DNA from: Henckelia pumila
Lineage: Eukaryota > Streptophyta > Magnoliopsida > Lamiales > Gesneriaceae
DNA: 64,000 bases
Assembly: GCF_033568475.1 (NCBI RefSeq)
Contig: NC_133123.1
Coordinates: 7,369,001-7,433,000 of the forward strand
Direction: 5' to 3'
Below are positions 1-64,000 of the stretch, piece after piece (position 1 is the first letter of the stretch; each line of letters opens with the position of its first letter). The notes below the pieces were generated by a model. That model saw only the letters and a program-made list of their open reading frames with translations, was not told the origin of the DNA and did no database searches. The position numbers were made by a program, and so were the translations under genes.

Positions 1-664
1 TTGGATTAAAAAAAGGTGAAAAAAACATGTGAAATCAGGAATCCCGCCCAATGACATTGGCTCGGACAAAAACATGTGACATCAAGAACCGCACCCAATG
101 AACCGTCTTTTTATCTATACTATGTTATAAATTTTAAGAGCCCTTTAGAAACCGCATCTCTTTAGTCAAATATGAGGACATCATATTTTCTTGATCATTT
201 TATCATTTGGCTTCACACGTTCCTATTTGTTTCCAACTAATATTTTATTCATTATTCTCCCAATCTCACTCCACTTTTCCACTTATTACTCCACTACCCA
301 CCCACGTCTTCTTCCACATTTTGTAAACAAAAAAACCACATCAATTAATTAACCCACTAGACACTAACTCCAATTATCCTCATGGATTTTCAATTTCATC
401 ATATTTTTCATTTGACTTCTAATTTTTCAAATGATTTTTTTCCCAATAACATATTAATCAGAAAAAATAAAAAAGTTATCGTATCAGAAAATATTTCGTT
501 ACACACGCAATGCATGTGCCAAATTTACCAGTTCACATAATCCATCATTTTGTTATTGAACATTTTAATTTGCACGCACACATACATATTGAGCAACCCT
601 CAAATATGAAATATAAACATGGTTTACTCTTGTATCATGTGAGTACGTTGTGTTATTGTTGTTG

Positions 665-708
<44 letters not shown>

Positions 709-737
709 TCTTTTTTATTTTTTTTAAAGATTATTAT
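1..737. other. AT-rich intergenic sequence with ATT microsatellite
   Basis: I see no gene here. A (TTA)n microsatellite of roughly 55 bp lies at about 652-708, directly before the Stowaway-like element, and produces long artificial runs of Tyr or Ile codons. Confidence 0.7.
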
Positions 738-739
738 TA

Positions 740-999
740 CTCCCTCCGTCTCAATTATATTGTCCATGTTTCTTTTTTTATTTGTCCCAAATATATAGTC
801 ATATACCATATTTAGTAATTTTTTTTACACTTCTTTACTAATATACCCATATCAACTACACTTTGAAAATTGTGCAATCATTTTTTAATACATTAAATAG
901 GGATAAAATAGGAAATTTATATAAAATTTGCTTTTCCAACACATTTTTCTTAATCTGTGTGAAAATCCAAAGAAGACATTATATATGGGACGGAGGGAG
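740..999. mobile_element. Stowaway-like MITE (Tc1/mariner superfamily)
   Basis: A 260-bp element starts with CTCCCTCCGTCTC and ends with the inverse GGGACGGAGGGAG, flanked on both sides by TA (738-739 and 1000-1001). These termini and the TA target duplication are the hallmark of plant Stowaway miniature elements. The interior is AT-rich and non-coding, so movement would depend on a mariner transposase elsewhere. Confidence 0.9.
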
Positions 1000-1001
1000 T
1001 A

Positions 1002-1649
1002 TTATTATTATTTCAGATTTGAGTTTGAGCTGTTTTTGTTTTCTTCACTGAACAAAGCTAACAACTCATAACACATTTATATATCTATATATAATAGAAG
1101 ATCAATTTTTTGGGTCCCTTCGATCTTGGGCCTGAATATTGGGCTTCATTAGATTGTGATCAATTTCGATTCTAACTAGCAATACGAAATGTAAGAGAAA
1201 TTCGAGCGAGATTTTGAGTGTGTGTGGATTAAAAAAATAGACAAACTATTTACAATCACCAAAAGACGTATCAAAATTCATATAAGATTAATTAACAATT
1301 TAATTATCTCAAGAATGCGAAGAACCAAAAAAAAAAAAATCTAAAATCAACTAAAAAATGTGTAAGCCAAATGATACTCCACATTCACGAGCCACAATTA
1401 ACTCAAGAACCCGTAATTAACTAAAAAACGTAAAGAGTCAAAAGATATTCCCATATTCATAAGTCATAAAATTTAGATTTTAATTTTAATTCAAATGTAG
1501 TATTATTGACTTATTTCAAACATATTTTTTCCAGTAAATATATTTACAAAAAGTTCGAATAAAACCTTTTTTCTAAAAAAAAATTATAAAATGTTATGAG
1601 AATATTTTTTGAGAATAAAATATGTGAGACAATTATCATAAAAATCATT
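1002..1649. other. AT-rich intergenic sequence
   Basis: I see no convincing gene, RNA or repeat structure here, only AT-rich sequence with short homopolymer runs. Confidence 0.5.
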
Positions 1650-2250
1650 TTTATGACAAAAACTCCTATGAGATGGTTATTCATTAAAAAATATTACATT
1701 TTATGCCAAAATGATTACTTATTATTATAAATATGGGTAGGGTTGACCCATCTTACAGAAGTGTTACTCTAAATGTAATATACTTTTTATTGAGATAATA
1801 AAATATTTGATATAATGTTTATTAGTTCAATTGTGCAAGTTTTATTTTTTAATTAATTTTTTTATTTTTAAATATTAATTAAAAGAGTAACACTCCTGTG
1901 AGACGGTCTCATCTGTGAGACGGGTCAATTCTATCCATATTTATAATAATAAGTAATGTTTTTGGCATAAGACAAAAACTCATATAAGACGATGTCAATG
2001 GTCATTTTTTTAGACAGGTCTCTTATATGAGTTATCCATTAAAAAATATTACATTTTATGCAAACAGTATTAATTATTATTATAAATATGGGTAGGGTTG
2101 ATCCGTATCATGGATAAGATCGTCTCACGGGAGTGTTACTCTTGGCATAAAATGTAATAATTTTTAATGAATAACCAATATAAAAGACCCGTCTAAAAAA
2201 ATGACTTTTGAGACCATCTCATAAAAGTTTTTGTCTTATTAAAAAATAAA
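1650..2250. repeat. Nested foldback (MITE-like) elements
   Basis: The core, 1884-2142, is an almost complete inverted repeat of 259 bp: AGAGTAACACTCCTGTGAGA at the left is matched by the reverse complement of the right end, and similarity continues inward through the ATTTATAATAAT segment. Around it, 1655-1705 and about 2143-2245 form a second inverted pair containing ATTACATTTTATGCC and ACAAAAACT. One foldback element therefore appears inserted in, or duplicated beside, another of the same kind. No protein is encoded and I could not fix a target duplication for the outer pair. Confidence 0.7.
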
Positions 2251-2268
2251 TTTCTAAAAACATAGAAG

Positions 2269-2783
2269 CAGTGTTTTCGAAACCGGACCGGTCCGGCCCC
2301 AAAAACCGGTCCAATCGATCCAATCGGTCAAAACCGGTCAAGAACCGGTTGGAACGGCCAAGAACCGAAAAACCGGTTCAACCGGTTTTTCGAATTTTTT
2401 TATTTTTTTATATTGAAAATTTAATTTTTTTATTTTTAAACCTTAGATTTAATATTTTTATATATAAATACATTATTATTTGAAATTTCTACTTTATTTA
2501 AATTTTTTTAAAATAATTATTGGATTTTTAAAAAATAAATAATTTATAACTATAATTGATATTTTAAATATATTTACATATTTATTTATCTTTTAAACTA
2601 TGTTAAATATATATTTTATATCTATTTATATAATTTTTGAGTTTTTAAAATTCCAAAATATATTATTTATTATATTAAATTATATAAACGGTTTTCCGAT
2701 TCGACCGTGCGGTTAAAACGGTTGGACCGATTGAACCATTTTTATAAGTAAATCGTTCTATAACCAATCCGATTATGAAAACA
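2269..2783. mobile_element. hAT-like non-autonomous element, copy 1
   Basis: A 515-bp element starts CAGTGTTTTCGAAACCGG and is flanked by the 8-bp direct repeat CATAGAAG (2261-2268 and 2784-2791). An 8-bp duplication with a CAGTG-type end points to the hAT superfamily. The left end is a GC-rich run of ACCGGT/CCGGTTC motifs, the middle is AT-rich, and the right end again has CCGATT/CGGTT motifs. A related 535-bp copy in the opposite orientation lies at 60266-60800. Neither encodes a transposase. The right terminus seems to have lost a few bases relative to the other copy. Confidence 0.75.
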
Positions 2784-2791
2784 CATAGAAG

Positions 2792-4209
2792 GGTCGGCCG
2801 AACCTGCCCCTAAAACCGGCTGTTAACGGCACCGGGACCCGAAGCAGTCTCGAAGATCTCCTCTGTTGTTCCAGTTACACCCTTTTTGGCTCAGTATCGA
2901 AAGGACGAAGCTTTTTCTACAAGTTTTGCTAAAAATCTTATGTCGAATCCCTTATTCCATCGTGATTTACTAGACCAATCTAAAGATAATTTCTTTTGTG
3001 AATTTGTTTCGCGTTTTGATAGGTGATAGTTTTGTGTTTTGAATCAATCGATTATTGGTAGTGTAATGCGAGCTAGTTCTTGTGGAATTAGTTAACTCTT
3101 CCGCGTTTGTTAGGTGGCACTAACTCGTAGCGTGTGTATTTTTTTCAGCTCAGAGATATGCTAAAGGTGAAACCCTAATTCAGTCTTTCTGCTTGATGTT
3201 TATGTTCTGTTTTTTTTTTTTGGGTTGTGCATCATAGGTTTTATGACATAAATTTTCTTATGTTTTTGGCCAATTGTTTGAGATTTCATGGTGATCTAGA
3301 AATTGGATTTTTTCCCCCTATTTTCTGACTGGGAACTGGAAATTGGGAATTTCCGCTGTATTCTGCTTACTTAGTCCAAAAGCTGGTTCAAGTAGTTTAT
3401 TTTGTAGCCTATATCCTGTCAGCACCTGTGAAAATTATTTTCAGGTAATTTAGATGGAGTTTATTTTTTTATTCATTTTCAGTGTTTCTTTTTTCTTTTT
3501 CTTTTTTTCATTTCTTCTCACACTGACCAATGTTGCCTGAGATGCTGGGAAGAAAGAAGCATTGTAGACTTTAACACTAACGTGTCATGTATTTGTAAAG
3601 TTTTGTCCGAGTATACAGTGGACTGTGGATCTAACATTAATTACCATGAGAAAGAAGAAAAATTTGTGATATCCTCAAGTAGTTTCATCAAACATTAACA
3701 AGTCCCGGGGAAACCTGTAGACTATATATGATCCGGATTGTGAGCTCTTAGAATGGTTTTTACGAACAAAACATGAAAAATGACTATTAAAAAGTTACTT
3801 TTGAATGCGAGTTTACTCGGTCTTATGTGCCACTTCGACATGTTTTTTCAGTTTCTATTGGTACTCTCCTTAAAACACATCACCAGTCTATGTAGATGTC
3901 TGGTATACAAATTCTATCTATTTTCTTGACCAAGATTTAATTTTGGTCCAATTTTATCATAATTTTATCATTTGTTGTATCAATTTCTGTTTTGTTTGGT
4001 ACTTGTGTGCTTCATGAGCCGTTAATAGTGACTTTTTTGGGGTATGTTCTGCCTTCATCTCTGCCCACGACCTTATTTGTTTCATATATATTTGTGGAGC
4101 CATTTAATTTGAATAAAGATAAACATAATTGGAAATGCATGTTCTGTTTTCACAGTTATTCATGTAAAACACGGGTTTGATGCTTTTCGTATTATTCCAT
4201 TTTTGGCCG
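2792..4209 (+). other. Probable leader and intron of the FAR1-related relic
   Basis: The sequence from about 2800 to 2930 is less AT-rich and leader-like, followed by T-rich, intron-like DNA up to the ATG at 4210. This would fit a 5' untranslated exon plus a long leader intron of the FAR1-related gene downstream. I see no protein-coding exon in it. Confidence 0.35.
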
Positions 4210-4900
4210 ATGTCAGCAGAATCTAACATAAACAGGGAAGAGTTGGGAAATTTCATGACTGTCAGTACAAGACCAGAAACTCTTGTTGCAAAGAGCAATG
4301 AACATCATGATGATGAAGGAGAATCTCAGATGGAACCACATGTGGGGGTTATAGTTCAATTCATCTGACGAAGCCCAAGAGTTTAACAACACGTATGCAA
4401 CCTGAGTGGGGTTCAAAATTAGGATGGGCCAGCTGTACAGATCCATGGTCGATGGTTCTGTTATTTCTCGGAGAGATGTGTGTTCGAATTTGGGATTTCA
4501 GACAACAACAAGAATTGGTTGTTCAGCTTTCATTAGAGTGCAGAAGGTTGATTCTGGGAAGTGGGTTTTGGCCAATATGAAAAAGGAACATAATCGTGAA
4601 TTTGAACCTCTGGAGAAATTTACCAGCCTATGATAGAAAGGAAAAATTTTCCTACTCCTAGATCATCAGCTGGTGGGGCCAGTCGAACTGGCATTAGGTC
4701 ACATGACTCATGAGGATGATGGTCCATCTGGGGTAGGCATTCGTTGAAGGTGTTTCAAATAATGAATATAAGGGAACTTCCATCTCGTTATATCTTGCAT
4801 CGGTGGAGTAAAAACTCCAAGTATGGCATACTGCAAGACATTGGATCACAAGAACTTGCTTTTGAAATCATGCAGGAGGGAAGGACTAAGGAGGAATCTC
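4210..4900 (+). pseudogene. FAR1-related sequence (FRS) pseudogene, internally deleted
   Basis: FRS proteins are plant transcription regulators derived from a Mutator transposase; they have an N-terminal FAR1 zinc-binding domain, a MULE domain and a SWIM finger. Reading from ATG 4210 gives a short acidic N-terminus and the start of the FAR1 domain (EPHVGV). The frame then shifts by one base near 4355, meets an in-frame TGA at about 4401-4403, and continues as a recognisable FAR1 domain (SRRDVC, RIGCSAFIRVQKVDSGKWV, KKEHNREFEP) up to about 4630. A further stretch resembling the linker (ERKNFPTPR, SRTGIRSH) is followed by more breaks, then by a C-terminal FRS-like segment (ELPSRYILHRWSK, about 4770-4815). 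The MULE and SWIM domains, most of the expected length, are absent. It is best read as a dead host gene copy. Confidence 0.75.
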
Positions 4901-5445
4901 TGTTGCCATAATTAGGAAACATCTAAAGACTAGGTTAGAACATATCCTTCACCTATGATTTTATATCAGACAAACTTGCATTCTGAGCTATAATCCTTGT
5001 AACTCCTGTTGTATCTACTTTTTTACCTGGTTTGTGCAATGTAATTAAATAAATTTATGTTATTTTATTTTTCATCCTATCTAAACTCGTCTCAGTGCTC
5101 TGTCTTGGCTCTAACTGTGGTTACCTCTTTCATTTATGAATCAAACAGAGCTTAAAAGAAGAATCATACAACTTCAAAGCGTATTTCTTACCCGAGTTTT
5201 GCGTGTGCTGAACTAATTTATGCAGGGCCAACAAGGCGATGTGTGGGTATATATGATACTCTAGCTAAATATAAAACAATGTCTAGATTTTTTATAAGAT
5301 GATGAGGCTTGAAAGGGGCAACACACTGCTGCCATCCGTCTTGCTCTACCTTCTTTAATGCTCGTATTTTCTAATATTTTCAAGAAAAGTAGCCTTGATT
5401 CGTACGTGCAATAATGAATTCTTCATTCATTAAAAAAAATGTAGT
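4901..5445. other. Intergenic sequence between FRS relic and HIPP gene
   Basis: I see no gene. It should contain the 3' ends of both neighbours, which face each other here. Confidence 0.5.
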
Positions 5446-6325
5446 TCACATTATTGAACATGCGTTGGCATTCTCATCATTAAACATCATGTGAAGTTCA
5501 CTGTCATCAAAAAAATCAACCATCCAAGAATCCATTACTTGTTCCCCCAAATCCCCTTTGTTCCTCTCATTGTTGTCATGATTATCTTCTTCATCCACAA
5601 GCTCCACACTCTTTCCCGTCTTTTTCTTCAACTTCTTCATTACTTTTTGAGGGTCAATTCTGCCTGTGATCTTCAATCTGTGATTCTTTGTGTCTGTCAT
5701 AAACTTTTCAACTCCTGTTAATTTTTCAGAAAGAGAACGAAGACGGATATTAGCATATGCACATTCAACAAGTTGCATGTTCCTTCCTTCGTATTCTTGT
5801 TCAGAACATATTTATTATTTGATACATGATGCAAATTACAATGTTCACTTGATGATACTCCTTGAACACTTGCCATGATCCATCCACATGATTTTTACGC
5901 CCTCGACTCTCTAAAACATGTTATTTTTCGCTTGCCACGCAGAAATTAACGTAGAAAATGTCAATGGTCCTAATTTTGGCATATTCATTTCGCATTCTGT
6001 ACGTAGAGAGATATTATTAGCATGGCAAATGCAGGTTGAAGAAGCACTATCACGATGTATTACAAACGGAGGGGAATAGATAACCTTTGATTTTGGAAAT
6101 GGCTTTGGCGACACTTCTTTCGCATGCATTGCAATACATGGAAACCCTGAATTCTGCCACCACAACCTGCAGTAATTTGAATCAGACAAATTAATTACTT
6201 CTTTAAATAAATTAATTAACCAAGCATTTCAGTATTCTTCATGCATGCAAGCATATCATGATATCACTTTTATCCGTATATATGCATCTTACTTTGTCAT
6301 CTTTGTGTTTCTTCTTACCAGCCAT
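5446..6325 (-). CDS. Heavy metal-associated isoprenylated plant protein (HIPP-like)
   Basis: Three coding exons on the minus strand, 6325-6293, 6166-6085 and 5714-5446, join at GT-AG introns into an unbroken 127-residue protein. Residues about 12-75 form one HMA (heavy-metal-associated) domain with the metal-binding pair Cys23-x-x-Cys26 (YCNACER) and the later GVEKF and TGRIDPQKVMKKLKKKTGK segments. A charged acidic linker follows, and the protein ends in the CaaX box CSIM (124-127), which predicts farnesylation and membrane attachment. HIPPs bind metals such as Cu, Zn or Cd and often act in metal handling or stress responses; the metal here is unknown. The first exon carries only 11 residues (MAGKKKHKDDK). 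Domain order and intron positions fit the small one-HMA HIPPs, and I see no lesion. Confidence 0.88.
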
Positions 6326-7192
6326 TAAAAATCAGAAGTATGAATGTGAAAAAAACGACCATAATTGACCAGAATCTAGTGTATGGTTCAAGGGTTATTT
6401 GGTAATCTTATATGACAGTTAATTCGGTTAGTTGTTGGCCAATCAAAAGTCCTAATTAATGAGATAAAACTGGTAGGAAGTGCCACAATCACCCTACATA
6501 CATAACAAACAATCTTCACAAATTGTTGAGAAAAAAAATGTAGCAACAAAATTGAGAAGCAAGGACCAATGAAACATGCTTAGTAAATGCACGAGTTTTG
6601 TTTTTAGAATGGAGACAATGCTTGTAACCGAAAACGGATCATTGTGTATAAAAACTTGTAAAAGTACTATTTTTATTTTCGTACCATGCAAGTACGTACG
6701 TACAAGATAAATTATCCAAGTTGAATGCATAAAAACAAAAATACACAAGATTTAGGTTGTCGAAAAGATTCAGTTTGGTGGTCTCCTAGCAAGTTCCAAT
6801 TATAAATATATCCAATAAAAATTAATTAACGTGGCCTAAGGGTGTTTGTTAAAAGATGGCGACATTGCTTTTAATTTGCTCCTCTCGAACTATAGGATCA
6901 CACATTTTAGATGGGATTTGAGGGACATCGCTTTTTCTTTTTCTTTTTATTTTCTCCTTTGCACGAGTTGTGTTCCTCCACTTTTATATTACAAATTATA
7001 GTCTTACTACAACCATAAAAAAAAGGATATTTCATGCTCATTTTTAATCTTATCACCTCATTTAATTTCAGCTATCAATTTCAAGTATTCTTTACATAAA
7101 TATTGTTTTTGTTATTATTATTATTATTTGTTTTTTTTTCCACCACTTCCAAAACCAGCGGACCATGTAGGTCTTATATATCTATCTATATT
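6326..7192. other. HIPP promoter side and AT-rich intergenic DNA
   Basis: It should contain the HIPP promoter at the low-coordinate end. I see no further gene; frames in it are short and unconserved. Confidence 0.5.
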
Positions 7193-7533
7193 AAGGCTGA
7201 GGTGACTTATTTTCCCCCCATTTTGTTTCATCCCCCTTCTTTTTGGCTTCCCTCCAATTTTATATATACATATTAGTCTCTTGTTGCACGCATTGCATGA
7301 TAAACAACTTATTTTTTTATAATAAAATTATATTTCAATTAAAATTGTCAAATAAAATTATTGAAGGCTATGTGACCTATTTTCCCCCCATTTTGTTTCA
7401 TCCCCTTCTTTTTGGCTACCCTCCAACTTTATACCTACCATTGTCTTGTTGCACGCAATATTGCATGATAAACAACCCATTTTTTATAATAAAATTATAT
7501 TTCAATTAAAATTATCAAATAAAATTATTGTAC
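7193..7533. repeat. Tandem duplication, two units of about 171 bp
   Basis: Two direct copies start AAGGCTGAGGTGAC (7193) and AAGGCTATGTGACC (7364). Each contains TTTTCCCCCCATTTTG, TTGTTGCACGCA and TTTCAATTAAAATT. The copies differ by scattered substitutions and small indels. They are non-coding. Confidence 0.85.
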
Positions 7534-8572
7534 TAAGAGAAAAAGAAAAAAATAGTTAAATAGAAAAAAGGAAATCATAATGGATAGAGAAGGTGCTCGG
7601 ATAACTGTCGTTTTACCACGTGTTATTATTTTTTTCCCCACATAATTGAGAAAAAAAATGAGATATCAAAGAGAAGCGATTGTGTGTATTTCTTTTTTCC
7701 AATTTATTTATATATTATATTATTATAAATATACCAAAAGATCAAACTACATATCTCTTGCATAATAGATAGTAATAGATATATATACTATATCACTTCA
7801 TTTTACCATTTTACTTATTTATAAAAAAATTGATTGTAGAGTCTTTGAAAAAAAATAAAACACAATTGATTGTATAGGCCTGAGGCCCACAATAAGTGCA
7901 CATAGATACTATTATTTAATAATGAATATCGTCTAAACATTTTTATGCAGATAATTGTAAATTTTTTTCTTCATGGGTTAATTATTACACCAAATGTTGA
8001 TGATTTAAAGTTAAAATAATATTTTTTTTAAAAGATCACTCTTACTGTTTTTTTAAAAAAAATAACTTATAAACTGTAAAACAACTTATTTTTACAGTTT
8101 ATAATTATTTTAAAAAAATTTTACAAAATTTTTTTGAGAGTGTTTGTTAGAGCTTTTACAAAGTGCTTCTTAGCTTCTAGCTGCATAGAAGTGTTTTTGA
8201 ATGTTTGTGAATGTTAAATTCTGTTTTACCTTATACAAATTTTACCCAAAAGCATTGATACAAAAAAACTCAAATTTGAGATGACAGCTCAAGTTCGAGA
8301 CGATCAATTATAATAACTCTTTTTTCAAAAAATAAAATACAAAACACAAACTTTTGGATGCATGAAAACAAATAAAAATCTACTATTTTCTAAGGTTAAG
8401 TGCTTAAAATTTTGTGTTTGTATAAAAGTCAAATCTTCGTCTTTAATAACTTGTCTATGGGAACACCAAGAGACGGACCCTCCAAGATATGGACATGGAC
8501 AGGAGAGGCGATTGCGCCCTTTAAACTGAAGGATATTTAAAAATTATTATTATTATTATTATTCTTATTATT
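7534..8572. other. AT-rich intergenic sequence
   Basis: I see no gene. An ATT microsatellite occupies about 8544-8572. Confidence 0.5.
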
Positions 8573-8644
8573 ATTATTTAATTTTGTATGTTAGTTATTA
8601 TTTAATTTTGTATGTTAGTTATTATTTAATTTTGTATGTTAGTC
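8573..8644. repeat. 24-bp minisatellite, three copies
   Basis: Three consecutive copies of a 24-bp unit beginning ATTATTTAATTTTGTATG occupy 8573-8596, 8597-8620 and 8621-8644. The only difference is the last base of the third copy. Confidence 0.9.
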
Positions 8645-9862
8645 CTATAGGCTACAAATATAATATTGAATCCTGATACCCTATGCACGGTATAGAAAAA
8701 GGTCTAGTGAAGGATAAAATTTTTATATATGATATATTATTTTTTGTTTAAATAATAATTATAATTATAATTATAATTATAATTAAATATTTTGTTTAAT
8801 AGAAGTTATAAAATAAAGAGATTCAGTGCATTGGTAGTTGGTACACCTTAATTAAAAATTTATCATTCTCGATAATAATTGGTTTGGATGTCCAATCTCC
8901 GAAGCATATATTAATTATTATATTTGATTTGATTTGAATATACGCGTGCATATTATTTTATATAAATTTAAGTGATTGGAAGTTTATTTGTCCCACATTT
9001 TAATGCTATATTTATTAATATGCCTCCTCCAAATAAAAGAGCAAGAAAAACTCTAAAAAAATAAGTTTGTGAAGTAGATGCGTGCATGACTTATAATTAA
9101 AAGTTTGATCTTCCTATCAACTATTTTTCGGAGAAATTATGAGTTTTGAATGTCTTATCAAGCATTACGGTTTTGCAGACTACTTGCATTAGTATGTGAT
9201 AGTAAATTCTATCATCATAAAAAGTAAAAAAAAATATATATAAAAAAACAAGACAACCATCATAAAATATTCCCACTGTATAAATCTTAATTATTTTCCA
9301 TGCTTAATGATCTAGTTGTGCAGCTCATATTCGAGATCATTTTTTTTTTATTATATAGACTATTTCAAGATATCACAATCAATATAATTTAAATTATATC
9401 AATAGAGATCATTAAGTTAATACATAATATAATACAAATTCAATGACTCAGGCCATTATATTATTTTTTTTAAAGAAAAGATTCTTCAATATATAACAAT
9501 TTTCATAATATAAAGGTAAAATTTGTTTGCAAGAAATGAAATCCCAGATTCACGGTACATAGAGAACAACCACCGAAGTAAGAAATTATAAGGGCCGGTT
9601 TCCACTTTCCAATTTGATTCGTTTCTCTTTTTCCTAGAATACCAAAGATTCAAAAACCCGTTCCTAGTGCTGTTTCTTTTTCTTCACACTCTTTTTCTTT
9701 GAATCTAAACTACGAATCATATACCGCTACTTCTAATTATTTGTTTCCGTTTGTTCGGAGCAAATTACTGGCAGACTTTTTGAAAATTTTGGGGAAAAAG
9801 AGACCAGTTTCCATATAGAATAGAAGGGAAAAGGGGAGATCTTGATTGCTTGATTCTTTCCC
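8645..9862 (+). other. Intergenic sequence, then promoter/5' leader of the hydrolase gene
   Basis: AT-rich, with an AATTAT microsatellite near 8757-8787. From about 9590 the sequence becomes pyrimidine-rich and leader-like up to ATG 9863, so transcription of the hydrolase gene probably begins in this last part. I cannot fix a transcription start. Confidence 0.4.
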
Positions 9863-12800
9863 ATGGAACAGCTTATAAACTTCATTATAAGACCACCCAG
9901 GTGAGAAAAATCAAATCTTGACTACTTTCGTATATTGTTTTCAACTCTGTGTCTAGGTTTATTGATGCTGCAATTTATTTATCTGTTGGTGAAGAAATTT
10001 TTTTGGCTTTTTTTCAAAAAACATTCGAGGTTGGTTTTGAGAGTATGTTAAAGGTTGCTGGCTCTGGCTGAAATTAACGACTTTTTATTTGTATTTGGTA
10101 TTTGATATTTGATTGGTCGTATTAATATTAATATGTTGGTTGATTGGTTTGATTTACTTTGTCTTGATATTGTTTGGATTTCGTGCTTTATTGTTCACAT
10201 TTGATGAAGTTTGGCTAGGTTCAAATTCTATAATACTAAACGTTTTTCCGTGTCTCCTTCTTTAGTGTTTGGAATGCCGAGTCTTGACAATTCTTGTAAA
10301 TGAATGACGCTTCCTTTTGCAAGTGTTAAGATTTGTGGGCAGTGGTGGAAAGTATCTTTTTTGTAGAGATACTTACGCTTGAAGAACAATGCACCTCTTT
10401 CTCTGCATTATTTAATTTAGAGTCTCAGACTAGAGTTTAATTAGTACTTGTGTTTGAGGGATCTTACTGCGAGCTATGACATAAATTAGTATGCTTATTT
10501 GGGGAAATGTTTATGAAGGTGAGAAAGTGTTCACAGGAGTTGTCATATTGTTCAAAATCTCCAATCACAGGATATGGTTTTCAGCATAGTGATGTAATTG
10601 ACATGCCGATGCTTAATGGGTTGGAAGTCGTTCATCATTATTATCTAAATACCTCATTTGGCATACACAGGATCGCTTTTTTTTAAAAGAGTTTATCAAC
10701 CATTGAACTAAAAATATAATAGATAGCTGGTGGATAAAAACTTTTTTGTAATAAGTTTCCTAATAAAACATGGGAGAACTTTGCTAAGTGAGAAGATCCT
10801 AGATATTGGGCTGTGCGCATCCACTATTACATTTAAAACAATATGCTTGAGGGTTATTAGCTAATGGAAAATAATTAGTTCCTTGCGATTTAAAAACAAG
10901 CCTCATGTTTCTATCATCATTATACACGCCTTGGTGGGATTCCCATTTCTGCTCTAGTTTGAGAGAAAAAATGCATGTCGTGTATGTAATTATGGTCTGT
11001 CTGGCATACTGGTTTTTTAAATTTGATGGAACAAGTTAATGAGAATTGAGTCATGAAGATGCACCTAGACAAAATAATTGTGTGTGATAGGCACAAGATC
11101 TCCTCTACATGCATTATGAAAATAGTCAACTTTGTTATGGCTAAGAAATTAAGATGACTTTGTTGTTTTTAAACAAAACATGATTAATTTAGGAGAAATT
11201 TTTTTACATGCTCTCTCAACCCATTTTTTGGATCTTGTAGCCATGAGAATAAATCCAGTTAATTAATCTACTCTTTTGACCACAGAGCTGAATACAATCC
11301 CAAAAATGATTTGTTAGATCAAGAATTTATGCTGAAAGGGAAGTGGTACCAAAGGAAAGATTTGGAGGTGAGAGGTTATTTATGTGCAGTACTTGGATTC
11401 ACTTCTCTTAATCCGCCTTATTCCCTCACTAATTCTTGTTTTTTTTTTTTGCAATATTTGCAACTGTAATGGGTAGTTTTTAAAGTGGCTTATAAATAAA
11501 TTCCTGTTGAATCAGAAGGGAGCACCTGATAAGTATACGCCTTGCAAGTTGCTATATTCATAATCCTTCTTGTACGTCGCGTCACCCCCGAAAATGGATT
11601 CCTGAAGCTCTTTATTGTCTTCAATTTGTTCTTAGTAGAAAATAGACATGATATGCTTTCTTATCATGTCAGTTCTGATGTAGGATTACTTACTGGGAGC
11701 ATTAAATTTTGATTCCATGTCTTGTTTATCTACACCTTGTACCCCCATGTTATAGATCTTTATCATCACATCCCAGAATACTGTTGGCATAGAAGAGCGA
11801 TTGTTGTATTGTGTTTCACGTTCTGTTTTTTAAATGTTACAATTGTTAATCAAAGGCTGCTGCTATTTGATTTTCAAATCCATTGGAAATCATGATTTAC
11901 AATGATAGTTGATGTTCTATCCATCCCATATTGCTTGGACGCTTCTGTATACTTCAAATTGATGTGTTTGACCTCAACCTTTGGGTAAGAGTAACCCGTG
12001 GATCCTTCAGTTTAAACAGAAATTGTTGAAATTCTCATTATTCTGATATTGGTTCCAGTATAAATCTATAATTCAGACTGTTATTCTAATGTGTAATATC
12101 CTTGCTGCTGTTAAATGATGAGCCACTCAATCAAAAAAGCCCATGGACTCTATTGGGTATGCTCTGAATGGATAGAGATCGAATCCGTTTGTAAGTTAAC
12201 TGTGCAAAATTTCTGTTCTTCATCTGGTCGGACACAAGAACAAGCCAGTCCGCTTTCATGTAAAGCCACATTCCATGTGAAGCCGTTGATTTTGATATTT
12301 CTGTAATTTATTGGACTCCATTATGAGTTAACTTGAACCACCATTGCTGCTTGGTCTTTCGTGTGGTGCTTTTGGTCTTTATACTATTAATAGGTAAGCC
12401 AACCAACCATAGCACAATTTTGCTTGCTATCATCGGACTCCTATCATTTTACTAATATATTGTCAGTCAAACCAAGCACATGGCACAGTGTTGTAAAAAT
12501 TGATTGTCTACATTATCCTATCTTAGGCCATGGGCTTGAATTTATTCTGAATGCTAGAATCAAATTTTTTTTTTGAGTCGGTTCCATTTAATGTTGATAT
12601 TTTCATTTTTGGTAGTTTGAAAAATTCACCCTTTCTTTGCCACGTACCATAAATTTGAGTTCCTGAGTTAACGTGCAATATTTTCCAGCTATCAGTTGAA
12701 TAGGTATGTCTTTGGCGCCACTCTCAAAATACGTAGTTAAAAATCTCAGTGTCACATCATACATGCCAAAGAATGACAATATTTACAAAAAAAATTTGAT

Positions 12801-15800
12801 AGTTCATAGTAGAAAAAAAGATCTCAGACGTGTAATGAGAAAATGTGTCTGTTAAATTGCAGGTGGAGCAATTCTTTCATTTTGTTTGAGCTGTGATTAA
12901 TAAGTAATGTTTTCATTTTTTCTAAAATCTTGCAGGTGGTAAATAGCCGAGGAGATGTTCTTCAATGCAGCCATTACAAGCCTATAGTCAGTCCTGAAGG
13001 AAATGCACTGCCCTGTGTAATCTACTGCCATGGAAATAGGTCAGTATTTGTGTTTGTGGAAGAAACCTCTGTTTGAACCTGGAAGTTATTGTATCAGTAT
13101 TCTTTCATGTGGTTGAGTTGCAATCCATGATATTTAAAATAGTGAGCATGCCTGAGAACTAGTTGGGCGTGTTTGGATCAAATTTCTGGTAATTGATTTC
13201 TTTATCTTGTTAGATTCTCCTGTTTTTTTTTCCTTAGTTGACTGTCTGGCTAGATCGGTTGCACTTCCATTAAGATTTGATGAACTACCTAAGCTGCACA
13301 ACAACTGTGAATTTGACTAGCTTGTTTCCCCCATTACCTTTTCTTCTCTTGGCTTAGCACGTGCTACTGCCTATTTTGATTTAGCAGCCTTTTCCGGTTG
13401 TCATTAACCACATATTAATGTTTAATATCGGGCTTGAGAAATATGATTTATAAAATGTACCTGCGCTGTTTTGTCCCCGTAATTCCAGGGAAGTAAGGCC
13501 TCTACGCAGAATATATGTAGGACATAGGCATGTCAAGTTAAGATTCAATCTCATATTTTTCGTTTAATATGTGCCCTTTATCTTTTTCAGTGGTTGCCGC
13601 ACAGATGCCAGTGAAGCTGCTATTATATTGTTACCATCAAATATTACTGTTTTTACTCTTGATTTCTCTGGTTCTGGACTCTCTGGAGGAGAACACGTCA
13701 CTCTTGGGTGGAATGAAGTAAGAGATTACTACCTTGCGTCACCCCGTCATATGTTATCTGACCCCATTGATATGCTGATCTGTTTATCATCTGTCAATAA
13801 ATCTTGGACACTAGGAATAACACGCAGGAGGAAACATTAAAAAATGCTTGATAACTTGGAACCTGGAAGTGCAAAAAGTTTCTAACTGTAATTTTTTTAG
13901 CAGCTTGCAAAGGCTTCAAGTTAAAATAAATATGTCATTAATTTCTCTGCTCATTTTTTGGTTTTATTTCCAGTCTGATATCAAATGCTATGCCATGTAT
14001 GATGTATCCCAGCTATACGTTACTAGCTTTCAGTAGTCGCTAGATTCTAGTCCTGTATTTTAATGATCCATTGTGGTTGCCATTCTGCAGAAGGATGATC
14101 TCCAAGCTGTTGTTAAATATCTAAGGGGCGATGGGAATGTTTCCTTGATTGGTTTGTGGGGCCGCTCCATGGGTGCTGTTACTAGGTTAGTTTCTCTAAT
14201 CTTGTCACTTGGTTAAAATCAAGGTTCTAGAAAGCACCGTAGCAAATTGTCGAGGTCAAGCGTTGATATTACAAACTTAAACATGCTTAGTTGGAGTTTA
14301 AGAGTAAAAAGATGTTTTAAAAATTAATATTAATATAATTTTATTTATCTCAGGCCAAACAATAGATAAAATTATGGATAATAAAAATAATATTTAAGGC
14401 TAAATGCATAAAATTTCAAGTTCTCAAAGATACAAAATTCTCAAAATTGTAATTATTAATAGTTTCCTATGATCATACCAGATACTTAAAAGCCCACCAT
14501 TATCTAACTTTTTGTCGGATTAAATAACCTTTTCTTCATCAAAATCGTCTTTCATGTCATCCGATGGAAACTCATTTTCGTCAGACTCCCTTATTGCTTT
14601 AGCTTTAATATCTCTTAAAGGTTGTAAGGTATCAATATCTTCATCATTACAGTCTTGAACTATCCAATATTGGTTATTACTAGCATCAATTTGTAGTAAA
14701 CTCTTTAATTTATCCTTCATCATTTTCTTGTTCATCAACCTTGCATTACTATTTTATTTCATCCTCTTCTGATTCATCAACCCTGAAATTATATTATTTT
14801 ATTAAATAACATATATTGTAATGTTAATATTGAAACTAAAAAACACACTTTTATTGGATGCTAAATACTCTTCATGCAGTCAACTCATGGGTGTTGACCA
14901 TTCGTTTTCTGTTTTTGGCCAAACCGTTTTGCTTTGCGCGCACTTCACACATTCCACTTAAGCACCAATTAAGTCAGCTTTTTAGAACAATGGTTCAAAT
15001 TGCAGGTTCGCATGCTTTGATACTTTGTCAAATAATCACGCTTTATCCTTTCTTATTTGTTGTTTATATTTATTTGTATTTTTTAGTTAAATAGTTATCT
15101 TTGGTGGAGGGAACTTCTCTAGAAGCTGTCTCTGTCTAAAACCAGTACCTCTTATTCCATATGCTGCAAGCAACAAGCTTGTATGGCATATAAGACTAAA
15201 TCATTATCTAATAAAGTTGGGCAGGGCTATTTCATGAATTCTTTATGTGTTAATACACTTGCAAGCTGGGGTGTCGATGTCTTATGTACGAAGGCATATA
15301 AATAATGCCTTCTCTAGATACTGCCTTAGAAGGAGCAAAAAAAAAGGAATAGCTTCTCTAGCTGTCTAGGTACTGAAGATGGTGGTTTATTTATTTATTT
15401 ATTTATTTGAAGACATAAACATTGTGTGATTACCGCGGCATCACTCCGCTCCAAGTTTGCAGATGTTCTGCGTCGGTTATAGAACTGTTCAATACCCAAT
15501 AGACATGACATTCTACTTCTTTCAGCTTGATGTATGGAGCTGAGGATCCTTCCATAGCAGGAATGGTTCTAGACAGCCCCTTCTCTGATTTAGTTGACTT
15601 GATGATGGAATTGGTTGATACTTACAAAGTTCGTCTTCCCAGATTCACTGTAAGCGACCAATTTATTAACCTAGTTTCGGGTCAACGTTGTATGAACATG
15701 AATTGACGTCTATGTTATCCATTTTTTTTTGCTTTGGGACCAATCCACTGTTTATTTAACAATTTTGCACTTTCTCATTTCCAGGTTAAGTTTGCAATCC

Positions 15801-18800
15801 AGTACATGCGTAGAGCTATTCAGAAAAAGGCAAAATTTGACATAATGGACCTCAATGCAATCAAGGTATCCTGAACTGTTATCTTTAATCATGAGTGCAT
15901 CCTAAGCTATTTATGTTCCTCATATTTTTGTAATTGTACGTTGACCCAATCATATAGACTTTCTTCCAACTTCCTCATTCTGTTCTTGAGAGTTGAGATT
16001 GTAGTTTTACTTGGTTTTTATATGCATCACGCTGTAGGAAATCTTCCTAAATTTTCAACACTTAAATGAATATGATAAATTTTAAAAATAAAGTTGTTAT
16101 TAAATAACAATGCTCATATTCACAAGTGGAAAAAATTGTTTGGTGGATAAGGTGTTACTTGTATATCTTTGTGTGCTGGATTTGGGTACTTATTTATTTA
16201 CCGGTGAACATGGTTTAACAAATATGTTTCCACGGGTTAATTTTTTATGGATAGTAATATTCTACCTAGTGTGCATGTGTTTACATGTATGAACACACAT
16301 TATTGTGTGATTCTTTTGTTTCTGCGGAGAGAATTTTCCTTCGTTTTCATGAAATTCTGATTTTGTATTAGTTATATGCATAAAAATGTTTAGCATGTCA
16401 ATGTTATACACGGTTGAAGGAGTATATGTGTTACTTGACATGGATTACTTGCGCCACTTAACATCCATACACTAAGAATTAATTCGAGTTTTCTAATTCA
16501 TGGTTGTTAGCCGACACCGGTATTGTGTATTTCTTAACTTGGGTTGCAAAGCATGACCAAGTCTATTTGGATTCAGACCGAGTGGCTCACATCAGAATGA
16601 TCAAATAAAAGTTTAATTTTGGTAAAGGCGAAAGAGGCTATCCCATCTGCGATAATTCTGGTGATCCCATTTTAGGCATGAAGAAAAAAATATATTTTCT
16701 TTGAAGTTTATTTATCTGTTACTTGTTTCTAAGTGATTCTTTATCCATTTTTCTGGTCCTTTAGGTTACTACCACTTGCTTATGTATTTTTGACTCCATG
16801 TTTCTAGGTTGCAAAATCTTGCTTTGTTCCAGTTCTTTTTGGTCACGCCGGTGATGATGATTTCATACAACCTCATCATTCTGATCGGATATTTGATGCT
16901 TATATGGTAGTTTCTTCACGAGTGATATTTCATAATCATCTCTGTCCATGCTATTACACCTCCTTTTCGAGTATAGTTTTGATATTCTTGCTTGTTTTGA
17001 TGCCATATTTTTTTGGGTCACAATTCATGATTGTTAGGTCTAGGCGTTTGTAAATACCCCCCAAACCTAAAATGCTATGCTATTTGCCTGTCACAAAATT
17101 AAATGAAATATACCTGCGATAGATGATTTTTGAATAGCCTGTGAAAGCAGATGCCATAAGTTTTTTCTTTTCTTTAAATGTATTTCATTTCAAATGGAAT
17201 TTGGTTGTTCAACCTGACAAATCAGCGTATTCCCAAAACTAGCTATGAGATAAAGTTTTCAGGTATTCTTTCAAATGTGAAAAACCTCAAGTCTCACCAT
17301 GGATGGCGACGGTGTATGCTCTTGTTCATTTAACTAAGATACACAGTGCCGTTAGAAATGTTACTGTTATATGATGCTTCACCACTTTCACTCCAGCTGA
17401 TGACTAATGTGTTTCTTATCATGCCAGATCTGTCTTCCAATTCTGACTAAATTTTCCCACCTAGTCATTCAATATTTTGATGAGTTTTTTCCTTCTCTCA
17501 TTATTTAATAAACGGTAATCGTGACTTGTGTTTGCTATTATCTCATGTTCTTTTTGTGTTCATGTCCTTGTATCTGTAAATTTGCAGGGGGACAAAAATA
17601 TAATCAAATTTGAGGGTGATCACAATTCTCCCCGGCCTCAATTTTACTTTGATTCAATTTGTATTTTTTTCAACAATGTATTACAACCTCCAGAGGATGA
17701 AATAGGAAGTACATTTTATAACTTGACAAGAGACTACATCGGCCAGGTAAATTGTTTTATTTCTTCGACACTATTGATTTGGCGGACTTCTAATGGCTAA
17801 ATCTTTGACTAAAGCACAACGTTCCTTTATTACCTCCAGAATAATTGGAGCACTTCTGGTCATGCGGAATATCCTGATGAATTAGTGGGTTCACCTTCTG
17901 GTATATGCTCATATTGTTTTGCTCAGTTTTGTGTGTTTCTCGATCATATTTTTTCTTTCTGAGTGCAAATTTATTTTATTCAGGTCCAACAACTAGTAGC
18001 ACAGAGGATGCGATTAAACAACTTCGATCCAGGAGACCTATGAGTACAATAGTGGTATGATATCTCTCTCTCTTTAAAATAGTGAAAAATGTGGAAGGAA
18101 GATGGGTTACCTTGGCATCGTAAGGAGATTAATGATTTAAAATATGCTCATATATGGTTTTTCCTTTTGCTCATTCTCTACACCAAAGCTTTTGGGTAGA
18201 GAACCACTAGATTGTGTGGTTTTTCTTCTGCAATAATAAGTGACCAATGGCTGATTGCTGTTTTTGTTTTATTTAGGTTCCTGCTGATATTTCGTCCAAA
18301 ACGAATCAAGTTGATATGCAGGTACGTCTATACATTGTATAATAAATATTAATTGAAGATTCTTGGTATAGTGTCAAATATTTGGATTGCTGTTGTGCTT
18401 TTGTGCGTACCAGAATGATACCTTTTTTTTTTTTTTTTGCCTCTGATTTTTGTGCAAAAGATGCAGTTCTGTGCAACTGACTCATCATGATCATTTGTAC
18501 TCTCCAGGTGGAAAGTAGAGAGTCTGATTCTCACCCATCATCCTCTAGTATGATCAGCTTTGAACTCTCCAATGGCAGTCCTCATTGTTCTCATGTGCCT
18601 GCGTCAATAAACGATGATGAATATGTGGAGTATCCTCTCGATGCTTTGTCAGATTTCCCAAGCAACGTGGAAGAAGAAGAAAGGGTAAGATTCGCTCCCC
18701 ACACGTTCTTTGCCTTGAAATGATATATTACTTGCTGATCATCGCCAAATTTTCAGATGTTCATGGAAGCTGTGCTTGAGTCGCTGAAGGACTTGGAGGT

Positions 18801-19326
18801 GCGACATCCTCAACCATCATCTAATGGTGGTAATAAACTCCCGGAACCAGAACTACAATCAGCACAAAAGAATGAACAAGGGGATTCTAACTGGAGCGAT
18901 GCCATAACAACAGACTCAGGTACCATATCAACTGCTAAGGATCATGAGCCAGCATCCCAGATTCCACTTCCTAAATGTAGCAAATCAGCATTAGAATCTC
19001 CACCGAGTTGCACTCCAATTTCAGAAGCAAAAACGAAAGAAACTCCTCCAAGCGACACATCACCATGTAACGGCAATTTAGCTGGTGGTGACATTGGCAG
19101 TCATTCAAATGATCGGGCAAGTAATGATGCTGCACAACATTCAATGGGACAAGAAACCACTGGGATGACATCTCGTAGTGATAAAACAACAGGCGATCAG
19201 AGTACATTAGATGCTGACATGAATGATCAGACGAGGGTCGTTGTTAAAGTTGAGAAGAACCCGACAAGCAATATCATGGATGGCCTGTTACGTCGTTGGG
19301 ATCTCAATTTCTTCAGAAACAGATGA
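9863..19326 (+). CDS. Alpha/beta hydrolase superfamily protein (S33-like)
   Basis: Fourteen coding exons (9863-9900, 11286-11367, 12936-13039, 13591-13717, 14091-14185, 15526-15649, 15785-15865, 16808-16906, 17588-17746, 17840-17900, 17984-18054, 18277-18321, 18508-18684, 18757-19326) join at GT-AG introns into one unbroken frame of 610 residues. The hydrolase core covers about residues 40-300: oxyanion-side HGNSG (72-76), nucleophile elbow GRSMG with Ser143, acid in GDDD (about 233-235) and His262 in GDHNS. This is a complete Ser-Asp-His triad of the alpha/beta hydrolase fold, close to the uncharacterised plant family annotated as serine aminopeptidase S33-like. The substrate is unknown. The C-terminal half is Ser/Thr/Pro-rich and looks disordered, ending in a basic-aromatic tail (RRWDLNFFRNR). 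There is no signal peptide, so it is probably cytosolic or at a membrane surface. Confidence 0.9.
14430..14960. other. Unassigned block inside hydrolase intron 5
   Basis: Intron 5 (14186-15525) is one of the longer ones. On the minus strand, 14738-14520 reads as a 72-residue acidic segment (e.g. QYWIVQDCNDEDIDTLQ and FDEEKVI). I recognise no family. It may be a fragment of an old transposon or chance sequence. Confidence 0.2.
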
Positions 19327-20233
19327 TTATTAGTTCGTGATTGACGAATGCATATATTGAAGGTGTACTGCTAAATTAATGTAGTGTTGTGAAGTAGTTG
19401 GTCTCTAGAGGAGCACACCAAGGAACACGATGAAATCGAAGGATCGTGGTTAAAATTGTTGTTGCTGCTGTTGTTGTAACTATGTACTAAATATTCTTTC
19501 CCGGGTTCTGTACAGGTGACACAGGTGATATTTTCTGTCATACGAATCTTTCTTCGTGATTTTAAGCCTTTTTAGACATGAACAGTTTATTGTATAACTC
19601 ATTGATTTGATTTTTGTTAATGGGATGGATCGAGTGCTCATGATTCACATCATGCGCAGAAGTTGTACATTGTTGGAGTGTAAACTTCGTCTTTTAGATT
19701 AGTTATACAGTAACATGCTTTTACACTTCGAGTTAGCTATATAAACTCATTGTCCTTCCAACTTTAATTCTGTATTTGGAGAACTTTTTTTCCCTCATTT
19801 TTATCTGCATTGAATGTACTTCGTTTCTACAGAATTTCATTGCATCTTAACATTCATCACAGGTACTCGTATATTTTCCTTGCTTGCACTAATGTATTGA
19901 ATGCAATGTGTAGTTGAGCTTGAAGTATGCTGAAGTATTGTAGCTGATTATGATGTGCAATAAAGAAATACTGCATAATGCAACTCCAAGATAATCAATA
20001 AATTTAAATTGAAAATTCACTTTGCACTTTTTTTTTTTTTTAAATTGTGCATCAATGGGAACATATCTACTGTTGTAAATAATAAATAGAATACCCATTG
20101 ATTTGTACGCTTACACACTCAAGCAATTAAAGAATGTTATCCGATCCTTGTGCGATTATTACATATGTTCTGACTTCTCATCATGGGGTGCTTCTGCATG
20201 GAAAATATTTCATATACCATCTCTGTTCTTTTG
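19327..20233. other. 3' flanks between two convergent genes
   Basis: The hydrolase gene (+) and the ARM-repeat gene (-) end tail to tail here, 907 bp apart. The region should hold both 3' UTRs and polyadenylation sites. No other gene is visible. Confidence 0.6.
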
Positions 20234-22822
20234 CTATTCTTTCAGCATTTTGATTGCTGTTTCAACCAATGAGTGCATTGGTATTCGGTGGCGGCATAGG
20301 CCAACAGCTCCAGAGAAAATGTTGAAACTCTCCAGTTCTGATGTCGTCTCTAGTACAGATTCAAGCTCCCTCTCCATTCCCAGGCTCACGAAACTTCGAG
20401 TATTTGTGGCATCGTCTCTCATCATCCACATTGCAAGTTCTATTGCATACCTTCTTATGCTGGGAACTTTAATTGATGGATCCTGGTACTTCTTCAGAAT
20501 CGAGAAAAGGCGACGAGCCAGGTCGGATTCTCCAACTCCCGCTTTCTTAAGCATGATTTTCGAGTCCTCAGATTTCATGAGGTTGAAAATAGAGACTGCC
20601 GCTCCAATCATTACTTCTTGCAATTTGTCATCCTCCTTCATTATGGCCTCAAGAACCTGCAGTAAGTAGGAGAACTAACTGATTTAGAATCAGTTCTGTA
20701 TTTACTAAAAGAGTCTAGTGAAGAAAATACCACAGATACATACAATAGGTCCTGCAGCAGTTAAACTCTTCAGTTGCTGGTATGAATCCTCTCCGCTATA
20801 GGCACATAAATTTCGCGCGATTCTTGCAGCAGTTATGCGAAGCAATGGAACTTCCAGAGCTTTTATCAGATTCCCGTGTAGCCTCAACTTAAGAATCCGT
20901 CCGCACGTACCCTGACTCTCCAAAGCCAGCATAGCTAATGCTTCACCGGCAGCCGCGCGTACGTTACTCTGGTCTGCCGGTAATTCATCATTCAAGAAAA
21001 TGTTGAACAGTTCCTTGAGCATCCCACCTGTACCTCCAATTATCTCTGTTGCATTATTGTCTATTGCAAGATTCGTTAGAATTTCGATTCCCAGCATTTG
21101 CAGCCCTGGTTGCTTTTCTCCATATCTTAGTATATCACGGATGTAGCTAATTGTGAATACTATCTCTGATATCTCTTTCCTTAGTTGCTTACCTGCAGCA
21201 CCCGAGGTACTGGACAGCATCTTTAGAACCTGCAACGAACGCTTCACTGTCAAAATTTGAGACTCTGCCGCGGTCGGATTCTTCAGCAGCCGCTCATCCG
21301 CATGAGTGAACTCGATAACCTTCGGCAGCAGACATCTCGTGTTGCCGATCTTTCCACAGACATCGTGGTCACGAGCTAGTTTCTTCAAAATCTGAAGCCC
21401 CAAATGATTGAACGCCCAAGAACCATAGTTTTCATCGTCAACTATTATCCTTTTCTCGGAGATTTCATCGGCAGCTCTGGTGTGGCTTCTGCTGACATGT
21501 AGCAGGGATGAAATTGACTCCAGGGCACCTGGAATGTCAGCTATTCGCAGCGAGTTTTGCTTTATACCAGCCAGTTTTGATAACATTTCGGCTGCAGAAT
21601 ACCTGATCTCTTCTTCTTGAGGATCTTTCCAGTTCAACATTTCCACCATCCTCCCCATAACCGATAAATTGATCCCAATCTTCTGAAGTGTGTCCTCAGA
21701 AAAAGACTGAATCGTCGAAAATTTTCGCAAGATTCTTGCTCCAATCAGCTGCTCATCAGGGGAGCTGGATTCCAACAACTCCATAGCAAAAGAAGTCATG
21801 TCCATTTTCAGCCCATCAAATATGCTTCCATTCACACACCTCGAATACGCATCATAGAAGAATCTCCGAATCGAAATCAAACCCGATTCACCCAATTCAC
21901 ACTCCTTATTCACCTGATCCAATATCTTCTGAACACTAACTTTCCATTCCCAATAAGCTTTCTCCAAGAGAAAAAACGATGCTTCAGCCAAAGCCAACGA
22001 GTAGAATATGATGAGAGCCGATTTTCGGTTCCTTTTATCGGTATCACCTTTCTCCACTTCCCCATAGTTCCGGTGCACAAGCTTGATCATGGATAGAACC
22101 ACACAAGCTGTGGCAGACGCCAGTTGAAGCCAATACAAAAGCTTGCTGACATTTCTTGAATTGAACAACCATTTTCCATAAGGAATCAGAGGAACCTCGG
22201 AACTTGTCCACGTTCTAGTAGGCATCCTTTTCACCTCCCAATCCCTTCCGCTCGCCTGACAATTAGTTGTCCCCGCTAGCTCCCTACTCTGCTGGCTCGT
22301 CTTTCTTGAAGGAACAACCGATTTGCAGGCTGCCTTAGCGACTTCGATTACGAAGTTCGAGCTCGATCTCAGAGCACGGAAACTATTCATCCCAGCATCG
22401 GTAATGGACCATGTAGCCTGATGCTGCCATTCAAGCTCGTGACTTCTGCTAAAAATCCTAGCCCCTTCAATCAACAAGATCACGGTAATGAACCAGAAGT
22501 CTGTTTTATCGAGAGTGATGGCAAAACCGCCGAGCAAAACAACTGTAGCCCATATGAAACTCAGAGTCCCGATCCCTGATGCTGCCTTCTCCAGAACAGC
22601 AAGGCGGAGGGCGAAAAGAGTGAGCTTTTTCTCAGGAGCTCGAACGGGCGGCCGGTTCACAGACACCGAATTCGCGATGCTGGACGTTGGTGTATCCCCG
22701 CTGCAAGTCTGTGGCTCAAATATCGTGGGACTGATGATTTCTGCATCGCAGAGCTTTCTTTCAAGCTCAGAGATAGGCAGATGGACGCTGTCGCCGAATT
22801 TAGGTGATGGCTTAGGATCCAT
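20234..22822 (-). CDS. Membrane-anchored ARM-repeat superfamily protein
   Basis: Two exons (22822-20744 and 20656-20234) joined by a short intron starting GTATGT and ending CTGCAG give 833 residues without a break. The N-terminus (1-80) is polar. Hydrophobic segments lie at about 86-104, 109-123, 228-248 and 268-287, so the N-terminal half is probably membrane-embedded. From about residue 340 onward the protein is helical and Leu-rich, with repeated segments of the armadillo type (ARILRKFS, AAEMLSKLAG, GIEILTNLAID, AAGEALAMLA, AARIARNLC). This matches an uncharacterised plant family annotated as ARM repeat superfamily protein. ARM repeats are protein-binding scaffolds; the partner is unknown. 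The gene is convergent with the hydrolase. Confidence 0.88.
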
Positions 22823-25212
22823 CGAGCTAGCTGTCGAAACGTGTCGGGATTCGAATGGAATGAATATCTGAGTTGCAAGAATGCGGGATGATATGAAGTT
22901 TGTACAAGGTTCTTGTTTGAATGAAGCAGTGTTTAGGTAGGAGATATGATCATTTTATGGCTAACATGTCTGGTCTTTCTCTCAAAGTCTGCTTATTTCT
23001 TTATATAGTTTTAATGGTCGTTAGTTGCCCATTATCATCATACTCATATACGGTGCACTTACGAAAGAAAGATACATGTATAAATACACGTTACGTTTAA
23101 AATTACAAAATCGTCTAAAATAGAATAATGAAATATATATATACATATAGACAGAAGAATGTATATGGATAATACTGACGTGAAGTCCATGTTGGCAAGT
23201 GAAATTTATTTATTTTGGTGCTCCATTTCTTAATTGACAGTTGTGGTATTTTGTATTTAGTTCCATAAAGTTGAGCTTAGGGGCAAAGAAATTAGTTAGG
23301 TTGCGTAGGTTATGATTTTTTTTTTTCGTTGGGAAGTTTGAATCTTTTCCCTTTTTTATTTTATTTTATCTTTGTTTATTTGTCTTTGTTAGGCTATCTT
23401 GGTTGTCATTTGTACCTTGGTCAGTACTTTTTTTTTTTCCCACAGGCCCCTTGTATTGTATTTTTATTGTATGGTACATTTAAAATGTGCCAATAGTCCA
23501 ATACAATAATGAATGGCTCAAAAGTGAAAAGGCCTGTTCACTTTACAAGAAGTTGAGGTTGGAATGGATTACCAAGACACGGTCATTTTTGCTGTTCCGT
23601 GCCCAAAAAGGGAAAAAAAAAAAAAAAAAAAAAAAAAATAAGAAGGAATTTGGACATTCCCCATTATTATTTCATTTTTTCCCCAAATTATAATTTCCAT
23701 TATTTTTTAATATATTTTTTTTGAGAATTTTGTTTAGTTTTTTCTACAAATGATAAAAGGACAAATATGAAGTTATTAAGCCAATGCCAACAAGGTCCAA
23801 TCATAACATTTATTGACAATAATCACCACATGGACCCGAATAATTACAGCTAATTAATACCACATTCGAAAGACAAAAGGTGACAATATTCAAATATATT
23901 TTATTTATTTATTTCAAATATTTGGGAGGTGAATGCATAGAATATTTTGCATTTCCCATTGTCTAAGTCAACCACGGTCGTCTAAACTCTAAAGACTCGA
24001 GCCAATAATGAAGGGGCACTTTTCTTTTGTAAACAAGTTGTGTATAGGAAAATTGAAGGGTAATATATGACCTTATCACTTTTTCTTTTTCTTTAAAAAA
24101 AAAATATTAGGATTTATATGAAATTTTCTATTATAATTAATGTCAACTAAAATATAACCACCACTCCATCGCCTACGTACTCTCGTCGATTATAATAATA
24201 ACGATAATGACAATCTTGAATTAGATTAAAATAATAATCTTGGATTGGATTAGAGATATATAAGTCGTCGACTAGATCTCTTCGAATTGACTTGAATATC
24301 GAGTGATTTTTGGAATTAAGGTCTCATTTTTTGGAAATGAATATATTTCTAATTTGTGTAAAATGGACAAGTTAGCTGTTCTTGGCTTGCAAGGATTGAA
24401 AAAAAATACCACCAAGTCTTCTTGTTTGAAGTTAAAGTTTGCTTTGTTATTAGTTGGAATTCTTTGATGTCTTCGAACATAAGGGTTACGTCCCCGTTTA
24501 AATGTTCTATTCCCAATTTCATGGGATTTTGTTCCTTCAAAAATAAAAGTTTGTGATAAAAAAAAAATTACCATATACTTTAATACGACGATGTGTCGCC
24601 AATAACTCAATATTTAACAATATGCGTTATAGTCAAAACATGTTAGGATGCTGAAAAATAGTTGACCGAGACTCAATATAGAGATTTGGACTTCGAAACC
24701 AAGTTTAATTTTTCTATATTGAATACTCAATTATATTGGTCCATGAATTAATTGTTAATATTTAAACATAAATAATCAAGTGATTATGATTTCAACGAGT
24801 AAAGCGAAACTATTTATTTATAGCAAAGTAAACTGAAGAAAAGTTAATGGCAATTGGTTATTGCTATTAGGCTGCCATTTGTATTATCTAATTCAGCAAG
24901 TACGGATCTTTATCGCTCGTCTTCTTAGTTTTTATTGGAGATTTTAGACTTGGTCTAATTTGGAGGTGTAACTTGGCAAGGATTTATATGATCTCCACCT
25001 ACATATAAATATTTCTCTAATGATTTATATTTGATAAATTTAATATAAATTTTCTTGCATTAAAACAATCGATTTTTATTCTTTAAAATATCATTTCATT
25101 AAAATGCATCCAATATTTTGTCTCTGAAATTTGAATTTTAAATTGTTTCTTCAAAGCCAAATAAAATTAACGTAAACCGGCAACCGCGTGCGATATGCAA
25201 GGCACGCTCTCT
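22823..25212. other. ARM-gene promoter and AT-rich intergenic sequence
   Basis: The first few hundred bases should carry the ARM-gene 5' UTR and promoter. A poly-A run sits at about 23611-23638. A minus-strand frame at 24610-24272 is not recognisable. No gene is supported. Confidence 0.5.
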
Positions 25213-25468
25213 GTTACGTTTACGGCTTCCTTCTTTTCTTAGGCGGAAATTCTTTATATAAAAATTAACATGTTAGAAAGAAAGATTTATATCCATATTA
25301 TATTATATATTTGCAATAAATATTTTAGCATAAAATTATTGTTACGTTTACGGTTTCCTTCGGAAATTCTTCATATAAAAATCTAAATGTTAGAAAGAAT
25401 GATTTGTATCCATTATCCATATTATATTATATATTTGCAATAAATATTTTAGCATAATTTTATGCATT
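25213..25468. repeat. Tandem duplication, two units of about 128 bp
   Basis: Direct copies begin GTTACGTTTACGGCTTCC (25213) and GTTACGTTTACGGTTTCC (25341). Both contain ATGTTAGAAAGAA and TTTGCAATAAATATTTTAGC. Small indels separate them. They are non-coding. Confidence 0.85.
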
Positions 25469-26292
25469 AGTTATATAAAAAAAAGTATTGTGACTTTAAG
25501 CAATAGCTTTTTATTACAAAATTTGATTAAATATTTAAAAATATATAATATATCTTATAAATGACACTTTTCCTTAATACTAGTATCGAATTGCACGCAA
25601 TATAATGCTTTTTTGCATATATACGTTGCGTACTTGTACAATTCGTTTTTGCGTACACGCTGCATGTTTGTGCAATTTGTTTTTTTAATTAAATTATTGT
25701 AAAATATGTAAAAAAATATTAAATAATTGGTTTGAAAAAATTAAAAACAAAGAGGCCACAAGCTCACATCCAACACATCAATTTGGTGTGGCCTCAAACT
25801 TAATAGAATAGAATAGATATGATGATAGGAGCATAAATGCAAACTTGATGCATGAAATTACGATCTTATTTTGATTGAAAAAATATCTAAAAAAATTGAA
25901 GTAGAATAGCTTATAATATATCGATTAATACATTATCAAGATAATAAAAATAAAATATAGGTATGCATGTATATTACATTTGTAACATCCAATTCGTATT
26001 CAAATAACAAATTAAACGTCATGGTCACAAGTCACAACGTGCACGGTGCGGTGCATCCACGTTTTGGTTCGAGTATTATTTATTTATTTATATTTATATC
26101 CTAAAAATATATATATAAATAACCCAAGCTCATTTCAGCTCATGATACAGTGTTCACTGTTCACGTTCCTGTACCATATAATATTTTAAAAATATTTACC
26201 AATGATTCTTTTATTTCATCAAAGATTTATCTATTGATTTATAAAATATTGTTCATGACTATTTCAACCAATTCAAGAACATTTAAAATACA
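25469..26292. other. AT-rich intergenic sequence left of the MULE
   Basis: I see no gene. It includes the left 9-bp target duplication of the large Mutator-like element just after its end (26293-26301). Confidence 0.5.
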
Positions 26293-26301
26293 TAAAAATA
26301 A

Positions 26302-26447
26302 CAGCAAATTTGTGATAAATCCCTACTAGTAAACATAAATTCCTCCTCAGTCTCCAAGTCAGCAATTATTTGTTCTAAATCCCTGACATAAGGCTGCTAT
26401 TTGTTACAACTCCCTATTTGGGTCAGTTTACAAAAATGCCCCTAAAA
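26302..26447 (+). repeat. MULE left terminal inverted repeat
   Basis: It starts CAGCAAATTTGTGATAAATC and matches the reverse complement of the right end over 146 bp at roughly 80 percent by eye, with identical blocks such as TTTGTGATAAATCCCT, ACTCCCTATTTGGGT and TTTACAAAAATGCCCC. The protease gene's ATG lies about 150 bp inside it, so the repeat probably contributes its promoter. Confidence 0.92.
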
Positions 26448-27981
26448 TTTATTTAAACACCCAACACTATCCCTCACTTTATTTTTCAAATAAACAAAAA
26501 ACAAGAAAACAGGGACGATCGGTAGTTTCCCTCCATCACCCAACCGATTCTTCCCGCAAGAAAGCAGTGATCTTTTGTGATAAGTTTTTGAGATCAGAAA
26601 ATGGCACCGTTGACTAGAAGAAGCAAACACTCAAAAGATAAGTCAGTTGAAGGAGCTTCTAGAGTCCGGAAGAAAAAGAAATCTAGCACGGTGAAGAAGT
26701 CGAAAAAATCAAAAATAGGTAAACCATGTTTTAAATTTGTTAAATTGGCCGCTATATATGATTACTCTCTCGAGTAACTGAGAAAAAATTTTTCGTTTAG
26801 AGGAATAATTTGGTCCTCATTGTAAAAATCTTTAATATTTATGTGTTTTCATTATTTTTAGGGTTTCGTGGCTCAATTGTCTTAGTACCGTTCTTGTTTG
26901 CATATATTTGTCGAAACATTCGCATCATTATTCCTAAATTTTGTATTTAATTTTGACAGTTCCTCAGTTTAAATTATTTATCCCCAATTTTTAGGGTTTT
27001 GTTCTTGAAATTGTTTTTGAAGTATATCTTCGTAAATGAATTCTATATTGTTATGTTGTTGTGATGTTTGTGATTTATTGAATATATATTCAATAATGTT
27101 ATATTGTTGAAGACAATTGATAAATTTATGTATAAAAGTATCCAATTGTTCCCAAATTTGAAGTTTTTGTTATTTTCCATGCAATATTCCATTATGTTAT
27201 TTTTATAATGTAAAATTTTTGTAATGATTTTTAAATATTAGAAATGGCTGATGAAGAGGAAATATGTGATGATTTTGAGTCGATCAAAAGTGGCAAGGTT
27301 ATATTTACTCGATGTTCTCCCGCTTATTGTAAAAAAATAATGGAGGAGTAGAAGGTGGTCATAGGGAATGAACAAATGAGCAGAATAAAAGAAACTCTAT
27401 TCGGTAAATGGATAGACATGCCTGTTCTACCTGTGAGTAGTGGCAGGGTTGACTATCTGTTTAAAAGATTTGATAGTCCTTCATGCTCGTTCGTTGTTGG
27501 TGGCGATATTTCCATTCCTTTCACATCAAGAGACTTCTCAATCGTGCTTGGTTTGCATCAGAGAGGTCAACAAGTTGATCTGGACCTCAAGCTTGAATCA
27601 AGCTTTCTGTCTCGGCATTTCGGAGGGAAAATAAGCAACACTCATATGATCGTTATAAAAAAGAAGCTTGTTTTCCTTGCGAGTAGTAATGTCGAAGCTG
27701 ACATTGATGACTTTGTTCGAATGTTCATTTTGTTCATATTTAATTCTGTAATATTCTCGACTGGTAATTACATTACTCCTGCTTTTATCTTTCCCTATAT
27801 TGATGAACTGAGCACTTTTTTTGAGTTTGGATGGGGAGATGCTGCATTTAGGTTTTTATACCGAGAATTGGACAATCAAGCGAGTAAATTGTATTTGGAT
27901 GGTTGCACGGCTGGTTTGATGGTTAGTATATAATTATCTGAGTTATTGTGCTATTAATTTGTTGAATTTGTTTACTTATAT

Positions 27982-30044
27982 TGAAACATCTAATAATAAT
28001 AAATGCGGAATTTTTTTTTTATTAAAATACTAATTAAAATAGATGTACATACATGCCCATACATATATGCACAAAAATAAACAGATTTAAAAATAGCTCA
28101 AATAAAATGCAACATTTAATAAATTAAATGTCTGAGTCATGCATTAAATAAAAATATTGTTCTAAACAATTAAATAAAAGTTTGCATGCACTGAAAATAT
28201 TTCAATAAAAATATGTACTAGTACCAACCACTGAAAATGAATAAAAAGAACGACATGTTTAATATTTCATAAAAACATAATCATAAAAACTCAGACGACG
28301 GCCGCGGGGGATCACTGCATGCCCACTCATATGTCCTCGCCTCCGGTGGGTACTATGTCCTCTACATACTCACCTGCACAATATCAGTGTAGTGAGCCTA
28401 GAGGCCCAATATGCTAACATAACAAGGATTTAAAATAATTTAAATCACTTTAATACTAATACATACCATATACATGAATGAGCATGCTTAAAATAATATC
28501 ATTGACATCACATAACTTAAATTAACTTAAATATCATAATCATACATAATACATAAACATTGTTGAGCAAAGTATTTTCTAACATCGCATGGTTGTATCC
28601 ATAGTGTAACCTTAAATCATACATCAAATACTGATCAGCGTGGGAACCAACGTACGTGGCGGTGACGAATCACCTCTTAAATTGGCAGTAAACTGCCCTT
28701 CAATAGTTCACATATGGGGACGAATCCCCCTTAAATTGTCACACTACTTCAACTTCCAACATAAAATTATTTTCTTTTGCTCAACCTTAAACATTAAATC
28801 ATGCATAAAATTATTTCATAAATGCATGCACTTAAATAAAATGTGTGTCCTTCATATATATTTAATTTAATTTCATACTAACATATAAATATAAAAAAAT
28901 AACTTCAATGCATAAAAATAATTAAATATATATTCAGGACACATGCAAATTTATCCTGGATTATACTGACTGCTGGCCCTAACACTCAAGCCCATTTACT
29001 TAAATCTGGTCCATTAACACTGAGACTGGCCCATTAACATACTTAAGCCCAATAAAAATCATTCTAAGCCCAATTAAATAATTAAAGCCCATTAAAACAT
29101 TCCTGGCCCAATTAACGACCTATTTTGGCCCAATGGGCCCAAAAGCCCAAAGACTGGCCCAATAACTTCCATGGGCCCCCAAGGCCCATAAAAATTAGTG
29201 GACTCACTTAATTAATTTAAATTAAGCCCAATAATAATTAAATTTAACCCAAATAATTAAATGGAACCCAAATCGCTTTATTTTCAATTAATTGGCCCAA
29301 AAAACCAATTAAATCATAAAATACTTTAAAATTAAAAAGACTCGAGTCCGGCCCACCTAACCCGGACCCGGACCAACTTAACCCGACCCACTACCATACT
29401 GACCCGACCCAGGCCATAGACCCAACCCGGAACCAACCCTAACCCTAAACCCGTTGCCCCATTTTCCCGTCTCGGCTGCGGCCGTAAGCAGCAACCACTC
29501 CTTGGCTGCTGCCGGCCAGCTTCGGCCGCCCCTAGCCGGAGCGCCGCCGCCCAGACGTAGCCCACGTCTGGGCGGACCTAACCTGCACCAGCCCCCAGCC
29601 CCATGCAGCCTGGACCCCCATCACCGAACCTCCTTCTCCAAAACCTTAAACCTGCGCACCCCTGGAACCCGATCGACCTAGCTTGTTTCCTGGGCTCTTT
29701 TGGCTCGAACCACTCGAGCCACTCGAGTCCAGACCACCCTCTCTCAACCTAGGGACCCCCGACCAGCAGCTGGGCGCACCATGGATGAAAAAACGTGAGT
29801 ATAGATGGAAGAAATACATGAATATGGTGCAAACAACAAAGCCAAACCATTTTCTGAAAAGTAAAGAAAAGTTTCGATGCATACACTTCACTTACATAAT
29901 ACATACTGATATGGTGTTTAAAAAGAAAGGAAAATCATGCACAAATAATTCACATAATAATTTAACCCATAATCTAAAATTTTAAATAAATAAATTTTCT
30001 AATTATGCATGCGAATTCACGTATTTAAAATACCGGGTGTTACA
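27982..30044 (-). repeat. Chromovirus LTR (3' LTR in element orientation)
   Basis: It is 2063 bp long, ends TG...CA, and is nearly identical to 34889-38306 minus the insert there. It holds three short perfect stem-loop sequences near 28650-28730, about a dozen GGCCCA/AGCCCA motifs at 28980-29300, and a GC-rich segment at 29340-29780. Confidence 0.9.
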
Positions 30045-30060
30045 ATTCTCCCCCCCTTAA
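30045..30060 (-). promoter_or_regulatory. Polypurine tract of the chromovirus
   Basis: Next to the 3' LTR, the minus strand reads AAGGGGGGGAGAAT, a typical second-strand primer tract. Confidence 0.8.
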
Positions 30061-30079
30061 ATTGGATTTCGTCCTCGAA

Positions 30080-33000
30080 ATTAAAGTACTTACCCGAACA
30101 ACTCTGGGTAGCGAGTCCTCATATCTGCCTCGGTCTCCCAAGTAGCTTCCTCCTCCGAGTGATTCAGTCACTGGACTCTGACCATCGGTATGACACGTGT
30201 CCTAAGCCTCCGCTCCTCCCTAGCCAAGATCCGTATAGGCCTCTCCTCAAATGCTAACTCCGGTGTCAACTGAAGAGGCTTAAAATCCAACACATGTGAC
30301 GGGTTCGAGATGTATCTCCGAAGCATGGATACATGGAATACATTGTGCACTGCCGCTAGCCCTGGTGGTAGAGCTAAACGGTAGGCCAACGTGCCAACTC
30401 TCTCCAAGATCTCGAATGGCCCTATATACCTCGGGTTAAGCTTGCCTCTCCGGCCAAATCGCACTACTCCCTTCATAGGTGACACCTTCAGGAATACGTG
30501 ATCACCTACAGCGAACTCCAAATCTCGTCGTCGAGTATCTGCATAACTCTTCTGACGACTCTGAGCAGTCCTCATGCGATCCCGAATCTGTGTCACAATA
30601 TCAGCTGTCTGCTGCACAATCTCCGGTCCAAGTAAAATCCTCTCACCAACCTCATCCCAATGCACAGGAGATCTGCATCTCCTCCCATACAATGCTGCAT
30701 AAGGAGCCATACCTATAGACGACTGAAAACTGTTGTTATAGGTAAACTCCACTAATGGCAGTCTAGTCTCCCACGAGCCCTGAAAATCGATGACACAAGC
30801 TCTCAGAAGATCCTCGAGAACCTGGATCACTCTCTCAGACTGACCATCTGTCTGGGGATGGAATGTTGTGCTGAACAAAAGTCTAGTCCCCAAAGCTGTG
30901 TGCAGACTCTTCCAAAACGCGGATGTGAATCTCGGATCTCTGTCTGACACAATCGACACTGGTATGCCATGCAGTCTAACAATCTCCTTGATGTAAAGCT
31001 CTGCATACTATGTCAATGAGTAAGTAGTCCTCACCGGCAAGAAATGAGCTGACTTGGTGAGTCTATCCACAATCACCCAAATCGCTGTGCAACCTCTGGC
31101 ACTCCTCGGTAAGCCAACCACAAAGTCCATCGTAATATTCTCCCATTTCCATTCCGGAATAGGAAGAGGTCTAAGAAGTCCTGCTGGACGCTGATGCTCT
31201 GCCTTGACTTGCTGACAAGTCAAGCACTCTGACACAACTCTCCCGATGTCTCTCTTCATCCCGGGCCACCAATACAATAGCTGCAAATCTCTGTACATCT
31301 TCGTACTTCCGGGGTGAATGGAATACGGAGATGTGTGAGCCTCTGCTAAAATCTCAGATCTCAACTGATCGACGTTCGGTACCCACATCCTACCACGGTA
31401 CTGAACAATGCCATCCACAACTGTATAAAGACGACCACCCTTGGCCTCATCTCTCTGCCTCCAACGCTGTAACTCCTCATCAGTAGTCTGTCCAACTCTG
31501 ATCCGATCTCACAGAATCAGCTGCACCGTCAACACTGACAAGCTCGGTGCATGACCACTCGAGTAAAACTCCAAATCAAACCTCTGAATCTCGCTCTGCA
31601 GTGGTAGCTGCACTGACAAACACGATACCACTGACGACTTCCGACTCAAAGCATCGGCCACTACATTAGCTTTACCTGGATGGTAGCTAATGTCACAGTC
31701 ATAATCCTTCACTAACTCCAACCATCTCCGTTGCCTCATGTTCAACTCCTTCTGAGTGAAGAAGTACTTGAGGCTCTTGTGATCCGTGAAAATCTTGCAC
31801 TTCTCGCCATACAGATAGTGCCTCCAGATTTTCAAAGCAAAGACCACTGCTGCTAACTCCAAATCATGTGTCGGGTAGTTCTGCTCGTGAATCTTCAACT
31901 GCCTCGACGCATAAGCAATAACCTTACCACACTTCATAAGTACTGTGCCTAAACCTAGCTTAGACGCGTCGGTGTACACCACTAACTCCTCGTGCGGTAC
32001 TGTCATCGCTAAAACCGGTGCGATAGTGAGTGCTTCCTTCAGCTGATCAAAGCTCCTCTGATAGTCTGGACTCCAAATAAACTTCGTATTCTTCTTGGTT
32101 AAGGAAGTCAAGGGTACTGCAATAGAGGAAAAACCCTTGATGAACTTCCTATAATATCCTGCCAAACCCAAGAAACTGCGAATCTCCGAAGCATTCCTCG
32201 GAATACCCCATTTTTGCACTGCCTCAACCTTCGACTGATCCACTGCAATCCCATCTCTCGAAATAACGTGGCCAAGAAATGCCACCTGCTCGAGCCAAAA
32301 CTCGCACTTGCTGAACTTGGCATACAAACGATGCTCCCTCAAAGTCTGCAAGGCTGTCTGCAGATGCTGTCTATGCTCCTCAATGCTCCTAGAGTAGATC
32401 AAGATATCATCAATGAAGACTATTATGAACTGATCAAGATACGGCTGAAAAACTCGGTTCATGAGATCCATGAAAACCGCTGGAGCATTGGTCATCCCAA
32501 ATGGCATCACCAAGAACTCGTAATGCCCATAACGTGTCCGAAAAGCAGTCTTGGACACATCTGCCTCTCTAACTCGCAGCTGATGGTAACCAGATCGCAG
32601 GTCGATCTTGGAGAACACCGAAGCTCCCTGCAACTGATCAAATAAGTCCTCTATCCTCGGCAGTGGGTACTTATTCTTCACTGTGACCCTATTGAGCTCT
32701 CGATAATCGATGCACAGTCTCATACTGCCATCCTTCTTCTTCACAAATAACACTGGAGCTCCCCATGGAGAAAAGTTAGGACGAACAAAGCCTTTCTCTA
32801 ATAATTCCTGTATCTGCTCCTTCAACTCTTTCATCTCGGTAGGAGCGAGTCTGTATGGTGCCTTAGATATAGGCACGGTGTCTGGCACTAAGTCAATGCT
32901 GAACTCCACATCTCTCACTGGTGGAATTCCTGCAACATCCTCCGGAAAGACATCTGGAAAGTCACAAACCACCTCTATCTCTGATAATGATCTGCTAGAT

Positions 33001-33430
33001 GGTTCTGAGGCCGTGACAATACTCGCTAGAAACCCCTGGCAACCCCGTCTCAACAACTTCCTCTCCTGAATAAGAGATATCACCTGAGGAAAATCACTGC
33101 TCTGAGATGCATGGAAAGTAAACGGGTCGCCTCCTGACGGTTTCACTGACACTGACCTCCGACGAAAATCAATCGAAGCTCCATTGACTATCAACCAGTC
33201 CATACCCAATATCAAATCAAAGCCGCTTAACGGCAAAACCACTACATCTGCGCGAATGGAGTGTCCCTGTAGCTCTAACTCCAGCTCTCGGATGACACTA
33301 GAGGTAGTAATAATCTGTCCTGACGGCATAGTGACATCATAACCACTGTTGGCAATCTCCGGTGTGATTCCTATCCGTCTGATGAACTCTAGGGAGATAA
33401 ACGAATGCGTAGCCCCTGAATCTAGCAACG
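30080..33430 (-). mobile_element. Chromovirus pol region
   Basis: It shows an aspartic protease signature ([10 protein letters not shown]), reverse transcriptase ([20 protein letters not shown]), RNase H ([20 protein letters not shown]), integrase with an HHCC-type finger and core ([19 protein letters not shown]), then a chromodomain-like C-terminus (SEEEATWE). This order and the chromodomain place it among chromoviruses. It is a fossil copy with a few breaks. Confidence 0.9.
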
Positions 33431-33649
33431 CAAACGTGGAGTTACCTCTAACTAGAATTCTTCCTGCACGCAGAAAATTCCCAATAATTTCATGCCACTA
33501 CTAAACTTTCCCCCAACGAGACACTAATAACCCTTAATTCTAATCACAAGTAAAACATGCTTCTTATTCTAACATACAGATAGATAACCCAAATAACCAC
33601 AATTTCGCAAGAAAACTAGATTCTTAACCAAAGGAAAAATTGTAAAATA

Positions 33650-34717
33650 CTAGGGATAAGATATACCGGTGATCAAGGAGGTGTCTGGGTCTGCCTCCTC
33701 TGCCTGCATGACGAACACTCTACCAGCCGTGTTCTTCTTCCTCGGGCAGTTAGCTATCTGGTGCCCTGGCTCTCTGTAGTGGTAAAAAACTCCTGCTCCC
33801 AACAAAAAAGGTCCCGAATGCATCTTCTGACACTTCGGGCAAGTAGGAAAACCTATAGCATTAGGGGCCCCGCCCCTCTGCTGCTGTGGCCTCTGCTGCT
33901 GCGGCCTCTGCTGCGGATTCGGGCCCTTAGCCGGCCCAGTAAACTGTTTCTTCGCAGGAGGCTGCGAAGGTGGTCGCTGATACCCCGACTGAATCTGTCT
34001 CTTCCCCTGCTGCTCTCGCTGCATCTCTCTCCTACCCTCCTCTGACCTCAGTGCTCTACTAACTGCCGCCTCATATGTAGCGACGTCCATCATACATACG
34101 TCGTGCTTGATATCCGCTCTCAGTCCCTCCACAAACTGCCTCATCTTCTCCGGTGGACTGTCTGCAATCAGAGGCACGAAATGACAGCCCCTCTCGAACT
34201 GGCTCACGTACTCAACCACTGACCTGTCCCCCTGCCGGAGACTCATAAACTCCCGGATCATGCGACTCCTCACATCCTCCGTGAAATACTTGGCGTAGAA
34301 GACACACCTGAACTCCGCCCAAGACAGTGTAGGGAGGTGTACTCCCCTGACAGCACCCTCCCACCAAAGAGCTACGTCTCCCCTCAACATATACGTCGCA
34401 CAGTTCACCCTGTCCGCATCTGTGATTCCCATATATGCAAAGATGGACTCCAAAGAATGAATCCACCCCTCAGCCACCAATGGATCGGTGGTACCAAGGA
34501 ACTCCTTTGGCCCCTTCTTCTGGAACCGCTCAGCTACGTCCTCCTCATGGGACATTCTGGGACGTGAAGCCTGCTGCTCTAACAGAGAAGTAACTCCTGC
34601 CATCAAAGTAGCATTGGCCTGCTCCAATGCTGCAAGTGGGTTCTGCGGAGGTGGAGGTGGAGGTGTAGATTCCCCACGTCTGTTCATCGGTCTGGGAGGC
34701 ATTCTGCACCACCACAT
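33650..34717 (-). mobile_element. Chromovirus gag region
   Basis: A capsid-type domain (WWEGAVRG, FYAKYFTEDVRSRM, FMSLRQGDRSVVEYVSQF) is followed by a Gln/Pro-rich linker and a zinc-knuckle-like C-terminus. These are typical of the gag of plant Ty3/gypsy elements. Confidence 0.88.
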
Positions 34718-34874
34718 ATTTTTTACGTAAATCGAAATGCATAACTAAGTGTTTTAACATTAATGCTAACTTAAATTCTTAAAAGTAAATCATGCTATAA
34801 ACACTTAAAACTTACAGACCGGTAGCGTGGATTTCTGAGCTCGCATAGCAGTGATGACCCCACCAAGAACGCGT

Positions 34875-34885
34875 CTCTGATACCA
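34875..34885 (-). promoter_or_regulatory. Primer binding site (initiator tRNA-Met)
   Basis: On the minus strand TGGTATCAGAG lies three bases inside the 5' LTR. This matches the 3' end of plant initiator tRNA-Met and fixes the element's orientation. Confidence 0.88.
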
Positions 34886-34888
34886 ATT

Positions 34889-37800
34889 GAAACATCTAAT
34901 ACTAATAAATGCGAAATTTTTTTTATTTATTAAAATACTAATTAAAATAGATGTACATACATGCCCATACATATATGCACAAAAATAAACAGATTTAAAA
35001 ATAGCTCAAATAAAATGCAACATTTAATAAATTAAATGTCTGAGTCATGCATTAAATAAAAATGTTGTTCTAAACAATTAAATAAAAGTTTGCATGCACT
35101 GAAAATATTTCAATAAAAATATGTACTAGTACCAACCACTGAAAATGAATAAAAAGAACGACATGTTTAATATTCCATAAAAACATAATCATAAAAACTC
35201 AGACGACGGCCGCGGGGGATCACTGCATGCCCACTCATATGTCCTCGCCTCTGGTGGGTTGACCGGCTAAATCGGTTTGATAAAAATCTACTGGCAAGCG
35301 CACCAGGTCAAGTAATAGTAAAGTGGACTGAGAGTCCAAGTATCGATCCCACAGGGACTGCAGTCAATTCTCAAGAATTAATTATTTTACTTAATCTAGA
35401 CAAAATAATAGAAGGATTTTGAATTAAATAAAATAAGAATATAAAATAAAAACTGATTAAGAAATAAGAATAAAAATAACTGAAGATAAAAATAATTAAG
35501 ACAAAGACAACCAAGACACACGTAGGTACCGAACAAATCACGTAACATGTAGTCGATTCAGGACTCAGATTTAATTTTAATTCATGGGAATTCTCCTAGT
35601 TTGTTCAAAGGTCTATTTCTAGAACAATCAAACCTATTCAAATATTGATGAACTAATCTTTCGTAATTCTAATCAAATTTGAATGCATTAAATATTTGTG
35701 AAAATTCAGTTTACACCTAAACCGCACACTGAAACCGAATTCTATTTCTAGTCGGTTTTACAATATGTTAATTATCAGAGTGATCAAAATCAAAACCTCC
35801 TCTGTCGATTTGGAATTGATTAACATGCAAGCAAACAGTTGATCAGACTATTCACAAGATAAATATAAATCTGACAATCAATAAAATAAAATCAACTCTA
35901 AAAAATCCCAAACAAACATCCAAGTTTTTTACATAAATTTGTTCAGCCCAATCACGCCGTCTTGGTTGAAAATAAACTACTCAATAATTAAAAACAATAA
36001 TTCAAAAATAAAAATAAAAAGAAGAAAAGAAAGAATAAATCTTCTTTCCCAAGCCTTGTAGCCGCCTCCTCTGTGTTCTCTGCGCTCTGGAGCTTCCGAA
36101 ACCCTCAAAAATATGTTATATCTTCTATATATATGGTCCGGAACGCCTATCAGTTAATTTCCTCCCAAAACAAGGACTTTCGGAACACATATGACCCCCG
36201 AACACGCGCGCGTGCGCGGCATTAGGCCTCGCGCGCGCGCAGCACATAAAAACAGAGGCCTGTACGTCGGAATCGCGCGCGCGCGAGCTTGATTCTCGCG
36301 CGCGCGCAGTACAAAAAATCTGCGCCGAGCGATAATTTTCAAAAATTCATATCTCGAGATCTAGCCGTCGGATTGAGCTGAAATTTGGACAGCAGCTTCA
36401 AAACATCTTTAACTTTAATCTGAACGGTAAAGATTGGATTTCAATGTCTCTAAAATTAAATATGATTTTTCGATCAAGGCTGCTCCGTAATTCACTCTTC
36501 AAAATTCCATTTTCCTACAAAATTAACCCAAGGAGTGAAATACACACACATGCACTAAAACACATAAAAATAATATGAATGCACACAAAATAAACATAAA
36601 AATAACATGAAATAATGCATACAAAATGCACTTATCATGGGTACTATGTCCTCTACGTACTCACCTGCACAATACCAGTGTAGTGAGCCTAGAGGCGCAA
36701 CATGCTAATATAACAAGGATTTAAAATAATTTAAATCACTTTAATACTAATACATACCATATACATGAATGAGCATGCTTAAAATAATATCATTGACATC
36801 ACATAACTTAAATTAACTTAAATATCATAATCATACATAATACATAAACATTGTTAAGCAAAGTATTTTCTAACATCGCATGGTTGTATCCATAGTGTAA
36901 CCTTAAATCATACATCAAATACTGATCAGCGTGGGAACCAACGTACGTGGCGGTGACGAATCACCTCTTAAATTGGCAGTAAACTGCCCTTCAATAGTTC
37001 ACATATGGGGACGAATCCCCCTTAAATTGTCACACTACTTCAACTTTCAACATAAAATTATTTTCTTTTGCTCAACCTTAAACATTAAATCATGCATAAA
37101 ATTATTTCATAAATGCATGCACTTAAATAAAATGTGTGTCCTTCATATATATTTAATTTAATTTCATACTAACATATAAATATAAAAAAATAACTTCAAT
37201 GCATAAAAATAATTAAATATATATTCAGGACACATGCAAATTTATCCTGGATTGTACTGACTGCTGGCCCTAATACTCAAGCCCATTTACTTAAATCTGG
37301 CCTGAGACTGGCCCATTAACATACTTAAGCCCAATAAAAATCATTCTAAGCCCAATTAAATAATTAAAGCCCATTAAAACATTCATGGCCCAATTAACGA
37401 CCTATTCTGGCCCAATGGGCCCAAAAGCCCAAATAATGGCCCAATAACTTCCATGGACCCCCAAGGCCCATAAAAATTAGTGAACTCACTTAATTAATTT
37501 AAATTAAGCCCAATAATAATTAAATTTAACCCAAATAATTAAATGGAACCCAAATCGCTTTATTTCCAATTAATTGGCCCAAAAACCAATTAAATCATAA
37601 AATACTTTAAAATTAAAAAGACTCGAGTCCGGCCCACCTAACCCAGACCCGGACCAACTTAACTCGACCCACTACCCTACTGACCCGACCCGGAACCAAC
37701 CCTAACCCTAAACCCATCGCCCCCTTTTCCCGTCTCGGCTGCGGCCGTGAGCAGCAGCCACTCCTTGGCTGCTGCCGGCCAGCTCCGGCCGCCCCTGGCC

Positions 37801-38306
37801 GGAGCGCCGCCGCCCAGACGTAGCCCACGTCTGGGCGGACCTAACCTGCGCCAGCCCCCAGCCCCATGCAGCCTGGACCCCCATCACCGAACCTCCTTCT
37901 CCAAAACCCTAAACCTGCGCACCCCTGGAACCCGATCGGCCTAGCTTGTTTCCTGGGCTCTTTTGGCTCGAACCACTCAAGCCACTCGAGTCCAGACCAC
38001 CCTCTCTCGACCTAGGGACCCCCGACCAGCAGCTGGGCGCACCATGGATGAAAAAATGTGAGTATAGATGGAAGAAATACATGAATATGGTGCAAACACA
38101 AAGCCAAACCATTTTCTGAAAAGTAAAGAAAATTTTCGATGCATACACTTCACTTACATAATACATACTGATATGGTGTTTAAAAAGAAAGGAAAATCAT
38201 GCACAAATAATTCACATAATAATTTAACCCATAATCTAAAATTTTAAATAAATAAATTTCCTAATTATGCATGCGAATTCACGTATTTAAAATACTGGGT
38301 GTTACA
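34889..38306 (-). repeat. Chromovirus LTR (5' LTR), carrying a nested insertion
   Basis: Without the 1378-bp element at 35260-36637 and its 5-bp duplication, it is about 2.03 kb and matches the LTR at 27982-30044. Confidence 0.9.
35260..36637. mobile_element. Solo LTR nested in the chromovirus LTR
   Basis: A 1378-bp block starts TGACCGGC, ends CTTATCA and is flanked by the 5-bp repeat TGGGT (35255-35259 and 36638-36642); the other chromovirus LTR has the empty site. No coding region or second LTR is present, so it is a solo LTR or a small non-coding LTR element. It contains GATCCCACAGGGA, a motif I associate with plant LTRs, and CG-alternating tracts at about 36200-36310. It is the youngest insertion event visible here. 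Confidence 0.85.
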
Positions 38307-40175
38307 TATATGATTTTTTGCTTAGGCTTGGTTCTATGAAAGAGTGTCGTCATTAGCCTTCCCTCGTGGTGTTCATATCTGCCCCCGCCTGTTTCGTTTC
38401 GAAAAAAGCAAGATCAAGTTGGATGCTGTGAAAGCTGAAGTGGCTTTGATGCCATATCGTCAACCAAGGTATCTTCTTTTTTACTAATCATATTTCGAAT
38501 GCTGGAGGTTTGCATGATATATATTTGTTTTTGGATCAGGTTTTGTCGATTCATCCCTTTCCTGAAGAGGAAATGTTGTTGGAGAACAAGGTAATTTGAG
38601 TAGCATCCTTCATTTCACGTTTTAAAAATAAGAAATATTCTTCATTAACTTCTTTGTTGTTGTAGTTGTTGCTGCCGGTTTCAAAGGAACAAGGAGGCAG
38701 CAGAGATAATTGTGAACTAGAAAAAATTGTGAATAAACAAATTGCTGAGATTAAAATGTTGAAAAGAACTTGTGCGCAGCTGAAACGTGAGAGAGTTGGC
38801 GCTAAGAGGAAGCTGTTTGATTTGAAAGAAAATCTGGATTTGGAGAAAGAATTTGCTCAAAATCGCAAAGGCAAGGACATTGTAGTTGATAATGATCTGA
38901 GTGTTGATGACGCTGCTGATGGAATGAATGAAACCGATGAGCAAGAGGAGTTGAGTGCGAGTCATGACCTATGGGGTAATTTAAATGATTTTGTTGATGT
39001 GCCTGTCAACAATTGTGTTGATTTATCTGAAAATTTGAATGTAGAAGGTGAGGTTGTTCAGAAATTGGTTGAGACAAAAATTTCAGATATTGGTGAATTG
39101 AAGAAGAATGAAGATGTATGTGCTGACGGATTGGGTAAGGGAAAGGGTGTGGCTGGTATCGAGTTTGAGATGAAAGAAAGTATAGGTGTTGATGACTTGG
39201 GGGATGGAAAATGTGTTGTTGGTGCTGAGCTTGGGAGGGATAAAAATGAAGAAAGTGGTGACATGAAAATGAAAAAAAGCAAAGCTAATGAAGAGAATTC
39301 TCTTAACGGATCATGTGACGGTAGTAGTGAAGATCTGAATGAGATTGATAAGTTGTTGGATAATATTGTAACAAAAGTGGTTAAAGAGAATAATGTTTCT
39401 GCGGGTGATATTTCAACCAACGTGGTTGAAAGTCGTATTGATGAGGATACTTCTGACAAAAGTGGTGGGGTGGACGAGACTGACGATAATTCTGAGAAGG
39501 TTGAGGAAATCATTAATTTTCAATCTTCTATTGTCGATAATGTCAGAACGAGGGGTGATCGGGTAAACAAAAAAAAACCGTCAATGTTTGTGACTCCACC
39601 CAGTACCACGCCAAAGAGGAAGGGAAGAAAAAAGGTTTAACTTTGATAGAAACCTTCCTTTAACCTTGATTATTTGATATTGAAGTTCTATATCTATTTT
39701 AATTCGTGGAAATCTTTATTGTTTTTTACCATCTTTGTGTATTCTGACGTAGGCAAATAAAGTAATTGATGTTGAGGAGCTACCTGATAATGACTTGAGT
39801 AAGGCTTGGACTGGTGAATATCAAGGTAGAACAGATTTCTGTGAACATGAAGAAGCCACTGACGAAGAGAAAAAATTGTTGAAAGAATATCTTTTGAGTG
39901 ATGACATAGCGTATGAATTTCTATCTGAAAGATCGTGTATTAATTTTAATCTTTTTTTGGGATCTTTTTTTAATACAAAATAATTCATATTTTCTTGTAG
40001 TGTTGATGTTTGGCTAGACGGAATTGTCCATTTACCAGGGTCCGTTTTCTGTGTTCAAAATAATGATTACGACTCCTTTTTTTCGCGACTATCTTCTGCC
40101 TCAAAGTTATTTTTGCAGAAAATGAATGGTGATTTGTTTAAGAGATGCAAATACCTCATTTTTCCAATCAATAGC

Positions 40176-42999
40176 TGTAACACCCGGAAATTTTAATACG
40201 TAAATTCGCATGCATAATTAAGGAAATTGATTATTTAAAAATTTATATTTGGGTTAAATGACATTTATGTGTTATTATGTGAATTATATGCATGATTTAA
40301 ATTTATTTTATCATTTAACCCGCAGTTATTGTATTTTTAGAATTTTAAGAATTTTATTGAGTTGATCGCGTAGACGGGACCGTGGACGGACGAGATACCA
40401 ATATTTTTTAGCCAAAAATATTTTATGAGTTTTATGAGGCTTAAAATATTATTTTAATGTATTTTGTCAAGAAAATTTTAGTATTTATTTATATATTTAT
40501 TTAAGAGTTGATTTTTAGCCAAAATAAGTCATTTTAATGACTTTTATTAATTTTTAAAAATACTATAAATTAGTATTTCGGGATTTTAATTTATTATCAG
40601 ATTGGTAAGTATTTTAGGAGTTTAAAATGTTATATTTTATGATTATATTATCTACCTAATAAATTTATACCAATTATTGACCTATATCTACCCAAAATAA
40701 AACACTCCCTACCCTACGTTGTCTCCCTTAGCCGCCTTCAACCCTCTCCTACCCTCATCATCAGATTTTCAGAATTTTTTCAACCTCCATAGCCGATTCT
40801 TCAAGGATTTTTGGTGGTTTTTCATTCGTTCGTCGTCCCGGAGCCCCGAATACGCAATAGTCCTCGTATTTAATTTAAAAGGCATGTCTAAAACTTTTAT
40901 TTGGCCACCATATAAGCTATTAATCATGCATGACGTGTTTTATATCAGACTTTTCATGGAAATTTAGAGTTTATGCATGTATGCTTTGTATTGATGCATG
41001 TTCTTGCTTGTTTGGGTCATGATTCACGTTTTTGCCAAGCATGGTATGGTCCAGGGCTGAGGGCTCGAGTCAGAGGGGTCCCAGGGTGCCTTAGGGTCGA
41101 GTTTGTTCAGAGTTTTAAGGTGTCATAGGCTGGAAACAAAGCTATTCACTTCTGATGCACACAGACGCGCAGGTTAGGGCTTTGGGAAAAGAGGGGTCGT
41201 TCTCCTTCCTCAGGCCATGGATTTGTGCGTGGTTTGTTGGGTTTAAAAGATTTAGATGTTGGATAAAATTGAGAAGTGGTTTCACGGTCTTTGGTTGTCG
41301 GAGGAAGCCGCACGAACAAAAGTTTGGCGACTGCTCAGTCTGCGCGCGAGGAGGAGGAAGGCGTCTGGTGCAGAGCTTCGTTCTCACTCCTCGGGCCATG
41401 GTTTGGTCTGATTCTTGTTGTGTTAGAACCCCCTGGATGTGGGCTATCCATGGGCGGTGGTGCTCCGGCCAGGGGCGGCCGGAGCAGGGCGGCAGCAGCC
41501 ATGGAATGGCTACTGCTCGCCCAGCCGAGAAGAGAAGGAGAGGGGTGATCGGGTTTGGGGTTTGGGGGGGTTTCTGGGTCGGGTTATGGGTCAGGGTTGA
41601 GTGCTGGGTCGGGTAAGGTAGTCATGGGTCGGGTTAAGTCGGTCCGGGTCCGGGTTAGGTGGGCCGGGCTTGAGTATTTTAATTTTTAAATGTTTAATGT
41701 TTTAATTGGTTTTTGGGCTAATTAATTAGAAATAAAATTATTTGAACCTCCAAATAATTTTATTTGGGACTTAAATAATTTATTTAAGTTAGCACAATAA
41801 TTTTTTATGGGCTTGGGAGCCCATGAGAATTTTTGGGCCAGTCAGTGGATTTTGGGCCAGTCTAGAGTTTTATTGGGCTTAAGTTAAGTAATTGGGCTTA
41901 AATATTTTATTTAGATCAAGTTAAGTTTAATTAAGTTATTTGAGCTAAAATATGATTATTGGATTTTATCTAAGTTTAATGGGCTTAGAGTGAGTGATCA
42001 GCAGTCTGGACCAACCCATGAAAATTAACTAAGTCCGGAATATATATTTAATTCTTTTTTTTATGCATGAAGTTTATTTTAAGTATAAGTATATTTATTA
42101 TTAAAATTAATTATATATATATTACGGACATATTTTAAGTGCATGCATACATGAAATATTTTATGATGTGTTTATGATTAAGAATTGAACATGAAAAATA
42201 TTTTTATGGAAATTGAAGTGGTGTGACAGCACAGAGGTGGTTTACCACCGGCACAGAGGTAGTTTTACTACCGACATAGAAGTGGTTTTACCACTGGCAC
42301 AGAGGTAGTTTACTACCAGCATAGAGGTGGATTTATCCACCGCCATGTACGATGGTTCTTAGACTGATCAGTCGGCACAGTTATTAGTCACATTCATGGA
42401 TATGACCATACTCAGTTTTTATGATTATGACATGCTCAATTATGTTATGTATGATTAGTTATGATGTATGTACGACTGATGATGAATAATTTTTATGATG
42501 CATTTATTTTAAGATCATGCATGCATGTCCACGTAAGTTATATGTATTAGTATGATTATGTGATGCATTATTTTAAACCTCGTTATCAAGGATTAGACAT
42601 GTTGAGCCTCTAGGCTCACTATGCTTATATGGTGCAGGTGAGTATGATGATGTCTATGTAGCTCCTACCGGTGGCGATGACGTATGAGCTCACGGAGCAG
42701 TGGACCCCGTGACCGTCGCAGTTATTTAGATTATTGCATTGAGTTTTGAAACATGATTTATTTTACTATTGTTTTCGCGTATGAGATTTTTCAGCAGTAT
42801 TGTTTATAATTTTAAATTGATGCATGAAACATTTTTAAAGATTTATTTATTTAATATTTTTTTTAGGTTACTCAAGAAAAGTATGTTATTTTTATATACA
42901 TATATGTATGGGCGTATATGTATAGTATTATTTTTAGTATATTAAAATAAAATAAAATAAAAAGTTTTTTTTCCGCATTTATTAGTAGTAGATGTTTCA
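40176..42999 (+). mobile_element. Solo LTR of a chromovirus-related family, inside the protease exon
   Basis: A 2824-bp block starts TGTAACACCCGG, ends GATGTTTCA and has a perfect 5-bp repeat ATAGC on each side (40171-40175 and 43000-43004). Its ends, GC-rich core (CCAGGGGCGGCCGGAGC) and TGGGCC-rich part resemble the LTRs at 27982 and 34889, but it is longer and clearly diverged. It has no internal region. It interrupts the Ulp1 domain of the MULE protease gene just before the catalytic-His segment. Confidence 0.88.
42230..42345 (+). repeat. Five 22-24-bp stem-loop repeats in the solo LTR
   Basis: Five consecutive units alternate GGTGGTTTACCACC-like and GGTAGTTTACTACC-like stem-loops, each preceded by CA(C/T)AGA(G/A). 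They occupy the same part of the LTR as the three hairpins of the related LTRs. Confidence 0.8.
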
Positions 43000-43496
43000 A
43001 TAGCAGAGCGCATTGGTTTCTGCTAGTGTTTCACGCAAAGGAAGGGGTGTTCAAAATGTGGAATTCACTTCCCAATTCGTTCAGCCTAGGGGCATGTAGA
43101 ACGTTGGTGAGTTTTCGTTGTGTCATGTTATGTGAATTGTATAAATGTGTTTTGATAATATTTATCTTTGAAGGCACGTTTTTTGGTTGGTTGGGTTCGT
43201 CATCATTCAAATTTCATCATACACGACTCCGCTGTGTTGAGGGAACGTATGCGTCATCAAGGTGAAACACTTGACTGTGGTGTTTATGCATGCATGTGGG
43301 TAGAGTGTCTAGCTCGTGACTCAGATGAAATGTGGACATATCAAAATACTGTGAAGATGGACACCTATCGTGCAAGACTGGCTGCAAGTATTTTATGTCA
43401 CGAAAGGGGAATGCTGAAAAACAACTTTGATTAACATGTATAGTCTTTGTATGCTTTTATGGTTTATGGAGATACAGTATGTAAGTATGTTTAAAA

Positions 43497-45898
43497 ATTG
43501 TGCCCCACTTTGTCTATGGTGTAGGAGGAATACATTGATAATTCACCATTTGTGGATGTCCACTAACAACCAATGTATACTATTGTGGTATATTTTCCGA
43601 ATTCCATACTTGAGAGTTGCTTGATGTGATTTATTCTAGTCTAAGACACCAATTTGTGGACTTTCACTTGGTATAATTTCACTCTTCTATAATAACACGA
43701 GACTCTGAGATCGAGCACAACTAGTAAACAATAATGGGATAATTGTCACTTAATAGAGAACAATTCGTTCTGATTGTAGGACATACATTGTGTGACATGA
43801 GGATCTCACTCTCCTATTGGAAGTGTCTTTGGATCAAAATGTCAGTTATGTAGAACAATTACATATAAATTGGGAATAATCCTCCCGAAATATGGCACAA
43901 TATGATTTGTCCTTGTGAACATGCTCCAATAATTACATATAAATTGATTGTGGTGTTTTTGCATGCATGTAGGTAGAGTGTCTAGCCCGTGACTCGGCTG
44001 AGATGTGGGAATATCAGAATACAGTGAAGATGGACACATATCGTGCTCGACTGGCTGCAAGTATTTTATCACACTCCCCTAGTGTAAGTATCTTAGAATC
44101 AAAATGTCAGTTATGTAGAACAATCCAATATGAATTTGGAACCATCACCCAAGTGTTCCACTCCAATATGGTACAATACGGTGCATGACACAAGTGGAGA
44201 GGAGTGTTCAATCCTTAGAGATTGGTGGAACCATCACCCAAGTGTTCCAATTGTAGGACAAACACTTGTTTAATATGATTTTTTCTCGTCTTTAAGGACA
44301 ATCATTTACTCTAATTCCACTCATTTTTAAAAATAATTCAGTGAGAGATCGAGCACAACTAGTACGCATGGATGAGATAAATATTATTTAATCGAGAACA
44401 ATTCGTTCTGATTGTAGGACATACATTGTGAGCCATGAGGATTACACTTTCCTACTGAAAGTGTCTTTGGATCAAAATGTCATGTATTAGGAACAATCTT
44501 TGAATTATGAAGAATAATCTTTTTCATATGAGGAACAATAAGGCATGTCCATGTTAACATGCACCAAAATCATATAATACACTGCATGACACAAGTGGAG
44601 AGGTGTGTTCAATCCTTAGAGATTGGTGGAACCATCACCCAAGTGTTTGTCTAGTAATGTATTGTGCTCTACATTGTCTAAGGTGTAGGAGAGAGACATT
44701 GATCATGACCCAATAAGAGCACCATTTGTGGATGTCCATTGCCACCCAATGTATATAATATGGCTATATTGTCCGAAATCCAAACTCATTACTTGTTTAA
44801 TATGATGTTTTCTCGTCTTTAAGGACTATCATTTACTCTAATTCCACTCATCTTTAAAAACAAGTCAGTGAGAGATCGAGCACAACTAGTACGCATGGAT
44901 GGGATAAATATTATTTAATCGAAAACAATTCGTTCTGATTGTAGGACATACATTGTGGGCCATGAGGATTACACTTTCCTAGTGAAAGTGTCTTTGGATC
45001 AAAATGTCAGTTATGTAGAACAATTACATATAAATTGAGAATAATCCTCCCGAAATACGGCACAATATGATTTGTCCTTGTGAACATGCTCCAAGATTGT
45101 ACAATACGCTGCATGACACAAGTGAAGAGGATATTTCAATCTATAGAGATTGGTGGAACCATCACCCAAGTGTTTGTCTTGTAATGGCTTGTGCCCCACT
45201 TTGTCTATGGTGTAGGAGGAATACATTGATAATTCACCATTTGTGGATGTCCACTAACAACCAATGTATACTATTGTGGTATATTTTTCGAATTCCAAAC
45301 TTGAGAGTTGTTTGATGTGATTGTTTCTCGTCTAATACACCAATTTGTGGACTTCCACTTGGTATAATTCCACTCATCTATAATAACACGAGACTCTGAG
45401 ATCGAGCACAACTAGTAAACAATAATGGGATAATCGTCACTTAATAGAGAATAATTCGTTCTGATTGTAGGACAACCATTGTGTGACATGAGGATCTCAC
45501 TCTCCTATTGGAAGTGTTTTTGGATCAAAATGTCATTTATGTAGAACAATTACATATAAATTGAGAATAATCCTTCCGAAATACGGCACAATATGATTTG
45601 TTCTTGTGAACATGCTCCAAGATGGTATAATACGCTGCATGACATAAGTGAAGAGGATATTTCAATCTATAGAGATTGATGGAACCATCACCCAAGTGGT
45701 TGTCTTGTAATGGCTTGTGCCCCACTTTGTCTATGGTGTAGGAGAAATACATTGATAATTCACCATTTGTGGATGTCCACTAACAATCATTGTATACTAT
45801 TGTGGTATATTTTTTGAATTCCAAACTTGAGAGTTGTTTGATGTGATTGTTTCTCGTCTAATACACCAATTTGTGGACTTCCACTTGGTATAATTTCA
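43497..45898. repeat. Tandem array, period about 527 bp, roughly four units
   Basis: The landmark ATCGAGCACAACTAGTA occurs at 43710, 44348, 44875 and 45401, and TTGTGCCCCACTTTGTCTAT or a close variant at about 43499, 44660, 45188 and 45715. Spacing is 526-527 bp except for one 638-bp step, which carries a copy of the protease exon piece. Units differ by point changes and small indels. The array starts just after the protease stop codon and is cut off at about 45898 by the truncated LTR. Confidence 0.85.
43947..44070 (+). pseudogene. Duplicated fragment of the Ulp1 active-site exon
   Basis: This block repeats the region 43270-43400 of the protease gene: it reads DCGVFACM, then a stop in place of Trp, then VECLARDSAEMWEYQNTV and ARLAASILSH. 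It sits in the longer step of the tandem array and has no start codon or protease N-terminal half, so it is a duplicated gene fragment. Confidence 0.8.
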
Positions 45899-48300
45899 CC
45901 CAAAAATATTATTTTGAGTTTTTTTGCCTCAAAATTTTTAGTATTTAATTTTATATAATTTTAGGAGTCCATTTTTATTCAAATTTAGCCATTTTAATGA
46001 CTTTTAATTATTTTTAAAATTCCCTTAATTTGTAATTTCGGGATTTTTATATTTTTAAATTGTGTTATCAGATTTTAACTTTTATTTGAAAGATTAAGTT
46101 GTATATTTTTATATTTAAAACCTTTTTTCTATATTTAATTAACCTATATTTTAATTAAAACAAAAACCAAACCTAATCTACCCAAACCCCACAACCGATT
46201 CCCTTCACTCAGCCGCCTCACCCCACCATCTTCATCATCTTCTTCGGCCAGACATCTCCAAGGAGGTTTCATAGCCGAGTTCCTTCGAAACTTTGAGTGT
46301 TCGTCGTCCCGTCGTCCCGGAAACGTTCTACGTACGTTGCTCAATCGATTTCTTCGGTGCAAGGCATGATTTTCTTCCATTTTTCGTACCTATCAGATAT
46401 TATGTTGTGTGGATTGTGTATGCATCGAAAAATTTCAAGTTTTTCAGAAAATGGTTCGGTTGTTTCGGTTTTATGCGCAAGGTTCCTTGTTTTCCTTTTT
46501 CATGTTCACGTTTTCAGGTCCACCATGGCTGGTATGGCTGATGGTCAGAGTCCTAGGTAGTGTGAGGAGGGTCTGGACCGAATGGCTCGAGTGGCTCGAG
46601 CCAAACGGCCCCAGGAAGTCGGCTGGTGCGGATCGGCCTCCCTTGGTGCACAGTCTAGGGTTTCGGGAAATGGGCTTCGGGTTCGGTGGTCCAGGCTGCA
46701 TGGGTTAGGTTTAGGGGCCAGGTTCGAACCGCCCAGACGTGGGCTACGTCTGGGCGGCGGGGCTCCGGCCAGGGGCGGCCGGAGCAGGGCGGCAGCAGCC
46801 CTAGAAGGGCTGCTGCTCGCGGCCGAGGGGAGTTGAGGGTAGGGCAGTTCGGGTTTTAGGGTTTGAAGGGTCCGGGTCGGGTGGTTAGGTCCGGGTCGGG
46901 TCAGTCAAGTCTCGGGTCAAGTTAGTTGGGTCCGAGTCCGGGTTAAGTTAGTTGGGCTCGGGTATTTTTATTTTTAAGTTTTAAGTTTAATTAAAGGTTT
47001 AATGAGCCTAATTAAATCTTAAAATATTATTGGGCTCCATTTAATTATTTTGGGTTGATTTTAATTATTTGGGATTTAAATTAATTTAATTAAGTAAGTC
47101 CAATAATTTTTATGGGCTTTAGGGCCCGTGAAAGTTATTGGGCCAGTCTTTGGGCTTTTGGGCCCATTGGGCCAGAATTGGTTGTTAATGGGCTTTAATT
47201 ATTTAATTGGGCTTAGAATAATTTTATTGGGATTAAACATGATAATGGGCCAGATTTAAGTAATTGGGCTTGAGAGTAGGGCCAGCAGTCCAGTACAATC
47301 CATGAGAAATTTGCATGTGTCCTGATTATATATTTAATTATTTTTATGCATTGAAGTTATTTTAATATTTATATGTTAGTAAGAAATTAAATTAAATATA
47401 TATGAAGGACACACATTTTTAATTAAGTACATGCATTCATGAAATAATTTTATGCATAATTAAATGTTTAAGGTTGAGCAATAATAAAATATTTTATGTT
47501 GGAAGTTGAAGTAGTGTGACAATTTAAGGGGGATTCGTCCCCATATGTGAACTATTGAAGGGCAGTTTACTGCCAATTTAAGAGGTGATTCGTCACCGCC
47601 ACGTACGTTGGTTTCCACGCTGATCAGTATTTAATGTATGATTTAAGGTTACACTACGGATACAACCATGCGATGTTAGAAAATTATTTGCTCAATAATA
47701 TTTATGTAGTATGTTATTTAAGTTAATTTAAGTTATGATATGTTATGATATTTCTAAGCATGTTCATTCATGTATATGTTATGTATTAATATTTAATTGT
47801 TTTAAATTATTTTAAACCCTTGTTATGTTAGCATGTTGGGCCTCTAGGCTCACTACACTGGTATGGTGCAGGTGAGTTCGTAGAGGAGGATGTAGCTCCT
47901 ACCGGCGGCGAGGACATATGAGCGGACATGCAGTGACCCCGTGACCGTGTTAGATGTCTGAGTCACATTGCATGTTTTTGATTATGTCAGCATGTTACAC
48001 ATTTTATATTATTTTTCAGTGGTTGTGAGTTTTGAATATTTTATTGAATATTGTCAGTGCATGCAAATTTTTAATCATTTTATTTATGCAGTACTTTTAA
48101 TTAAATGTTTGACTCAGATATTTATTTTATTTAAAGAATGAAATTTTTTATTTAAGTTATTTATTTATTTATTTTAAATCTTTTTATTCTGTGCATGTAT
48201 GTATGGGCATATATGTGCATATTTTATTTAGTAAGTATATATAAAAAAAAAAAAAAATTCCGCATATTTATTTATTAATTATAGAGTTAGGGTCGTTTCA
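45899..48300 (+). mobile_element. Left-truncated LTR, chromovirus-related family
   Basis: It ends TCGTTTCA like a complete LTR of this family, and contains the CCCAGACGTGGGCTACGTCTGG palindrome in the GC-rich core, TGGGCC-type motifs and the three-hairpin segment (about 47525-47600). Its left end corresponds to a point about 240 bp inside the solo LTR at 40176, and no target duplication is seen. A deletion therefore removed the left end together with some MULE sequence. Confidence 0.8.
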
Positions 48301-48465
48301 TGATGAGCTCCCGAAAAGAAGATGCACCTTCTTGATATGAGCAGTACATATGAAATCTTTTAAGCCCTCCTCAACTATGTAGTCCCATACCTACACAGTC
48401 TCAGAATCCCCTCTCATTCCGGCACGGGATTGGTTCATTCATGTCTCCCTCCGCCTAGAAGCCTA

Positions 48466-50847
48466 CTAGGAGCCACTCATTTTCCGTGCAACCTCTTGGT
48501 ACCGGCGATCACTCCCTGCCTCCTCAGCCCCGGGCGTCACAACAACGACCACATGTTGAGACACGTGTATTAACTTGCGATGGTATTCTCTTCGTCCTTC
48601 TGCGACCGGGCTGACTACGCACAGAAGGAGCTTGATTGTATCGGATTCAGCAACACATGACTCACTGATGTCAAAGGTTGGGATAGGATTAATATGTCCT
48701 TTGTACGCAGTGCGATACGATTCGATCTTGAAATACTTGTCACAAAAATCATACACAGACAGAGATTTTGTCTCAATGGCAGAAATGGCGTGCTTGCACG
48801 GAATCTTATTGATCTGCCAAACTCTGCATGAACAAGTCATATCCACTAAATCCACGGCAAATGACTTTTCACCATCAACAACCTCAAACTTCCAATCACA
48901 CGACCGCTAAACTCTTAATGTTCGGGATTCCATATATGCGCTTACAACAGACTTTTCTTTTCTTGGACTTAATTCCTTGGTCATGAACAGAGTTGATTCA
49001 CGTCGTCGGTGCATCATTTTCATTATCTGCACACGTATGTGATCAACCATAGCAACAATAGGCAGATGACGAGCTGGCCTAACCCAACTATTCCAACACT
49101 CGGCTATATTGTTATTTATAACACCCCATCTATTGCCAACAAACAATGCATTGGCTCAAATCTGTGGATCAGAATTTACAATAAACCCTCTGGCAAGTGA
49201 CATTGACTCTAATATATTGTTTATATGTTGCTCGTACTCTTGAAAAGACGGAGCATACGCAACTTTCTTGAATACCGAAGACCAATGTGTTTTGTTATGT
49301 CTGGGATAACTTCTCAACACCTAAAAAGATTAATAAAAATTTAGATCCAGCTTAAAATTATCAGATAATATGAGAAATTTAAATTAAAATTGCTCAAGGA
49401 TTCGTAATTTGGAATTTACCTGCTTAACGAAATTATCCACTAAATGTCTCAAACAATAAGCATGGTGACTCCCAACAAATACTTGATTCACTGCCTTGAT
49501 GATACTGGGATGTCTGTCCGAGAAAAATGTGAACTCGTCGAATGGAATGCATTGATAGTAAAGGAGCACACGACTCAAATGATAACAAAACCAATCCTAG
49601 TTCGCATCATTCTCCGCATCTACTATGGCATAAGCAATTGTGAAAAGATCATCGTTCGCATCTTTCGACACAGCAACTAAGATGCATCCTTTATACTTAT
49701 TCTTTATATGAGTACCATCCAAAAATATCAATGGCCTACAACCACTAACAAAACCGACGACACATGCATGAAAACAAATGAACAACCGTCTGAATTTTTT
49801 AGTCAAAGGTTCAATCTCACACTCTACAACACTACCAGGATTAGTATTTTTAACAGCATCACAATACCATCTTAATCTATCATAGCATCCTTCATCTGTG
49901 CCATGAATATCATGCATCGCCAACTCTTTACCCTTCCACACTTTGCGGTATTCTAACTCTACCCCGAAATCTCTTTGCAAGTCCATCTGCATTGTACACG
50001 GATGATAAGAGGGCTCCCCTCTTAATTTTTCTTTCACAACATTCGCTATCCAATAGGCATCGGCTCTAGGATGCCCTCTGCTACGTAGATTATTCTCACC
50101 ACAATTATGTTGCAGTTTACATTTTCTGATGGCAAATAGATTGTCTCTTTTATGTTTCGAAGCATAAATTCTCCAACCGCAGCTCTTTTCACTACAAATC
50201 ACAATTACATTCTCGCTGTCATTTTTTACATACATAAATGAACGTCTTGTGGCAACAGAAAAGTTTTTCAAATAATTCCTAAATTCACCAGCACCTTTGA
50301 ATGTTTGTCCTACACCATGAATACAATTAATCTAGGCATCTATAGTATTGGCGCAAGGGGGCTGTTCAACCTCGTTGTCACTCTTCGACTGCGTGTCTTC
50401 CTCATAAACCCTTACAGTTTAATTTACATTTAATAAGATAAAAAAGAACAATAACCACAAAAACAAATTGATAATGACTAAAAATAAATCTTGATTTCAA
50501 GCAACTAATTGATAATTTATACAAAGCAATATACAATATTTTACCTTTAATTTTTTATATTAAATATGTTACTAAACATATCGAAATAGGAGAATGAAAA
50601 TATACGTTTAATAATAAGTAAATGAATTTTACCTCCCATCATTCAAGTTGTTGAACTGTTCATTTCTTTTCTCTGCCCTCAATTCAATCGTCGTAAGCTT
50701 TACACACATATGAAGATGAATCATATTAAGGACATCATCATCATCATTCAAAGACACAAGCATCTTATGCAGTGGAGCTACGTATTGAAGCATAGTGGAT
50801 TCCAGAGATATTTCTGCACATTTTTTGCTCAGACTAGAAAAAAACAT
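48466..50847 (-). pseudogene. MuDR-type transposase of the MULE
   Basis: Segments from right to left: an N-terminal MuDR domain piece (50847-50629, with LNDDDDVLNMIHLHMCVKLT), then a block from about 50420 to 49420, an intron (49419-49321), and a block 49320-48466. Visible features are the FLYWCH-like start (SCGWRIYASKHKRDNLFAIR, HNC), DDE acids in FLDGTH and FSDRHPSI, the Glu in IAECWNSW, and a SWIM zinc finger C-S-C...C-K-H (CSCRVWQINKIPCKH). In-frame stops occur at 50332-50334, 49597-49599, 49155-49157 and 48907-48909; two replace an expected Trp. The protein would bind the terminal repeats and cut and paste the element. It is dead in this copy, though the domain order is complete. Confidence 0.85.
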
Positions 50848-50952
50848 CCGTCAAGCTACAACCACTGAAAATTGATATGACAAACAGCTGCTTCTTGAAT
50901 TTACAGCAACCCAAAAATGAAAGATTGCAAGGACCACTTCCAGATTCCATCC

Positions 50953-51570
50953 TCAAATTACAAAAGGGGCATGCTCTTCAATACAGTAAATCGAAGCAAT
51001 AATATATTTTTTCATCATATATTACACACAAACAGTACAAAATAACAAATTCAGAATACTAGATTTTAATTCAAATAATTTAAATCACAATATAAATGTA
51101 ATAGTACTGAACTAAAACCCCAAAATTAAGAATTAAAACATTATAATCGAGAATAATACGAAATATATGCTTATATATCACAAATGCTCATGAAATGAAC
51201 TGCATTCCCAGCAACAAACGTAAAAATTGATATTGGTAAGCTAGTCTGTAAAACTTCATTCTCAAACTACAAAAGGGGAATGCTCTTCAATACAATAAAT
51301 CGAAGTAATAATATATTTTTTCATCATATATTACACATAAACAGTACAAAATTTCAAATTCAGAATACTAGATTTTAAGTCTACTAAATTAAATCACAGT
51401 ATAAATGTAATAGTATAGAACTAAAACCCCAAAATTAAGAATTAAAACATTATAATCGAGAACAATACGAAATATAAGCTAATCTATCACAAAAACTCGT
51501 GAAATGAACTGCATTCCCAGCAACAAACGTGAAAATTGATATTAGTAAGCTAATCTGTAAAACAAACGTG
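50953..51570. repeat. Tandem duplication, two units of about 309 bp
   Basis: AAAAGGGGCATGCTC at 50962 recurs as AAAAGGGGAATGCTC at 51271, and similarity extends through ACTGCATTCCCAGCAACAAA and beyond. Together they fill most of the space between the transposase N-terminus and the right terminal repeat, where its promoter or leader would lie. Confidence 0.85.
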
Positions 51571-51950
51571 ATGCCCGGAAATTCAACACCACCTCTATAA
51601 TCATAAAAAATCTCAAACAATTCCATCAATTCAACATTTTAAATTTGTAAGTCATACATCAAGCCGTGACAATAATTTATTCACTCCAAATTTATAAGAT
51701 TTCAAATCTAAAAACTAACCTGCAAATATGTGAAAATTTCCGTTTCAGCACAAAGATGGGAAATTCCCTCAACCCACGTCAATGTAGATCTTCAACATTA
51801 CCCGAGTAAACACAGATCTGCGACTTTGGTTGATGGATTAAACGTTTAAGATTGAGAGAAGAAAAGATTCGGGAGAGGAGAATCAAGAAGAAGAAACAGA
51901 GGGAAATAACGATTACAGTGGAACAATCCTGTTTTTTTTTTCATAAATCA

Positions 51951-52096
51951 TTTTAGGGGCATTTTTGTAAACTTACCCAAATAGGGAGTTCAAACAAAGA
52001 GCAGGCTTTTATCAGGGATTGAGAACAAATAATGTCTGAAACGGGGACTGAGGATGAATTCGAGTTTACTATGAGGGATTTATCACAAATTCTCCC
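51951..52096 (-). repeat. MULE right terminal inverted repeat
   Basis: Reading inward on the minus strand it starts GGGAGAATTTGTGATAAATC and matches the left repeat over the same 146-bp length. The transposase reads away from this end. Confidence 0.92.
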
Positions 52097-52360
52097 TAAA
52101 AATAATATTATAAATTTAAAATAGCTTTTTTTTTAAAAAAAAAAAAAAAACATAAATAATAACGATTAAATAGTGCCGTCGAGTTCGAGTTCGACTCAAG
52201 ACATGCATTTGAATGATGCAGCAATATGGGCAGCTGAAGATTCCACTGATTCAAGCAAATTATTCATGAAACTGGTTCCAGGTATCCAGATAGTTCATTA
52301 CAACATAGAAAAGTACACCCAACTTATATAAGTCATAAGATGCTTCGTCGAAATTTCGAT

Positions 52361-54521
52361 TCACTTGAGATGTTTGGTGAACCAATCCAACATGTCGGAG
52401 TGAGCCTCTTCTGCACTCTTCACTGAATGCTCATCTTCTTCCTTGTACCTCACAGACCACCCATGCGCGACTCCCGGAAATATCTTCACGAAGCTGTTGA
52501 TCTGCAAACAGAGATTACCATCATATACACACACAGCTACATAAACCATTCCGCACAGGTTTTTTTCTGATGGAATTAACAAGACATGGTGTACATAAAG
52601 GTAAGAAAATCATTAGGATGGATGAAACAGCACAGCAGCAGATGGAAAACAATTTTGAATTTAAATCAAGAAACTATCTGCGAGTGCGTGTAAAATTGAA
52701 ATGTGTGATTCGATTGAGTCGATCACCTCAGGCTTAGCATTCAAAGCAGTTTCGAATTGTTTCACAAGCTCTGGTGGAGATAGATGGTCAGTCTCAGCTC
52801 CAAGAATCGAAAGCGGAACCTTCACTCCTGAGAATTGTTATAACATTACAACAGTTATGTAAAGACAGGAATGCGCGCTTGTGTTTCAGTAAAGTTTCAC
52901 CGCGGCAGCCAGTGAAAACTACAGGCCATGCCCCCTCGTACTGTTTATCCACAAACGGATTACACAGAAGAGAGATACAAAGTGCCCACAACTTCTTATA
53001 ATAATAAAATTTTCATGACTAATTTACGTAATGATGTATCTTTCGCCTTCTAGCTTGTGGCTGTTATTAACTCTTTGATTCGCTCAGGCATTTTACGTAG
53101 AAATTTGGCTCGAAAATTTAGTACCTTGAATATCTTCTACAGTTACAAGAGAAGGATGTAGCAGCACCCCTGCTTGTATATAAGCGTGCTTGGCAAGTTC
53201 CACGACCACCTTGGCTGAAACACAATAAGAACCACTCAGTTTAATTTTACAGATTCCAATGTTGAAATAAGACCAATGTTAATTCAGACAGTGAATAAGA
53301 ACCGATTCACCTCCCCAACAGAAGCCTGCTGCAGCAATCTTAGTTATGCCATTGCTTTTAAGAGCTTCAATAACTGGCTTTGCATCCTCAAAGCCTTGAT
53401 CCTATCAAGCCAGAGCAAAATATTTATATATGAAAACCATGATACTGCCAGATAATCAACATTTGAGTAAATTTTCAGAGGCAAAGCCGACTGATTATGC
53501 AATGGGAATAAACGATAACTCACAGTCCCGTGATCTTTAATCCAAACAGAGATAGGTCTCTCAGCATTTTCAGGAACATAAATATCTCCCCCAAAGAAAT
53601 CTGGGACGACGGTATAAAATCCAGCCGCAGCAACTTTGTCCGCAAGTTTTCTTTCAAGGCAGAAAATCAATATATCATGTACGAGTGTACCGTATAGAGT
53701 TCGAGATTCTAAAAATTTACGTCACAGCATAGCTAAACGAAAGTCTATCTGCGCAAGCACATATTTCACTTAAGGTAATCAGCAGTTGTTGGAGATTCCA
53801 TTGAATTCCATCATATACGCAACTGCAGGGTACTTACCACAATCCACATTTTTTTCCATCAAACGTCACTGAATTTATATCAAAATCATTTCGCTCAACC
53901 TTTTACTGGATAATGTATTTAATTTCTACGCTTATATTGCATTGCAACCCCTCGATACTCACCAATACCTCAAATTACCTTCTAATTTCCTGTATAAAAA
54001 ATGGTATTTTACCACCTAAATAAAACTAAAGACACAGAAGAACATCACATCCAATAATGAGACAATCGGGTCTCAGAGAAAAGCAGCACCTCAAGTTTGG
54101 AGCCTCATAACCTGCATAAATCGACCAGCAAAATTTCAAAAGAGGGAGCAAACTTAAATAACAAAACCAAAGAAAGAAAAAAAAACACGACCTAATTAAA
54201 TCAATAGTTTAAAGGATTCATTAATTGATTTCACATATATATAAATTCCAAATCAAGATCTAATTTCGGAACACAGCACAAGTGAGTCAGTGTGCGGAGA
54301 CACAATCCAGGTAGAAAAACTGAAACTTTACAGTAGCCCAGGATCAAAAAAAGTTCGACGAAAGTGGATGTACCAAAAACATCGGAAATCAAGACGACGG
54401 AAAACTTGGAATCGGCAGGGCCAGTGATGTAGCAGCTGAGGCCTCCCAGTTCTTTCACTTGGCCAACTCCACTGCTGGAGCTTAGAGCTGGTGGGTTCTC
54501 ACAGCACTGTTTCCCTGCCAT
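52361..54521 (-). CDS. Dienelactone hydrolase family protein, copy A
   Basis: Seven exons (54521-54374, 54111-54090, 53650-53524, 53401-53311, 53214-53125, 52827-52727, 52501-52361) give an unbroken 239-residue protein. It is an alpha/beta hydrolase of the dienelactone hydrolase (carboxymethylenebutenolidase) family, often annotated in plants as endo-1,3;1,4-beta-D-glucanase-like. The triad is Cys127 (GFCWGG), Asp173 (GAETDH) and His206 (GVAHGW). No signal peptide is seen, which fits a cytosolic enzyme; the substrate is unknown. A tandem sister copy lies upstream in the transcriptional sense (55124-57116) with the same coding exon lengths. The MULE ends only 264 bp beyond its stop codon, so its 3' UTR may run up to or into the transposon. 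Confidence 0.92.
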
Positions 54522-55123
54522 TTTTTTTTTCCCCCCCTTTTAGAAGTCAAGTGCAAATAAACCTTCAATATCGAACGCTCTTGTGGCGGCTTTGATTTTA
54601 AAAGTCCAGAGCAAATAAATAAATAAATCTGATCGTGATGGATTTTGATTTGTAAGGAATTTCAAGCCGACAAAAACGAAAAAAAATATAATCGTCTCTC
54701 CGGTGAAGCGGGGAGGGTGAGTCACCGAGAAAACATATTATTGCATTGAAATTCAATCGGTAAATTAAATCTGATCGTGATGGATTTTGACCATATATTC
54801 TATGCATGGTCAAAATCTATCTGGTTTGAAACTCAACATTTTGAGTTAGTGAACTTTTTAAAATATAATAAAATTAATCAACCACTGTTAATTTTATGTT
54901 TAAATAAATATAATGGTAAGAATTAAATTGTGATATTTATTAATTGGGATATTTATTAATTTTAGGAGCATATATGCGTATGTTCGAATTTCAACCGTGG
55001 TGGGAAGTGAATAAGTTCGAAGGATATCTGTGCAGCTGAAAATTACACACAAACATATTACTCATAAAACTGGTCCAGAGTATGCATAGTTTGTTACAAA
55101 AAAGAATAGAAGAGTACTCCAAC
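54522..55123. other. Spacer between the two DLH genes
   Basis: It holds the promoter/leader of copy A and the 3' flank of copy B. The short sequence AAATCTGATCGTGATGGATT occurs at about 54626 and again at 54767. No gene is seen. Confidence 0.6.
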
Positions 55124-57116
55124 TTATTTAAGATATTTGGTAAACCAATCCAGCATATCGGAGTGAGCCTCTGCCGCGCTCTTCACCGAATGCTCATCTT
55201 CTTCCTTGTATCTTACAGACCATCCATGCGCGACACCGGGGAATATCTTCACGAAGCAGTTGATCTGAAAACAAAGATTACCATTATTTCATGGTTTTCG
55301 ATTATAATCGGAATTGGTTTGGGTGTTGAGTGGTACACAAACCATCCATCCAACTCAGGTTTGTAAAGGCTCTTCTCTGATGGAATTGGCGAAGACAAGT
55401 TTAGAAATTTAAATCAAGAAACTATTTACAAGCGGGTGTAGTTGATTACCTCAGGTTTAGCATTCAAAGCGGTTTCGAATTGTTTCACAAGCTCTGGCGG
55501 AGACATCTGGTCGATCTCAGCTCCAAGAATCGAAAGCGGAACCTTAACTCCTGCGGATTATTTTCAAAAAATTATTCAAAGAAAAGGATAAGCAAGTATT
55601 TGTGATTCAAAGAAAAGGATAAGCAAGTACTTGTGTTTCAGCTTGGCTTCACCGCTGATAGCCAATAAAAACTATGGATCCACGTTCGATTATATTCAAG
55701 AGAGAGAAGAAGTCCCAATATATATAAACTTAAAATATCGAAAGTTTCAGGATAATTTACTAAGAAATGTAACTTTTGCCCCCCTCCCATGCCTGTTATT
55801 AGGTCTTTGATTAGCTCGCGCACTATACACCGTAACTTGAATTTTAGTACCTTGCATATCGTCCACGGTTACAAAAGAAGGATGTAGCAGCACACCAGCT
55901 TCTATATACTCGCACTTTGCAAGTTCCACAACCACCTTGGCTGAAACCAAAATAAGAGACATTCATTAGATTTTACAAATTCCAATGCTGAAATAAGAGC
56001 AATGTTAGTTTATTGACAGTGGAAAGGAACCAATTCACCTCCCCAACAGAAGCCTGCCGCAGCAATCTTCGATGTGCCATTGCTTTTAAGAGCTTCAATA
56101 ACTGGCTTTGCATCCTCAAATCCTTGATCCTATCAAGCCAATACTAAATAATAAGAGATAAAATCCCCGATACTGCCGGATAATCAATATTGAAGTAAAT
56201 TTTCAGAGGCCAGCTCAGCTGACTGATTATGATATGGCAATAAATGATAACTCACAGGCCCGTGATCTTTAATCCAAACAGAGATAGGTCTCTCAGCATT
56301 TTCAGGAACATAAGGATCTCCCCTGAAGAAATCTGGGACGACCGTATAAAATCCAGCTGCAGCAACCTTGTCCGCAAGTTTCCTTCAAGGCAGAAAATAG
56401 CTATATGATTTCCATACAAAGTTCAACATTTTAAATTTAAATCATAACAAGCTAAATGAATGTCTATCTGTGCAAGCAGTACTTTCAATCTAAACATAAG
56501 AATATAGTAGCATACAGTTGGTTGAATTTTCTTGAATTCATTAATATATGCAATGACAGTTTATGTTATCCTTAATTTTCCGTCAAATATCACTAAACAA
56601 TCTTTTTTGCTACTTAAAACTGAATTATAAGCATAATAAAGGGTAAATCCACAAGGGGTTCTTTGTTCCCAAAAAAAAAAATCTCATTACACACAGAACA
56701 AAATCACATTCAATAACGAGATAAATGGGTAACAGAGAGAAGCAGCACCTGAAGTTAGGAGCCTCATATCCTGCATAAATCGACCAGAAAAAAAAATCAA
56801 AAGAGGGAACAAACTAAATTACAAAGCTATCATTGAAAAAGAAACAAAAACGAAATCTGAATACACAGATCGCCCACTTGTAAAATATTAAATACCCATA
56901 CAATCCAAGAAGAAAAATTGAAACTTTGCAGCAGCCCACGATCAAAATTTTCAAGAAATTGCACATACCATTAACATCAGAGATTAATACCACTGAAAAC
57001 TTGGAATCAGCAGGCCCAGTGATGTAGCAGTTGAGGCCTCCGAATTCTTTCACATGACCCACTCCGCTGCTGGAATCTAGGGTTGGTGGGTTCTCACAGC
57101 ACTGCTTCCCTGCCAT
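55124..57116 (-). CDS. Dienelactone hydrolase family protein, copy B
   Basis: Seven exons (57116-56969, 56770-56749, 56382-56256, 56129-56039, 55940-55851, 55550-55450, 55264-55124) with the same coding lengths as copy A encode 239 residues without a break. The Cys-Asp-His triad is kept: GFCWGG (Cys127), GAEIDQ (Asp173) and GVAHGW (His206). It differs from copy A at scattered positions, e.g. FFRGDPY against FFGGDIY and AEIDQMSPP against AETDHLSPP, the latter next to the catalytic Asp, so substrate range may have shifted. The pair arose by tandem gene duplication with all introns retained. Confidence 0.92.
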
Positions 57117-59119
57117 TTTTTTTTAAAAAAGAAAATTTTCCCTTCTATTCTCTTCGAGAGCAAATAAATATTTGGCTTTATACAATCGATTTTGCGATTT
57201 GGGTTGTGCAAAAAGTTTTCAAAAATCCAAAATCCGAATGGATTTTGAAATAATTACTCAGGATATTCTCCGTCGGTTGAGATAACAGTCAAGATATATA
57301 TATGGTTCACGTTCATGGTTTATTCAATGATTACTCCAGCTGCAATTATAGCCCTCAGAATTCAGAACTCATATCACATGAGCTGCAATTAATAATTAAT
57401 AATTGCATCAACATCTATAAAAATAAAAATAAAAAAAAAAATAAAAATAAAAAACACCATATGTAAATTTATATTCATTTTTTTTTTTGTGAGAAGAAAT
57501 TTATATTCATTTAGGTCATGTGTTTTTTTTAAAAATCAAACATAAAATCCTTACGATAAGTAAATGTACCTGAGTTTTTTTATAATATAATACTAGCAAG
57601 TCATTATTGTGTGCACGAATTTTTAACATAAGTAATTATTTTAAATATATTTAATTTATTGAAATTTTTATTACATTTAAGTTATTAATTATGATTAACA
57701 AATTATTTAGTTAATTTTAAAATTTAGTAAAAATTCCTTATAAGTTTTTTTTTTTTGAATTCAAGAGTATACTTCCATTAAAATGGAAAGAAATCGATTT
57801 AATATTTAGATAATATAGATGCATGAAATGTATTTAACTTTTAAAAAAGGATGTATAAGTCTATGAATATTTATTTGGGTGGTTGTGGGCTTGGGAATTG
57901 GGAATTGGGATGACCAAAAGGTTGAGCGGATTTAACTTGTAGGATGGTATGGGCTAAATTGAGAAAATGTACCCCGCATATGGCCCAAATATGGGCTTGA
58001 TACTATTAATCTTCACCCAATGACATACTTGTCATTACGTATTTTACTACGTAGTAGTATATGCCTATATAATAGATGAGTCTATATATTAATAATAATT
58101 TAGAATATCAAAATATCTAATTTCTTAATTATCTTTCTTATTTGTCGTCCCACTAAAAATCTCTAGCTCATTTCATATTTTGCTTTAAAAAAAACTACAC
58201 ACAAAAAAAACATTTGTTCTACACACGCAATGTGTGCGTATTTTTCACTAGTTCTAGCGACAGAAGCACACGTAATTGCGTTATGAAATAATGTATTATT
58301 TAGTAATTAAAAATTAATTATTGGTAAGATAATATAAATTTAATATGCTAATATAATCAAATTGATATTTAAGATACATACGTGCGAAACTAATCATAAA
58401 AACAAACATGATACATATTGGTTGAAGAAAATATGGAAGGGGTTAGTGGAAAAAAGAAGTTGAGAAAAGGATGGACAAAAATGGTAGAATTGGTAGATGA
58501 TTTTTGGTGTGTCATAAGACACTCAACCTTTTATATAATACTAGTGTATTGATGTATACATTGTGTGCTTGTATACTATTTTTGTAATTAATTTGATTTA
58601 TATTCAAATAAAAGTAATATTTGTAAAAATTATTAGGAACTAATCTGTAATTTGAAATTAAAAAAACAAAGAAAAAAAAAGTGTAATATATCACATAAGG
58701 GCCATTTTGGCAAAAAAAAAAAAAAAAGGGTGTCTAAAGAGGAGATTTTTTATATATTGGGAGAAATTATATAATAGTATAGATAAAGAATCTGCCTATG
58801 ACAACATAGGACACCATCTTTTTTTGTCCAAATTGTCCTTACATGGTATATATATATTACACTTTTTTTTCTTTTTTTTTAATTTCGACATTTAATATTG
58901 CAATTTAGTCTCTCGATAATTTTTACAACTATGATATTACTCATATTTGAATATAAACCAAATTAATTAAAAAAATATTATACAACAAGTTGATTTGATC
59001 ATGGGGGCACTGTATGTGGATGTAAGATCGAATTTTTCCCGTCGTATCATAATGCTAGCTAGAAGATCTAAATTTGTGGAAGCCGTTCGTGTTAAATTTG
59101 CCCCCATTTTTAGGGAAAT
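57117..59119. other. DLH-B promoter side and AT-rich intergenic DNA
   Basis: The first part should hold the copy B promoter. The rest is AT-rich with poly-A and A/T runs (about 57420-57450 and 58715-58735). No gene is supported. Confidence 0.5.
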
Positions 59120-59278
59120 GCTATGCTACACCGGGTGATCTTCACCTGGTGCAGCATCTGCATTTTACTGGGCATGAAGCCCACAAAAATGTGTGGACCT
59201 CATGCCCAATAAAGTGGGCCCGGATGCCTAATCAAAAGCAGTGTTGCACCGGGTGATCTTCACGCGATATAGTATAGC
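59120..59278. mobile_element. Short inverted-repeat element (MITE-like)
   Basis: A GC-richer 159-bp island has ends GCTATGCTACACCGGGTGAT and, inverted, GCTATACTATATCGCGTGAA, pairing over about 36 bp. The interior holds a second inverted pair (GGGCATGAAGCCCAC and its partner ending CCTCATGCCC). It is non-coding. I could not define a target duplication, so the superfamily is open. Confidence 0.6.
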
Positions 59279-60257
59279 CCGGGCCCTCATTTTTGCGGGT
59301 GCAATGTCTCTATCTTCATGATTTCATTTGTTTGCTGCTAATACCACTTTTTGCGCTGTTTGTTATTCGTTGTTAAATTAATCATGAATTTCGTATATGC
59401 TAGACAAAAACGTGAGGTGTAATCTCCTAATCTGATGGTTGCATGCTTCGTTAGGAAAGTTCTGGATACACATTTTAGGATCTTAGGTTGTACTCGAACC
59501 TACGTTGAATTTAAATGATAAATTACAAAAATAATCTTGAATCCAATTTTTTTTTTAAGTTTTGTAATTCTATATTATCATTGAAAAGTAAAATTCAGAA
59601 AATCTCTAACAATGTCCCAAAAAATTATTTAAATTTGAAAATTATCACCATTTTACAGATAAATCAAACATTTGTTGAATTTTTCTATTGAACTCATGAT
59701 GACGAATCATAACACTTGGCTTGATATTAGATATTACTACAAACGAGCTTCTTCTTAACAAAATCGCTATTTTTACAAATGTGTACAATACATTAATTAT
59801 TATACTTTTTTAAAAAATCTTTATCTAGTTGAAAATTATGTGGCATCAATGAGCAAATGAATCTTACCAACTCGGACAACCTAAATGGTTCACCTAATAT
59901 GTGAACAAAGATAAGCGTGAAGCCCAACGAATTTCTCGTGAAGCATTTCTTTAAAAAGGTCCAGAGAAAGGACGATAGTTATTCTCACATTAATCGTACA
60001 TGATCCAAATACAAAGAACATTAAATTATAGTAATAGTAATATATAATTAAATACATATTTAATCAAGACATGATCTTGAATTTAATAAAAAGAGTTCAT
60101 GGATCATGATAACTATTTCTTTTATATTTTATTAACGATTATATGAATCCAAGTCTTGATAAGTATTTCTTTATAACGTTTATTAATATAATATTTCCAT
60201 ATATTATTGATGTATTTGGCAACGCACATATATTTCATTGAAAAATTAATGATAGTA
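59279..60257. other. AT-rich intergenic sequence
   Basis: I see no gene or repeat structure. Confidence 0.5.
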
Positions 60258-60265
60258 AGCTTGGA

Positions 60266-60800
60266 CATTGTTTTTTATAACTTAACTGATGATCAAACCG
60301 GTTTACCTAAAAAACGGTCCAACCAATCGGACCGTTTTAATCGAAAAGTCGAACCGAAAAATCGTTTGTATAATATAATATAATAAATAATATATTTTAA
60401 ATTTTAAAAACTAAAAAATATATATATTTGTCATAGTTTGAAAGCTAAATAAATATGTAAATATATTCAAAATATCAATTATAGTTATAAATTATTTAAA
60501 TAATTAATTATTTAATTTTAAAAAACCAAAATTTATTAAAATAATTTTTTAATGAAATAAAAATTTCAAATAATCATGTATATATATAAAAAAATCTTAA
60601 ACTTAAAGTTTTAAAAATAAAAAAAATTAAATTTTGGAAAAAAAAAATAAAAAAATTGAAAAACCGGTCCAATCAGTGGAACAGGTTTTCCGGTTATTCA
60701 TCGGTCCAACCGGTTTTTCGGTTCTTGGTGGAGACACGGACCGGACTGACGACCGGTTCCCGATCGAACCGGCCGGTCCGATCTGGTTCTAAAAACACTG
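60266..60800. mobile_element. hAT-like non-autonomous element, copy 2 (inverted)
   Basis: A 535-bp element with termini CATTGTTTTTT and AAAAACACTG is flanked by the 8-bp repeat AGCTTGGA (60258-60265 and 60801-60808). The CCGGTT-rich end is on the right, so its orientation is opposite to copy 1 at 2269-2783. The AT-rich middle is shared in inverted order. The terminal CA(G/T)TG and the 8-bp duplication support the hAT superfamily. Confidence 0.8.
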
Positions 60801-62332
60801 AGCTTGGAATTATGGTTACTTTGGGAAAAAAAAGAGAAAGATATTGTTTTGATAATAGGTCTATTATGTGATGAGCCTATTCGATTTATATTTGTAATAA
60901 AAAAAATTATTTACAAATAAATAATATTTTTTCGTGAGTCACGTTAGATCGAAAATCAGTATTTTAAAATTGACTCATAAAAACGATCTTACATAATTTT
61001 TGTGTTAAATTTATATTTATGTGCGTGTGTTTGTTTATAAAATTATGTTTTAGAAAAGGCTAATTACCAATCACAATTACCAAAAAAGCATTACTAAATT
61101 ACTATGGCTCACCAGTCACCTACTCACCTACCATGAGTTCCACTTCTCTAAAAAGAAAACTATAAAAAGCTGGCCACACCCACTCACACCATACCCTAAT
61201 AACCACACAATAATAGTTAGCTTCACTGGAAAAAAAGTTGTAACAATAAGAGAAACTTTTTATTTAAAGAAAAAATATATATAAAAAAATAAAATAATTA
61301 GAGAAAAACTTTGTAATGATGCATACCTAAAGCACTATCATGCAAGGACCAACTTTTGATAGGGATTTCAAAATGTCATCATCTCCACCTAACACTACCC
61401 ACTCTCTCTATATATCAAATTTCAAGTATATTTCTTGAAAAAACTCAAGAATGATGCTAATCACAATTGGGTCGATAATTAGAAGCTAATTGGGGTCTTA
61501 ATTAGTCACTAATCTATTTTCTGTTAATGGAACAAACCGCAAATTATATGATTGAAAGGATACTATTATCCTTGATTTTGAAGGTGGGGCATAGTGTTGG
61601 TGCCTCACATCACACGTCATCCAAATTTATAATAAAAATCATATTTCATTTTGGATTATCTGCCAACATATAATTTAAAGCTTCTAATTTACTCATACAT
61701 ATACAAGAGTGTTACACGTTAAGTAATACATTGCAATTGAAACTACATCATATTATCCTTCATGCATTTTTGAAAGATTATTTTCAAATAAAATACAAGG
61801 ATAATCATGTAATTTTAAGTGCAATGTGTAACTCAACGTATAACATTCTGTATATATATAGCATTAATCGTAATTTTTATTTGCTTTGTCACATTGACGT
61901 AAAATTTTAAAAAAATTATTACAATTTAGTATCGAAAAAAGTATCAAACTGACACTCTGCTTCGTCCAATATTTAGAACATTGGAGCTCTTTTCAAAAAA
62001 CCATTTAAGCTCAAGAATTAATTCCTAACACAGCGATAAACAAGAAACTAGAAGACAAGAAGATCTGCCTAATCTAAATACAACAGTAAACAAGGCAACC
62101 ACCATAAACCAACTGAACAAACGCAAATTGCTCAGTTTTTGTTATCTTTTTCCTTCGAAGTTTTCCTCTAAGGTTTCGGTTTTGCTTTCGCATTTGGGTC
62201 CAATCACATTGCATCAATCTTCAAGTTTCCCGGTTGTTTACCACAAAATATGCGTGTGCATATATGCACGCAATTTCTTATGGATCAAAACTCAACTCAA
62301 CGTGAAGGGATGAAAAAGCTTGTGATTTAGCG
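60801..62332 (+). other. Intergenic sequence and MED33 leader
   Basis: No gene is recognised. A clear TATA-type motif (CTATAAAAAG at about 61159) is followed by a C/A-rich stretch resembling a transcription start region, but no long frame follows. The last 300 bases before 62333 probably include the 5' UTR of the MED33 gene. Confidence 0.4.
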
Positions 62333-64000
62333 ATGGAAATGACGACCCGGTGGAACTGCAGCATATCGGACTCTGTTTTGGAGCTAACAAAGGTGGCGCA
62401 AGAAAATGGCGGGGACCCATTGTTATGGGCCGCGCAGGTTTCCTCAAATCTGACCTCTGTTGGAATCACTTTACCTTCTATTGAACTTGCTGACCTTCTA
62501 GTGTCCCACATTTTTTGGGAGAACAACGTGTCGACTGCATGGAAGATATTGGAAAAAGCTTTGGCGCTGAAGATTGTGCCTCCCTTATTTGTTCTTGGTC
62601 TCCTCTCAACAAGGTCCTCTTTTATATATTTCTTTCTCCGGGCACTTTCTTTTTAATCTTTTTTTTTTTTGTGTACTCTATTCCATGTGTTTGTTTGCAA
62701 AGTTTCAATCTTTACTGAAGGAGGTGTATCACATATATTCATTCACATTGAATTGTTTTATATGTTCTGATGTCTACTGATATCAGTGTTGTAAGTCTGT
62801 TCCGTTATTACATTTTGCCGCTTTTGGATGATTGATCTGTGATGGAGATTTCTGCAGCAACGCTTTCCTTACGATAAACTTTCTCGTTTACTGATGTATC
62901 ACGGGTTTCTACTAAGTGGTGGATCCCACGTGCAAATTGTTGATGACCATTTGAAGAAAATTTCCGAAGGCCAAGTTGCCAACACTACTATTGATGATGT
63001 GTTCAGGATCCCTGGTTGTTTTCGTAAATCTCGGCATTCATTGTGCATTTTGTTTTAGGAATCAGCTTTACTCCCTAATGCCATATCTTGAGTTTCCTTG
63101 AACAATCTTGTAACATCTAAGCCCGTTATGTTGATTATCTTGCCTTTATAGCAGTATAGAAATATTTCCAGGGGTGCCACAAATTTTCTTGTATTGAATA
63201 TGCTTTTCATTGACACAGAAGAATCATTTTGTCATTATTCTACGAGAATTCACTGTTGATTTATTTTCTTGTTTTGTTTTGCATATGCACACTTATATAG
63301 GAAAAAAAAATTGCTTGCAGTGTTCATAATACGAATAGTGAATGTAGATTTTCTCAGCCTAAGTTCCAATAATAATGTGTTTTTTTCAAAAGGAATAATA
63401 ATGTGTTTTTTTCATACTATATTGGTCACTATACTTACTGGATAGCGAGGTAGCTTTCTAATTTATCACCTGCATGTTTGAGCTGGATCCTCAAATGAAT
63501 TCGCTATGTGAAGGCTCTTTACTTTCCATGAGTTTGTACCCTGAATGTGAAAGCTCATTACTTTCGTTGTATCTTAATCGGTGAACAGGGCAGTTTCTTG
63601 TCGGCGGTCCTGTCCAGCAGCATTCAGGCTTTATCTGGAACTCCTTAAGTTACATGCTTTCTCACTGAAGGAAAACACAGATTTGCCGAACCATCAGAAG
63701 TGAGTACATGATGTTTGATAGCACTGTCTTGTTTTTCGTTTCCTATGTACTTAGATTTCAACCAATCACATGAATCAGTAATTCTTAGGTTTAAGAAGAG
63801 ATGACATGATTTCTATTGTAATTTTCATCCACGATATCTATTTATCCTTAAATCTCTGTGCTTGCCAGACGAGTACCTTTCTGGCTTAGATGACATTTGT
63901 AGGCAAATGTACAACTGATTTGTGTATGTACCTCTTCTATATAACAAACTGGAACATGTTTTATTTTGAATCCTCATATTCACTTGTCTTGTTCATTTTT
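62333..64000 (+). CDS. MED33: Mediator subunit 33 (REF4/RFR1 family), 5' part
   Basis: Two coding exons are visible: 62333-62613 and 63589-63699; the rest lies beyond the window. They read in one frame across GT-AG sites. The protein begins MEMTTRWNCS, followed by segments characteristic of plant MED33: DPLLWAAQVSSNLTSVG, LPSIELADLLVSHI, ALALKIVPP and FRLYLELLKLHAFSLK. MED33A/B (RFR1 and REF4 in Arabidopsis) are large plant-specific subunits of the Mediator tail that restrain phenylpropanoid biosynthesis, acting in the nucleus between transcription factors and RNA polymerase II. Whether this is the A or B paralogue cannot be told from about 130 residues. The exon end at 63699 leaves a split codon, so at least one more exon follows. 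Confidence 0.85.
62858..63060 (+). other. Exon-like block inside MED33 intron 1
   Basis: After a TTTCTGCAG acceptor-like site, an open frame reads QRFPYDKLSRLLMYHGFLLS and continues through VQIVDDHLKKISEGQ for about 65 codons to a stop. It does not match the MED33 sequence expected between exons 1 and 2, whose frame continues directly at 63589. It could be a cryptic or alternative exon, a captured gene fragment, or chance. Confidence 0.3.

Follow-up and report, generated by a model that had tools for sequence, protein, structure and literature searches.

The window, a 64,000-nucleotide stretch of Henckelia pumila contig NC_133123.1, contains, in decayed and dead form, a large DNA transposon of plants, a Mutator-like transposon (MULE) of 25.8 kb at 26302-52096. 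Its terminal inverted repeats (TIRs) lie at 26302-26448 (+) and 51950-52096 (-). When the first 400 bases were compared by BLAST with the last 400 in reverse complement, bases 6 to 147 aligned without a gap (122/142 identities, E 7e-46), and the outermost five bases of the two ends are unlike (CAGCA vs GGGAG). A perfect 9-bp target duplication, TAAAAATAA, is found by sequence match at 26293-26301 and again at 52097-52105; passages of PMC6446971 give duplications of 8-11 bp as a MULE criterion, a range into which this one falls. The first-pass annotation had reported the two inverted ends with this duplication, as well as a Ulp1-like C48 protease gene and a MuDR/SWIM transposase facing each other, and the alignments and domain matches bear it out on both points.

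The protease gene has a DUF1985 exon (27235-27930, +; one internal stop), located by tblastn with sister copy H and matching Pfam PF09331 (E 3.4e-7, 30.8 bits) under the 35.1 cut-off. A linker between DUF1985 and C48 (38666-39640, +) is an open frame of 324 aa with no Pfam match, at the same position in H. The remnant of the first C48 exon (40038-40175, +) lacks, relative to the sisters, 243 bp at 40053 and ends before the catalytic His, and a further C48 exon (43225-43407, +), placed by comparison with the sisters, carries the motif with the Gln and the catalytic Cys (QGETLDCGVYAC), QGETLDCG. The gene is thus broken by the stop in its DUF1985 exon, by the 243-bp deletion and by a solo LTR at 40176. 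In H, the two C48 exons match PF02902 (E 7.4e-7 and 0.0016). With an E limit of 0.01, the DUF1985 profile matches 8/8 family members (best E 2.3e-7), the first member at 30 bits, under the curated cut-off of 35.1. Structure prediction for the DUF1985 exon failed, at a mean pLDDT of 57.7, and a search by sequence (E up to 0.1) returned no related solved structure. At the position that we take, from Ulp1, to be that of the catalytic Asp, both W-like subfamilies and X3 have Asn, and the Cys/Gln region is degenerate in X2, the one strongly divergent member.

The transposase gene runs from 50841 down to 48634 (-) and comprises a partial N-terminal exon (50656-50841), a main exon with the MuDR DNA-binding and MULE domains and two stops (49387-50358), and an exon with the SWIM zinc finger and one stop (48634-49155), all delimited by comparison with the sisters and the main exon also by Pfam. 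PF03108 matches the window copy (E 1.8e-16), and PF03108, PF10551 and PF04434 match the sisters. The window copy retains FLDGTH, FFSDRHP, YCLRH and NNNIAE, the MULE catalytic D, D, CxxH and E motifs. Upstream of the gene lies a tandem duplication of about 309 bp (50948-51563, 92% alike). The description of the window copy as a full two-gene copy has to be given up: in close sisters there are three genes, for a DUF1985+C48 protease (+), for a GRF-like product (+) and for the transposase (-), and the window copy lacks the third and has the other two broken. Where the sisters have about 1.45 kb that includes the GRF-like gene, the window copy has a different segment (45903-48541). The first 73 residues of the ORF in H match PF06839 at E 0.053 (14.1 bits vs a cut-off of 25.9), and neither the full-length H ORF nor that of X2 has a Pfam match; we therefore name the gene only GRF-like.

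Much of the present length is later insertion. A Ty3-type LTR retrotransposon (27982-38306, -; TSD TATAT), whose ends and TSD were set by comparison with H, contains gag, protease, RT, RNase H and integrase zinc binding in order; its LTRs lie at 27982-30044 and 34888-38306, the second interrupted by a 1.38-kb insertion of unclassified kind. A solo LTR (40176-42999, -; TSD ATAGC) was recognized by comparison with the sisters, and a truncated LTR at 46364-48277, within the segment replacing the GRF-like gene, has edges without a clear TSD. These three entities make up 15.1 of the 25.8 kb (58%), in agreement with an earlier figure of about 60 percent, whereas of the four nested LTR elements claimed with it three could be confirmed, plus the unclassified insertion. 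The Ty3 LTR pair differs at 41 of 2034 sites, and the window copy diverges by 1.6-2.5% from sisters H, I and A (a right-end comparison with F, at 10.9%, was left out of the age estimate as mis-registered), which places the burst of copies and the LTR insertion close in time. At an assumed rate of 7e-9, this would give an age of about 1.4 million years.

The first-pass annotation had made its reading depend on other copies sharing both termini. Of the 17 close left ends in the same genome, 16 are paired with a right end, so the reading passes this check and the pairing exceeds chance. The span is 11.3-12.4 kb in 11 of the 16 paired copies, and of 17 copies inspected for target duplications 12 are flanked by an exact 9-bp repeat of their own, which in three of these 12 (B, C and S) sits in a homopolymer or AT run. 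That the two ends are instead unrelated repeats flanking host sequence by chance has a negligible probability. This reading gains from the uniqueness of the window flanks, which leaves the pre-insertion state without an empty-site witness, but it is refuted by the sisters, which sit at unrelated sites, with both ends and the same interior order and most with their own duplications. The genome search for an empty site that had been proposed found none, as the two 300-bp flanks of the window copy are single-copy, matching only themselves at full length. For copy G, no junction-spanning site for the joined flanks was seen among the 40 of 578 candidates scored; the left side of these flanks matches a dispersed repeat. 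None of five flanking ORFs compared with Pfam (0/5) has a match.

The gene arrangement recurs across the genome. Among the best 150 DUF1985 matches, 77 have one of the best 150 transposase matches within 30 kb, and 77/77 of these pairs are convergent; random placement gave a mean of 0.4 and a maximum of 3 in 200 runs. A GRF-like match lies within 30 kb of 75 of the best 150 DUF1985 matches, always downstream on the same strand (75/75); no GRF-like match was found in X1 or X3, so that the third gene is not universal. The family includes one burst with about 2% pairwise divergence. Within it, pN/pS ranges from 0.3 to 1.3, indicating that copies decay after insertion. Between divergent subfamilies, for the pairs with computable dS, dN/dS is 0.11-0.26 for DUF1985, 0.15-0.50 for the C48 pieces and 0.08-0.16 for the transposase main exon, dS being saturated in most pairs and undefined in several. 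These values indicate that purifying selection acted on the protease gene as it did on the transposase. It could also be that the protease gene is mere captured cargo, in the style of Pack-MULEs, with no function for the element, as the within-burst DUF1985 pN/pS of 0.70 and the stops or interruptions in most copies would allow. However, the three-part arrangement is fixed across divergent subfamilies with every close pair convergent, the between-subfamily DUF1985 ratios are low, and the active-site His is retained in 18/18 alignment rows covering it. We therefore disfavour the cargo reading and regard it as improbable.

By gene content, the element appears to belong with the known KI-MULE/KIU and VANC elements. 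KI-MULE/KIU elements (Kaonashi; Hoen et al. 2006) are described, in excerpts of three sources, as MULEs with a C48 (Ulp1-like) gene opposite mudrA (PMC6117577, PMC2528002, PMC13317346), and sections of a review count the Ulp1-like gene as one of three genes per KIU element and state the relation of DUF1985 to VANC (PMC13317346). The Henckelia element likewise has its C48 gene opposite mudrA, with three genes in the sisters. The KI-MULE kinship proposed earlier thus stands for gene content but not for the ends: Arabidopsis KI-MULEs are given as non-TIR in passages of PMC2528002 and PMC13317346, whereas the Henckelia element has TIRs of about 147 bp (142 bp alignable) and its relative X1 TIRs of 383 bp. 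Because of this, we file it with the ULP-bearing TIR MULEs related to KI rather than as an Arabidopsis-type KI-MULE, closer to the ULP MULEs that are reported to have TIRs in melon (van Leeuwen et al. 2007, as cited in PMC2528002). Melon and the similarly known grapevine ULP MULEs also hold a ULP gene inside a MULE in opposite gene orientation, but the available portion of their description contains no GRF-like gene or intergenic array (PMC2528002). In the excerpted KI-MULE/KIU and VANC literature, we found no description of a GRF-like gene, a ~526-bp array varying between subfamilies, a divergent centre between near-identical ends, or a 27.9-kb dimer.

We consider it highly probable that the window copy is the dead remnant of a MULE of KI/KIU type with TIRs, whose ancestors encoded a transposase, a DUF1985+C48 protein and usually a GRF-like protein, the DUF1985-C48 protein being presumably VANC-like. 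Counting against this reading are the motif tests reported below, the saturated or undefined dS, the within-burst pN/pS, the Asn at the presumed Asp position, the degenerate Cys/Gln region of X2 and the failed DUF1985 model. As the sister ends and duplications show, an ancestral MuDR-type transposase (-) moved the element by cut-and-paste through its ~147-bp ends, leaving 9-bp duplications; the same ancestors also encoded the DUF1985+C48 protein (+) and, usually in this group, the small GRF-like protein (+). A single burst came first, the LTR insertions and deletions in the window copy afterwards. Like Arabidopsis VANC, the DUF1985-C48 protein may bind the noncoding DNA of its own element, perhaps the ~526-bp array, and strip silencing marks from it, the C48 domain possibly taking SUMO or a related tag off silencing proteins at that DNA. 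Sections of a 2026 review state the role of the Ulp1 domain in plant transposons as unknown, and report that Ulp1-carrying VANC genes (KIU) induce methylation loss in related elements (PMC13317346). According to excerpts of PMC5735166, VANC proteins carry DUF1985 and have target motifs in noncoding tandem repeats, unlike between related elements. VANDAL21 and VANDAL6 thus resemble the Henckelia element in a DUF1985 accessory protein and fast-changing noncoding tandem repeats (PMC5735166, PMC10398659, in part), but VANC21 combines DUF1985 with DUF287, where the Henckelia gene has C48 instead, and a binding motif is known for the VANDAL elements whereas none was found in the Henckelia element.

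What is left of the ~526-bp tandem array, with four anchors, lies just 3' of the protease gene (43498-45902), and its unit number and type differ between subfamilies. Exact 7-9-mers in noncoding DNA, with arrays only partly collapsed, showed no enrichment beyond shuffles; the H k-mer matches that stand out in this test come from diverged array copies. Among 8-mers with one mismatch common to the array and other noncoding DNA, none exceeded the shuffles (best z 4.6, TAGTAAAC, vs a shuffle maximum of 4.9), and the array part of a VANC-like mechanism thus gains no support from motifs. At somewhat under even odds, the array is no protein-binding target but arose incidentally where the protease gene ends, by replication slippage or unequal crossing over: it includes a partial duplicate of the last protease exon (43271-43396 and 43944-44069), its unit number varies as slippage predicts, and the motif tests were null. 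Against this, divergent X1 has at the matching position an array of unrelated sequence, with 5.9 units of 209 bp, and VANC targets are described as just such fast-changing arrays (PMC5735166, PMC10398659, in part). The mechanism that we favour has the DUF1985-C48 protein as a putative anti-silencing factor of the VANC kind, with the array perhaps as its site of action.

The two W-like subfamilies have near-identical ends around a centre of 70-83% identity, part of the array excepted, and H and R show a synonymous divergence of 5/187 for the main exon of the transposase vs 19/50 for C48 (Fisher p 1e-10). These two contrasts raise a speculative and rather unlikely reading, in which the centre (protease 3' part, array and GRF-like gene) would be an exchangeable anti-silencing cassette: a DUF1985-C48 protein would be swapped between transposase lineages jointly with the array that it binds, and each subfamily would escape silencing alone. 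This one plant genome combines a young burst of three-gene copies that are near-identical, older open-frame subfamilies and arrays of unlike type. This set makes it testable whether the DUF1985-C48 protein recognizes its own array and whether both change together, and the third small gene of the sisters and the fast-changing array likewise make the suspected role in silencing escape testable.

Finally, copies M and N form one 27.9-kb head-to-tail dimer with a 2-bp spacer. Insertion of M into the flank of N with a standard 9-bp duplication does not fit the sequence, which fits M inserted into the right duplication of N with only 2 bp (AA) duplicated; joint movement of the two copies is therefore not required to explain the dimer. 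The tandem dimers and circles of IS256, whose transposases are kin of those of MULEs, similarly have head-to-tail junctions with a short spacer, but of 5-8 and 19 bp in the passages of PMC7780238. At the dimer locus before insertion, one AAAAAACAA is expected.

The window copy (26302-52096) is an ordinary member of a known and interesting kind of Mutator-like transposon (MULE), and the scientific interest rests with its sisters. Its ends, 9-bp duplication, and facing protease and transposase genes are as the first-pass annotation had described them; its inverted repeat aligns over 142 bp at 86% identity and begins 5 bases inside either end. It is not the full copy that was claimed. Compared with sisters A, H, I, and D, it carries a 10.3-kb Ty3 insertion at 27982 (TSD TATAT) behind the DUF1985 exon, a 243-bp deletion at 40053, and a solo LTR at 40176 (TSD ATAGC) immediately ahead of the active-site His. 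The segment 45903-48541, with a truncated LTR, stands in place of ~1.45 kb of the sisters, and the GRF-like gene is lost there. Stops interrupt the DUF1985 exon (one), the transposase main exon (two), and the SWIM exon (one). Between the two LTRs of the Ty3 element, 41 of 2034 sites differ, a divergence similar to that of H, I, and A from the window copy (1.6–2.5%); the second LTR holds an unclassified 1.38-kb insert (35255-36637).

Other copies with both termini were sought in the 885-Mb genome, where the window itself occupies G000:C4:7369001-7433000. The left end gave 17 matches at ≥96% identity (best 40 of 192 candidates) and the right end 17 at ≥94% (best 40 of 221). Among these, 16 left/right pairs lie each on one contig in the right orientation, leaving a left end at C4:202736895 and a right end at C79:1977580 unpaired. 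Eleven pairs span 11.25–12.41 kb; E, N, W (the window copy), J, and O span 16–62 kb. We read 13 close copies (A, B, C, D, F, G, H, I, K, L, M, N, and W) and four of a second subfamily (R, S, T, and U). Twelve of these 17 have their own exact 9-bp duplication (A, B, C, F, G, I, K, L, R, S, T, and W), those of B, C, and S falling within homopolymer or AT runs; none was found for D, H, or U. The 300-bp left flank of D (C2) is identical to that of B (C77) and its right flank is different, be it by segmental copy, recombination, or assembly artefact. Because pairwise identity between close copies is 97.2–98.4% with no outlying pair, their sequences would fit a single burst.

The gene order extends across the family. 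Genome searches were run separately with a piece of the transposase, with the DUF1985 exon, and with the GRF-like ORF (best 150 of 1226, 625, and 249 candidates, respectively). Of the 150 DUF1985 matches listed, at least 77 have a transposase match within 30 kb, convergent in 77/77, and at least 75 a GRF-like match within 30 kb, on the same strand and downstream in 75/75. At least 86 of the 150 GRF-like matches listed have a transposase match within that distance (85 convergent), and full triplets involve at least 48 of the listed DUF1985 matches. Random placement gave 0.4 pairs. These counts are rough lower bounds, since they cover best matches only and some GRF-like matches are two pieces of a single gene. 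Among the divergent relatives, X2 (36% identical) has a GRF-like match, and none was found in X1 or X3. The literature searched yielded no publication linking a GRF zinc finger to a transposon or Mutator, although the gene may still be published.

Between H, X1, X2, and X3, dN/dS (no value where dS is saturated) was 0.11–0.26 for DUF1985 (5/6 pairs computable), 0.15–0.50 and 0.17–0.29 for the first and second C48 pieces (4/6 and 3/6), and 0.08–0.16 for the transposase main exon (3/6). For the GRF-like gene, H-R gave 0.53 and H-U 0.09 on 56 codons, and divergent pairs gave no value. For the copies of the burst, the seven pieces gave pooled pN/pS values relative to H of 0.70, 0.30, 0.42, 0.99 (GRF-like), 1.27, 0.59, and 0.73, as expected of copies decaying after insertion, though values are lower in C48. 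The C48 His is present in 18/18 covering rows; the next triad position is Asn in both W-like subfamilies and X3, and X1 and X2 have Asp there. Seventeen of 18 rows have the Cys motif; in X2 it is degenerate. H is open in all exons tested, yet one of its SWIM cysteines is missing and the Gly of FLDGTH is replaced by Asp, so open frames do not equal a working copy.

Compared with R, S, T, and U in 300-bp steps, H is 90–96% identical up to its position 2400, mostly 55–87% at 2401–4500, 90–95% at 4801–5700 (part of the tandem array), 70–88% at 5701–7500, and 87–98% from there to the end, with one dip (83–91%) at step 9901. Synonymous differences between H and R number 5/187 in the transposase main exon, 25/137 in DUF1985 (Fisher against transposase, p 2e-6), and 19/50 in C48 (p 1e-10). 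Judging from the sequences of this one subfamily pair, exchange between lineages would be a better account of the mosaic than uneven constraint. The array, of a ~526-bp unit directly behind the protease gene, has 3–6 anchors per close copy, 2 in U, 4 in T, 6 in R, and 9 in S. In a tree of 46 units, with bootstrap not settled, second-subfamily units form mostly one group and the amplified type of the close copies a separate one; S_4623 falls with the close-copy type and D_5396 with the second subfamily. X1 is a complete relative (9,720 bp, duplication ATATTTAAT); at the matching place it has an unrelated array (209 bp x 5.9). X2 has a ~123–137-bp repeat ahead of the protease gene; no TIR was found in the stretch examined, and its ends may lie outside it. 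A 309-bp tandem repeat upstream of the transposase occurs in 10/10 sisters run through TRF and in W.

N and M stand head to tail with a 2-bp gap (G000:C1:111730310-111758204), and a 9-bp duplication is present only around both: AAAAAACAA lies on both sides of the 27,895-bp pair. Tandem dimers and circles are reported for IS256, which is related to MULEs (PMC7780238). The pair could equally well be read as an insertion that made an unusual duplication of 2 bp. N and M resemble each other no more closely than other copies do, and an exact-pattern search for head-to-tail junctions (0–9 bp gap) returned N-M alone.

Around the window copy, an open frame of 749 aa (20705-22954, minus strand) lies ~3.3 kb to the left, with no Pfam match at E 0.001. 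Directly adjoining the element, 52365-57124 holds a ~2-kb stretch in tandem duplicate, 77–88% alike, and a 125-aa minus-strand open frame with no Pfam name. Short local repeats, direct or inverted, lie outside the element at 1676-2246, 7189-7530, and 25212-25463, and an inverted repeat of ~420 bp (2340-2755 and 60299-60718; 76% alike, 58 kb apart) has the element between its arms.
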